This document shows, piece by piece, positions 1 to 64,000 of a stretch of 64,000 bases of DNA. Under the pieces are notes generated by a model. It was not told the DNA's origin and made no database searches. It was given only the letters and a program-made list of their open reading frames with translations. The position numbers and the translations under genes are program-made. This stretch comes from Brachycybe producta (taxonomy: Eukaryota; Arthropoda; Diplopoda; Playtdesmida; Andrognathidae). Positions within the stretch are counted from its first letter, which is position 1. Every line of letters starts with the position of its first letter. The DNA is taken from contig JAUPFP010000039.1 of NCBI GenBank assembly GCA_036925085.1, positions 1,365,501 to 1,429,500 on the forward strand, in the 5' to 3' direction.

Positions 1-870
1 ATCATCACAAACTCTTTATATACACGGACCACAATTGAAAACGATAACCTGCTGTCAGTGTGGGCAACTTATATGACTTTGATCATCAATGCCCAAAAAA
101 AATGCTTGTCAAGAAAGGCTTTCTAGTCACCACTTTGTGGCCAGACGCAACCACTCATTACGACTTGTGTTGCAACAACAACAACAACAACATAAAAAAA
201 CACGGTGGCAATGGCTCGTGTGAACAGTACCTATTATGTTATCAATGGTCTGCTAAAATGATCATTTTTATGTGTCGCCACCAAAAGTGGTCTGTGTGAA
301 GCAGGCCATATACGAGGAGCTTTTTTTTTTTCTCGAAAAGACACATGTCCATATTTTGACGTACTGCAGTGGCTAATGCTAAGCTCTATAGACGTTTTTG
401 TAAAAATTTAGACGCAAAAACGTCAAGCGAACGTTTTTTTTTAAATGAAAAATTCAACTTGTATTTGAAACTAGAATGGTAAAAGATTATGCTAAAAGGC
501 AATATCTTAAAAAATAAACATTTTATAGTTCAGTCTGGGGGGGATTTTCCATGAAAAAACTATTTTTCGCCTTTTTGAAACTATCATAAAAAGTTTATTT
601 TGAAAGATGTCATCATGAAAAAACTTTTAACATTATCATAAAATATTCTAGTTTCTAAGTGTCCAATAGGTGCTGTCAGTTGTGCTTTGCAACACTGGGA
701 TTCAAAGAGGGGGATGGACAAGCAGACATTATTTTCCACAAGATAAATGATTTTATCTTAGACCATTAGTAAGAAAGTAGAGTAAGTGGTCTAAGATTTT
801 ATTTAGCTCAGTGTTTATTATTACATGAGGTCTGTTTTCGAGTCAACTACTTCATTGTTTTGTTTTTTCA
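1..870. other. Left-edge non-coding DNA
   Basis: I see no gene here. Two short stretches, CACGGACCACAATTG near 24 and its approximate reverse complement CCAAAAGTGGTCTGTGTG near 281, could be the ends of a small inverted-repeat element of about 275 bp. A foldback repeat copy occupies 456-668. A splice-acceptor-like pyrimidine tract with AG ends at 871, just before the next gene, so that gene may have an untranslated first exon in this stretch. Confidence 0.4.
456..668. repeat. Foldback repeat, subfamily B copy
   Basis: The copy opens with GAAACTAGAATGGTAAA and closes with ATTCTAGTTTC, and has matching inner arms (AAAATAAACATTTTATAG against CATAAAAAGTTTATTTTG). It belongs to the same palindromic family that recurs throughout the window. 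This subfamily has a shorter loop containing a CCATGAAAAA-type segment; similar copies lie at 48050, 51540 and 63510. Confidence 0.7.
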
Positions 871-892
871 GTAATTGAACACTTTTCAAATA

Positions 893-2734
893 ATGGAGGC
901 AACTGTTGCTGATTTAAATATTGGTTCTAAGAATCTCAAGTCATTTGAGTTTCAGCAAAGAAAGAAGGCCAAATATGATGATTCCGATCCTAATCTGTCC
1001 TCGCTTAAGCAGCTTGGAAGACCCTGCAGTCACGATACCGAAAATGTTTGCTGTAATTCAGTGACTTGGAGTGACATTTCAGAAAACCGAAAACAATTTT
1101 ACTTTACCAGTAACAAGGAAAATCAAGATAAGGTGCTAATGCTCTTTATGTCCGTATCGGAACCTACGAGAAGACGTGCTAGAGAGGATTCGGTTTTATC
1201 GAAACCAAGAGAGGTTTCAGTCAAATTTTTTATGAAAGTAACATCAGAAAATGGGGAGAGGATGGTTCCTGTATGCAAATCCTTTTTTTCGTTTGCTTTT
1301 GGAGTTTCGAAAGCACGATTGCTTCGAATAGGAAAAGTTATTAACAGTGGGTCGATTCCCACTGAAAAACGTGGTGGAGATCGTAAGACTAAAAGATCTG
1401 CAGATAAAAGGGAAGCAGTAAGAGACTTTTTAAACAATCTAAAATGCTGCGAGATGCATTATGGTAGAAACGAGAGTAGACGAAGTTACCTTTCGTCAGA
1501 TTTGAGTATCAGCAAACTACATCAAATGTACGAAAAGTCGGCGTCCCCCGAAGTATCCGTTACATTTCCGTTATTTTACAAAATATTTGTGAATGATTTT
1601 AATATTGGATTCTCTTCGCCTGCTTCCGATGCTTGCGCAACCTGCACTCGTTTGAAAAATGAAATCAAATTAGAGCCGAATGATACACAACGACATCAAA
1701 ACCTTACGACGGAATATCACATTCACAAAATGCGGGCTGATGCTTTTTATAAAATTCTGAAAGAAGTCAGTGGAATTGCAAATAGTGCAGCATTCGTGTT
1801 TGACCTACAGCAAGTTCAGCCACTTCCCAAGACACCGATAGAAGATGCTATTTGCCGTCGACAAATAGGTCTTTATGCGGTTGGATGTGTCCCGATTGAT
1901 TCGAATAACCCGACATTTTATACGTGGACGGAAGTTCAGGCTGGAAGAGGAGGATTCATTCAGATTGGTTCAGCTGTTTTGCACCACCTGAAGCATCTCA
2001 ATTTAAAAACGTCTACGGAAACAATATTTTTATTTTGTAACGGTTGTGGTGGGCAGAGTAAGAATGCTCATATTTTGCATCTCCTTTCGTTTTGGTTGAA
2101 AAAGGAGTCGCCGGAACATTTGCAGAAGATTCAGATCACATTCCCCGTCCGAGGACATGGTTTGTTGCCTGCCGAAAAGGCGTTCGGTAGGGTCGAGAAG
2201 TTGTTAAAGAAGATTCCAGAAGTGAAGAGTAGGGAGGAGTACGAAGCCGTATACAGGAAAGTAGGTTTGGTAAAGCAGCTTGGACGAGACTGGAACCTGT
2301 ACAACATGAAGGAGCTGGAAGACGTATATCGTAAAATCGATGGAATAAACCAAGCAAAAAAAGTAATTATTAAAAAATGTAAAATGAGGCAAGGAGGAAT
2401 CACAACGAACATGAAATGTTTGGTGAACTACAGATTTGAGTGCTCACTCACGGATGAATACAAGTCGATAGTAAAAAAAGGAAAACATGAAGATAACTTA
2501 CGACATCCATCACAGTTGCCGTTGAAACATCCGTTGTCGAAAGAAAAGAAGAAGGATGTGCTCCATCTTCTGAAGACTCATTACGGAGACGAGTGGAGAA
2601 ATATTTCGGATCTGCAGTGGTATAAAACCGTACTCGACGACGAATCGGATGACGAGGAGGAGGAAGCCGTAGATGCAGACTTTGAAGAAATGTGTGATTG
2701 TTTGGATGAAGAGTGTAGTGATATCCACATTTGA
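893..2734 (+). CDS. Transposase-like protein, single exon (DUF7869-like)
   Basis: An uninterrupted 613-residue frame. An in-frame TAA at 872 makes ATG 893 the first usable start. Visible parts: a basic, Lys/Arg-rich N-terminal half; a Cys pair CATC (248-251) after a conserved-looking PASDAC; then an RNase-H-like layout with D304 (FVFDLQQVQPLP), FCNGCGGQSKN (381-391), and GHGLLPAEKAFGRVEKLL (421-438) with E435. The C terminus is very acidic. From memory, related animal proteins read SDGC..QNKN and GHSFLPADR..GRVEKLL. If so, the second catalytic Asp is Asn (N383) and a conserved Asp is Glu (E428) here. That would suggest a dead enzyme or a domesticated protein, although the frame is intact. A poly(A) signal lies at 2923. 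The family assignment is by resemblance only. Confidence 0.6.
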   Translation: MEATVADLNIGSKNLKSFEFQQRKKAKYDDSDPNLSSLKQLGRPCSHDTENVCCNSVTWSDISENRKQFYFTSNKENQDKVLMLFMSVSEPTRRRAREDSVLSKPREVSVKFFMKVTSENGERMVPVCKSFFSFAFGVSKARLLRIGKVINSGSIPTEKRGGDRKTKRSADKREAVRDFLNNLKCCEMHYGRNESRRSYLSSDLSISKLHQMYEKSASPEVSVTFPLFYKIFVNDFNIGFSSPASDACATCTRLKNEIKLEPNDTQRHQNLTTEYHIHKMRADAFYKILKEVSGIANSAAFVFDLQQVQPLPKTPIEDAICRRQIGLYAVGCVPIDSNNPTFYTWTEVQAGRGGFIQIGSAVLHHLKHLNLKTSTETIFLFCNGCGGQSKNAHILHLLSFWLKKESPEHLQKIQITFPVRGHGLLPAEKAFGRVEKLLKKIPEVKSREEYEAVYRKVGLVKQLGRDWNLYNMKELEDVYRKIDGINQAKKVIIKKCKMRQGGITTNMKCLVNYRFECSLTDEYKSIVKKGKHEDNLRHPSQLPLKHPLSKEKKKDVLHLLKTHYGDEWRNISDLQWYKTVLDDESDDEEEEAVDADFEEMCDCLDEECSDIHI

Positions 2735-2819
2735 AGCTACTTACTTATTCATTACTCATTTTATTAGACATTCGAATCAAATTTTTTATTTTGCGCTTCA
2801 GTATTTAATTTTTATGTTT

Positions 2820-2930
2820 TTATTTACAACTATGGAAAAAAATAGCAATCAAAAGACATTATGTATGTTATGAGGTTAAATTGTATCAATTTATGTTAAT
2901 ATTTTATGGAAATCTTTATTTAAATAAAAA
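2820..2930 (+). repeat. 3' segment of the transposase element, repeated at 46458
   Basis: This sequence (CTATGGAAAAA...TGTATGTTATG...TTTATGTTAATATTTTATGGAAATC) is recognisably repeated at about 46460-46570 inside importin-13 intron 18. There it is followed directly by sequence that at this locus lies about 600 bp further on (3530-3605). The gene and its 3' flank therefore look like part of a dispersed element. Confidence 0.5.
2923..2928 (+). terminator. Poly(A) signal AATAAA after the transposase-like gene
   Basis: A canonical AATAAA hexamer lies 189 bp after the stop, within an A-rich stretch. Confidence 0.45.
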
Positions 2931-3044
2931 AAATACATATTTTTTTTAAACATCTTTCAAGTAAAAATTTGTCAGTTTTGTCTTAATAATTTTTTTTAAT
3001 TATTAGTTACAAATTTATATATTTTTTTAAATAACTGATGCTTT

Positions 3045-3290
3045 GGTAGCACGCTTTAGATGACTTCCGCATGTGGTGCTGAGGGTCGAGGCTTGTCTTT
3101 CATAATTTCTCCAGCATTGCGGAGTTGATGATGTCAGGCAGGGCAGCCGGTCGTAAAACACATTTTAGCCAAATCCGACTCGTATGTCGCGTCTCTCTCT
3201 CTCATCGTTCGTCTTCATTGTCATCATTTGACCACGTCCCGCTACGTGCGGAACGTGGTCCTGGGAAAGAAGATCAGTTAAAAATGAATA
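3045..3290. mobile_element. GC-richer retroelement fragment ending GGCAGCCGGTCGTAAAA
   Basis: This island stands out from its AT-rich surroundings in base composition. Its segment GGGCAGCCGGTCGTAAAAC is nearly the same as TTGGCAGCCGGTTGTAAAG at about 4084, which suggests two fragments of one non-LTR or SINE-like family. There is no coding frame. Confidence 0.4.
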
Positions 3291-3529
3291 TAGGCTATAA
3301 TCAATTTTTTTTCTTCTCTAAACTCGGAAATGTATGCAGATTTTGTTGCCATATAACAATAAAATCCTAAAAATTACGAAACTATCAGTGTAGTCATTTC
3401 AGGATCTTTTAATACAAAAAAACTGACTAAATATGCATAAAAATAATTAAATTAAAATGTACTAAGACAAATTTGAGAAAATTTTAAATGAATATATTCT
3501 AAAATATATGAACTTTTTAATTTTAATAA

Positions 3530-3605
3530 AGATTTTCACGAAATATTGACAGAAATTGATGAAATTTAGCATACATGCTTGCTATTCATTTTTCCATTAG
3601 CTGTA
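3530..3605 (+). repeat. Dispersed repeat segment also found at 46579
   Basis: The segment around GAAATATTGACAGAAATTGA, followed by TGAAATTTAGC, recurs at 46579-46648 with few differences. At this locus it is separated from its partner segment (2820-2930) by about 600 bp; in importin-13 intron 18 the two are contiguous. Confidence 0.5.
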
Positions 3606-3914
3606 TTTTTTATATTTTTATTTTTTTAATGTTACTATTTAATTTATAATTTTATTACTGTTTAATAATGTAATTTTGTGTTGTTTTTTTATACAGTTTC
3701 GGCTTGAAATAAAAATTTCCATTGAAAATTAAAATTAAAATCTTGTTTTTTTTTATCAAAACGTAACATGTCCGTACTAAAAATCTTCATGAATGACAAG
3801 TGTACTACGTTTGATATTACTACAAGCTCCGATACGCAAAATAGGGCACCTATTAAACATTTGTAACATTCTTGAATTTAGAAGGATTTATTTTTTTGCG
3901 TTTCCTGAAAAATT

Positions 3915-4105
3915 TGAGGGTAGTTGGTCCCCTATCGGGTGCCTCCCCAGGTGGCGGATAGGGGAATGCCCGCCAGATATGGAGGGTACTGAGGGCATAA
4001 AATACTCAGGGCAGACCAAAACCAAACCACGCCATTGCCGGTCCCCCAGCCCGGGTGCAAAAGTGGAGGGTCGACGTCAGGTTGGCAGCCGGTTGTAAAG
4101 ATTTG
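3915..4105. mobile_element. Non-LTR/SINE-like 3' fragment
   Basis: A GC-rich block contains GGTCCCCTATCGGGTGCC, CAGGTGGCGGATAGGGGAAT and a GGCAGCCGGTTGTAAA end. That composition is typical of invertebrate non-LTR element tails or SINEs. No frame of note. The end motif is shared with 3045-3290. The class is inferred from composition and the shared end alone. Confidence 0.45.
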
Positions 4106-4214
4106 CCAAAACATATGATGTTGGTTCGAAATAGCATTCCTGAAAAATTTGATTAACTGGACATGTGACGTTTTGAAGAAAAAAAAAGCTCCTCAATATT
4201 ATGACCATCTCTGA

Positions 4215-4575
4215 ATTTTCTTTAAAGTTTATGAACAGCTTATTTTCGAACGTTGTTTATTCTGTTTTTCAGGAAGCAAATTAAAGAGAAAATTGATTGT
4301 GTTTTAGAAACTAGAAGGGCAGCTCAATCACTTAAGAATATTTTCATGTTGATATCTTTCAAATTAAGCGTTTTACGTGAGGTTGAAAATGACCCAACTT
4401 TAAGCAGACGATATTTTTTTTTAAAAAAATTCTTTATGAAAAGCTTATTTTGAAAGATATTAACATGAAAATACGCTGAAGGGATTGAGCTACCCTTCTA
4501 GTGCGTCAAATACCTTCAAGTGTCTCTTCATTTTATGCCTAAAAGGCAGAATAATCAAGAGTTCAAGATGTACTT
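4215..4575 (+). repeat. Foldback repeat copy between the transposase-like gene and FAM151
   Basis: The left arm begins GTTTATTCTGTTTTTCAGG and carries GAAACTAGAAGGGCAGCTCA. The right arm carries GAGCTACCCTTCTAG and ends CAGAATAATCAAGAGTTC. The loop (GAAAATGACCCAACTTTAAG) is in plus orientation. Confidence 0.8.
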
Positions 4576-4605
4576 TAAAATCACATTTAAGATTTGTCTA
4601 AAATT

Positions 4606-6976
4606 TCATCTAAATTCATGTCTTGAAATCTCTTGAAGAAACTCTTCTCGAAGTGGACTCGAAAGATCGTAATAAACTTTAGTAATATCGAAACTGCGTC
4701 TGAATCGCATGAGGTCATCGGTGGAGATGGGATCTCCTTGGCTGGACCAAACTGTCAGTGTGGAACCGGAAACAGAGTTCAGAAGGTGAGTCAATGGAAC
4801 AATCGAGTTCTTTGCAATACAGGCTCTTATGGAGAAAGTAACCAATTGATGACCAGCAGTGGTGGCTCCCATGGCGGAGGAGGATGAGGCCGAAGACGAA
4901 CTGGTCACTCTGGCTTTAGTCAGGACTTGAATCATCTCATCGACCATCGCTTGAGTGTAGGACGGATGCGGAACGTTCGGGTCCAAGAACGTCGTCCAAC
5001 CGAGAGATAAGACGCTTTCTGGTAATTCGTGTCCCAAACCGAGGAATTTCCGAGCGTCCATCGGAACCGAAATAGGATTCGTTGGTCCTTGTAAGATGTC
5101 CGTACTTAGAAAGACCGGAAACTTAAACTAACGAAAAAAAAATTAGTAATTATCTTGTGTAAATTCAATGTTTAGGCCTACATTCCTTGCATCTAATCAT
5201 GACGTAACCATTTTAAACAAATTTTACACAAGAAATTCTTGAAATTTACTTTTAAAGTCAAAAAGGATCTCAATGTCGTAAGCGAAATTTACTCATGTTA
5301 TTAATTACTTTCGTACCCGTTTTGAATGTTTCTTGATGACTTCAATGGTGGGACCGACCACTTTGAGTTCTTTGAAGTTCAATTTAATTCCCTTTCTGTA
5401 TTGAGTCACTTGCGATAACCATTGGTCAAGTGTGAGGTCACTTTTTGTGGTCGGTGGATGAGCCATGATTGGATTTTCAGCTCCGTCTGTTGGCGACGGG
5501 CTCACATCTGCTTCGAGGACCATCACCTTGCCTTAATTACGATAAGATTTTTGAAATGAAATTTAGGGCACAAATTATAAATCATAGGGTAATGAATAAG
5601 GCCATAATGGCAAAAATGTGCAAATTGTTTTTAGAAATTATGCATTTATTGCAAATTGAAAATGTATATTATTAATATATTAACAACAATTAATTAAAAA
5701 AATGTGCCAATCTTCAGAAACAAAGAAAATGGAAATTCAAACCTATTTGGTGGTTTTAAAATGTTAACTGCCTCTCAAAGTTTGATTATTAGTCTTTTAA
5801 GTACGAATTGAAGAGAAATTTGAATATGTTTTAGAAACTAGAAGGTAGCTCAGAATACTTAAGGGGATTTTCATGTTGATATCTTTCAAAATAAGCTTTT
5901 TACGTCAGTTTGAAAATAACGGAAATTTAAGCAGACGATATTTTTTTTAATTTTTGCTCTATACGAAGTTTATTTTGAAAGGTGTTAACATGAAAATACA
6001 TTTACGTGATTGAGCTATCATTCTAGTTTCTAAAACACTTTCAAGTTTTTCTTCATTTTTCTTCTGAAAGACAGAGTGAATAATCACAGTTCAAGATGCG
6101 TTTACACGTTAAAAACCACTTTAAGAAAACCTTTGTAGATTTTTTTTTCTATCAAAAGCGGTTTTTATAAGAAATAAGTGAATTTATGTTAATATTTTGG
6201 CTTTATTTTATTAATGATGGAATGGAGTGAATTACTTAATAGAGCTTCTTCTAAGGATTGTTTACTGTTTGTTGCATGAGCCCATGTGATTCTACTTCCA
6301 TCTCCTCCTGCTCCAGGAAAGAATTCCAAAACATTGACCCTGTTCTTAGGATGTAGAGTGTAATAACCTAAAACAAAAGCATCAGAGGGATTGTTTTTGT
6401 TAACATTATCTTTGCACACTCTGTACATCCAGAATGATGCTCAACAGAAAATGAAAGGAAATAATTAAACTGGTTCTAGTATTACAAGAAATCTCTATTT
6501 TAAGGACTGCAATTCACACTTAAGCAGTTCTGTAAATCACTTTTAAGTAAAAATGCGGACACAGTTAGCAATAAAAACAACGAAACCCAAAGTAAAAAGA
6601 GGGTAATGCTGGATACAGATGGTCAATTCGGACTTGTCTATCCTGGACATAGAAAGATACAACTTTGGTTCAAATCGTAATGCTTAGCAAGGATGAGAAC
6701 ATTAGCAATTAGTAAAAAAAAAAAGGTGAAGTGTAGGCGCTGCTCGCTTACAATTTCAAAAGAAGACCAAAGGATGGACAAGCCAGAGTTGAACATATGT
6801 AGGCCTACCCAGCTTGACATTTAACGTCAATAATATTTTGAGAGAATTTATTTCTTCTTACCCAGTAATACATTGCATATTAAAAGACCAATTGCCAAAC
6901 ATCCCAATTTCAGCACTGGGCTTTGTCCTTGTAATTTACCATGAAGCTTGGAAATATTAATAAAGACAAAAGTCAT
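4606..6976 (-). CDS. FAM151: FAM151/menorin-family protein, 4 exons
   Basis: Coding exons are complement(6862-6976, 6236-6367, 5317-5531, 4606-5127), 984 nt, 327 residues. Residues 21-38 form a hydrophobic segment (VLKLGCLAIGLLICNVLL), a signal anchor or signal peptide. The family core follows: LEFFPG, ITWAHATNSKQSLEEAL, VMVLEADVS, IMAHPPTTKSDLTLDQWL and GIKLNFKELKVVGPTIEVI, then PVFLSTDILQGP, LGWTTFLDP and a C-terminal QLVTFSIRACI. These match the order known for FAM151A/B and the C. elegans protein menorin, which acts extracellularly in dendrite patterning. The fold is phosphodiesterase-like, with no confirmed reaction that I can state. Intron 2 contains a foldback repeat. The gene is divergent from the MAM gene to its right. 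Exon joins are my own reading. Confidence 0.85.
5765..6130 (+). repeat. Foldback repeat copy in FAM151 intron 2
   Basis: The arms are TTTTAGAAACTAGAAGG and ATTCTAGTTTCTAAAAC, the inner arms CATGTTGATATCTTTCAAAA and TTTTGAAAGGTGTTAACATG, and the loop is in plus orientation. Relative to its host gene it lies antisense. Confidence 0.8.
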
Positions 6977-8217
6977 TTTTGTTTTTGATTGGTTTTTTTT
7001 TTTTGCTACAACCGTCACGAATTATTATGAACATAAGAAACAAAAAATTTCTATTATGGTAGATGCAGAGAGAAAATTATTGATCGCAATATTAAAGGGG
7101 GAGTTCAGGAGAATAGAAAAAAAGGGGAGTTCAGGGATAGGGGAAGGGAAAAAAGAGGGGAGTTTTATTGGAGCAGTGTTGTCGGATATTTCGGGATCCG
7201 AATCACGCAAAGGTGGATTTGTCAAGTTGATTTAGAACTTGATCATTGATTTTTATTATTAATTAATAAAACTGGTAACATCATAAAAAGCAGGTGATTT
7301 AAGTGATTTAAATCACCTGCTTTTTATGATGTTACCAATTTTGAATTTTTTTCAATTAAAACAAAAAATATGCAAATTGTTTTTACAAATTATCCGTTTT
7401 AAATCAAAATCAAAACTATTCGGTTTAAGAAACTCTTTGTAAAACTCTTTTGAAGAAAAAAATCATATTTTTAAAGAAATAAGTGAAATTCTGGGACTTT
7501 ATGCAAATTAAAGTTTATTTTTATTGATTTTTTCATTTCATAATAAAAATTATTGCTAAAACTGTTTAAATAAAAAACCTTTTCCTTTAGATAAATAATA
7601 AGTGCATTTAGATTTGCGTTTTGTTGATACAATAATATTAAATTTGCATAAATATTCCATTATGTCCCGAGCAACTAAAATAACCATGTTGTACATTTTT
7701 TCGGTCTATTTCCTTTAACTGTTGTCACACTTTTCCTGTTTTATTTTTTTTTTGCAACTCAATTTACATCTGATGAACAAAATGCTTTCATAATTAAACG
7801 AGTCCAAATATTTTACCCACAAAACATTCATTTATTAATATTATTTTATTATGATAACATTTAGGTAACTTTTAGGTCAATCCCCTTTTTTATTTTCTGG
7901 TTGTCACTTTGTCAATCTCAGAAAGATGTCATAATTGCTTTTCCGGACGTTTTTATATTTATGAAACGAGAGAGAACAAAAATTACAAACGGATTTTATG
8001 GCTCACTAAATTATTCATGTTTTTTTTTTTTCATTATTTGCAATATTAAATAATATTTCATTAAAAAAATATCATTTCCTGCCCATCTTTAAATGATGAC
8101 AAAATGGTTTTTCAGTTATTAAAATTATTATACTTCGAAACTGTTTTTTGTACAGACTCTTATTAACTTCGGACGATATTTTATTTTCTCTCTTTCTTAA
8201 TTCCAATTTCCAATGAA
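6977..8217. promoter_or_regulatory. Divergent intergenic region between FAM151 and the MAM gene
   Basis: This 1.2 kb separates two head-to-head starts. It must hold both promoters unless there are distal untranslated exons. I see no convincing TATA box. It contains the perfect 27-bp-arm hairpin at 7274-7336, a G-rich stretch at 7095-7160 and otherwise very AT-rich sequence. Confidence 0.4.
7274..7336. repeat. Perfect hairpin, 27-bp arms, 9-nt loop
   Basis: The arm beginning GGTAACATCATAAAAAGCAG at 7274-7300 is matched base for base by its reverse complement at 7310-7336. The pairing continues less perfectly outward. No relation to the common foldback family is visible. It lies between two divergent gene starts. 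Confidence 0.85.
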
Positions 8218-11200
8218 ATGTGTTCTGGAATTAAGTTTTTCGTGATTTTCATTTGTTTACTATTTTATTTTAATTTTAAAGTTTCTGGTCAAGAAAATGT
8301 GATGCTTTTTGACGAACCTATTGACCAACAGGTAAAAAATATAATTCGAAATTGATCATACATATTGTTAATGTTTTTTTTAAAAACAACTCTCAAACTC
8401 TGATTATTCCGTTTTTCAGGAGCAAAATTAAAAGAATATTGAAAGTGTTTTTTAGAAACTAGAAGGGTAGCTCCATCACTTACGGGTAATTTCTTATTGA
8501 TATCTTTTAAAATAAGCTTATGTCAGTTTGAAAATGACCCAAATATTTTTAACTATAGAGCAGAGACTATATTTTTTAATTTTTGTCTATACAAAATTTA
8601 TTTTGAAACGTATCAACATAAAAATACTGTTAAATGATTCAGCTACCCGTTCTAGTTTTTAGCACACTTTCAATATCAATCTGAAACGCAGAATAGCCAG
8701 AGTTCGAAAGTGAGTTGTAAGTGAAGGATTCTAACCGATTTTGTTACAGAATTTAGACGAAGAAGAAGAAAATGTAGCGAACGACTTTGAAGGAAGGGCC
8801 GATGTTACGAGTGCCTATTTTTGTAATTTTACTGCACTTGAAAATCCAACCAACACTTCCGTGATTTGTTTTTGGAACTTGAATGCTGCTACGAGTTGGT
8901 TTTCAAAACCCGGTTGGTTGCTTGGAAGTGGACCCGAAGCGTATTTCATTGGCGGACCTACGGTTGATGGTCTGCAAGATCCGAATGGTTTGTTTTAATT
9001 TGTCGAATTCCTCATTTTGCCAGCATTTTTCAGTTAATTTTATTATTGTAAATCTTGTGTGAAAAGGTGGTTATGCATTTTTTGACGTTGGTGACACTCG
9101 TTGGAATGCACCAAATAATAAGTCAGCTTGGTTGGTCAGTCAAGTGTTCAATCCGACCGGTCCAGCTGGTTATTGTTTGGGTTTCCAGTATAATCTGTAT
9201 GGACTTGGTATTGACTCTTTACGTATCTTCATACTTTACAATCTCGTGATGAATCAAACGGTTGGAGCGTTAGGTCCCATTGCTACATCGGTTTCAAAGT
9301 ACCAATCCACGATGCTCTGGGAGAAGAACGACACCACTAATGGCAACTGGACACAAGCTAGTGTCAGTTTTGCCTCGCAGTTGCCATTTCTAGTATGTTT
9401 GCATCATACAATTTACATCATTAAGAGCATAGAGACAATTCAGAGTTGCACTTGCCATGAAACAGGTCAATTTTGTGGGTAGAAAGTTGCTCAAATGGCT
9501 CTAGTGACCAAATGACGATTTGAACCGACACAAAAGTATCTCAATACATTAAGAACATATTGAGTTGTAAAACGGACTTTTTTTTAGGTCACTAAGCATT
9601 AACATTGTTCGAGCAATTTAGCATAATTCAAAATTGTATAAAATAAAAACCTCTTTGAATATTGCTACCAAAAGACCTTAATACCCGGCCACAACATTCA
9701 AAAAGTGATTGTAACTTCAATTATTGTTCAAAACAAAGTTTAAAAAGAGATTTGTTGTTAGGATCGAGATCATGTTTTTGGAAACTTAATGTTGCATCTG
9801 TGGCGTCATGCTCAGCACGTGCACTTGCTGGAATGTTTCTAGGCTCTTGAAACAAGTTTGTTTCGTGGTTTGCCTCTAATGGTCAAGTTCGTAATGCGAT
9901 TTCATCGTTTTTTAGCTTGCATTTGAAGCAGTTCCATCAACGATACTGGATAAATATGAAGGTTATGCAGCTATAGATAATACCGTCATCACTAGTGGTT
10001 CATGTCCAGGTGCTTATCATATTTACGATATTTTTGATTTTATAAAAGGTTCACTTTTTAACAATTTTTTTTCTCTAAAAAGGTGGTTGTATTTTTGAGG
10101 CTAATTTCTGCAGCTGGAACAATTACATTGACGACGAGTCTAAAGATGAATTCAATTGGAAGTTGGCAAGAGGAACTACGAGTACAATCACAGGCCCTTT
10201 AAGAGACCACCTCAGCACCGAATCAAAGATACTTCCCGGTGGTTATGCTTACATCGATTCTTCTTATCCTCGACGTCCTGGAGACACGGCACTTCTGTTG
10301 GGGCCAGCTTATCCTATATCAGCCGGTATGATTAACGTGCTTTTTTAAAAAAACTTAAACACTTCCCCTTGAACTGTTGTTATTCCTAGTAGTGTTCTTT
10401 TGAAATATCATGACACATATTAAACAAATAGCATTTTTTTACATTGCAAACAAAAGCATTTAAAGTTTTTGTAATTTCTGTTTTCAGTTAGTGACTACCC
10501 ACTTTGCCTTTCATTTTGGGTATCTGCATTTGGTCCGAGAGTTGGAGATTTAGTTGTGAGCATGATTCCAGATCCTGCTTTGAATTGTACTATTTGTGCA
10601 TCAACTGTTATTTGGAAACTGCGACCCGAAAAGCTAGTCGGTCTTCCCGATTTGTGGTTTTTGGCACAAGCGATTCTTGTCTCTCCATTCAATTTCAGGG
10701 TTTGTACTTTTGAATTTATAAAGGACCTACAAACAGGCAAACCTAGGAAATATTGCCTAGCAGCGCCAAATAAAATAGGGCGCTTAAAATTCCAGAAATT
10801 ATAAGAATTAGTATAATAATTCTATTTTTTTACATAATTTAATTAAATTATAATTTGATTTTAACATAATTTTCTATTTTATGAGGTAAGGGGGGGGGGG
10901 AGGGGGGCGCAAAAATATCTATTGCTTAGAGGCGCCAATGATACAAACATGGTGCTGCCTGTTACTGTTGATTCTGTCACTTCAGGTCCAGATTGCTGCC
11001 ACTGTGGGTGACACCGGAGAAAGCGATATTGCGATTGACGACATCAGTGTACAACCTGGAGCTTGTCCAGGTTTGTTTTTACGAAAAAAAGGCCTCCTCC
11101 TCCTGAGTGAATTGACCTAACTTTTTGAGCTTTTATCTTTCAAAAGCTATGCCATCAATTGCTTCTCCACCCGGTGATTGCACATTTGACGATGACCTTT

Positions 11201-13024
11201 GTGGTTACTATGTTAAGAGTATAAGACAGGCCCCTTACAGTCCTCCACTTTGGGAACACGTCAGGGGAGCTTTGTATCCTGGTTGGCCACTTGGACACAC
11301 CAGAGTTCCTCGTTACAAAATTGGTAATTAATTGTAGCAACATAATCAGTGATCTAATTACCCTTCTAGTCTAGAAAAGAATAGTTTGAAAATCAGCTGA
11401 AAATCTATCTGAATGAGATTTTTACATGAAAGATGCTTTATACGTTGCATGACTCCGCTTTAAAAGTGTCATTCATTTTCTCACAATGTTGTTTTTTGTC
11501 CTTTATATATGCAGATTATTACATGCGTTTCGAAACCAACAATTTCCAGCACGCACCACTGGATCGTGCTTGGTTGGTAAGTCCTATTCTGTTGGCCGAC
11601 GGTCAGACAACGAGTTTTTGCCTCACGTTTTGGGTCAATATGTTTGCCATGTCTCCGGACAAAAACGGACTCGGTGCTCTCGAAGTTCTCATCTTAGATG
11701 CTAGCACATCTAACGAGCCAAAACCAATTTATACAATTGTTTGGCGACTTAACAATCATCAGTCGCCAAAGTGGGTTTACGGTCAAGTTCCATTCACCAT
11801 CAACAATTCCACACAAATAGCATTTGATGGTATTGAAGGGCTTAGAACATTCGGTAACATCGGTGTTGATGATGTTGCCATTTTTCCTGTTTACAATGCT
11901 TCAATTTGCCCAAGTAAAAACATTTATTTGTTCAAATACGTTTTGAAATCGGTGTTTTTTTTTTAAAAAAATGTTTTATTATTATTTTCAAAAAATACAG
12001 TTTTACCAGCAAAGGCAGAAATGGAAACAGGTTTCTTTATTAAAGTTTTATCTGATGTAATTTTACAAATGTAGATTGCTTTAAATGTGTAACGTTTACT
12101 TTGCAAAATGTAGGAGATTGTTATTTTGACACTGGAAACTTGTGCGGTTGGACGGCCGGTGGTTCGATTCCTGAAGCTCCTACGTGGGTTTTGGCATCTT
12201 CGTGGCAGGCGCCCGATTTCATTAATGATCATACATTCGGTGCGCCGAGAATCGGTTTTGCATTCTTCACTCCAGCTGGAGAAACTGTGAAGCAGCAGGC
12301 TGTTCTGGAAAGTCCCGAAATATTTAGGCCAGAGAATATGATAGGAGCATGTTTCAGTTTTTGGTTTTTAGCGGCAGGAATTGATCCAAGTACGATTGTT
12401 TCGTTAATGCTAGCTTATTAAAATAATTAAGAAGTTGTGTATTTAATTTTAAATAACGTTTTTTTAGATGCTGTCTTGACTGTTGCGGATCGTACGAATG
12501 GAGCACTCGGTGCTTCCGAACTTTTGCGCATAAAACACAGTGATTACGAGAGTCCGCATCCAAAATGGAATTTCGGCCAAGTGACAGTTGGTCAGAACGT
12601 GAGCACTTTCAGGGTACGAACAACTTCTTAACGATTTAGAAAAAAATGTTTTTATTAATTTGTGAGGTTTTTATTTTATAATTTATTTATTCAATTATTT
12701 ATTTAATTGTTTTAATTATTTAATACTTTTATATTTATAATATTTTTTAAATTATTTACTTAACTAATTATTTATTTACTTAATTATTTATTTTAATTAT
12801 TTCTATGTTTATTTAATTGTTTAAATTTTATTTATTTGTTAAAGGTTCATTTGTTAGCGACTGGGGCGACTGGAACATTTGCCATCGATGATATCACAAT
12901 TTCATTGGTTCCAGCACCTTGTGCTAGTAATAATAATCATAATTCCATTTATATCATCAGTTCGTTTTAATATTTTTAATTACACGTTATTTTTTTAAAT
13001 TTCGTCATTTTAGGTAGGCCATAA
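8218..13024 (+). CDS. Secreted protein with four tandem MAM domains, 14 exons
   Basis: Exons: 8218-8331, 8750-8987, 9067-9392, 9916-10009, 10083-10325, 10488-10699, 10986-11070, 11147-11323, 11515-11913, 12001-12030, 12114-12389, 12468-12613, 12845-12926, 13014-13024; 2433 nt, 810 residues. Residues 1-24 are a signal peptide (MCSGIKFFVIFICLLF...). MAM 1 spans exons 2-4 (CNFTALENP to AIDNTVITSGSC). MAM 2 spans exons 5-7 (CIFEANFCSW to AIDDISVQPGAC), MAM 3 exons 8-9 (CTFDDDLCGYY to VDDVAIFPVYNASIC) and MAM 4 exons 11-13 (CYFDTGNLCGW to AIDDITISLVPAPC). MAM domains are extracellular adhesion or interaction modules with paired cysteines. I see no protease, transmembrane or lectin part, so it is probably a secreted matrix or cuticle-type protein of unknown role. 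A 30-nt microexon joins MAM 3 to MAM 4, and the last coding exon holds only SRP and the stop. Confidence 0.85.
8384..8715 (+). repeat. Foldback repeat copy in MAM gene intron 1
   Basis: The left arm carries CTGATTATTCCGTTTTTCAGG and GAAACTAGAAGGGTAGCTCC, and the right arm TCAGCTACCCGTTCTAG. It ends CAGAATAGCCAGAGTTCGA. It is the only sizeable repeat in this otherwise compact gene. Confidence 0.8.
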
Positions 13025-13945
13025 GATTAGTTCCATACGTCATCAATAGATGGCACTAGGTGCTTGATCTCCCGAGGTGACCTTGCTGTTTTTTTTTCAG
13101 TTTTTTCTTTAATTTGTCTGTAATTTAATAATGAAAGTCTACATTTGTTTTGTATGCAATTTAATAAGTTATTGAAATAGACGTGATGTGAATTTCTATG
13201 AATGTTTTTTTTTTAGTTTCGAGGTTTTGTATTGTTTTCTAGCCGCCGCCGGTGTTACGCATATGTGGCGTAATGGCGGGAAATATAAAGTTTGTTTTTT
13301 TATTTTCATTTTTTTTCCAAGTTCTTTCAAAATCAATGTTACATCTGGCATAAAATTGAAAAAGAATGTCTTCTTTTGCGATGATAAGCTAACAATTTTA
13401 ATTTTATAAAAGGACAGGTGTGTTTTTGCGGCCGTTCTTCAATTAGAATCCCTGCCGCAATTTGTAAGAAAAAGCTTGTGACGTCAGATGGGTTGACAAA
13501 ATTTAGGATTGTGTCATTTAGTCTGATATAAAATTGACAATATCAAACGTTCTCAACAGCTTATATAAAGTTTCCTATAGTCTGTTGCTATTACCCACTT
13601 TTTTATTAGACAAAACGACGCAAGTTTATATATTTCGTCAACTCCTCTGACGTCATTAGCTTTCGTTTTCGTCGGAAGGCGGACGAATTTACGCCGCCGT
13701 CCTTGAAATTTGTATAAGCCGCCGCCGATTTGATTTCTCTATACTTAGCAGCTGTTACTTATTTAGCGGCAGTTTGTGGTTTGAGGCTTACGAAGGGGAT
13801 TTCCGATTTGGGAAAGAAGATTGAAGTGAAAAGAGAGACGTTCGTCTTACGGTTCGTCTCGTGACTCTCTCGTCCGTAGTTTGTTGGGTTTTTTTTATTG
13901 TTCGTGTGTTTGCTCTTGCTAGATGTGTTAATAACATTGTATAAA
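13025..13945. promoter_or_regulatory. MAM 3' flank and ERMP1 5' region
   Basis: This 0.9 kb lies between same-strand genes. It must include the MAM 3'UTR and the ERMP1 promoter and leader. The last 200 bp are richer in CG dinucleotides (GCCGCCGCCGATTTG, GACGTTCGTCTTACGG) than the surrounding AT-rich DNA, as expected of a housekeeping promoter. There is a weak TATAAA-like motif near 13563. No other gene is seen. Confidence 0.4.
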
Positions 13946-16900
13946 ATGCCAATTTCAACCGTTAATTCATCGTCTGATTCAGTGAGACATCGGCCGAAGT
14001 CGAGTAATTATTCTGTGCTTTCCAGGACTCAGGTTTTATTTGACGACGGTGACGATGACGACAGCGGTGGAAACAAGTATTGTAGCAGCAGAGATAAGAA
14101 AAGTATTTTGTCAGAACGATCTTTTTTTGTTATTTTCGCCTATTTCATTTTGTTAACGTGGGTGGCCGTCATCGTACACAATCGAGAACCAACCGCTTTG
14201 ACGTTGAACGAAGCTAAAAGAGCTGGATTAGATTCGACTGTCTTCGTTGAGGAACGAGCTAGAAGTCATCTGAAGAGTCTGACGGCGTTCGGTCCACGTC
14301 CGACGGGTAGCTACGAGAATGAGGTTTTGGCCGTCGATTATATCGTCCGTCAGATTCAATTTATTGCACAGACTTCGAAACCTGAACACACGGTGGAGGT
14401 CGACATTCAAAAACCGTCTGGTTCTTTTAATCTCGATTTTCAAGACGGTTTTACTAGTTCGTATGTTAAAGTGAAAAACATTCTGGTCAAGTTCGAACCG
14501 AAACATGGAGCTAATCACAGTGTTATGGTCAACTGTCATTATGATTCTGTTCCAGGAAGTCCAGGTATAGAAACGATGGATTTCTTCTTAAAGGGGTACG
14601 GTCAGTCGAGCGTTAGAACAACGGGCGTCACCTTTAATTGACGGACGTTAATACCAAGGTCACTCACAACTTTGAGTTGACCATTGGATTGGTCTACTAC
14701 AGTGTTTCCATGACAAAAGAAGAAGAAGTCGAAGGTCGCGGATTTATCGTCGCAATGTATTTTCATAGGAAAGACGCCAACCTTGGCAGATTTGGCGATT
14801 TTTAAAACACTTAACTAAGTAATGTCTGCGGAAGGTGTTCGACATCGTTTTATTCTTTGCACACAACACAACACAACTTAATTGTGTCGCTGAAAAGTGT
14901 TTCAAAAGCCGCCAAGATTAGCCTCTTTCTATAGAAAATGTATTATGACGAGAGGCCAGCGACTTTCGACTTCATTTTGTCGCCGAAAAGACGTTAAAAA
15001 GTCGCGTGTGAGCACTTAAGGTCTAAATTTAGCAGAAATTGTTCTCGTTTATGTGAATGTCAATGAACAACAGACGTTAGAACGACTTTGAAAACGTCCG
15101 TTGATCTAACGCTCATCTCCTCACAAATACACTTAATTACTCGTTAAATCAAATATTATGATATCACGAAAATCAATAAATCGCGGGCTTTTAATTTATT
15201 TTTATTATAATTTAAAGTTTATTATTATTTCTTTCAGCTTATAGTCATTAAGTTATTTAGCCTCTACCCGACGACCCTCTTTCATTTATTGTCTGTAGAG
15301 CAGACGACAATATTGACAGACGTTCGAGTCAGTCAGGTGTGTGTCAGTCAACACCTGTGTAAGTTATACATTATCCTGAAATAAAAAGAGGGGAGGAAGT
15401 ATATTAAACTCTTTAATAGTTTACGCGGTTTATTTGGAAAATTTCCAACGTGAAAAGAAAGGTCCACATATATTACTCATATCGTATAATATCTCAATTG
15501 TTCCCTAGATATGAAATAAATGTATTTGATGACGTCATGTCATGAGACCAGATTCGCCCCTCCCTCCCACAGGTTACATAGGAGAACGATTCTCTTTTTG
15601 GTTGTTCTCAACAGGTGAGCCACATATATTAATAAAGGCAAATTATAGGGGCGACTGAATAAGCGCCAAATTGAACAAACGCCAAACTGAATAAGCGCCA
15701 AATTTTTGGCTTTTATTCAGTTTGGCGTTTGTTCCATTTGGCGTTTGTTCCATTTGGCGTTTGTTCCATTTGGCGTTTGTTCCATTTGGCGCTTATTCAG
15801 TTTGGCGTTTATTCAGTTTGGCGGTTATTCAGGATTTTTTGTAAATTCTGATGGTCCAAATATTGTGAGCTTTTATAGACGTCAGACTGTGCAGATTTAC
15901 AAACAGAATATGCTAACCTAACCTAACCAATCCTAACCTAACCTAACCAATCCTAACCTAACCAAACCTAACCTAACTTAACAATGTGTTTATCACATTT
16001 TGGCGGTTATTCAGTTTGGCGTTTGTTCCATTTGGCGCTTATTCAGTTTGGCGTTTGTTCCATTTGGCGCGTATTCAGTTTGGCGTTTGTTCCATTTGGC
16101 GCTTATTCAGTTTGGCGTTTGTTCCATTTGGCGCTTATTCAGTTTGGCGTTTGTTCCATTTGGCGTTCATTCAGTTTGGCGTTAGTTCAGTTTGGCGTTA
16201 GTTCAGATTGGCGTTTGTTCAATTTGGCGCTTGTTCAATTTGGCGCTTATTCAATTTGGCGCTTGTTCAATTTGGCGCTTGATCAGCGCCACCAAATTAT
16301 AAATATGTGAACAGGAAAGGGGAGAAAAATGTTTTAGAACTCTGTAATTTAGCTTCTTTTTAGTTGTTTTTTGCAACATGAATGAGGTTAATTGAGAGAG
16401 AGAGAGAGAGATTGAGGGAGTGAGATAATTTAGGCGGAACTTGAAATTTAATTTGTTGTGGAAGGTGAAGAAAATGGAATTTCATAACTGGATGCACATT
16501 GTTTTAATTGCTTTATTTAGGTATGAATTCAAGAAGGATAATATTTTGACAATTGAACTTAAATATTTTAACCCTCTAAACAGGATTCAAACTTAGACAA
16601 ATTATGTTTTATTTAGGATCCGAGTAGCAAGGTTAGAATTCGGCTCAAAGGGAGTTCACTTGAGTTGAAATTGAAATTCAATTTCAGTGTAATCAAATGA
16701 ATCTCTTTAACATTCTATGAAATCAAAAAATGAGGTGTAAGACCTCGTAATAAAATGATAAAACATCTTCTTTTTCCAGCTTTAAAAAAGGATTTTCTAG
16801 TAATTACCAATGGGACACTTTATCATGCACACAGTGGTGAAATTCTTTAATTTTGTAATAAAATAATATGATGATTTTCGACAAAAATGCAACAATAGAA

Positions 16901-19900
16901 ATGTTTCCAAATGAAGCTGCTCCAGAGTTTGATGTCTTCTTCGTCACCTTCACTTTTGGTTGGATTTCTTCCAAAATTACTCTCAATTCGGTGCTCAAAA
17001 GTCTCAATTTTGAATCAACTTACAGAACTAGACCAATCCCGGAATCCACCATTGGTGGTATTCATTATAGTTGCCATTTTCGTATGGAAATTGCGAAACA
17101 CACTGAGACAAACAAACATCTCAACTGTCAATTAGTGTGTGACTGACGATTTTAAAATGTTTAGTTAAGATTTTAATTCGTATCATTCTGATAATAGTTT
17201 AAATTATAACTATAAGGGTTGGAAATTTTAACAAAATTTACCAGTAAACATGTGTTTCTCAACTTGTGGCCAAAATGATAATTGTGAAACAAATAATTAT
17301 TCAGTGAGTTGTCGTGACGTTTGTGGCACTTCGACCACAAGTTGAGGAATATTTGGTTGATTTTGCATCAAACTCTGATCTCTCATTTGGCTGTAACTTA
17401 TAAACGAATATAATTTCTACTATTTTAGATTTTTCTTGAAGGTTTTTGCAAAAAAAAAATTAATTTAAGAGAATTTCATTAAATTTTTAGTGTGGATTCA
17501 TTTAAATCACAGATTGAAATTAATAGTTTTTGTTTTTCAAACACTGGTTATTCTATATTTATGGAAACTAGAATAGTAAATGAATGAATTACTTAATAAT
17601 ATTTTCATGTTGCTATTTCACAAAATAAACTTGTTTTTTATGAAAAAGAATTAAGAAATATCGTTCTGTTCATTTTCAAATTGACGTAAATAGTTTATTG
17701 TGAAAAATATCAACAGACGTTGTTGAGCTTCTAGTTTCTAAAACACTTTTTGTTTCTGTTTTTGTTAACAAGAGTTAGTTTGTGGAAGTTTTTTTTTAAA
17801 TGGCGGCGTGTGTGAGTCTGTCAATATAAATTCTGAAAATTTAGTTACTCTCACAATTTTAGTTGATGAAGAAGGAGAAATTTTAATGAAATTTTAAATA
17901 ATTAATTTCAAATAATTAAAAAAAATGAGTCAACCTGATCAGGATCAACGTTAAATTGTTTTTTCTTGAGTTGAATGTTTTGAAATTTGTAATAATAAAT
18001 AAATGTCCATTTATTTCATTTGTGAAAGGTGCAAGCGACGATGCGGTCAGTTGTGCCGTAATGCTCGAAGTTCTTTACCTTCTGTCGCAGTCCAACAAAC
18101 CCTATCGACACACCATTATCTTCAGTTTTAATGGAGCCGAAGAAAACATTCTACAGGTAATAATAACACAATTTGTGACTTTTATTTAATACAATATATT
18201 ATAATTAAAGCCAAGACGTTTATACAAATAAAAATATGCAAATTAGGCTTTTTTATAGAAATGATGTGTTTCATGCAAACAAAGAAAATAAATTATCTAA
18301 GATAATTGTACATTTTAAGCAAATAAAAAATACAGATAATGTATAGCGGCGAAAACACAATTAATTGTCTGAATTAATGTAATATCGATAATCGCTATAA
18401 TAGCAGAAATTATAAAATTCCCAAAAAATGAATATAAATATGAATATTGTGAAATTTATGCATTTTTGTATTAAATTCTTCATTATTTGCACATTAACTA
18501 TAGTTTCATTAAGTGTAGTCAGAAGAGGTTTAAACTATCATTTATGCATTTTGTGCATTTTTTTTTTTTTTTGCAAAACTTTTATGGCCTTAATAATAAT
18601 CAGTTTACGACTTGGAAAAAAAAGTTTGGGCGAAAAAACACAGCTTCTTTGATGTTTGGATATCAGGGGGTGAAAATCTCTTCTTTTCTTACGTAAAAAC
18701 TACTCACACAGAATAATAATTTAAGGGAAGGGGAAGACTCTTTCCTCATCCTATTAAAGTTCTCTCCCTGAGGGAGGTAAAAAAAAAAGATGGGTTGTTA
18801 CATAAAATGCCATTTTTATCAGTTTTATGGAACGATTTTAAAGAAGCTGTTTTTTTTAAAAAAAAACACATGAATATGTAAAGATGAATAACTTGAACAT
18901 GATAAAAACCCTTTTACATTTTTTTTTGTACTCTGGAAGACAACAGAAAAACCTGATTTGAGAGAAAATTATTGAAAAAAAAACAACAACAAAACTATTT
19001 TTTAAAAAAACGCCTTGAAGTCGTAAGTAATGTTTTTAGTTTTGAAATACTCGACATTCTTCTAAAATAATTAATAAATAAATCTTGGAGGTTTTCCTAC
19101 ATGAAAAGATAAAAGACACAGCTGATTTCCTAAGGTTTTTTCTCTTAATTTTCTAACTTCAGAAGATTTATAAACAGAATGATTATTGTCATTCAGGTAT
19201 AGCGGTATTTTCATGTTGATATCGTTCAAAATTAACATTTTATAGACACAAATTAACAAGATATTGTCTGCTTAAAGTTGGGTTATTTACAAACTGACAT
19301 GAAAAGCTTATTTTGAAAGATGTCAACGTGAAACATATGAAGTGTGCTTGAGCTACTCTTCTAGTTTCTAAAGTACATTTCAAGTTTCTCTTCATTTTGC
19401 ACCTGAAAGACAAAGAATAATCAAGAGTTCCAAAAGGTGTTTACACTTTAATTATGATCATCACAAGAAAACAAAATTCTTCAATTTTATCAAAATATTC
19501 TGCCCTAACACGTGGAGTTGGAAGTCACCTGATTGTGAATTTGCTTACTAAAAATAATTTTATCAATATTTACTTCCGGTAATTTTGGACGTGGAATCTG
19601 TTGCCATTGCTACCTGTAGAATGATGTGTCCGAGCCAACTGGACATTTCAGATATGAATTTATATTATAACATCAGTGATTCTAAAAGGATGTGTGACGA
19701 CAGGCAATTAGAAAACGGGATGAACAGAAGTTGGCTCCGCCCTTTTTATGACGAACGGCAACTTCTAATTGGTTTGTTGTGTGGTTTGACGGTAAAAAGG
19801 GCGGAGCATGTGACGTCAGACTACATAACCAGCCAATTACAAGTTGGCAGTCGTCATAAAAAGGGCGGTGCGAACTTCTGTTTATCCCGTTTTCTAATTG

Positions 19901-22900
19901 CCTGTGGTTTGACGACTTTTTGGTTGTTTTATTCAATCTTCTGTTAATATATTTTAATAAATTTTAACTTTATCAAAAAGGTAAGCAAATGTGCATTAAT
20001 GACTAGTGGTTTCCAAAGGGTGTGTGTGCTTTCAGGTTTATTAGGTGTGCCGTGATTTATCAAAGCAAAAAAACACTGGTGCCGTGACCATCAACAGTTT
20101 GGGAACCACTGTTAATTACGTGTATAAGCAAATAATCTACGTTATTTGAATTTGTGAGATTGTGAATGGCCTTGTGTTGGCCTTTTTCCCCATGATTACC
20201 AATTGGCTCCCTTTACAGCAAGATATTTACAATCAATATAGTTTCAACAATCCATTCTGATTTCCGATGTGACGAGACAGAGACATAACTTGCAAGAGTT
20301 TATTACACACAGACACACGTTTCCAGAAACCCTTTTTTTTTACAAGAAATTTTACAATATTTACGGCAATTTTTTTTTACTGTCGTTTCTTGCAATGAAG
20401 TGTGAACCCCACTTTACATCTTAGCAAACGTTGCAAATATTTAATAATTGAGTATCATCTAAACTAGAATTATATATAATTACGTGTACCTACAAAGTAA
20501 CTACAATGTCAGTTACTTTTCGTAGCAATGTGGTTTGGAGGGGCCCCACTTTGCATTCCTCTCACTAAGATGCAAACCTGTTTCCTGAAGGTTTTTTTTT
20601 AACTTTTTTTTTTTCAATTTTCTGAAAATACAATTAAATTTGTTCCTTGTTTGTTTTTTCTGGTAGTGAACAAACATTATATTACATTTGTATTTTAAGT
20701 TTTCATACATTTTTATGTATTTATAGACTAGACTAGACTACTACAGACATTTTATTTTATAAATGAGCTTTATTTGTTGTGAAATTAAAAAAATATTTTG
20801 ACAAAATTTAATAATCAAGATAACATATATAAATATTATATATATATATTATATATATATATATATATAATATCCCAGGTGTGTGTGTGTGTGTGGAGTA
20901 ACAAAAACCATTGAAGCACGTCGGAATTTATATAAATTTGAATAAATGAACCGTTTTTTTTCTCAAGGTCAACTATATGTTGAACTCTTCCTTTGGAAAG
21001 TGTAGAAGGGGGGGGGGGGGAGAAAGAGAGAGGAAAGTGGGAGGGGGTGACTGAAATTGAAATGAAAGGAGTAAAAAGGAACAAACGACGCGCATGCTCA
21101 CAATTGCCTGTGAATTTTGCACCTGTCATTTATGACGGGTTACCCCACTAGTATATAAATATATATATATATATGTAGAGAGAGAGAGAGAGAGGTAGCT
21201 CAACTCCATGTTAAGAGAAAAACATGTTGTATGAGTGAGCTTTGATTGCATAGCCTCCCTTCAAGGTTTTTTTTATTCCTCATAAAACGACTATTTCTGA
21301 AGAAAGTTTTTCATAAAAAAGTTTAAAATGTGCTTTTAAAAAGTTCCGTACTTATACCGGGCAATAAGGAATGTTGGGTTACTTTTGAAAGTATTTTGTT
21401 CCAAGACCGTCCATTGGTAGCATTTAACACTATGACATAGCATGATCCATAGGAGAACTCTTGGTTATTAACTTATTATTATTATAATAGGTTCAAGGAA
21501 TTGAATGGCTTTTATCAATATGTTATTATTAAATTGTGTTTGAGTTGGACAGACTGTCACTAGGCAATAAAACGATGTAACCTCGTGTATCTCCTCTATC
21601 TCTGAAGAGTGGATGATAATGATTATGATGGAACTACTTGTTAAGATATGCATGAATTTATTAAATAAATTTGGTTTACTCCCATCTGGTAACATATTAA
21701 TAATGTATTATGGCGACTTGTTTATTTTCCATTAGTACATTGTTACATAGGCCTAAATATAAATGAATGAATGAATGAAGATAGCAACAATAATATGGAC
21801 CAACAACATTTGGGTTTTTGTTGTTTTCTATGTTGTTCATCCATTGAACTTTTGAAAGAGGAAACGGAGGATGGAGAGAGAGAGAGAGAGAGAGATTATA
21901 AAATAATTGTAATAATTAAACTATATAATTGTGCAAACTTCAATAAATCGTCATAGTTATTATTTTACACTCTTGTGTATATTGGTTCAAGTGAAGAAGA
22001 GGAGGTTTTTTTTTCTTCGTGTGTTGCAATAGGTCAATTACCTTTATAGTTGTTAGGTCTGGTATAAAATAATAATTGAAAGTGAACGAAAAATAATGGT
22101 AACCTGTTGTCCGTATATTATTAGTTGAGCTTCACTGGAATGGCCATTGAACACAAACAATGTTTCGCATGGCATTTGCCCTTTTTTATTTATTAAACTA
22201 TTAATAACTTTCTCTTCAGAACATATTGTAAGTGCGTGTGTTTTGTATACATAATTTCGGTATGTTGGCTTAGTAATGGAAAATTCAATTTTGTTTTGTT
22301 GTTACTTTCGATTTAGGCGTCACATGGGTTCATCACTCAGCACCGATGGGCCAGTAAGATAAGAGCGTTTATAAACTTGGATTCCTGTGGTTCTGGAGGT
22401 CGAGAATTACTATTCCAAGCAGGTAGCAACGTCTTCTTCTACTTTAATAATTTCAGAAGAAGGAGACAATTTTTTTTTTTTTTTTTGTTGGCATTATTAC
22501 AGGACCTGAGAATCCTTGGTTAATAGAATTGTATGGCAGAGGTGCAAAGTATCCATTTGCCTGTGTTCTAGCGCAGGAAGTGTTTCAATCGGGAAGGATT
22601 GTTCCTGGAGACACGGATTTCCGTATCTTTAGAGATTATGGAAATATTCCTGGTGATCCGATAGTTATTAACAATGCTGAGAAATTTGGAAATGAGAAAT
22701 AGACAAATTTGGGGAGGGATTCAGGATTCAAAACGTACAAAATCTGGAGAAATTCGGGATTAGAAATTTACAAAATTAGGGAAAAAAAAAGAGGAAGGAG
22801 CTGTTTCTTCAAAGATCAGCTTAATTAAGTTTAATAATAAGTAGTTTTTTAATGGTTGGTTCATTTTACAAGGTGTCTCATATTCCGTCATCAAAGGACA

Positions 22901-25900
22901 AATGCTAAAATAAATAAAAAACCGAAGTTTAGTATAATAAATTGCTGGAATATTTTGGGGAAATCTCCATTCTCGTTATTGACACTAGAAGGGATTATGA
23001 CCTGTATAAAGTGAAAAATATAAAGTATGGTTTGTTGAAATTGAAAAATAGGACTTTTTCATATGATGCCTGACTTATGGGTCACCCTGTATGTAAGGTT
23101 GAATTATTTTTAAAGTTATATGACATAGCCTCACTTACAGGCGCTTGTTTTTACCCTTTTTTATTTTATTTAGTTGGGAATTTTAATTTTAAAGTTTGGT
23201 AGGTCAAATATAGTGACGCAGAGAAAAATTTGAAAATCGAAAATAAAAAATTCCAAAATTTAAAAAAAATGGAAATTTGTATGGGAAACCATTTGCAAGA
23301 ATTTGGAAAAGAAGCCTTTTTTTCGGGGAAAAATGGGATTTTAATTTTTAACATACTTTAATTTTTGCCATTTCTAAACTTTTTTTGTTTCGAGAATGTT
23401 CCTTAATTTCTCAGCACTGGTTATCAAAAACATACAGACAAAAATAGAATACTAACACATTGTTTACCGCAGGTTTGGACATTGCTTATATTAAAAATGG
23501 ATATGTTTATCACACAAAGTTTGATAGCGAGGAATACATTCCACCGGGAAGCGTGCAGAGGGCGGGTAAAACAAGAGCTAAATGAGAAGGAGGATTTCAC
23601 ATAATTCTGATGTTTTTTCTGTGTATTTTCGCTTTTTTAGGTGAAAATTTGCATGGGCTAATTGTTGAATTAGCAAATTCTCCATTAGTTCCCGATGCCG
23701 GAAAACAACAACATGGGAACATGATCTTTTTCGACTTCTTTGGTCTGTTCCTCGTTGTCTATTCCGAATTTCTCGGTGGAATACTAATGTATGTCTGTAT
23801 GGCTATCGTTGCCTACAGAACGTATTGGCGTATGACGAAACCAAGAGAAATCGGTGCGATTATAATTAGAATTTCATATTTTGAAGCATTTTGTTAACAT
23901 TATTTGTTGGAAATTATGATTTTCAAGGATTCGGGACTGGAAAAGCTTATCTTAAGGTTCTGTTGAAGGGGATAGCCACGTTAATTTCTGGTTGGGTTTT
24001 GTCTCTCGTTGTCGTATTGGCTATCGGATTTGCTTTGAGTGTCTTCGGATTTGCGATGTCTTGGTTCACAAATCAATTTCTTGCTTTTGGATTGTTTGTC
24101 GTTCCTGCCGTACTCACTATGATTCTCAATCATAAAATTGCCCATCGGTTTATTTACAAGGTTTACTTTTATACGTTTATTGTTCGAAATGTTGTTTATT
24201 CTGCGTTTCAGAAGAGCAAAACTACGAAGAAATTAAAGTTATGTTTAGAAACTAGAATGGTAGCTGATTCACTTAATTAGCATTTTCATGTCAATATCGT
24301 TCTAAATAAACTTTATCATTGACAAAAATTATAAAAATACCATCTGCTCAACGTTGGCTCGTTATCAGAATGACATAAAAAGCTAAATTTGAAAGATATG
24401 AGCATGAAAATGTCGTTCTAGTTTATAAAATACTTTCGAATTTCTTTTAATGTCGCTTCCGAAAGTCAGAAAGACTAGAGTTCAAGAGGTGGTCTAGTTG
24501 GACTGCAAAAAGTGGTCGAAAACAACGACTGGTAGCTGTGCTGCGGTTGGTTTCCAGATCTGTACACACAAGCGGTTTCTCAACCACCTGACGAACTGCA
24601 ATCGCCGGATGGTGATCGATCTCTGCCACCAACGACAGCGGTTCTTATTTCCACACGGACCACTTGTGAACAACCAGTCTCATCTCTACAAGAGAGCAAT
24701 GATGACAAAATATCATTGTCAGGAGTCCATTTTGTCTGAATGGCTACTGAGGCCGTTCTTGTCGTCTTATGACCGCATTTTGCAGTCCAATTTGACCACT
24801 AAAAAGTTGCTCGTCTGTGAGCGTCCTTAATTTTAAAGAGTTTATTTAAGCGTTTTACTGAATTTGAAACTTTAGAACGTGTCTAGTCCGTGGTTGGCTG
24901 AACAACTGAGCTTCGAGTCTCACCAGTGGCTTTGGTGTTCGCTCACCTCCATTTTATATTTTCTCGACCTAAAAACTTCGATGGTTTTACTCATTGGAGT
25001 TCTTTTTCCTGCTGTCTTCCGTTTCATCGGCGATAATTTCGTCTATCCATATTCGAAAAGTCAGCTTACAACTTTGTCTATTCAACGTGTGTTCCGATTT
25101 CTTTCATAGTTGTTTTTTTCGGTTTATTTCTTTACATTGTAGATCACGTACGAGATTTTTTACTCGTGAATTTGTTCGCTTGGGCTCTACCTTTGGAACT
25201 GAGTCTTCAGGCGGCAGTTGTTGCAACTCAGATACTCATCCCTTTGATGGGCCGTACTGGGCCCGTCATTCAACCAGATATCTTCATTGGTGTTGTCTTC
25301 TGGCTCATTTGTATAATTAGCTATAACCTCACTGTAATTACATTAGGGGTTTTTTATTACTAGAGACCATTTTTGTTGGATCTCGACTTACTTTAATTTT
25401 TTATTTGTAATTAGGTTTCATTTGTTCATGCAACTCGTAGCCTTAAATTGGTAATCACGACACTGTTCGGCATTTTTGCTTTATCTGTTATATTCGCAGT
25501 CTTCACTTCTCTCGGACATCCGTTTAGCGGTTCGATTGCTAATCCGACGCCACAGCGTTTTATGATATCGGTGCGTCAATTAAGAATTAAGATGATTTTT
25601 CACGACGTTTGGTTAGTTTTGCAGCTTCATATGAGCAACAACTAAAGAGAAACTGAAAGATTGGTAGAAACTAGAATGTGTAGCTCAATCACTTACTTGT
25701 ATTTTCATGTTAATAGATTTCAAAATAAACTTTTTATAGATGATTAAAAATATCTGTTTAATGTTGGATTATTTTCAAACTCACATAAAAAGTTTATTTT
25801 AAAAGATATCAGCATGAAAATACTTTTTAAGTTATCATGCTACCCTTCTAGTTTCTAAAATACTTTCAAATAAGTTTATTCTTAATTTTGCATCTGAAAG

Positions 25901-28900
25901 ACAAACAATAGGCAGAGTTCGAGAGGCATTTACACTTTAAAACCACCTTAATTAAAGTGAATGTTTTTAATTCTGTACGCAGCACGTTCATCGCGTGTTT
26001 CATGACAGAAATGGCGACGTTAGAAAGGAAGATTCTGGGATTTGGGTGCTTCCGGTTGACTTCAAAGGAGAACGGGACATGTACGAATATTTTCCCGAGT
26101 TATTGAATGCGCATTACGTGGACAATGACTGTGAAACCGAGTTGATGTGCGGCCAACCTTTCTATTATCCTGCACTGGAAAGGCTAAGGTGAATGTTTAA
26201 TAACAAACAATTGCTGTTCCAACAGTTCTGCAATCTTTTGTTTTATTTAGCTCTTTTGTATTTTAGGAAATCAGTTTATTTGTCTGGACCGAAGCCTAAA
26301 TTTCATCAACCGTTGCGAATGTCACTCGCGTCGCAGAATGCGCTGGAAATCGATGTTCGAAGGCTGACTTTTAATTTGACGGGTCCCAGCCACATGGCCG
26401 TTTATATGTCTCCCGAGTCTGGCGTCGAGTTGACCAAGTGGTCGTTTTCGAATGGGGAACCTTATCCAAGTCTGACGTGGGACTCGAGGCCCACATATTT
26501 TGTCTACCACTCGCAGGCTGAAATCGTACAAACGTTTAATTTTTGGGTCGACATCAGAGTGAGTTTTACAAAAAATACTATTTTTGATTTTTTGATTTTA
26601 CATCATTTTCAAAAAATTGAAAATGTAATTTTTTAAAATGTTGTCCCATTTTTTTTATGTATTTTAATTTGAACTTTAACCCTCCAACGTGTGCGCGTGT
26701 TAAACGACGCCAGTTAGAGTAAAGCCAAACTATAAAGTGTTTAAAAAAACTAGAAGGGTAGCTTGAGTTTTTTTTTCATGTTATTTTTCAAAATAAACTG
26801 GTTTATCAACAAAAATAAAAAAATATCGTTCGATTAAAGTTGGGTTATTTTCAAACTCGCATAAAAAGCTTATTTTGAACGAAAACAACATGCCTAAAGT
26901 TATTGAGTTACCTTTCTAGTTTCTAAAACACATGTTAGGTGTTCAAAATGGACTATAAATGCACCTAAACACCTAACATGAAATCATACATAAACAAAAA
27001 TAAACAAAACAAAAAACTAAATAGAAACCAAAAAGGAAAAGCAACAATAAGAATTGTAATAATAATAATAGTAATAATAATGGTAATAATGATAATAATA
27101 ATAATAATAATGTTAATAATAATGTTAATAATAATGTTTAAAAGAACTTGTGAATGAAAACAGGTGTTTAACTAGAAAGGTGTAATGTGACACCTGAAAA
27201 AGAATAGACGATAGAGAAGAAGAAAGTTTAAAATGTAAACAAGTGTCATAACAGGTGTGTCGTATGTAAAAGCTAAAAGGTGTAATATAACACCTTAAGT
27301 GAATAGAAAGAAAAGTTAAAAGGTGTAATTTAACACCTTAAGTGAAACAATGATAACAGAAAGAAGAAACAATTAACTACAATAGGCATACACATCACAC
27401 ATTAACAAAATATCATACGGTGACTAGGCTGGGGGTGTGAAAATAATAAGATCACATAAATAATTTATGAGATTTGCTGTCATAATAAGAGGAAATGTTA
27501 AAATGGCCTGTCAATCATAATAAGATATAATATTATTCTATCGTTACTTTTAAAGCAAACTAACACTTAAAATTAACCTTTTCTAAGAAAGGTCACACCT
27601 GTGTTTACATTTAATGTAACTTTTGTCAACACCTGATATCATGTTAGTCCTTCATGTCAATCACAATACTTTCACTTTTCAATCATAAGGTTGACCAATT
27701 AAATGATTGAATAATCAACCCAAGTTAACCAATGAGAGACTAGAATGGACTAAAATCTTCAATTTTAGTCAGTTCATTTTAGATTTTAGACCAGAGTGTG
27801 GCAGACTCTCAAAGAGAGTGTGAGGCTCTCAATGAGGTTTCAGAGAGTGTCTACAGCCAGAGAGAGAGAGAGAGAGATAAAAGAATACCAGCGGTTTGTA
27901 AAGGGATCAGAAGGACTTAGTTTTCTTTACAAGAAAAAAGAAAACAATATACTAGTTTCCTGTAGGAACCTAGTGTATTGTTTGATTAACTTAGAAATTA
28001 TTTTGGTTATACTTTCAGAACTCTAAAATATTTTGAGATTACACTTTCAGAACTCTAAAATATTTTGGTTATACTTTCAGAACTCTAAAATATTTTGAGA
28101 TTATACTTTCAGAACTCTAAAATATTTTGAGATTACACTTTCAGAACTCTGAAATATTTTGGTAATAGTTTCAGAACTCTAAAATATTTGAGTTTACACA
28201 TTCAGAACTCTGAAATATTTTGGTAATACTTTCAGAACTCTAAAATATTTTGAGATTACACTTTCAGAACTCTAAAATATTTTAATTACACTTTCAGAAC
28301 TCTAAAATATTTTGAGGTTACACTTTCAGAACTCTGAAATATTTTGGGATTACACATTCAGAACTCTAAAATATTTTGGTTGCATATTCAGAACTCTTAG
28401 ATCATTTTTGTTGCTTTCACAAATAGAACTTTGAAATATTTTGGTTTACACATACAGAATTATAATTAATTGTGGTTGGTTTACAAATTAAAACAATAAA
28501 TTGTGTGCAAACTTCATAGTGTTTTGTGATCATCATTTGAGTTGGTGTTTAATTTAAGTGTGTGCCAGTTCAGCAATCAACTCCACAACCCCAAATCAAC
28601 TGGACATCTGAACGAGCATCAAGAAAAGGTAGGAAACTAATAATTTACTTTTTAAACAAGGCCAATAACATAAAAATACACCAAGAAACATAGGGGGGCA
28701 CAACTTGATCAAAACAGGGATACTGGTTCCCCAAATAGACCATTGTCTGGAACCTGAACCAAGCTGTACACTTTCACTTCTTCCCCTTTTCCAAAATTTT
28801 GAATTTTGACTTTCAGGGCTATAGAGTGGAGGTAAAAATAACAAGTGGCGCAGTCGACAGGATTTTATCCTTGTTGAGTTCAGTGTTCCCCTTTTTGATT

Positions 28901-31900
28901 TAAAGCTGAAGTTTGAATTCCTGGGTTCTAATTTTTGTTATAATTTTCTGAATGTTTTCCCTATTAAAATACATATTAATGTTAATTAATAGTGAAACCT
29001 TTGAAATTTTTTTTTCCCTTCTCAATGTTTTTCATACCTTTTAGATTGATGTTTTCAAATGGCCGAATAAGTAGTTTTAAGTAGATATAAGTACATATGC
29101 GATATTTTTGTGGTTTCTGCTCGCTCCCACACATGCACGCACGCGCTCCCATACAAAAAGTCCCAGAAAAGCGGACTATATACAAAATTTGGGTGAGGTT
29201 CTTTAAAATTTTGTGGGGTTTGTAAGGGAACAATTTACAAGGAAAACCAAATAAACCAAATAACATGGATCATCAAGGAGACAACGAAGCTACCACTTCA
29301 GGTGTGGGGCACAATCAAAATGTGAATCAGCCTGTACATAGTAGCTTAATCCCATATTTTTCAGGGGATGGAAAAGGTCCATCTGCCAAAGAATTGTTTG
29401 AGCAGATTGAAGGTATCACTAGGCTAGCAAATTGGACAGAGGAATTTCAGATAATCTTAATCAAAGCTAAATGTAAAGGTCCTGCAGCAGAATTCCTAAG
29501 AGATCACCCAGAGATAAGACAGATAACAAGACTAGAAGAGCTAAAAGCATTAATGATTCAGCGTTTTGAACCAATAGAACCCAAATTAGTGTCAATGCAG
29601 AAATTTTTAGAAGAAAAGCAAAGTAGCACCGAGAGTGCAATAGAGTACATTTTGAGGGTAAAAACTCGAGGTAGAACTTTCACCGATGAAAATCCTACTC
29701 CAGATCAAATAGCCATGCGGGATGGTATGATCCAAAACCAAATTATAAAAGGATTGAATTCCCGAATTAAAAGGTTTGTGTTGTCCCGGAATCCTGCTAA
29801 TTTACAAGAGACAATCGCAATTATTTTAGCCGAAGAAGAAAATGAGAAATTAGTACAAGGGAAAAATGGGGTAAATTAAATTGAGGCTAGAGACCCAAAT
29901 TTAGCAGTTAGACATAAAGGTGCAAGGATGCCATAAAACAGTTACAGAAAATGAAGTTAAGAAAAACAAGAGTAAAATAGACAAATGAATAAAAAGGAAA
30001 ATGATTTAAAACATTACTGCTGGACAGTGGATTGTCCGGAATAAAATAAGAAATGAAACAGGGAGTTAAAAGCAGTAATGTTGGACAACAGATTGTCCGT
30101 GTAATTGAGAAAAATAAGTTTAAAAGAGCAAGAAGAAAACAGTAAAACAGAAAGTGAATGAAAACAAATAGTGGTTTAAACCATTAGTGTTGGACGACGG
30201 ACTGTCCGGAATTAGGTAAGAATATGGTTAGATAATTAAAACACTAATGTTGGATGATGGACCATCCGTATAATTAAGAAATGATAGGTTCTAATAGGGG
30301 GAACAATGAATATATAAGTTGAATAAAGATAAGAATTTAAAGGTAAAAATTAGACAAGTGGAAAAGAATTATGAAACAGCCTAGGGGGTAGGTACCCCTA
30401 TGACATAAAACCAAACTCAATTGAAAACAGAATGGGAGGCTATATGGTATTACAGGATAACATGAAAAAATAATTCATACCTAAAACCATGGATGTGAGT
30501 ACTATAATAACGGGATACTTTATGGAAGAAAATTTCATGCCCACAATTAATGTGCTATTAGTCCTAGCCAAACAGGAAATACATTGGAGCTAGCACCCAT
30601 ACCCAAAAAAGCTATTCAGGAGTCAATAATTGAGTAAAAAAGTGATGAAGAAAAATAATGTCAAGAAATATAGTAATCAGAAAATTTGATGAACATGAAA
30701 ATAGAGAAAAATTGAAGTTAAGGGTAAAATGGAAAACAAAAGGGGAGTTTAAAAAACATCTCAGTGAATGAGATGAAATGAATAGAATAATTTTATTCTT
30801 ATAATAATGGAACATTTTGGCAAGTAGAAAAGCTGAAATGGGAAATGGTAGTATATTGCCTCTACAATTATTAAATGGGGGATCAACATAAAAAAAAATA
30901 TATATTGGGAAAAAATTTAATGGATATATAATACAAGTAAAATAATTTAAAAAAAAAATAAATGAAAAATTACATAATCTAAATAAATAACAAGGTACAA
31001 TCATAAGTTTGAAATAATATAGAGAATTATTATTTCAATGTGTCTGAATCAGCCACAAAACAAAACAAATGTTATGGGCAAAATTTACTGGGAATGGATG
31101 CATTCAAAATTGAGGATGGGGTGAACTTCATCAAACTTAATGATCCCGTTATAATGGTTAGTGCAGAAGGCACTGTAATAATTAGAAAAGATGGAATAGA
31201 AAGAAGTTCACATGTGGGAAAAAAACAGGTAGTTATAAATCCTGAATTTGGAATGGAATCTGGCTCCCTTCACATTATCTTTATCTAAAAAAGGTAATAT
31301 GATGAAAAGGCAAATTCCATGTTGAAGGTAAACAATATTTGCTAAAGAATAACATGTTTAATTTTATGATTTTTATATAATCTACAATTTATATAATTTT
31401 TATGTAACCCATGCAATTATTATACTATTAACCAGAATTGTATTTTTATGTGTTGAAAAAGTAGTTAAGTGTTTCAAATTTATTATGTACATCTGTAATT
31501 TGTATTGTGTGTTTAGGGCTTGTAGACCAACAAAGAATTGTCCTGCTATTTTAGAAATGTGTTAGGAAGGATAGAGTATGATAAGAAAATTGTTAGGATA
31601 GTTACAGGCTAGAAAAACAAACTAGGTAAAAAAAAAATGACTATTCATTTGTTGTAAGCATTAGGTCTCTCACTCTTATAACAAGTACTAAAAGTGTCAA
31701 TTGAAATGTATTGTTTGTTCACGAAATCAGAACATTGTATCCACATTCAAGTTGGAGCTTTGTACTTTCATCAAAAAATTAGAACATCAACGAAAACCTC
31801 TACAGATGCTAGGTTAGCAAGTTGACAATTTCTTCAGAAAAGCAGACTAATACCAGATGTTATAACAGTTAATCAAAAAATCTCTTCAGAAAAGCAGACT

Positions 31901-34900
31901 AATACTTTGAAGACTTGGACCTTGGTTTGCCAATTTGGGAGAACTTCAACCTTTCATCAGACTGAATATTGACATTGTAGCCTGAGTGATGTCTAAAGGA
32001 CAATTTCAACAGAAACTGATTTACAGATCAGCAATCAACAGATGACAACCTAGTAACCATCTGATGACATCTATACAAAACCATCATGAGGACTACATCA
32101 AAACAATGAACTAATAGAATTTGTGAGCAATTCCTAAAATGTGCTGCAATTTGTCTATTTATAAAATTATCCAAGAGTGAAGAGATATAGAAGTGCTAAA
32201 ATGGGGTAAATGATAACATGAAAAAAAAAAAGTAGAAAATTAGGACTATTGTAAGTGAAGGTTCATGACAATTAGGGTAAATTACACAGATTAAATGTGG
32301 GAAGTGAAATTTAGGGGGTAGGGATGTTAGGTGTTCAAAATGGACTATAAATGCACCTAAACACCTAACATGAAATCATACATAAACAAAAATAAACAAA
32401 ACAAAAAACTAAATAGAAACCAAAAAGGAAAAGCAACAATAAGAATTGTAATAATAATAATAGTAATAATAATGGTAATAATGATAATAATAATAATAAT
32501 AATGTTAATAATAATGTTAATAATAATGTTTAAAAGAACTTGTGAATGAAAACAGGTGTTTAACTAGAAAGGTGTAATGTGACACCTGAAAAAGAATAGA
32601 CGATAGAGAAGAAGAAAGTTTAAAATGTAAACAAGTGTCATAACAGGTGTGTCGTATGTAAAAGCTAAAAGGTGTAATATAACACCTTAAGTGAATAGAA
32701 AGAAAAGTTAAAAGGTGTAATTTAACACCTTAAGTGAAACAATGATAACAGAAAGAAGAAACAATTAACTACAATAGGCATACACATCACACATTAACAA
32801 AATATCATACGGTGACTAGGCTGGGGGTGTGAAAATAATAAGATCACATAAATAATTTATGAGATTTGCTGTCATAATAAGAGGAAATGTTAAAATGGCC
32901 TGTCAATCATAATAAGATATAATATTATTCTATCGTTACTTTTAAAGCAAACTAACACTTAAAATTAACCTTTTCTAAGAAAGGTCACACCTGTGTTTAC
33001 ATTTAATGTAACTTTTGTCAACACCTGATATCATGTTAGTCCTTCATGTCAATCACAATACTTTCACTTTTCAATCATAAGGTTGACCAATTAAATGATT
33101 GAATAATCAACCCAAGTTAACCAATGAGAGACTAGAATGGACTAAAATCTTCAATTTTAGTCAGTTCATTTTAGATTTTAGACCAGAGTGTGGCAGACTC
33201 TCAAAGAGAGTGTGAGGCTCTCAATGAGGTTTCAGAGAGTGTCTACAGCCAGAGAGAGAGAGAGAGAGATAAAAGAATACCAGCGGTTTGTAAAGGGATC
33301 AGAAGGACTTAGTTTTCTTTACAAGAAAAAAGAAAACAATATACTAGTTTCCTGTAGGAACCTAGTGTATTGTTTGATTAACTTAGAAATTATTTTGGTT
33401 ATACTTTCAGAACTCTAAAATATTTTGAGATTACACTTTCAGAACTCTAAAATATTTTGGTTATACTTTCAGAACTCTAAAATATTTTGAGATTATACTT
33501 TCAGAACTCTAAAATATTTTGAGATTACACTTTCAGAACTCTGAAATATTTTGGTAATAGTTTCAGAACTCTAAAATATTTGAGTTTACACATTCAGAAC
33601 TCTGAAATATTTTGGTAATACTTTCAGAACTCTAAAATATTTTGAGATTACACTTTCAGAACTCTAAAATATTTTAATTACACTTTCAGAACTCTAAAAT
33701 ATTTTGAGGTTACACTTTCAGAACTCTGAAATATTTTGGGATTACACATTCAGAACTCTAAAATATTTTGGTTGCATATTCAGAACTCTTAGATCATTTT
33801 TGTTGCTTTCACAAATAGAACTTTGAAATATTTTGGTTTACACATACAGAATTATAATTAATTGTGGTTGGTTTACAAATTAAAACAATAAATTGTGTGC
33901 AAACTTCATAGTGTTTTGTGATCATCATTTGAGTTGGTGTTTAATTTAAGTGTGTGCCAGTTCAGCAATCAACTCCACAACCCCAAATCAACTGGACATC
34001 TGAACGAGCATCAAGAAAAGGTAGGAAACTAATAATTTACTTTTTAAACAAGGCCAATAACATAAAAATACACCAAGAAACATAGGGGGGCACAACTTGA
34101 TCAAAACAGGGATACTGGTTCCCCAAATAGACCATTGTCTGGAACCTGAACCAAGCTGTACACTTTCACTTCTTCCCCTTTTCCAAAATTTTGAATTTTG
34201 ACTTTCAGGGCTATAGAGTGGAGGTAAAAATAACACACATTCATGTTTATCTTAATTTTGCTTCCAAATAACAGAATAATCAAGAGTTCGAACATCAGCG
34301 TTGATTAACCATCTTAATGGGAAGCAATCTTTTGGATTTTAAAACTGAGATAAAATGCGTGAAAATAACCTTAAGTGATTGAGTTACCTTTCTAGTTTCT
34401 CTTAATTTTGACTCCTGAAAGACAGAATAATGAGAGTTCAAGAGTCGTTTACACTTTTAAAACCACCTTAAGATGCTGAGAGGAAATTCTACAAAATCTG
34501 AATTGATTGCCAACATTTGCATAATTTCAGTGCGTTGCATTTGAATATGCATAAAATGATTTTTGTTCGTTAATTGTTAGTTTTAAACTATTCAGTTTCA
34601 GGTGCAAAACATTTTAAGAACTCTTGATTATTTTACCTTTTAGAAGCAACATTAAGATAAAACTTGAAAGTGTTCTAATAAATAGAAGGGGTCATGGAAT
34701 CAGAGATGATATTTAGATATATCTTTTAAAATGAGCCTTTTATTGCATTCTGAGAATAACTCTTAATTTTTTGAACGTTAGGACAGTTTTTTTGTTGTTG
34801 TAATTTTCATCTTATGAACGTAAAAATACAGTTTTGTGATTCATTTATTCTTCAAAATTCATGTTTGTTCTAAAAGACAAAATAGTCGGAGTTATGCTTA

Positions 34901-35450
34901 AATACGGGAGAATTACACTCAATAGTTAGGCTGAATTCTAAAGTGTTACTTAAAATAAAGCTAAACTTAAAACATAAAGCAAGACAAAATTATCTATAAT
35001 TGTCTACGAAAAGGTTGTAAACTTAACTTTTGACTTAAGAAGCATTTTAGAATACGACCGTTAATTAGCTTAAAATTAAGGTATATTAATGTAGTTTACT
35101 AGTTTGTTTGACTTTTTTATATTATGAACGTTTTAAAAATAATATATTTTATAATAATTAGATCACAGAAAATTTTTAAATTCCTGTTTTTTAATTTTAA
35201 AAAAGCAATCATTGATATATTTTGTGTTCCAATCATAATTTGCCGCTTCCATTTGATCAGAAATTTATTTTCTTGACAGGTTCCATTAGATCGTCCTAAA
35301 ACTCAGAGTAACTTTCACATCGCTGCCGTAGGCCACTATATGCATGGAGACGATTCCACGACACCAGAACTGAAACACTTTATTAATAGGTTTCCCAACT
35401 GGACCTACACAATGGGTTGGCCGTCAAAATACGAGGCGTGGACGTTTTAA
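13946..35450 (+). CDS. ERMP1: Endoplasmic reticulum metallopeptidase 1 (M28 family), 13 exons
   Basis: Exons: 13946-14564, 18029-18156, 22317-22422, 22503-22652, 23473-23565, 23641-23853, 23928-24160, 24876-25059, 25143-25333, 25415-25570, 25983-26188, 26267-26558, 35280-35450; 2742 nt, 913 residues (human ERMP1 about 904). The acidic cytosolic N terminus leads to a signal anchor (59-77, [18 protein letters not shown]) and the luminal M28 zinc aminopeptidase domain. Candidate metal and catalytic residues are H198 (CHYDS), D210/D211 (GASDDAVS), E244/E245 (NGAEEN), D271 ([10 protein letters not shown]) and H348 (VYHTKFDS). A multi-span membrane region (about 430-710) and a luminal C-terminal domain ([14 protein letters not shown]) follow. 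Vertebrate ERMP1 is an ER membrane protein linked to ovarian follicle organisation and ER stress handling; its substrates are not well defined. Introns 1, 2 and 12 (3.5, 4.2 and 8.7 kb) hold almost all the mobile DNA. Confidence 0.95.
14600..15120. mobile_element. Inverted-repeat (foldback) element in ERMP1 intron 1
   Basis: The outer ends GAGCGTTAGAACAACGGGCG (from 14608) and its near reverse complement (about 15092-15114) enclose a second pair of roughly 80-bp arms. These run from GAAGTCGAAGGTCGCGG to AAAACACTT (14730-14811) and in reverse at 14893-14975. There is no coding frame. It looks like a non-autonomous DNA transposon, unrelated to the common foldback family. The left end lies only about 45 bp inside the intron. 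Confidence 0.65.
15645..16295. repeat. 16-bp minisatellite enclosed by terminal inverted repeats
   Basis: The unit TTTGGCGTTTGTTCCA (variants ...CTTATTCAG) is repeated about 8 times at 15706-15830 and about 18 times at 15998-16285. The outermost units are reversed: GGGGCGACTGAATAAGCGCC at the left mirrors GGCGCTTGATCAGCGCCACC at the right, so the block has terminal inverted repeats of about 30 bp. This looks like a DNA element with an expanded internal minisatellite. The long apparent frames here ([16 protein letters not shown] units) are repeat artefacts. Confidence 0.8.
15912..15982. repeat. Interstitial (CCTAA)n telomere-like tract
   Basis: About 13 mostly intact CCTAA units (CCTAACCTAACCTAACC, with CCAAT interruptions) sit between the two halves of the minisatellite. 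TTAGG is the ancestral arthropod telomere repeat. This is the main clue to the organism and a curious location, deep in a gene intron. Confidence 0.8.
16296..17535. other. ERMP1 intron 1, non-repeat part
   Basis: AT-rich sequence with a short (GA)n run near 16395. I see no exon or recognisable element. Short frames at 16804-17146 lack any family resemblance. Confidence 0.4.
17535..17770. repeat. Foldback repeat copy, ERMP1 intron 1
   Basis: ACTGGTTATTCTATATTTATGG plus GAAACTAGAATAGTAAATGA form the left arm, and GAGCTTCTAGTTTCTAAAAC the right arm. The copy is shorter and more diverged than most. Confidence 0.7.
19195..19455. repeat. Foldback repeat, left-truncated copy
   Basis: It starts within the left arm (TATTTTCATGTTGATATCG) and continues through the minus-oriented loop (GTCTGCTTAAAGTTGGGTTA) and a complete right arm ending CAAGAATAATC-type sequence. 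Confidence 0.7.
19701..19904. mobile_element. Inverted-repeat element with 72-bp arms
   Basis: The arms 19701-19772 (CAGGCAATTAGAAAACGGGA...) and 19833-19904 (...CCCGTTTTCTAATTGCCTG) are reverse complements with about ten mismatches around a 60-bp centre. CGACAGGCAATT and its mirror extend the symmetry outward. The GC-richer inner part contains GGGCGG and TGACGTCA-like motifs. This is a MITE-like element; the short frames across it are not genes. Confidence 0.75.
20815..21195. repeat. Microsatellite cluster in ERMP1 intron 2
   Basis: (TA)n at 20822-20872, (GT)n at 20879-20895, a G run at 21008-21020, (TA)n at 21152-21174 and (GA)n at 21177-21194. Confidence 0.8.
24180..24492 (-). repeat. Foldback repeat copy, ERMP1 intron 7
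   Basis: The left arm TTTATTCTGCGTTTCAG is followed by GAAACTAGAATGGTAGCTGA. The loop is in minus orientation (CATCTGCTCAACGTTGG), and the right arm ends at AGAGTTCAAGAGGTGG. It abuts the next inverted-repeat element. Confidence 0.75.
24488..24805. mobile_element. Small TIR element in ERMP1 intron 7
   Basis: GTGGTCTAGTTGGACTGCAA at the left is mirrored by GACCGCATTTTGCAGTCC...TTTGACCAC at the right, giving terminal inverted repeats of about 29 bp with a few mismatches. The inside is GC-richer than the intron and has no gene. It appears to have inserted at the edge of the preceding foldback copy. Confidence 0.6.
25625..25955 (-). repeat. Foldback repeat copy, ERMP1 intron 10
   Basis: The arms are GAAACTAGAATGTGTAGCTC and ATGCTACCCTTCTAGTTTC, the loop is in minus orientation, and the end is AGAGTTCGAGAGGCATTTAC. 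Confidence 0.8.
26725..26932 (-). repeat. Foldback repeat copy, part left of the LTR insertion
   Basis: The left arm (AAACTAGAAGGGTAGCTTGA), loop and most of the right arm are present up to TTTCTAAAACACA. The rest resumes at 34236 (ACATTCATGTTTATCTTAAT...CAGAATAATCAAGAGTTCGA). The LTR retrotransposon is therefore nested in this copy and is younger than it. Confidence 0.85.
26933..28843 (+). repeat. 5' LTR
   Basis: It opens with a hairpin, TGTTAGGTG...CACCTAACA (26933-26977), enclosing ACTATAAATG, a TATA-like motif. It then holds an (AAT)n stretch at about 27056-27137, three GGTGTAAT..AACACC palindromes (about 27177-27340), a (GA)n run and a 30-32-bp tandem array (28006-28445). Any frame inside an LTR, such as 27796-28026, is not a gene. 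Confidence 0.9.
28006..28445 (+). repeat. 30-32-bp tandem repeats within the 5' LTR
   Basis: About 14 units of ACTTTCAGAACTCTAAAATA + TTTTG + a variable GAGATTAC or GTTAT. The same array is at 33398-33837 in the 3' LTR. Such subrepeats in LTRs are often enhancer-like; that role is inference. Confidence 0.85.
28846..28863 (+). promoter_or_regulatory. Primer-binding site, probably tRNA-Ser
   Basis: TGGCGCAGTCGACAGGAT starts 2 nt after the 5' LTR. Its reverse complement ends in CCA and resembles the 3' end of animal serine tRNAs (...AATCCTGYCGACTRCGCCA). The tRNA identity is from memory. Confidence 0.65.
29265..29879 (+). CDS. gag: Gag-like capsid protein of the LTR element
   Basis: A 204-residue intact frame starting MDHQGDN. 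The pattern is that of retrotransposon capsids: a [20 protein letters not shown] start, [31 protein letters not shown], a [11 protein letters not shown] helix, and a C-terminal [17 protein letters not shown]. No Cys-His zinc knuckle follows, since the frame stops soon after. It is the only long coding frame of the interior, which suggests that capsid production is kept or only recently freed from selection. Confidence 0.75.
   Translation: MDHQGDNEATTSGVGHNQNVNQPVHSSLIPYFSGDGKGPSAKELFEQIEGITRLANWTEEFQIILIKAKCKGPAAEFLRDHPEIRQITRLEELKALMIQRFEPIEPKLVSMQKFLEEKQSSTESAIEYILRVKTRGRTFTDENPTPDQIAMRDGMIQNQIIKGLNSRIKRFVLSRNPANLQETIAIILAEEENEKLVQGKNGVN
30015..30285 (+). ncRNA. Four repeated small hairpins in the LTR element interior
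   Basis: Near 30020, 30081, 30201 and 30260 the motif reads GGACAGTGGATTGTCC, GGACAACAGATTGTCC, GGACGACGGACTGTCC and GGATGATGGACCATCC. Each folds on itself, and the last swaps both sides of the stem (GGATG with CATCC instead of GGACA with TGTCC). Such compensating change points to selection on RNA structure, for example packaging or dimerisation of the element RNA. The function is inference. Confidence 0.5.
30286..31030 (+). other. Degenerate non-coding interior of the LTR element
   Basis: A/T-rich interior with frequent stops in all frames. Fragments may be decayed coding sequence, but I recognise no polymerase motifs. Confidence 0.5.
31040..31288 (+). pseudogene. Possible remnant of a retroelement protease
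   Basis: A short frame contains [17 protein letters not shown], reminiscent of the ILGMDFL..-type segment near the C terminus of retropepsins. No DTG/DSG active site is visible upstream in frame. Weak evidence. Confidence 0.3.
31289..32305 (+). other. 3' non-coding interior of the LTR element
   Basis: No frame of note. A short direct duplication is seen at about 31834 and 31883 (CTTCAGAAAAGCAGACTAAT). Confidence 0.5.
32311..32324 (+). promoter_or_regulatory. Polypurine tract of the LTR element
   Basis: AGGGGGTAGGGA lies immediately upstream of the 3' LTR, the position where plus-strand priming occurs. Confidence 0.65.
32325..34235 (+). repeat. 3' LTR
   Basis: It has the same length as the 5' LTR at a constant offset of 5392 bp. 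All compared blocks and translated frames match. CACA follows it. Confidence 0.9.
34236..34310 (-). repeat. Foldback repeat copy, part right of the LTR insertion
   Basis: Completes the copy begun at 26725: the sequence from ATCTTAATTTTGCTTCC to CAGAATAATCAAGAGTTCGA matches the right-arm end of other copies. Confidence 0.8.
34350..34480. repeat. Foldback repeat, right-arm fragment
   Basis: AAGTGATTGAGTTACCTTTC + TAGTTTCTC and CCTGAAAGACAGAATAATGA are present; the left arm and loop are missing. Confidence 0.65.
34580..34905. repeat. Diverged foldback repeat copy, ERMP1 intron 12
   Basis: The left end GAACTCTTGATTATTTTACC and AAAGTGTTCTAATAAATAGA are recognisable, and the right end AAAAGACAAAATAGTCGGAG. 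The middle is strongly diverged. Confidence 0.5.
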
Positions 35451-36224
35451 TATTTGAACTAGAAGAAGAAGAAAAAAAACTCTAAAAGCATTTTCTCCCC
35501 GTGGTAAAAGTGTTAAAAGATTAAAAACAAAAAATTGCAAATGTGCATAAGATTATTGCAAAACTGTGGCTTTTAATTCGTTGTTCTCTCTCTCTCTCTA
35601 TATATATATAAATATATAATATACATACAATATATTTTTGTTGGACAAACGTTTCTAAAATGGCCAAAAAAAAAACGTCTGGATATTTTGTCAATAAGCT
35701 GATCCATAATATTGGATATAGCTGCAATTAGTAACCAGATCTCAGGTTACATTTAATCGAACTTATCTAAGTGTCTCAGAATTATGAAATTAAACTGTTT
35801 GCTTTCTCGATATTATTTAAAAATGTGCTTATGGTTTCATTTTTGGCTACATTTTTATTTTAAGCCGTTTTATGAATTACTGATTTTTTTAAAATCTTTA
35901 CAACACAAGCAACTTTGCTTGAAACTTCCATGCAATAAAACTTGCAATAAGATATGCAGCTGAAAGAGTTTGTAGTGTGATTTGACATTCAACTTGATAG
36001 TACTATTTTGTTTGAAACTTTTACGAGACTCAGTCTTATGGAGTTGCACATGTTCAACATCTGAGAGATGTATTTTGATACTCGCCATAAAAAAACAATC
36101 AGGCGTGAACTTGAAATGACATCAGAGGTTTGAATTTGCATCTCACAATTTTATGAAAATCCATTTTGTTAGTTTTCTCTTGAAGTTTTCTTTGGAAGTT
36201 TATTAAGAAAGTTGCCGTCACAAG

Positions 36225-36545
36225 TCCGAAGACATTGAAAGTGTATTAGAAACTAGAATGGTAGCTGAATCATTTAAGGACATTTTTCATGTTATATTTC
36301 AAAATAAACTTATAGAAAAAAATTACAAAGTATTGTCTGATTAAAGTTAAGCCATTTTTAAACGGACATAAAAAGCTTATTTTAAAATATATCAACATGA
36401 AAATACGTTTAAGTGATTGAGAGCTTCATTTTTAGTTTCTAAAGCACTTCCAGATTTCTCTTAATTTTGCTTCTGAAAATCAGAATAATCAGAATTTGAT
36501 GGGCGTTTACATTTCAAAACCGGCTTAAAGGAACTTCTAAAACTG
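36225..36545 (-). repeat. Foldback repeat copy downstream of ERMP1
   Basis: GAAACTAGAATGGTAGCTGA in the left arm, a minus-oriented loop (GTCTGATTAAAGTTAAGCCA) and AGCTTCATTTTTAGTTTC in the right arm. Confidence 0.75.
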
Positions 36546-37039
36546 TTTTGCATTTCTTATTCCAGGAGTTACTCAGAGGAAAAATTGAAGTTTAAACATT
36601 ATAAAACTTGTGTATTTGTCAATTATAATTTCAAATACTCTTCGGATGTACACGGTAACGTATTGTAACGTACTAATGTGTTATGTCAACAGTGCAATAG
36701 AAAAGACGGCCTCACCCATTCGATGGTATGTTTGCTAATTTTCATTTACAAACAACGAACAAATAAGAAAAAAATGTTTGGCACTCAACAACTTGCATTT
36801 AAAAAAGATAAATAATAAAAATTTATATTAAAGTTTTTTTTTTCTTGTAACCGTCAACTGACTGAAATGCAACACAATTAACCTCAAAGTGTGAGAGGTG
36901 ATGTTAAAGTTGCCGTCTCGAACTGGTGTGATCTGGAAAGTTGGCGACTGACTGACGGTCGGCACATTTCGACATTAAATTAAATTTGAACATCTTTAAC
37001 GACATTTTACAAGAAAATGATTTTATTATTAGGTTTTTA

Positions 37040-37410
37040 TTAAAATCTTTTATGAACAGGTGATTTTCAAACTCTTTAATTATTCTGTGTTTCAGAAGAA
37101 CAACACTAAGGAGAAATTTGAAAGTTTGCTGGAAACTTGTATGGTAGCTGAATCACTTTCATGTTGATGTTTTTCAAAATAAACTTTTTATCGAAAAAAA
37201 TAAAAAAAATATTGTCTGCTTAAAGTTGGATCATTTTCAAACTTACATATAAAGCTTAATTTAAAAGATATCAAACATGAAAATACCTTTAAAGGATTGA
37301 GCTACTCTTCTACTTGCTTCAAACACTTACTAGATTTTCTTAATTTTGCTCCTGAAAGACACAGGTTAACGAGGAGTTCAAGGCGCGTTTACACTTTTAA
37401 AAAAAAGCTT
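37040..37410 (-). repeat. Foldback repeat copy, intergenic
   Basis: The left end TTATTCTGTGTTTCAGAAG, a minus-oriented loop (TGTCTGCTTAAAGTTGG) and the right arm GATTGAGCTACTCTTCTA. Confidence 0.75.
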
Positions 37411-37488
37411 TTTGAAATAATACATATTTTTTAAAAAAATCGTTAATGTTGAAATCCAAATTAGTTTCGAATTTGTTGAATGTTAGAA

Positions 37489-37792
37489 TTAGAATTGGTA
37501 AGATGCAGCAAAGCTGGGTGAATTCTTACGCAGCAATGCCAACATCTTGCCTACTCTAAATTCGTCCACGTTTCGATAGTCTTTCTTTCTCCCGTAAGTT
37601 TGACCTAAACCAGAAAAAAATAACAAAAATAAGTCCACAGTTGTGTTTTTCTACAAGGTATATTGCAAGAAATATTTGTAAAATTACTTTATAAAATCTA
37701 ATTAATTAATCGTAATATGACAGTAACTAAACTGAGTATTGCACTCGTACTTACTTCGATAGTAATGTTCACGATTTGTGATATTCTCGTAA
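37489..37792 (-). CDS. Possible last two exons of an unrecognised gene
   Basis: On the minus strand, 37755-37792 reads ..YENITNREHYYR and ends at a good GTAAGT donor. It joins in phase to 37489-37604, which starts after TTTAG and reads SQTYGRKKDYRNV.. to ..RKNSPSFAASYQF and a stop. Composition and splice signals look real and the joined peptide is soluble and basic. I do not recognise the family and found no upstream exons (the acceptor of the first is weak). Could be chance. Confidence 0.25.
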
Positions 37793-38314
37793 CTTCAGAG
37801 AGTCTACATCCAAACTAAACCAGATGCAGACTTGAACTATTACCCACTCTTCTTTCTTATTGGAACCCAAACCCACCTATTTTTTTATCCCAGCCGCACA
37901 CACACACATAAACTATACATGTCATCTCTTTTATCAATTTTCATAATATGTAGCATATTGAAAATTTGACATTTTACAAATGTGAAGTTTTTTTTTGTCG
38001 TTTTTGCAAATGGCTTACTGAATATGAGGCACTGAGGGTTCCTTAGGGGTAGGTTCATGAAATTAAAATATATTGCACATCCATTTCATTAAGATTTTTC
38101 GATCAACACAGTGGGATTGGGGGATAAAGAATATCATTTTCGTTGGACCATGACTCAATTCCCCTTTAAATGCCAACTATCAAATGTCATCCATTGCATA
38201 GACGTGATTATGTCATGGGACTATAGTAGATTTATTGTGTATTTGCTATTATTGAAGAAAAAAATCCACTGCATATTTTGAAACATAAATTATCTTTGAA
38301 GTTTTTTTTTTTAC

Positions 38315-39140
38315 AAAATGTATTAATATGGCAAATATTTATAATTACATCACAAAAGCTACCTCTTATATTTTGAAAATTTTATAAAGCATATAGGTAT
38401 CAATTTTTCTGTTTGTTTTTTTAAATCTGAATTTGAACAACTAATTTGCAATGAGCCTAGAAGGCCTGTGGCAGAGGTACTAGTTAGTCCAAAAGCGACA
38501 TAAAAATGTGTTGTCAAAATGACCTATATTATTACCGACCATGACAATTCCCCAGCATGCAAACTTGTTATATTTATACTTTTATAGTATATTATTTATT
38601 ATTATGGAAATTAATTTATAATTACATCACAAAAGCTGCTTTATATATTGGAAATTTTACAAAACCTATTAGTTATCAGTTTTTATGTTTTTTTTTACAT
38701 TTGAATTTGAATAATTAATCAGTAAACAGGCTAGAAGTCCTACGACAGTGGGACTATTTAGTCCAGAAACACAATAAAAAAATGCATTATCAAGTTAACC
38801 TATTATCACCTACCATGATAATCTCCGAGCATGAAACTTTTTATAATATTTTTAATACATACCAATACTGTATACTTTTATAATATATGCATTATGGAAA
38901 TATCACTCACATTTTGAATATTCCATAATGCCTATTAGTTTTTATGCTGTTTTTTGATTTGATTTTGAATAATTACTCCACAAGCAACTTACAAGGCCTA
39001 TGGCAAAGGGATTGTTAGTCCACAAACAACATAAAAATGCTTTGTCAAAATAATTTATTATCAGCTACCATAACAATTCCTCCTCAGGCAAACTGTTTAT
39101 AATATTTTTTATTACTAACATTTATATTTTTATAATATTT
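38315..39140. repeat. Diverged tandem repeat, about 270-bp unit, three copies
   Basis: TATAATTACATCACAAAAGC occurs at about 38340 and 38615. The later landmarks GAATTTGAA.AA(C/T)TAAT, TAGAAGGCC/TAGAAGTCC, TTAGTCCA.AA and ACC.TGA.AAT(T/C)(C/T)C recur in the same order three times. No coding frame. Confidence 0.65.
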
Positions 39141-40195
39141 TATGCTTTCATATTTTGATAAGAAACCGTGATCACATTATAAAATTTTAACAAACTCACC
39201 ATTCTAATGATTTCTTTTTACCTTAAATATTACACACGACTGACTAGTTTGTTGGAAAAATACTTTAGGAGTAATATATTCCACATAAGAAGTTTTTTTA
39301 GCACTTTTCGATGTGTGTTGAAGCTAGTTTTATCTTACAATGCTAAAATTTATACTCTTAACAGACTAATGCATAAGTAAACTTGTATTCCATTGACAAG
39401 TGTATGTGACAACAGAAAATCATCCAATAGGAAAGGTTAGGTTTTTGTATGCATAAGATTTTTTCTTTTCCCCCCCATTACAAATGTTGCAGTGTTTTTC
39501 AGGTAAATCACCTGACCACTTAACCTTCTGTTCTTGTATTTCGCTTTTAATGTAGGCTTATTCTCTCTTTTGATTTTTTTTTCTTCTCAACTATGTAGTT
39601 CTAGCTAACAAAACTAATATTTGTGCAAGCAAATGTAGGGAAATGATTGAAGAGAAAAAAGGAGAGAAACTGAAATACACAATAAAAATCCACACAACAT
39701 GAAACACAAAAAAATGAAACCGCAGTGAACTGCATTTTTTTTTTCTGTTTGTTGCTTCCTAGTCTTCTTCTTTTTATGTATTTTATACACAAGGGATAAA
39801 TATTAATGTTAACAAAGTTACACCTTCTTACGTTTGTATTTTTGAGTTAAACAATGTCTCATATATTATTATACATATCACAATTGTGTTGCCTAATTTT
39901 ATTAAAACTTTTATTATTGCATCAGACTTTAGGTTAAGCTATTGATGTTTTAAATAGATGTTGTAATTTGTTGATTATGCCTTTATAATTATATTTGATT
40001 TTTAATTCAATCCACATAGAGGTTTGAAATTCTGAATTGTAAGCGTCTTAGTGCTGATTCATGTTAAATAAGTAAACAAGTAAATATTCAATAAATTGCA
40101 CCATGTTTAGTGGAGCTCAACAGTAATTTTAAATAAATTATTACACATATTTATAAAAAATACCGGTAGTACAATATATTTATTTTTTATTACTT

Positions 40196-40320
40196 CTACT
40201 ATTACTACTATAATAATAATAATAATGATACAAATAATTATAATTATAATAATAAAAAATAGTAATATTGATAATAATAGTAATAATAATAATAATATTA
40301 ATAATAATGACAAATAATAT
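40196..40320. repeat. (AAT/ATA)n trinucleotide-rich tract
   Basis: Imperfect ATAATAATA repeats with TAT interruptions. The apparent Ile/Leu-rich frame on the minus strand is an artefact of this tract. Confidence 0.8.
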
Positions 40321-40934
40321 GATAATATTAATGTGGAGGGGAGATTGTGTTCATAATTTATTTTTAAAATCTCAATTTATTTATGAGAAGTGATTTTTGT
40401 GAAATATCTGAGATTTGTTTTGGTTTATCTCATTCAAAACGGGCGCCTTTATAAAAGGTTCCGCCTTTTGGGTTTTAATGACGTCACAGATTAATCGGAG
40501 TTTATTCGGAGTAATTAATCTTTTAATTGTATAGTAAAAGAAAATATAACTGACTCCGATCACGCTCTACTTCTAAATAGAAACGTCTTTTATAATGCCA
40601 TTTGTAATAATCAGCACCATTTAAGTACCACTCTTTAACAGAAATTTGATAATATATGGATTCAACATGGCAGCTAACACTTACATTAGCCACATATTAA
40701 TTGTTTGAAACTGAAGTTTTCAAGAATTTGTGGTTTATTTGCAGCGCCCCTGGTGGCGTTATATGAAACTCGAATTTAAAGACGCGGATTTTCGGTTTTT
40801 TACAGGTTGTATTTTCAATTTAAATGCAATAATTATTAATTAAAATGTGTTATTTAAGACGCTTATAGGCCAGTGGTTATTCTTGTGTTTAAAATGAGTA
40901 TTCAGTTTGAATGAGCGGATAAAAGTTGGTAGAA

Positions 40935-43900
40935 ATGACTCAATTCAACTCTGAAAATGTGGAGAAGGTTCGTTTCGTTCATTGCAAATTAGACCAGATT
41001 ACATTTCCACTCTCTAGTCTATCTTACTGGGTATTCTTTCGATTTCACACGGTTTTAGGTGATCGGTGAGTTCTACAGTGGTGTTAACGGAGTTCAGAGT
41101 GAAGCTCACCAATGGCTGACCAATGCCCAGTCTTCACCGGACGCTTGGAACTTCTGCTGGGACCTCATCAATCCCAATAAGGTTTTCTTGAAGAAGAAGA
41201 AGAGGAGGAGCGGATGACCTCTCAACGTTCCGTGCACCGTTTTTCATCTTATGCGCTGTTCTTGTTTTGTCTTTTAGCCTCCAGAGACGCAATTCTTTGG
41301 AGCTAGTACTCTTCATGTCAAGATTACAAAATACTGGTATCACTTTATTGATGTTTTTCCATTAGGAGCCGCTACCCTCCAAACTAAGGCTGTCGAGTTG
41401 TTATTTAAGTTACGCCGAAGACGCGAAACTAGGTGACAAAGCTGTACAAAATTCTGGCGTAGAGGATAAGCGGCTGCTAATAGAAAGAATTTTACTTTCT
41501 CTCATAACAGTAGTTAAGTTTAGCGTAATTATAATTTCACTTTAAAGGTATGAAGTTCCTACTGATCAGTATTTAACGTTGCGAAAGAAACTTCTGGAGT
41601 TTCTCGTAACGTATGCCAATGGTCCGAAAGTGATTCTGAACAGGCTTTGTATTGCCGTAAGTGTTGTAAATCATTGTTTGTTCTTCTCAACTGTTATTTC
41701 TGACGGTTGCTTTTTTTTGTTTTATGTTGTTAGCTTGCGTCTCATCTAATTCACACGATCGGAGATCATTGGAACAAACCTATAGCCGACATTATAGCGA
41801 CGTTTCGACCGGACAATTGCCACAATATAAGGGTAATCCTAAAAGGCGTTTCAAAACAAAAAATAGCCGTCTTAAAATATGCTCAATGATGTGTTTCCAT
41901 GAGCAGATTTTTTAATTCTGGTTATTCTGTTTCAGAAGCAATTGTTAAGAAGAAAGTGGAAGTGTTTTAGAAACTAGGAGAGTTAATGAATCACTTTATA
42001 ATAACACATTTTCATATTCATATCTTTGAAAATCGTTTAAAAATTAAAATTGAGTCAAATTTTATGCTGTTGTAAAAAGCTTATTTTAAAAGATATAAAA
42101 ACATAAAAATAGCCTTTTGTGATTTATTTACTCATTTATTTTTGAAAACACTTTTGACCGTCGAACTTTGCTTATTCTGTGGTTCAGGAGCAAAATTAAA
42201 AAATAAACTTGAAAGTGGTTTAGAAACTAGGAGGGTATTTCAACCAAATGACGGTATTTTTTATGTTTGATATCTGTTAAAATAAACTTTTTATGTTTGT
42301 TATTTTTGTCTATATTAAGTTTATTTTGAAATATATCAACATGAAAATACTCTTTAGGTGATTTAGCTACTGTTCTAGTTTCTAACGCACTTTCAATTTC
42401 TCATTTGTTTTTTTCTTTAAACGGAGATATTCTAAAACAGGAATACTTTAAAATGGTCGGGTTTTTTTTCTTCTCACTAAAGTAGGCCTATGTGGCTAGC
42501 TGGCTTCATCTATGAAAATGATTTGAATACAATTAATTATCGTAAAGAGTCGATTTCATCTGGATTCTCAGACTTTTTTTATTTATTTCAGGATGACCAA
42601 ATTATGAACATTTTGTTGGAAATTTTGACCGTTTTACCTGAAGAGGTGTGTTTCTTTTTTCTTACGTTTGTTGTTATTGCATTATTTATTCGTTGTGTCT
42701 TTCCTAAAGGTTCGAACAATGATTTTGCCAGCATCACGTCGTGGTTTAGTGAGGAATGAGTTACAAGCCGGGTTTGCCGATGGTAAATGATGATGATGTG
42801 ATTAAGGTTTACATGTTTGTATTTTTATTACGATCACGCATTTTTCGCTTTTTCTTTGTTAGTTCTTCCCATTCTACAACTTATTCTAACGAATTCGTCA
42901 ATGGCCGAAATAAAATTACAAGCGATTAAATGTTTTTGTGGTTGGGTCGAATTCGGAATTCCGTTCACAGAATACAGTGATCTCGTATCTGTGGTGTTGC
43001 AGTCAACGTACGATGATGCTCTTTCGGATGAAGCTCTCGACTGTCTCACGTCCGTCGTCTGTCATCATGACAGCCACAAGTTTAAGGGTTCTCTTCAGAA
43101 GTTGATCGGACAGATTCTATCTCTCGAATCTTTGCTGGCCAAAGATATTGAAGAGGGAGACATCTATAGGTGTTACAAAACGTACTTTTTGTTTCTGAAT
43201 TTGGCTGAGACGCATTCGAAAATGATTCTCGAGGGCGTTCTACAAGATGGAGAATTTAGAGATCAAGCGTTACATCTCGTTCGAATCGTTTTGGTTAGTC
43301 AATCTAGCAATTATGCCCGCGTTTATTTTTCTTATGTCGTTTTATGTTGTCGTTTTTTTTCAGCAATGTACAGCATCTCCGGGCCAGTATCCCATAGATG
43401 AAATAAGTAGCAATTTAGTATTTAATTTCTGGTATCTACTTCAGGTAAAAATAGAAATCTGTTCACAACTCATTTTAAGCACAAATTAGAAATTCGCTTT
43501 TACTAGGAGGACATTGTTTCTTCGGAGGTAGATAAATATCCCATCTACATTTCATATTTTGCTCCAGTTTACACGTCGTTGGTCAATGCATTGCTTACAA
43601 AGAGCATCTTTCCAGCAGATACAGAATTTCAGACGTGGAATTCTGGTATTTGGATCACATGCAGTAACTTTAAGCTTGTGACATCAGAGGGTTTGCTAAA
43701 AATTTTGATCAAATGATAATCAATAGTTTAAATGTTTTATGAAAAGCCTATTTTCAAATTCTGATTATTGTGCGTTTTGGAAGAACAACACTGAGGAGCA
43801 ATTGGAAGCGTGTTAGAAACTAGAATGGTAACAGAATCACTTAATAATATTTTCATTTTGATATCTTTCAAAATAACCTTGTTAACCTTGTCATTTTCAA

Positions 43901-46900
43901 ACTGACATAACATACATGTAGCTTATTTTAAAGGATAATTAAAACGATTTCAAGTTTCTCGAAATTTTGCTGAAAATAGAATAATACTTTCAAAAGAAAC
44001 TTTTTAAATATCGTCTGCTTACAGTTGGGTCATTTTCAAGCCAACATAAAGTAGCTTATTTGAAAAGATATTAACATGAAAATATTCTTGAGTGAATTAC
44101 CCTTCTAGTTTCCAAAAACTAATTCAAGTTTTTCATAATTTTACTCTGAAGGAGTTAAATTTGATTTTAAAACAAAAAATTTTTTGAATTGTTTTGTTAT
44201 TACCCCGTTTTAGTCAACCCCGCTGAGGTCACAGGCTTCAAGTTATGGTGCGACGACTATAACCCACATTTAATGCTTTCTAAATTAAATTTTTATGTTT
44301 TCTTTATAGACGACAGAGAACAATTTCGATGTTATCGACAAGATATTGGCGATACGTTGGTAAAATTGACCATCATAAATAACTATTTTTAAAATAATTT
44401 TAGTGGATTCCATTTTTGGTTATTGTTTATTACAGATGTATTGTTATAACATTTTAAGAGAACCACTCATAGAATTATTGTATTCACATCTGGATACTGT
44501 TTTGTCAAAAGTGGGCGCTGATCCGAGAGTTTGGCCGGTCTGTTTTTATGTGTGTGTTCCATGCATTGTTTTGTGTCTGATGATTTCTGTCTTGTTTAGC
44601 TTTTGGAAGCTTGTTTATTTGCATTTGAATCTGTTGCCGAAAGCATAGAGCTCGAAGATAACGCATTTCTTCAGCAGTTCTTTGAAAGGCTTCCGACAAT
44701 TCCATTTACAAATGCGCGTGTTGTCAACGCCGCTCTCTCTGCCATTGGTAGAACACCTTTTAGTAGAACGAACAATTTGCAGTTAGAAATCACTAATAAG
44801 CGGTTTTATTATGCTAAGGTGCATATGGAGAATGGATTCAAAGTCATCCGCACGTCCTCGCCCACGTAGTTCCTCTCTTAATACTTGGCCTTAGTAATAA
44901 AGAGATGGCGCCAGCCGCCACTCGTGGACTCAAAGAAATTTGTGCCGATTGTCAGCAGCACATGAGACCGTTTGCACAACAGATTCTTTCTCAGAGTCAA
45001 GTATATAAAAGTCGTTTTAACTATAATTTGTTGGGTTTCTCCGTTAAAGTTAAATTCGATTGTATCTTTCCTTAAGTTGGTTGTTAAGAATGGAGAGTTG
45101 AGATCGGCCGAATGCCTACGTTTGATGTGTTCGGTTGGAAGTGTCTTATCCATTCTTCAAATAGAAGACATTCTGAATTATCTGAATGAACTGTTGACTC
45201 CAGTTATTATGGAAATGGAATATTTAGCCAGTCAGACTGTAATTAACAACTGTTTACAACTTTAAGACAATTTCTAACGAGCTTTGAACGATATTGTTAT
45301 TCTTCGAATGTAGGAAGTGGCAGGATTTCAGCCGAGAGTTCTAGTGTTGCTTAACATGCTGGCCATATTATTTGCGAATCTAGACGTTAAGCCAAAATCT
45401 GCCGAAGATGAAAAGAGCGAAAGTGAGGGCCATTCCAGACCAGCAGTTGAAGCCAATAAGGGGATCGCTACGGAAAACACGGAGGAACGAACGCAACCTG
45501 TTCTGGTTATCCTGCTAAAAATAATGCCTATCATTCATAAAGTTGCAGTGGCATGGAGTAAAGACGGAGAAGTTGTTGAAGTATATTTTTCTTGTTTAAA
45601 ATCTGGTTATTCTGTCTTTCTGGGGCAAATTTAAGAGAAATTTGAAAGTGTTTTGCAAACTAAAGGGGTAGTTCAATCACTTAATGGTATTTTCATGTTG
45701 ATATTTTTTTAAATAAGCTTTTTACGACAGTTTGAAAATCACTCAATTTTGAGTGGGTACTATTATTAAGTTTTGGCCATAAAATGTTTATTTTGAAAGA
45801 TACGAGCATTGAAAATTCATAAAACATCTTGGTGTGTTTCGGTGCGTGAAACAGAGGTTTGTCATTGTAAAATTTTTACGATTTCCAGGCCGTTTGTTCC
45901 GTTTTTAACAAAGCGGTTTCGACTCTACTGGACGATTGTCTTCCACTAATGGACCATATTTTAACTCTCGTCGTTGTTCTCTATCGAAGCGAACAATGTG
46001 TTGATATTTTGCATTTAGTTAAACTGGTTAGGAAATGTTGCTTTATTAGTCAAGTTCTAAATGTTTTTTTATATATAATTTGTTTTGTTTTTTAAATCTG
46101 TAATTTGTATTTTAGTTTATTTTGTTATTTGGGAAAGATGAAAACCACGTTGGTCTGTTAAGATCACAATTTTCGGAAATGGTCCGAATAACCCTTCATG
46201 CTTGCGAAAGAGGAATGTCCGAGCAAAGTGATCTCCTTCAGGGTTTTCTTCAAGTATTGGCTCAAATTGTAAAGAAACATTCTGCATTCCTTCATGATAC
46301 AAACTTCAATTTGTCGACACTGTTTCAATGCGGTAACAGTAATCAAAATTTACATTCAAACAGTTCCGCCCGCAGGGTTGTTTCATAGGGGTGGAGGGGC
46401 AAGTGACTCAGGCTTAATTTGAAGATGACTACATAGGGGAAAAAATAGCCTCAAATACAGCTATGGAAAAATAAATAGTAACCAAAATGAAATTCTGAAC
46501 TTTTTTGTATGTTATGGGTAAATTTTGTTAATTTATGTTATTATTTCATGGAAATGGATCTTTATTGAAATCAAAAATTATTTTCATGAAATATTGACAG
46601 AAGTTGATGAAATTTAGCTTTAACGTGGTTGCTATTATTTTTCCATATCTGTAAACCCAAGCTTGACCAAAACATTTGCAAACTTCCTGTTGAGTCTGGA
46701 CTCCAGGGTGAAAATGCAGTAAAATTCACTGGAATTTTATAGTACAGAATCTTTTTAAAGCTGTGGGAGATACGAATGTCTTTCGAATTCCGCAAGAATG
46801 TATTTAGCGAAATAATTTAAATTTTCTTATAAATTCTAGCTAGGGAAACGAGCTATACAAAATAACATTTTTTATTATTTGATGTTTAACTGTGGCTCAA

Positions 46901-47740
46901 ACGCATTTCGTTTTCATTTAAAATTTAATAATTAAATATAAAAATAAGAAATTGTGCTTTTGAAAACGTCGAGCAATAGCCACCTCTCTCTTGCCAGTAT
47001 TTAACGGGCGCGCGTGCTTTCAGAGGTTCGAATGCAAGCTTTGAATTTATTTCTTTAGGTATCGTAGCGATGTCGATGCAAGAAACACCAACAGTTAAAG
47101 CGGCTAGTTCATTTCTAGTAATGATTCATAAACTCATTGGAGCAACGTCTTGCTCAGTTTTCTCGCTAATTTCTGACTTGTTTTTAATGATAGGTGACAT
47201 TTATTAATCAGAGTCACAATTATGAAGTTATGGTGACCGTCATAAACGAACTGGGATTTTCTCTCGTGGCAAGGACGCTAAGAGTAAGCCGTAACGAATG
47301 AGAGTTCGATGCTAGAGATTATGGTTCAAATAGGAATAATTCTAATGGAAAAAAATTGTGATTTCAGTGCATAGGAGGCGAAGCTCCTAGAGGTGTCATG
47401 GATTGCATGGCCGACATCCTCTTGTCGCTTAACAAGAACTATTTCGAGCGACTTTGTTCATGGATGACGATTTTTTTACACCGTGAAGAATTTCCGTCAC
47501 CCAGAGTTACAATTGCCCAAAAGGATCACTACATTCGATTAATTCTGACGTAGTTGAATTTCTATATTTAAGTAGAATTTACTTCATTTTAAAAGTGTTT
47601 TAAATGTTGTTGTTTTTTGTTTTTTTTTCAGGGAGAAAGTGAATAAACGGAAACTTCAAGAGATAGTTAAGGAATTCACTTTGGTTTGTCGGGGTCTGAT
47701 GGGAACGGAATATGCGTCACAAATTGTGACTTATTTATAG
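40935..47740 (+). CDS. IPO13: Importin-13, 22 exons
   Basis: Exons: 40935-40967, 41059-41181, 41278-41336, 41548-41656, 41734-41832, 42592-42645, 42710-42782, 42863-43293, 43364-43444, 43507-43645, 44310-44359, 44436-44537, 44600-44747, 44819-45000, 45077-45238, 45314-45580, 45889-46026, 46116-46332, 47059-47117, 47194-47283, 47368-47549, 47632-47740; 2907 nt, 968 residues (human about 963). IPO13 is an importin-beta-type HEAT-repeat receptor that moves cargo both into and out of the nucleus with Ran-GTP. Landmarks in order: FNSENVEKVIGEFYSG, PPETQFFGASTLHVKI, YEVPTDQYLTLRKKL, LEILTVLPEE, GQYPIDEISSNLVFNFWYLL, DREQFRCYRQDIGDTL, GAYGEWIQSHP, APRGVMDCMADILLSLNK and the end CRGLMGTEYASQIVTYL. 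Residues around 720-750, a charged linker (EDEKSESEGHSRPA), are less conserved. Foldback repeats sit in introns 5, 10 and 16. Confidence 0.95.
41905..42165 (+). repeat. Foldback repeat copy 1, IPO13 intron 5
   Basis: TTCTGGTTATTCTGTTTCAG with GAAACTAGGAGAGTTAATGA as the left arm. The right arm is partly diverged. It is followed head to tail by a second copy. Confidence 0.65.
42165..42445 (+). repeat. Foldback repeat copy 2, IPO13 intron 5
   Basis: GCTTATTCTGTGGTTCAGGA, GAAACTAGGAGGGTATTTCA and the right arm GCTACTGTTCTAGTTTC. The loop is largely deleted. Confidence 0.7.
43725..44170 (-). repeat. Foldback repeat, rearranged copies, IPO13 intron 10
   Basis: A left arm (GAAACTAGAATGGTAACAGA) and two partial loop/right-arm segments (minus-oriented loop TCGTCTGCTTACAGTTGGG; end TACCCTTCTAGTTTCC). 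This suggests two copies recombined or one inserted in another. Confidence 0.65.
45590..45830 (+). repeat. Foldback repeat, right-truncated copy, IPO13 intron 16
   Basis: TGGTTATTCTGTCTTTCTGG, TTGCAAACTAAAGGGGTAGT and inner arms are present. The right arm stops after ATACGAGCATTGAAAAT. Confidence 0.65.
46333..47058 (+). repeat. IPO13 intron 18 with a fragment of the transposase element
   Basis: 46458-46570 resembles 2820-2930 (the tail of the transposase-like gene) and 46579-46648 resembles 3530-3605. The two pieces are adjacent here. The rest of the intron shows nothing I recognise. Confidence 0.5.
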
Positions 47741-47806
47741 AATGTTGGGCGAATGCTTTTTTTGTCTTGTTTTTAATTATGAATCATTGATAAATAATTG
47801 AAATTG

Positions 47807-47812
47807 AATAAA
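47807..47812 (+). terminator. IPO13 poly(A) signal
   Basis: AATAAA 67 bp after the stop codon. Confidence 0.6.
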
Positions 47813-48568
47813 TAAGATTTGATTTTTTTATTTCCCAGTACATGTAAACTTTTTAGTAGCAATATTATGGTGTTTTAAAGTGTAAATTCTTCTCCAGCTC
47901 CGTTTATTCTAGCTTTCACTAGCATAGTTATGGTAGCTGGGTATATATTTATTTCGTTTTTGTCTGCCTGGATGGCGCCACAGCAGTGGCTAATGCTATC
48001 TATCCTTCATAGATGTTTTTGGAAAATTTGGTCACAAAAACGAAAACTGAACTTTTTTTCAAAACTAGAATGGAAAAGATGATCCTAAAATGTGTCATCT
48101 TTAAAAATAAACATGTTGTATTTCAGTTTGAAAATGACCCGTTTTTTGTTTGTTTTTTTCTATAGAAATTTCATGAAAAACTATTTTCGCCTTTTTAAAA
48201 CTGCCATAAAAAGTTTATTTTGAAAGATATCATGAAAAAACTTAATATCACTAATTATTCTAGTTTCTAAAACACTTTGAATTTTTTGGTTGTTTATACT
48301 GAAAAATAAAAATTTTCTGAAAACAACGGGTGGGGCGAAAAAGACCTCTTAGAGAACCTAATAATGGCGCCATCTGGTGGAACAAAAAATAAATAAATAT
48401 TCAACCACTTAAAAGACGCGAGTAGAACTACGATGATCGCGATCTCCGTGTGGTGGCGCTGTTTTTCGGATCATGGAAAATACAAGAGAGAAAGACCACG
48501 TGTTGTTGGAAAGCATGGTGAAGTGAAATTTATCTGATTGTTTTTTTTACAACTGTTGAATTAAAAAA
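47813..48568. promoter_or_regulatory. IPO13-UTP4 intergenic region
   Basis: 756 bp between same-strand genes. A subfamily B foldback copy occupies 48050-48310, leaving about 250 bp of unique sequence next to UTP4 for its promoter. GAAAGACCACGTGTTGTTGG contains a CACGTG E-box near 48497. Confidence 0.5.
48050..48310. repeat. Foldback repeat, subfamily B copy
   Basis: AAAACTAGAATGGAAAAGAT and ATTCTAGTTTCTAAAACAC form the outer arms. The inner arms are AAAATAAACATG and AGTTTATTTTGAAAGATATC. Confidence 0.75.
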
Positions 48569-51500
48569 ATGTCCAAGTTTCGTGTTCACGCCGTTCGTTT
48601 TTACAATCCGGACCCAATTGCAATCCACAATTTGGCTTATTGCGAGTCGAATGAGAAAATCGCCGTTTCACGGTAATCCGCCGCCTCCTCCTCCCCCTCC
48701 TAATCTTCCTCAAATGGACCATATGGCAAAACTCAGTCCGATATTCGTATTTAATTTTAAATTTCTTTATTCTTTTTTTGTAGCGCTGATAATTCTGTCG
48801 AAATATGGGATTTTAAAGAGTCTCATTTGTACCAGGAGAAGGTTTACTTTGTTTAAAAAGTGTTTTAAGTTTCTTGTCATTATCGTCTTAATTGTGTTGA
48901 GGATTTTTTTAGGTAATTCCACCGGTTGTCGGTGTTTCTATCGAGGCTCTTGTCTGGTGTCGAGGCCGTTTATTCAGTGTCGGTCTGACAGGAGTCATAA
49001 CGGAGTACGACTTGGTCAATTTAAAACCGAAGGTATCGTGTGTCGGGATTTTTATCGTCTTGTTTCATATCGGTTAACTAAATGACGAAGAAAATATATA
49101 AATCTGATTGAAAACTGCAGAAAATTATCGAAAAATGCTGAAATATGTTGTTAAATTTCAGCATTTTGCGGTAGATTTTGCAGTTTCTTGTGTATTTTTG
49201 TGTTTGAAGAAGTTTTTTGTGTCCTAATGTAGGTTTTTTTGCCTACTTCATTCGGAGCAAGTTGGTGTTTGGCTGCAAATCAAGCTGAAACACATTTAGC
49301 TGTTCGTATTTTGTGTGTCGCTTGTTTGTATAGTGCGTTATAGTTGCGGTTATTTTTTTAAATTGTAGATTGGAACAGAAGAGGGATATGTTTGCTATTT
49401 CCGCGTTTTGAATGATTCACTTGAGTATGAGAGAACGTTTGATAAACAAGAAGGTAATTCTCATATAGATCAGGTTTTTTAGGCCGTTTTTGACAGTTCT
49501 TGTTCTATATTATAGGTAGGATCATGTGTTTATCTTGGCACTGTTCTGGAACTTTCATCGTGACCGGATCGGTGGGTACGATTCGAGTTTGGGACGTTAA
49601 GACAGGTCACGGAATACAAAGAATGACTGTTTGTAAATCAAAAACAAGAAAGGAAACGATTGTTTGGTGTGTTGCATTCACAAAGTAAGTTGTAGATTAA
49701 AAAATTACATTTGAGAACTGATGTTTAATTACGGATTTGGGTTAATTCATCAATCGCGTGGAATATTTGTACTTATGTTTTTTTCGTTTCCACAGAGAAA
49801 TGCACATTGTGAGTGGGGATTCGAGAGGTTTCATTTCATTTTGGGATGCACAGAGGGGCATTGAACTTATGGTCTGTATTTATGTTACCTTCCGTCATTT
49901 GTGTTATCCGTTTTATTTTCAACATCATTTTCGTTTTAATTTAGAGTTTCAAGAGTCACCGTGCAGATATTTTAAGCCTTGTTCTTGAAAAGGTTATCTT
50001 AATACGCAACAAAGTCACAATACATCACTAGTACTTTGGTTATTTTGTATTTCTGAAGCAACTTTGTTAAGAAAACTTTGAATTGTTTTAGAAACTAGAA
50101 GGTTAGCTCAATCACTTATTATGTGTAAGTTTGTCTTGATATTTTTTAAAATAAGCTTTTTATGTGCGTTTGAAAATGATCAAACTTTAAGCAAACAATA
50201 TTTTTTTAATATTTGCCTATAAAAAGTTTATTTTGAACGATATAAACATCATGAAAGTCCACCATTAGGTGAGTCAGCTACCCGTTCTAGTTTCTAACAC
50301 AATTTCAATTTTTTCTTCGTGGTGGATTTCTTAAATTCAGAATGTTATAAAACATCTTAAGAGTTCAAGTTGGCAAACGGCAGTTTGGAAATGTCCAAAT
50401 TTTAAGTTTTTGGTTCATAAAAACTTTATATTTAAACTGACACGTGTGTTTAAATAATCAGTTATGCTTCTAGTTTCTAAAACACTTTCAATAACAATTT
50501 CTTCTTAATGTTGCTTCTAAAATGCATAATAATCAAGAGTTTGATTAAAAACAGTCGTAATGGGATGTGTCTTTTGTTTTCGGTTAATTCTAGAACGAAA
50601 GGAAGGTTTGGGCAAGCGGAGTCGATCCACAGGTCGTGTCTTTCGAGCGTGTGAATACCGGCGATGGTAAACTTTGGGCCAAATCTACCATTCGTAACTT
50701 ACACACGCACGACGTTAGAGCGCTAACGATGGCCGGTCAATATCTCGTTTCTGGAGGTTTGTGCCTCGTATTTTCGCCCTCTTTCTGTATTGCATATTGT
50801 CCGAATAACCTGTGAATTTTTCTTATATATCTATATATATCTATGTAGGTGTTGATTCGTACCTGTCTTTGAGCATATTTCCACCTAAAATACACTATAA
50901 ATATTCTCCTCTAACAAACGTTTGCATCATATTTCTCAAATAATTTTATTTTAAAAAGTTTCGTTTCTCATAAGTGCAATTTTTTCTTTAGGGTCCGTGT
51001 GCTCATGTGGCCAAGACGGCAAACTGTCTTTTGCTGCAATATCATTCGAGGTTAGAACTGTGGCGATTAGGCAGTACCAAAGAAACGGCATGTTAGTATA
51101 TTTGCATCATACGAATAACGGGATTTTTTTTTTTTTTAAAAAAGCTGAAATTACTTTTTTGAAATGTTTGCTGTTATGAAGTTTTATTAAATTTCTACGG
51201 ATTATTTTAAAATTATTTTACCCTAAACACCGTGCAGAAAATCATGGAATCACGTGCAACTGCACATAAATCGATTGAGAACGTGTGTATAACACTTGAA
51301 AACGCTTAGGAAGAAGAAAAAAGCATGCTGTCAACATGTGCAACAATTGGAAAATGCACTTTTTCATGTGTTGTCACGCGTTTTCATGAATTTGCAAGTG
51401 TTTTTATGTTTTTCTTCATCTTTCCACGTCGATTTGAACATGTTTCTGTGTCTGGCGGTGCAATTTGCGTTCATGAAGGTGGCACCATATATGTTTTCGG

Positions 51501-53429
51501 AAGCAAAAACATCGAGTAAACTTTTTTTTTAGATACAATACGAAAAAAATTCAAATTGTTTTGAAAACTAGAATGATAAATTATAGCTTAAGTTTTTTCA
51601 TGACAATATCTTTAAAAATAAACATTGTATAGTAATTTAAAATGACCCATTTATAGCATCAACTTTTCATGAAAATTACTTTCGTCTTGTCTTTTTCATA
51701 CTGCCATGAAGATATCATTCTCAAACAATTCTGGTTTCTAAAACAGTTTCAAAACTGAGGAGTTAGGTGGTGATAAGCACCTTTTAAACGCTTAATTGTC
51801 AGTTAATTAAATGTTTTTCTGTGTTTTTTTTTCCCCCGGCGCGTTTCTTAAAAACATTAAAATTATTTTCTTAAAAATTAAACATTTGTGGTTTAGGCGA
51901 GGATAACAAGTTGCTAACCCTTTCAACACAACAGCTGAAACTCGTAGAACTAAAGGCAAAGGAATGCGAACGTATCATTTGTTCAGCAATTTCACCCGAT
52001 GCTAATTGGCTAGTTTATTCCACCAACACGAGTCTTCGGCTTTTTCAAGTTACTCAGGTTTGAATTCATTCCGTGTGGATGTTATTTGCCAAAGTATGTT
52101 TACATTGCTTGAACAACTTCTATTTTTTAAAAGGAAAATTGCGATACTTCGTTTCCGACGGTCAGCATTTCGAGAATTAGATTCTTGCCAAAGGAATGTC
52201 AACCGGCTCGTTGCCTTGCTGTTAACTCATCGGCCACACAGATCATCTCGCTGCTTTCTTCTGGTGAATTGCAGATTATCAAAGTGGACCTCGTTCAACC
52301 TACGCTATTGCACCATTTTAGGCCTGAAGGTAATTCATTTAGTTACCGCTTACTGCGTCTGAAAATTGTAACGAAAAAACGTCTCTGTCGTTCGCTACTA
52401 GGTTTGAAGTCAGGTTGTCATCTTTTGAGTATAAACGACAACGGTCGATATGCTGCCATTGGATCTCATTGTGGTCAAGTTATTGTCTATGATATCGAGA
52501 AGTTCAAAGTAATTTCTGTTTTAAGCATATTCTTGTATTATTCAAGTTTTAAAAACAATTTGAATTTTTTCACAATGTTGTTTCTAAAAAAAAAGTTCAC
52601 TTGACATTTTTGTAGCCAAATTTTCCAAAAACGTCTTATTTCAGCCACCTTAAGCATTTTCGAAAATTCGGGCTTTGCCGGTGTTTTTTTTCTTTTCATA
52701 CAATTGTCAGTCTGAAATGCGCGTTAATATTAATGGTTCTACGAGATAAGAGATTCAGTTCTATTTTGTCGTATTTGATAGGTTCATTGCAAACTACCAA
52801 GGAGAAAGTTTCAGGCAACAGCTCTGGCTTTCACTCCACAAGAAATGCAGTTGGTGGTAGTCTACCAAGATAAAAAGGTTATTTTTCTTATTTTGAATCA
52901 TTGTTTCGTTTATATTAATGACGTGATTTTTCAAAAGATTTTTGGATTCAACACCGAGAGACAACAATACTCTAAATGGAGCGTGAATTTAGATATTGAA
53001 AGCCCTCATCTTTTCAAAGTTTCTGAATTTGCTTTACAGGGCATAACATTTGACTCTCGTGATCATTCAATCTTGATCGTTCACGATGACAGAATGCTGT
53101 ATCTGATTAATACAAAGGTTTTAAATTCCGTACATTGGCTACGACGGCCATCTTTTAACTGTTTCTCTATTAAAACTAGATTTTAGAGGACAAAAACAAG
53201 TACAACGATGCCGTTAAAACATATCAAAGATATGAAGTAAGAATTTAATGAATTTAATATTAAAAAGGTGAAGTGCGGTCAGCAACAGTAATTTTATGTT
53301 TTTGTTTTCTAGCATTTAGTACACTTCTCGGGTGTGAGTAACGATTTTATGGTAGCTGTCGAAGTTTCACCGTTGTCTCTGATTCATAAACTTCCCCCCG
53401 CTTTGAAGCAAAAGAAATACGGCACGTAG
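48569..53429 (+). CDS. UTP4: UTP4 (cirhin), small-subunit processome WD-repeat protein, 18 exons
   Basis: Exons: 48569-48672, 48784-48841, 48913-49032, 49233-49301, 49369-49453, 49516-49684, 49796-49871, 49945-49992, 50594-50756, 50849-50919, 50992-51091, 51897-52057, 52134-52329, 52402-52508, 52782-52877, 52938-53117, 53189-53236, 53313-53429; 1968 nt, 655 residues (human about 686). UTP4 is part of the t-UTP/UtpA subcomplex that binds nascent pre-rRNA in the nucleolus for 18S processing. Two beta-propellers of WD40 repeats are expected. Landmarks: FRVHAVRFYNP, ADNSVEIWDF, RLFSVGLTGVITEYDL, GRIMCLSWHCSGTFIVTGS, GFISFWDAQRGIEL, HTHDVRALTMAGQYLVSGG, SRLELWRLGSTKET and the end LPPALKQKKYGT. The exon 11 donor (GCAT|GTTAGT at 51092) was chosen because it alone keeps the frame into exon 12. 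Confidence 0.95.
50040..50545 (+). repeat. Foldback repeat copy plus a right-arm fragment, UTP4 intron 8
   Basis: 50040-50330 is a near-complete copy (GAAACTAGAAGGTTAGCTCA; GCTACCCGTTCTAGTTTC; plus loop). 50400-50545 repeats the right end (GCTTCTAGTTTCTAAAACAC; AATCAAGAGTTTG). Confidence 0.75.
51530..51760. repeat. Foldback repeat, subfamily B copy, UTP4 intron 11
   Basis: TGAAAACTAGAATGATAAAT to ATTCTGGTTTCTAAAACAG, with inner AAAAATAAACATTGTATAG. Confidence 0.7.
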
Positions 53430-53446
53430 TTAATTACAAGTGCCAT

Positions 53447-53452
53447 AATAAA
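53447..53452 (+). terminator. UTP4 poly(A) signal
   Basis: AATAAA 18 bp after the UTP4 stop. Confidence 0.6.
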
Positions 53453-53627
53453 GCACCACCACCAATATTGTTACAAAAACGGTAATTTTTGCATTTTTGG
53501 AAAGGGGGAAATTGTACATGAAAATTATATTCGTACTCTTTTTAAAATAGTTCTACATTTGAACAACAGTGTTCAAAAATTATTTCTAACAATTGTCACA
53601 ATATTGAATGTATTTATAATGACTTGT

Positions 53628-53633
53628 TTTATT
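53628..53633 (-). terminator. LIG4 poly(A) signal
   Basis: AATAAA on the minus strand (TTTATT on plus) 79 bp past the LIG4 stop. With the UTP4 signal it brackets a tail-to-tail gap of about 280 bp. Confidence 0.55.
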
Positions 53634-53711
53634 TTTTTGCATTCATTTTGTAAAGAATTTGAAAGCGCATTTTTTCACTTTAAATTGTGTTAAGTAAATT
53701 GCAGGGATGAT

Positions 53712-56700
53712 TTAAGTCATTTCCGGCTCAAACTTACGTTCCTCGGCTCTGGCCCCCCTCTCGATAGAATTTGAAACCCATTTTTCTGTGACAATGTGAA
53801 ACTTTCTCTGGTTTTCTCTATTGACCATTCGGAAGTGATTCACACGATCACAATTTCTGAAACGATAGAACAGAATGGTCTTAAGGACTAAATTCAAGAA
53901 AGGAAACAAAGACCTGAACTTTAACATGAACCCTGCATTATTTATTAGAGAGGGGTGGAAATTTTATTAAATATATTATGTCTTAACAGGTTATTATTCG
54001 ACATTGCAACTTTTAAAAATAAACTGTCAATTTGCCATAGGCCGGCCCTTTGGGCTGCTTACATAAGACAATCAGAAAAATGCATTTTTCAGTCAAAGAA
54101 CCTGTTTATATTGGAATTCTAACCTCTAACCAGGTTCTTTGACTGAAAAATGCATTTTTCTGGTAGATTTAGTAATTCATTTAGTAAATTCAAACCATCA
54201 AAACAGGGCACACTTATTGCACCCATGCCACTAGTGATCTGCCACTGTGTGAACTGTACATAATGGGTTCAAGTTTAAAATTCAGCGTTTCCTTCTTGAA
54301 TACATAATAAATGCAGCAGTTACTCGCTGTTCTCACTTGGAATCTATTACGATATGCGTTACTCTATTGTTGAGGTCCTTAGACAAAGAAGCCCCGTAAA
54401 ATCTCAATTCTAATGCGGTCATATCTAACGGGCTGCTTGCGATTTTCGTGTCTTCTTTACCAACATCTGCATACATGTCCAGGTACACGATGCATGTTCG
54501 AAACAAACCTAACGGAGATGAATCTGGAAAGTATTTCGTCTCGATCTCTGCCATTGTCTCGCAATCCATCACCACCTGTCGGATGTAAACATGAATAATA
54601 ACTCAAAAGTAATGTGGTAAACCAAAGCCATTCATATCACCTCTGTTTTGATGTTCGAAAAGATTGTTTTCAAGTCCAACGGGGTGACATCAGTTGTATA
54701 ACTATCTCCAAAAACGTCGTAATTAGTAGATAGTAGGCTTGAAGTATTTGGTGATGCATGAAGCATATCCGAAGGAGCCCTATTTAATCAATGTTGCAAT
54801 ATTGGCCTCATGTTTGCACTGTGTGATAATTATATTGGTTACCATTGTAAAATTTCTTGTTGTTCTATGCATCTTAAAAGCCAGTCGCATTTGACAACAT
54901 CGTAAATGTCGGCCTTAATGACATTCTTGACTCTAATTGATACGATATCGGCCAGTGTGCACATCGTTGCCTCTCTCGGATTCTGAACGACGCTGCCACC
55001 ATGTTTAACGATCAGTTTTTCTAAATCTTTTTTTGAGTTATCTTTTGCTCCATAGTTAGCAACGTAAAATTCCTTGTTTTTAAACAACTGAGAATCCTGG
55101 GAACAAATATGGAATAACTTTTAGCTAGAACCTCATCTAGTTGATCAGAAAATAACCTTTTCAATCTGCGAAGCATCGATGCCACGAAAGTGAGATGCAA
55201 CTGCCACTGGTTGTTCCAATTTCGCCACTGCTCGTCTCTTCTTTTTTGGCGATTGATCATCGGTTGCATCGTTCAAAACGTGTTTGGAAGCTAACTTACC
55301 AGAAGCCAACTAAAATGAAATTTCAATGTTATTCTTCGACATGTGCTAGTTTGTATACCATACCAACCTGTCTCATTTCGTGAAGCTCGCACACTGTCAT
55401 GCATTGGTGCCACGGTTTATCGTAACGTACTTTTTCGACTCGAGGAAATCTAAGCGTGCAACCTGTTTTAAATTTATCACTGTCCACAATCTCTGCTGCT
55501 TTCACCTAAACAAAACACAAAAAGAGAGAAACACCACCAAATAAGATTTTGTAATTTATATTAAAATGTTTTATAAACAGCTGATTTTCAAACACTGTTT
55601 ATTTTGTGTTTCAGATGAGCAACAATAAAGACAAATTGAAAGTGTTTTAGAAACTAGGAGGAGGCTCAATCACTTATTTGTCTTTTGAAATATTTTTTGT
55701 GTTAGTTTAAAAAAGGGCACAACTTTTGGCAGACAATATTTTGCTTATAAACAGCTTATTATACATGTATATTGTCGGCTTAAATTTCGATCATTTTCAA
55801 ACTCACATAAAAAGTTTATTTTGAAAGATGTCACCATCAAAATACCCTGAAGTGATTGAGCTACTCTTCCAGTTTCTAATACAATTTCAAGTTTCTCTTA
55901 ATTTTGCACCTGGAGGAAAGAATAACCAGAGTTCGTGGGGCGCCCGTTTACACTTTTAAACAAGCTGAACCTTACTTGAACTATGAAAGATTTTGAAGGC
56001 TCGATACACAAATCCGGCCTTTCTTTATGACCGTGAGCTAAAATGATACTCTTGGGAGGATTACGTCTGTCGTATGGCTTCAAATTAGCCTCTAGTTTGG
56101 AACACAGTTCTCGGAGTTCCTGCATTGTATATCCAGAACCAACTCGACAAACGGTGTGAAATACACTTGGTTGGTCATCTAAATTAACAATTTAATGGTG
56201 ATTCCTTCAAAATTACTAATCATGAATCAAAGGACACCTTTATTGTCTGGATCAACAGCCACGGCCAAAAGAAAGTGTGAAATCATTCCCTTTCTATGTC
56301 CCGTTCCAAAATATCCTCCAACTATAAGCAAATCGAGCTCGTCCATCAGACCATCTACGTATTCCGGTTTGAGTTTGATCCAGCCACCTTTTCTAGTATT
56401 TGGTTTGTACACGGAATCGGGATCCTTTACGACTATTCCCTCTTCACGATTGTCGATAGCAATGTTCAGAGCATCGACAACATCTTGGCTGTAAACGACA
56501 AACGGGTATTTTGAAGGAATGAATGTGGTTTTCCCCTCTCTTCTTTTTAGACCTCGTATTTCCCTCTTTGCGTGGAGGTACCAGTATTCGTCCCTTCACT
56601 GGTGTGAACAGTCCTTCCAAGTGTTTTAGTCTTTCTTTTAATGGTAAATTGGACAGAACTTTTCCATTGTAGAGTAATATGTCAAAGACGTGATAACATG

Positions 56701-58860
56701 GTTGATAATCGTCTCCTTCACGCAAGAACTTCACATCGAAATTGTCGGCTTTTGTCCCTGCAAATTCAATCATCACAATAAATAAGACAGAACAATGAAT
56801 TTTAACAAGTCTAGAAAAATTCATTCAACCAGTGAATTGATCATGAATATTGTAACCCATCATCTCTCCGTCTAAAATGCAAGAGTCAACGTTTTTGTTA
56901 AAAGCATTCATGATGTGAGGTGTGAGCGTTCCAGAAGATGGATCTGATCCGTAATTGTGACTGTAATCATTACCTCTTATAAAATACAACAAACTCAAAA
57001 TTAATATAAAATGTAAAATGCCTCTAAAATTCTGACTATTCTGTTATTCAGGAGCAACATTAAGAAATACTTGAAAGTTATTTAGAAAACAGAAGATGAA
57101 TCACATAAGACTTATTTTCATCTTAATCTTAAAAAATAACACAATTTTAAGTTTTTAACACTTGCAGGCATTTTCTTTTTAAATTTTCAGTTCTCCAAAG
57201 TTTTTTTTAAAGATATTACATCTGAAAATGTGTCTTTAAATTATTCATTTACTTTTCTAGTTTCTAAAACCCTACTAAATATTTCTTTCAAAACGAAGAT
57301 TAATCAGAATTTGATTCTCATGGAAACTCTTCTTAAAACCTAGAGCGGCAGTTGAATCATTTAATTTTTCATGTTGATATCTTTCGAAATAAAGTTTGTA
57401 AAGACACAATTTTTTTTTAAAAATATCGTCAGCTTAAAGTTGGGTTATTTTCAAACTAACATAAAAAGCTTCTTTTAACCTTCTAATTTTTAAAACACTA
57501 ACGTTTCTCTTCATTTTGCCAATGGATCAGAATAAGGGGCGTTTACACTTGAAAACCACCTTAAAATCTCTTAATTTTAAAAAAAATATTTACCCTCTAG
57601 AAAAATATTTAAATTGATTTCCTTGTTTGTGCAGTTGCATTCGTTCGCCGTCGTGTTTAGTCTCGATGTAGAAAGTTTTCTTATGCATTAGTTTTTCCAC
57701 CTTTGAAATATCGAATGAAATTACAACTTTATTTCTAGATAAAACTATCAAATTTACTAAGTTACTTTGTTAGGAGGCGCCCTTTCTGCCAACATTGGTC
57801 TAAACGGAGAAAATATCGAGATGTCGATCTCGTTCAAACGGAGTTTAGGATCTCGTAGTGTAATGCAAACCTTAACGAAACAAAACTGATCTAAGTCCGT
57901 GTGCCTTACATTTCTTAAGAGTGACCGAGACCTTAGCTAAACTGTTGGTGACATCGTAAAGGTCCTTTGCATCTGCGTGAAACGTATTGAGGATGGATTG
58001 TTCGCTCAGACCGAACTTCATCTCCTTCATGATCATACGAATCAACCATTTCTGTTCCATTGCAGAAGTGTTTCTTAAAAGATGTAGCAGATGTTTCTTA
58101 ACTCCGTCTGTGCGAATTAACCTTTGTAAAAATACCTTTGCGATTTTTTTCGTTAAAAATTGTTTTTTTTTAATACCTTTGTTTTTCGCAGCATTGCAAG
58201 TTGCGATTCCGTCGAGATCGGTCGTAACATCGGAGATCTTCAGACTACCTGCTTCCGGACATCGGTTCTTTAATACAAAATAGGCCACCATCGCGAAATC
58301 TCGAACATCCTAATAAAAAAAACCACGATTTTAATGAAAAATGTTCATGTATTGATTTATATAACAAACGTTTTTCATGTTTGCAGGAAGACGATAGTTG
58401 AGTAATTTCTTTGCATCTGCACTCTCCTTGTTCAAGTTAAGAATTTCTATGTACAATTTGGCTAAAGTGTTCTGTAAGTACAAAATACAAATTAGATTTA
58501 ATTGTTGCGATCTTTCAATTTCTTGTTAGCTGTGATATAAAAGAACCTCTTTGATTCCATAAGGGCCTCGATCTCTGTCGAACTGAGGCAACAATAGTTG
58601 CATTGCCGAATGAAACGAATCTGTCTATGTTTGTAAACAAGTTTTGAGTTTTAAAATTAAGTCATTTTAGTTTTAATAAGTTATACTGTGGTGTTGGTGT
58701 CTTTCTTGTGCATTTTGTTGTGAAATTCGCGCCATGTTCCCATGAAATCTGAAAGAATCTTCTTCTTGTGGTCGTTTCCTTGTTTCGAACTGATTTTTTC
58801 GCATACAAGACACAGGTCGGAAAACGGCACTTTACTTGCAACTGTCGTCGTTGTCGACAT
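53712..58860 (-). CDS. LIG4: DNA ligase IV, 16 exons
   Basis: Exons, complement: 58687-58860, 58547-58624, 58370-58471, 57932-58309, 57766-57870, 57594-57700, 56830-56975, 56553-56757, 56238-56488, 55976-56178, 55368-55505, 55157-55309, 54843-55096, 54641-54779, 54337-54575, 53712-53856; 2817 nt, 938 residues (human 911). ATP-dependent ligase of non-homologous end joining, working with XRCC4. N-terminal DNA-binding domain ([28 protein letters not shown]); adenylation domain with catalytic K294 in [31 protein letters not shown] and [21 protein letters not shown]-fold ([13 protein letters not shown]); nuclear signal-like PKKKRR (650-655); BRCT 1 (about 681-765, CDWLLRCIE); an XRCC4-binding linker ([15 protein letters not shown]); BRCT 2 ending at FEPEMT. 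All catalytic motifs look intact. Mammalian LIG4 coding sequence is intronless, so the many introns are the older state or later gains. Foldback repeats lie in introns 6 and 10. Confidence 0.96.
54073..54162. repeat. Perfect hairpin, 32-bp arms, 26-nt loop, in LIG4 intron 15
   Basis: The arm CAGAAAAATGCATTTTTCAG... (54073-54104) is the exact reverse complement of 54131-54162. Within each arm AAAAATGCATTTTT is itself palindromic. Unrelated to the common foldback family. Confidence 0.9.
55565..55965 (-). repeat. Foldback repeat copy, LIG4 intron 10
   Basis: The left end TTTATTTTGTGTTTCAG, GAAACTAGGAGGAGGCTCAA, a minus-oriented loop (TTGTCGGCTTAAATTTCGAT), the right arm GAGCTACTCTTCCAGTTTC and the end CAGAGTTCGTGGGGCG. 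The copy fills nearly the entire intron. Confidence 0.8.
57030..57320. repeat. Foldback repeat copy 1, LIG4 intron 6
   Basis: CTGACTATTCTGTTATTCAG at the left and TTACTTTTCTAGTTTCTAAA at the right. The middle is diverged. Confidence 0.65.
57320..57570 (-). repeat. Foldback repeat copy 2, LIG4 intron 6
   Basis: CATGTTGATATCTTTCGAAA inner arm, minus-oriented loop (ATCGTCAGCTTAAAGTTGGG) and the end GGGGCGTTTACACTTG. The two copies together make up nearly the whole intron. Confidence 0.65.
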
Positions 58861-58894
58861 TTTTACAGCAACTGAAGAAGAAAACTGCTTCAAT

Positions 58895-59245
58895 AAAGAT
58901 GATTTATGAACAACTCTGGTTATTCTGTTTTTCGGAAGCAAAGAAACTTGAATGTGTTTTAGAAACTAGAAGGGTAGCTCAATCACTTAAAGAGTATTGT
59001 CATGTTGATATCTTTCAAAATATGCTTTTTACGTGAGTTTGAAAATGACTCAACATTAAGCAGACGATATTTTTTTAACTTTTGTCTATAAAAAGTTTAT
59101 TTTGAAAGATAACTTGAAAAAAATACCTTTAAATGATTGAGCTACCCTTCTAGTTTCTAAAACACGTACCAGTTTCTCTTCATTTGTCACCTGAAAGGCA
59201 GAATAATTAAGAGTTCGAGAGGCGTTTAACACTTCAAACACAAAT
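58895..59245 (+). repeat. Foldback repeat copy between LIG4 and the kinesin-13-like gene
   Basis: One of the best-preserved copies: TGGTTATTCTGTTTTTCGGA, GAAACTAGAAGGGTAGCTCA, a plus-oriented loop (AATGACTCAACATTAAGCAG), ATTGAGCTACCCTTCTAG and the end AATTAAGAGTTCGAGAGGCG. It starts about 35 bp upstream of the LIG4 start codon, so it may lie in the promoter or leader. Confidence 0.85.
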
Positions 59246-59700
59246 GAAATCCTTGGAAACCATTTGAAAATAAAAAAGATAACAAATGTCAAGTTACAAC
59301 AACGCGTAAATGATTGCGTCACTATATGAAGTAGAACTGACCAATCGGAGTATTGCTTTTTGACACCTTTGCCGCCATTTGTAAACAACTAATCTTGTTA
59401 CTCGTTACCATGGCAACCGTACAGTGTTACTTATTATGTATCTCTAAAATTTGAAAGTTAAAAAATTTGTTTATTGAGAGTATCAAAAATGTAATTTATG
59501 GTTCGAGTATCTTCTATTAAAATAAAATATATTTTAATTTAATTTTCATAAAACTAACGTTATAAATATTTTAATATGATTTATAATCAATGATAAAAAT
59601 ATATATTGTATAGGAATTGTCAATTTGACAACTTGGTTTATTTTTCCCATGATGCATTTTATGTAACCGGAGAAAGTAGTTGCAGTTTTGTCGCGCCGCT
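59246..59700. promoter_or_regulatory. Divergent promoter region, LIG4 and the kinesin-13-like gene
   Basis: AT-rich sequence. CGTTACCATGGCAACCG (59405-59421) is an X-box-like inverted repeat of the form GTTRCC..GGYAAC, which in animals binds RFX factors. The role here is inference. Confidence 0.4.
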
Positions 59701-60195
59701 GAAATTTTTGTCGGTTGATTGATGTGGAACGTTTGTGATATTTTTCATTTTCGGTGAGTTTTATCTATTGTGTCGATTATTGCATTTGTGTTGATGTGTT
59801 TTATATATATTTTAAGCTTTTTGAGCATAGATTATTTGTTTATATTTGGAATATTCGTAAAATTATAAGTTAGGAGGTTAGGAAGCCGTTGAGATCGATT
59901 AGTTTTTCCTGTACTATTTTATGACTCATTTAACCGCTAGGGGGAGTTGGGAGGGCTTTCAACTTGTTCTCAACCGACACTTTTTTTGTCTTCGTCCATT
60001 TATTGAATTTTTTCGGCATTTTTTTTTTACATAAGCTTTTATTGTGTTTTGTAGCTTAGATTTCATTTCGAACTGAAATCTAGAGGAAGAAATTGGTTAA
60101 AATCGGTTATTGAGGAGATTCCAATGTGAAAAAGATGGACGATGGATGGAGTGCATTTTGCATTGGAGCCAATGTGGATATTCAAAGAACCGACG
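59690..60195 (+). CDS. 5' end of a kinesin-13-like (KIF2/Klp10A type) gene, partial
   Basis: A probable untranslated exon ends at 59753 (TTTTCG|GTGAGT). A second exon runs 60055-60195 after TTTTGTAG, with ATG at 60135, reads MDDGWSAFCIGANVDIQRTD and ends in phase 1 at G|GTCAGT. The N terminus of kinesin-13 proteins has the form ..VGxxVxIQRTDGRxH.., so GANVDIQRTDG fits well. Kinesin-13s depolymerise microtubule ends. The next coding exon, expected to open GRxH, was not found in the remaining 3.8 kb, so the gene must run on past the window with a long intron. A 21-residue match is thin evidence. Confidence 0.45.
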
Positions 60196-60304
60196 GTCAG
60201 TAAAGAGACAATCACTAATTATAATCAATCATTATTTGTTATTGTTGTTGTTACTATTGAACACCCATCATCATTCATCAAGCTTATTCTTAATGTTTTT
60301 TTTT

Positions 60305-60610
60305 AAATTAATGATATTGTCTGCAATTTTGTATTGAAATTGCAGAAAATAAACTATGTGTAAAAAAAAAGCGGGAAAATGTATAAATTATCAGATTAAA
60401 AATTACGAAATTTTCAATTTTGACACCGAGCGAATTGAGAGCGAATTGAAAAATTTCAAAACGAAAAATCTGATATTTATTTCAATGATATTGTTTGCAA
60501 TATTATGTTTATATTTCAGAAAAAAAATTGTAAGTATAAAAAAACAGGAAAATGGAAAAAAAAAAGAAATGTGATAAAAATTGCGAAATTTTCAATTTTG
60601 ACACACACTG
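60305..60610. repeat. Diverged tandem duplication, about 175-bp unit
   Basis: ATGATATTGTCTGCAAT ... ACGAAATTTTCAATTTTGAC (from 60312) recurs as ATGATATTGTTTGCAAT ... GCGAAATTTTCAATTTTGAC (from 60486). No coding value seen. Confidence 0.6.
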
Positions 60611-60714
60611 TAAGAGAGAATTCAACCTTCAGTTGGCGGGTTTGTGTGGTACCCCCCCTTAGTACCCTAAAGTGGTACCAAATAAGCAGAGAAAAATGGT
60701 AATTAATTCCAGCT

Positions 60715-61030
60715 AAGATTCTAGTTTCTCATTAGAAAATAATTTTAGTTAAAAATTTATAAAAGAAATTAAATGAGTATAGGAGTCGTAAGTAGTTTGT
60801 AACGATATCTTTCAAAATAAACGTTTTATGGTAGATTTAAAAATGAATCGATGAATTTAATTCTTCGGTTTTAACTTCACTTTTTTATGTAATTTTTTTA
60901 TTATTATTATGTTTTTAAAATGAAACACGAAATATCTAGTTTTTAACGAATTTGAAATGAAAATCAAAGAATAGATTGTCACAAGTTTATTTTGAAAGAT
61001 ATCATTATGAAATTACTTTCGAATTTCTTA
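60715..61030. repeat. Diverged foldback copies
   Basis: GATTCTAGTTTCTCATTAG, CGATATCTTTCAAAATAAAC + GTTTTATGG and GTTTATTTTGAAAGATATCA are recognisable arm segments. The whole is rearranged. Confidence 0.5.
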
Positions 61031-61145
61031 AGAAAGTCATTTCTGATTAACAAGAAGAGGGGGTGGGGGATTACATTTAAATCCTCCTCATCCCCCTCTG
61101 GTCCGTCTTTAACCCAAATTGAACCCACCGGGCCCAAATTTGTGC

Positions 61146-61178
<33 letters not shown>

Positions 61179-63500
61179 GACAGTGGTGGTGATCACCTTG
61201 ACCGGTCCACAAATGGGGATATTTTTTTTTGTTTGTCTGTGGTATGTGTGGGTTGTGTTGGTTCCTAGTTTCATTTTTTGAGAAAGAAAGAAAGAAGGTG
61301 GTTATAATAATAAAAAAGAACTACTTTTACCACCTGATTTGTCTGCCGCTGCTGTTATTAACAATTTAGAGCCAAAGTAGTACGAGGCGAGGAGGAGGAG
61401 GTCCTCCTCCTCCTCTACTTTTAACCAAATACGGATATAATAAAACGGCGGACTTTTTATTTTCTCTTTCCCCCCCTCCTCCTCCTCCTCCTCATCCCTT
61501 TTTTAAATCTCGTTGTGTGTGTGGCATTGACAGGAGTTAAAAATGACTTAGTCATAGGCTCTCTTTTAATTTCTAAAATACAAGTTATTTTTCTTTCTTC
61601 TTCGAGGTGAATCGACCTACACGCAAAATAAAAACTAAAACCGAAATCGAACAGATCGTAATCTGATTATTATTATGTTGAAATTGTTCAGGTTATTCGA
61701 ATCCATTGACAATCTCAGCTTCTGAATATATGAAAATAATCAGCCAAAAATGGAGTTTGACATTTTAAAAGCACAAACCACTTTTGGTGGTCGAGTTCGA
61801 CTACAAAATGTAGTCGATTTGCCACCAAAAGCGACCACTCTAGTTGACTTTTTCTTTGCAGTTCACTCAGTAACAGAGTTGGAACAACTTTCCAGCCACC
61901 TCAGTCGACTCGAGTCGTTTGCTTTGGGCGACAGGACGACACATTTGAAACGACGTTGGTTGGAGATGGAGGCTAGCTAATAGGGGATTACATTACAGTA
62001 CTGAATGTGAAGGAGACGAAATTAACATAGCCTCCAACTCCAACCCTCGTCGTCTTTTGAGCTGAAACATGTCGTTTCCATATATCTCGCACGACCACAA
62101 GGGTGGCAGGTGGAGGCTACAAATGCGTATAGCGAAGTGTCAGGACAATCCGTACTGTTGTGTAATTCCGTAATAACTAGCCTCCATCTCCAACCCTCGT
62201 CATTGTGCGAGATGAGTTTCCATTAGAGTGGCATATAGAAACCCTATTATGATGTTTGTTTTTCACCTCTTATTTTAATCTAATAGAAACAGGCCATGAA
62301 GGGGATTTACTTGGAATAAACTTTGGACGTTTATGCTGTGTTTATAGTCAGTATTTCAGGTTGACGTCTTCACCAATATTTGTATTCCGATCGGGAAGGA
62401 GACGAGTGCGGAATGGCCGAGACTATAAACATGACATTCTCGTTGTAAAAGAAGGGTTGAGTCTCTTGGACAGGAATGATTCTACTCCCCACCCACCCCA
62501 AAGGGTATTAGGGCAGAGTCTCTTGGACAGAAAGAAAATGGAGACAAATAGGATTATTATTTCTAGTTATTATTATCAAATGTAAAGGGAGACTTTTGGG
62601 GGATTGAGATATTTGTTAAATAGTTAGTCATCACATTTTTATCAGTCAGAGTTAAAAAAGGGGGTTCATGAACCCCTTAATTTTTAATGGTGGTCGTAAC
62701 ATCTTCAAAAAAAAGCACTTTTTCTTCTGAGTTCGAGTTGAGTGATTCTCTCTCTCTCTCTCTCTTCAGTTTGGTTCTGTTTTTTTGTTGTGAAAATGTA
62801 ATTATTTTTGTTGAAAGAGCAGCACATTTGCATTTTCTATAAAGTGTAGCAAAAATGGTTGTTTTGTTAGAGGAATCCATTCGTGTGGAATCACAACAAC
62901 AACATGAACTGAATATGAATAAATACAATCAAGCAACACATGGGATCAGTCTTTGTTTTTATCGTGTTTGTCGTCTTCGTGATTTTTTTTTTCTTCCGCA
63001 AAATAAAAGTTCAAAAACATTAGTTTTTTTAGACAAGTGTTTTCTATTTTCATTTCAATTAGATTTGTAATTTTGGCTTTTTTCTGAAGTCAAGTTTACA
63101 GTCTCATATACCTTAAGGTACACACATGAGTTAAATGAATTCAAATTAAATGTGTTTAGGTTAATTTATACGGAATCCAGTTAAGGACATGAATCAAATA
63201 AAAATTGACTTTTATTATTAATATTTTAAATTGAAATACTAAATGAATATTTTAATGTCAATCGTTTATATTATTATATTTAAGTTAATTAACTCAATAT
63301 TTTCAGATTAATTAACTGAATAAATTAAATTCGACGACATATTGTTTGTTTGTCCTTCACAGGGCTCTGTAGAATGCGTTTATTATTTAAATGCATTTAA
63401 GAAGTATCAGGTGTGTGTTGTACTGGGCATTAAAGAGAGAATTGTAATGGCGCTTGTTGGAGTTGCAGCAAAATGATTTTAAATCTAGTTAGAATGGATT
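61031..63500. other. Non-coding region right of the kinesin-13-like exon
   Basis: Presumed intron. It contains a (TA)n run at 61148-61173, CTC/GAG-rich tracts (61385-61500), an imperfect inverted repeat (GACGTTGGTTGGAGATGGAG at 61951; GCCTCCAACTCCAACCCTCG near 62031; GCCTCCATCTCCAACCCTCG near 62180), a GA/CT run near 62746 and no gene I can support. The 76-residue frame at 61750 overlaps the inverted-repeat block and has no recognisable domain. Confidence 0.45.
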
Positions 63501-63504
63501 TATT

Positions 63505-63690
63505 AGATAATTTCAAGTTTTATTTGAAACTAGAAGAGTAAACGAAGGTGAAAAGAGAAATTCCACAATGATATATCTTTTAAAATAAACTTTTTATGGT
63601 AGTTTGTAAATGATCAAACCTTTAAAAATATCATAAAAGTTGGTTTATTTTTTGAAAGTCATAAAAAATATTACTTGTACCCTGTGTACA
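63505..63690. repeat. Foldback repeat, subfamily B, right-truncated copy
   Basis: TTTGAAACTAGAAGAGTAAA, TATCTTTTAAAATAAACTTT and TGGTTTATTTTTTGAAAGTC are present. The outer right arm is missing. Confidence 0.65.
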
Positions 63691-64000
63691 TATAGATAGA
63701 CCATAGCTAATTAATGGAAGTGAATTAATGAAGTAATTAATGACTTCAGCCTATTTTAATTGTGAGAAATTTGTTTCTATGGAAACAGGGCCGTTTTAGG
63801 GCATGTCGGGACCCTAGGACACAAGAATTGGGGGCCCCGTTGGATAGTAAAAATTAGAAAAAATTTAAAAATCTGATCTGGTCTCCTATTAACATTTCAA
63901 TTTAGAAATGTTGACGGTAATTACCTAAAAATAGAAAAAAAATTTGAGCTCTTTTTTTTCGTGTAAGCGAATATATCGGCCTTTCGGGGCCCCCGTGAGG
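63691..64000. other. Right edge, no gene seen
   Basis: The text GGGCATGTCGGGACCCTAGG and GGGGCCCCGTTGG / GGGGCCCCCGTGAGG has a mirrored, GC-richer look, suggesting another small inverted-repeat element cut by the window edge. Not resolvable here. Confidence 0.3.

Follow-up and report, generated by a model that had tools for sequence, protein, structure and literature searches.

Excerpts of the published accounts consulted here indicate that duplication of TTAA combined with 5′-RR and YY-3′ ends marks a transposon as Kolobok rather than piggyBac (PMC9587614; PMC6004289), piggyBac ends having CC[C/T]T adjoining TTAA (PMC2872659). Among Kolobok transposons and their MITEs, the T2-MITE of Xenopus combines TTAA duplication, a terminal purine pair, lack of autonomy and very old age, and the KolobokP lineage is known to form multimers (PMC6004289, PMC9587614, as excerpted). 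The two families of foldback elements that we describe here from Brachycybe producta, A and B, resemble these elements in all of these respects. When three motifs of A and B were sought in open-access literature text, the part of that text reached by the search returned only papers with unrelated titles.

Foldback copies in the window and across the genome

The window (that is, the whole 64,000-nucleotide stretch of DNA analysed) contains a dispersed inverted-repeat family, as seen both by fuzzy matching of the motifs on which the original prediction was built and by a BLAST search of the window with one copy. When up to 4 edits are allowed, the outer core occurs 15 and 14 times on the two strands, the inner core 21 and 22 times and the loop 8 and 7 times. 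Profiles of A and B built from genome copies mark 28 merged loci, or 31 units once abutting copies are split, which lie in both orientations and cover 7,997 bp (12.5%) of the window; neither the window in reverse nor any of five first-order shuffles (320 kb in all) has a match to these profiles. The original prediction of a dense foldback family in both orientations is therefore borne out. The copies are listed below, each recognized by profile, with any further evidence given in brackets.

298–807, plus strand: family B copy, model positions 3–554, with decayed ends (304.7 bits)
4218–4584, plus: family A copy with a strong hairpin, z −10.45 (also folding)
5749–6121, plus: family A copy, nearly full length, with a 33-bp stem (also folding)
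8383–8722, minus: family A copy
17562–17782, minus: family A copy within an intron of ERMP1
19164–19451, minus: family A copy within an intron of ERMP1
24181–24518, plus: family A copy within an intron of ERMP1
25603–25950, plus: family A copy with a CCACCTTAA end, in an ERMP1 intron (also consensus ends)
26708–26941, minus: family A copy
34231–34301, plus: family A fragment
34350–34470, plus: family A fragment with a CCACCTTAA end (also consensus ends)
34595–34892, minus: family A copy, diverged
36221–36527, plus: family A copy
37059–37400, minus: family A copy
41903–42154, minus: family A unit, the first of two that abut
42157–42427, minus: family A unit, the second of these two
43748–43937, plus: family A half, possibly one interrupted copy together with the next
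43987–44153, minus: family A half
45596–45820, plus: family A copy, truncated
47928–48410, plus: family B copy, model positions 2–555 (232 bits)
50012–50343, plus: family A copy
50377–50544, plus: family A fragment, 34 bp after the preceding copy
51490–51752, plus: family B copy, partial
52520–52634, minus: family B fragment
55569–55967, minus: family A copy with a diverged centre, scored as two units
57010–57315, plus: family A unit, the first of a pair within an intron of the DNA ligase gene
57331–57563, plus: family A unit with a CCACCTTAA end, second of that pair, in a DNA ligase intron (also consensus ends)
58910–59242, plus: family A copy, the best match in the window, with a 34-bp stem (also folding)
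60803–60848, minus: weak family A fragment (19.4 bits)
60981–61019, minus: weak family A fragment (16 bits)
63511–63599, plus: single arm that only an arm profile detects (32.7 bits)

Copies had been placed in the introns of all six multi-exon genes. This holds for ERMP1, where the copies at 17562, 19164, 24181 and 25603 lie between exons at 13880 and 26193, and for an ATP-dependent DNA ligase gene, where those at 57010–57563 lie between exons 56227–56824 and 57872–58309; the MAM exons identified at 9063–12421 have no A or B copy among them. The 3′ splice-acceptor-like motif YTTTCAG occurs 66 times on both strands of the window, 15 of these inside 24 copy intervals that make up about 12% of the bases, and the consensus of the A arm carries TCTGTCTTTCAGG. 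Elsewhere in the window are a Menorin-family frame between two A copies (4606–5127, minus strand; PF10223, E 1.7e-38), an array of GCGCCAAA-type units with many inverted-repeat calls that are unrelated to the MITEs (15654–16310), and a 217-amino-acid ORF that is weakly similar to PNMA (29226–29876; E 0.068, below the cut-off) and is perhaps the remnant of a Gag-like retroelement.

When the genome was searched with one window copy, a first look yielded 8,193 candidates; 40 of them were scored, and a consensus was made from 30 returned loci. Twenty random stretches of 1.5 kb (30 kb in total; starts drawn from 20 contigs of known length among the 442, the stretches sitting on 7 contigs) contain 12 units, which are spread over 7 of the 20 stretches and account for 7.9% of the bases. 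Extrapolated to the 295.3 Mb of the 442 contigs, this corresponds very roughly to 118,000 units, fragments being counted as units (Poisson range on 12, about 60,000–200,000). The flanks of other copies, which are not an unbiased sample, hold 46 units in 82.5 kb. As the random stretches and the flanks are also rich in units, the density of the window is not special, and the roughly 8–12% of sampled bases that belong to A and B make the two families a large part of the Brachycybe producta genome. Exact 27-nt A termini occur 100 times genome-wide and exact 29-nt B termini 358 times, and the reversed patterns of both are absent genome-wide.

Among the contigs, C442 has a stretch of 21% GC that encodes COX1 with four AGA codons (serine under table 5), followed downstream by COX2-like and ATP6-like frames, which points to an arthropod. 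COX1-like matches on the large contigs C17 (3332011–4029047) and C1 (12697416–12698753) represent either nuclear mitochondrial insertions or assembly joins.

Two families with a common inner arm

Family A is about 380 bp long, with the consensus TTAA|GGTGGTTTTAAAGTG...CACTTTAAAACCACC|TTAA, and family B about 550 bp, with the consensus TTAA|GGTGGCTGAATAG...CTATTCAGCCACC|TTAA (left end also written TTAA|GGTGGCTGAATAGATATTTATTTTG), so that both consensuses have the ends TTAA|GGTGG...CCACC|TTAA. Each is a long palindrome, A with arms of about 165 bp around a short asymmetric loop and B with a longer loop. They are short, are non-coding as judged from the consensus and the copies read, carry terminal inverted repeats and occur as many dispersed copies, as is typical of MITEs. 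The foldback family originally described is thus real, although it is not a single one, as the copies at 298–807, 47928, 51490 and 52520 score best as B; likewise, the outer core does recur but is not the element end, as family A extends about 85–90 bp further on each side, to TTAA.

The relationship between the two families is confined to part of the arm. Positions 85–160 of the A arm align to the B arm with a score of 96 (best of 500 shuffles, 46.5), whereas positions 5–84 score 34 (best shuffle, 34.5), and the outer arms have only the terminal TTAAGGTGG in common, the A right arm reading TTAAGATGG. An inner TTAA stands at the same arm position in both consensuses (CACTTAAGGGTATTTTCATG in A, TGTTAAAAGTTTTTTCATG in the right arm of B). 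This combination of a common inner arm with different outer arms is one of three less ordinary features of the two families, the others being their multimers and their old age.

When 195 arms were grouped by outer flank in search of further families, only one cluster of nine, consisting of multimer neighbours, and two pairs emerged. Several other repeats were seen beside copies: one A copy lies between outward-facing copies of GGTGGGTCCAGACAAGAACAG... (L023:1400–2000), perhaps a third TTAA family, and another repeat, TTTAAAGAGA..., starts at TTAA in both L070 (from about 285) and L080 (from about 245), where it adjoins one truncated copy of A and one of B and possibly belongs to a TTAA family with AGAG ends. 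In L104 (about 735–945), a B element has an internally repeated stretch and an inserted palindrome of about 200 bp of another kind.

Insertion at TTAA

Among 32 alignments that reach both model ends, TTAA lies within 8 nt of the expected left end in 21, of the right end in 20 and of both in 15, against a background of 0.18 per random position and with a profile that itself contains TTAA and so favours its detection. The clearest case is L092, in which a B copy flanked on either side by TTAA is nested in an A arm. Once B is excised together with one TTAA, an A element is left that aligns to the A consensus (141 identities, 21 mismatches), the CCACCTTAA end of this element included, and 174 rows from 60 sources match the joined flanks across the junction. 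Joined flanks were tested at 15 copies, of which 4 match across the junction (L092, L005, L025 and L066); the B copy of L005 has two weak junction matches, and the matches of L025 and L066 sit inside arrays. Two further nested copies, B in A in L074 and A in A in L060, start at the inner TTAA of the A arm on one side only. TTAA target site duplication is therefore directly demonstrated for one B copy, and for A it is indicated by flanking TTAA only.

With a TTAA-specific 4-bp duplication and GG...CC next to TTAA (that is, 5′-RR and YY-3′ termini), A and B would be classed as Kolobok-type MITEs, on the grounds of target and ends.

Decay of the arms

If a process maintained the palindromes, a possibility raised in the original prediction, the arms of one copy should be more alike than arms from different copies. 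Own arms differ by 22.6% and opposite arms of different copies by 24.2% (76 of 80 arm pairs usable), and shuffled pairings reach the observed mean in 3 of 2,000 trials. Set against the nearest relative, the relationship is reversed: own arms differ by 22.2%, the figure for crosses with the nearest relative is 18.7%, and own arms are the closer in only 12 of 57 comparable cases (Wilcoxon p 4e-6; 85 oriented pairs, 61 with an orientation margin of at least 5 bits). Shared ancestry therefore explains the symmetry, and the maintenance idea is contradicted. In 4 of 76 copies, the closest of all opposite arms is the copy's own partner; alleles seen in no other copy are common to both arms in 2 of 65 cases; and no left/right diagnostic positions that could reveal homogenization were found. 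Rare alleles (below 3% frequency) occur in both arms of one copy in 28 of 452 cases (7.8 expected), as do those of commoner classes in 46 of 573 (30.5 expected) and 192 of 804 (102.5 expected); given the nearest-relative control, we read the excess for rare alleles as subfamily structure.

Folding gives a similar picture. Over 24 window intervals (26 of the 31 units, five short fragments being left out; 25 shuffles each), the median z is −2.7. The claim that each copy would form a long double-stranded RNA does not stand, as z falls below −3 in 11 intervals and an uninterrupted stem of at least 25 bp is present in three (25–34 bp in these best stems). The interval 4218–4584 folds very stably, at −125.9 kcal/mol (z −10.45, from 100 shuffles). 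As the remaining 13 of 24 hairpins miss z < −3, decay of this kind weakens the proposed roles as substrates of ADAR or Dicer and in circular RNA formation.

Age and multimers

Both families are old. In the window and random stretches, 39 A copies differ from the consensus by a median of 19.5% (range 9.1–33.2%); in the biased set of all collected loci, the medians are 18.3% for A (n = 131, each with 150 or more aligned columns; minimum 7.8%) and 20.6% for B (n = 23, each with more than 300 aligned columns; minimum 14.4%). Divergence from the consensus in this small sample gives no sign of recent activity of A or B.

Units also abut. L021 and L025 have three in a row, L018 has two, and L035 has three units, in which a unit and its truncated junction recur with a period of about 252 bp. 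In the window, 4 of 30 gaps between neighbours are 60 bp or less (1.02 expected; 45 of 2,000 random placements reach 4), although some close neighbours may be pieces of one copy; the corresponding figures are 3 of 5 in the random stretches and 32 of 57 in the search-selected loci, which form a biased set. Neighbouring units of L025 keep nearly whole terminal arms, and those of L018, L021 and L035 have terminal arms shortened at the junctions, which may reflect loss at the spacer-free palindrome that two abutting ends form.

Search for an autonomous partner

Among the ends and THAP places that were read, no transposase gene was found between A or B ends. From lists of 40 near-consensus ends for each family, 20 A and 14 B ends were read about 640 bp inward (700-bp loci), and the family profile continues inward in all 34, with six early breaks that look truncated or nested and four loci that contain an open stretch of 100–140 amino acids. 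The 100 exact A ends include no facing pair within 10 kb, and among 100 listed of the 358 exact B ends there are two, 538 and 926 bp apart and both MITE-like.

THAP domains, which together with DDE and H2CH motifs mark a Kolobok transposase, were located at 106 places, and among the eight read (L093–L098, L101 and L102) none lies clearly inside an A or B element. By their frames, the eight include host-like THAP genes, a P-element-like transposase (L094) and a reverse transcriptase (L097); L095, L101 and L102 contain an 883-bp THAP-bearing repeat at 98% identity. L098 has A pieces on both sides of its THAP frame, which we read as separate MITE insertions, as each side appears to have pieces of both arms.

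The one transposase-like ORF of the window (875–2734; intact, 619 amino acids) is single-copy, has five distant relatives at 26–29% identity and no Pfam match up to E 10, and is followed by no A or B copy until 4218 on its right. From its sequence it looks like a domesticated transposase-like host gene and was rejected as the partner, which upholds the earlier statement that no coding partner is visible in the window.

Origin of the families

We suggest that A and B are decayed MITE families that inserted at TTAA, were presumably moved in trans by a Kolobok transposase, and owe their palindrome to the founder, with arms that decay independently (probability roughly 0.87). In this scenario, elements without an evident gene would have depended on a Kolobok-type transposase, as suggested by TTAA and the 5′-GG/CC-3′ ends, the founder's palindrome would have been duplicated with every transposition, and the two arms of each copy would have mutated independently after insertion. 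A striking pattern of hairpins throughout the window is in this way resolved to an ordinary source.

A piggyBac origin would also account for TTAA, which that superfamily duplicates as well, and the coral CMITEs, the elements most alike in behaviour (conserved interior, tandem arrays), are linked to piggyBac in the excerpted report (PMC2872659); A and B, however, begin with GGTGG and end with CCACC in place of CC[C/T]T, and we consider this assignment improbable. That the host, or conversion between the arms, preserves the hairpins because transcribed copies act as double-stranded RNA (that is, ADAR or Dicer substrates or helpers of circular RNAs), is in our view extremely improbable. The very stable folding of the best copies and the excess of rare alleles in both arms of one copy are what such upkeep might produce, but own arms are less alike than the nearest-relative cross, seldom have each other as nearest partner and rarely have private alleles in common, most folded intervals lack z < −3, and no Rfam family reaches its gathering score in the window. 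Nothing found suggests that the host keeps the hairpins, and the original prediction, right for the most part about structure, is not supported in its functional suggestion; host function is probably absent. Given the relatedness-controlled test, the symmetry is inherited and not maintained, which calls for caution when intronic hairpins are read as functional RNA.

The common inner arm could have arisen in more than one manner. The shared inner hairpin might itself have been mobile as a TTAA module and have given A and B by inserting into outer elements that were not related to each other, as the matching position of the inner TTAA and the strong match of inner but not outer arms would suggest; copies of A and B do insert at this TTAA (on both sides in L092, on one side only in L060 and L074). 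Yet the similarity of A and B passes beyond the inner TTAA, with 23 of 25 positions identical in the bin at arm positions 76–100 and 19 of 25 at 51–75, and among the 195 arms (125 A, 20 B and 50 unassigned) the sole cluster with three or more unassigned flanks is made up, to judge by position, of multimer neighbours. We regard such a module as very improbable. Rather less unlikely, though still a tentative idea, is modular evolution within the decayed Kolobok-type families that we favour, in which both sides of the loop retained a conserved inner arm of about 110 bp and the two outer arms, except for TTAAGGTGG, were exchanged together as a matched pair. Were the inner arm a second transposase-binding site or a replication-hairpin site, swapping of arm pairs would occur under selection on the element and not on the host, and the multimers would be a by-product of this swapping.

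Comparison with known elements

A and B are ordinary in kind, that is, TTAA-targeting MITEs, and unusual in the conservation of the inner arm and in their multimers. According to the excerpted accounts, T2-MITE has AGGRR after TTAA where A and B have GGTGG (PMC6004289), and KolobokP multimers have the structure (LTDR-INT)n with long direct terminal repeats, whereas in A and B whole palindromes abut (PMC6004289, PMC9587614). Tetris of Drosophila virilis, a foldback transposon tied to tandem repeats and satellite DNA (PMC4079207), is similar to judge by the part of its description consulted, the likeness being one of description alone. The coral CMITEs likewise combine TTAA, an interior that is more conserved across families than the terminal repeats, and tandem arrays; as described in the excerpt, however, they are about 100 bp long with 13–14-bp terminal inverted repeats and piggyBac-type CC[C/T]T ends (PMC2872659), whereas the conserved interior of A and B belongs to long arms and their ends are of the Kolobok type. 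An interior conserved across families with different outer arms would thus extend the coral CMITE pattern to elements with Kolobok-like ends.
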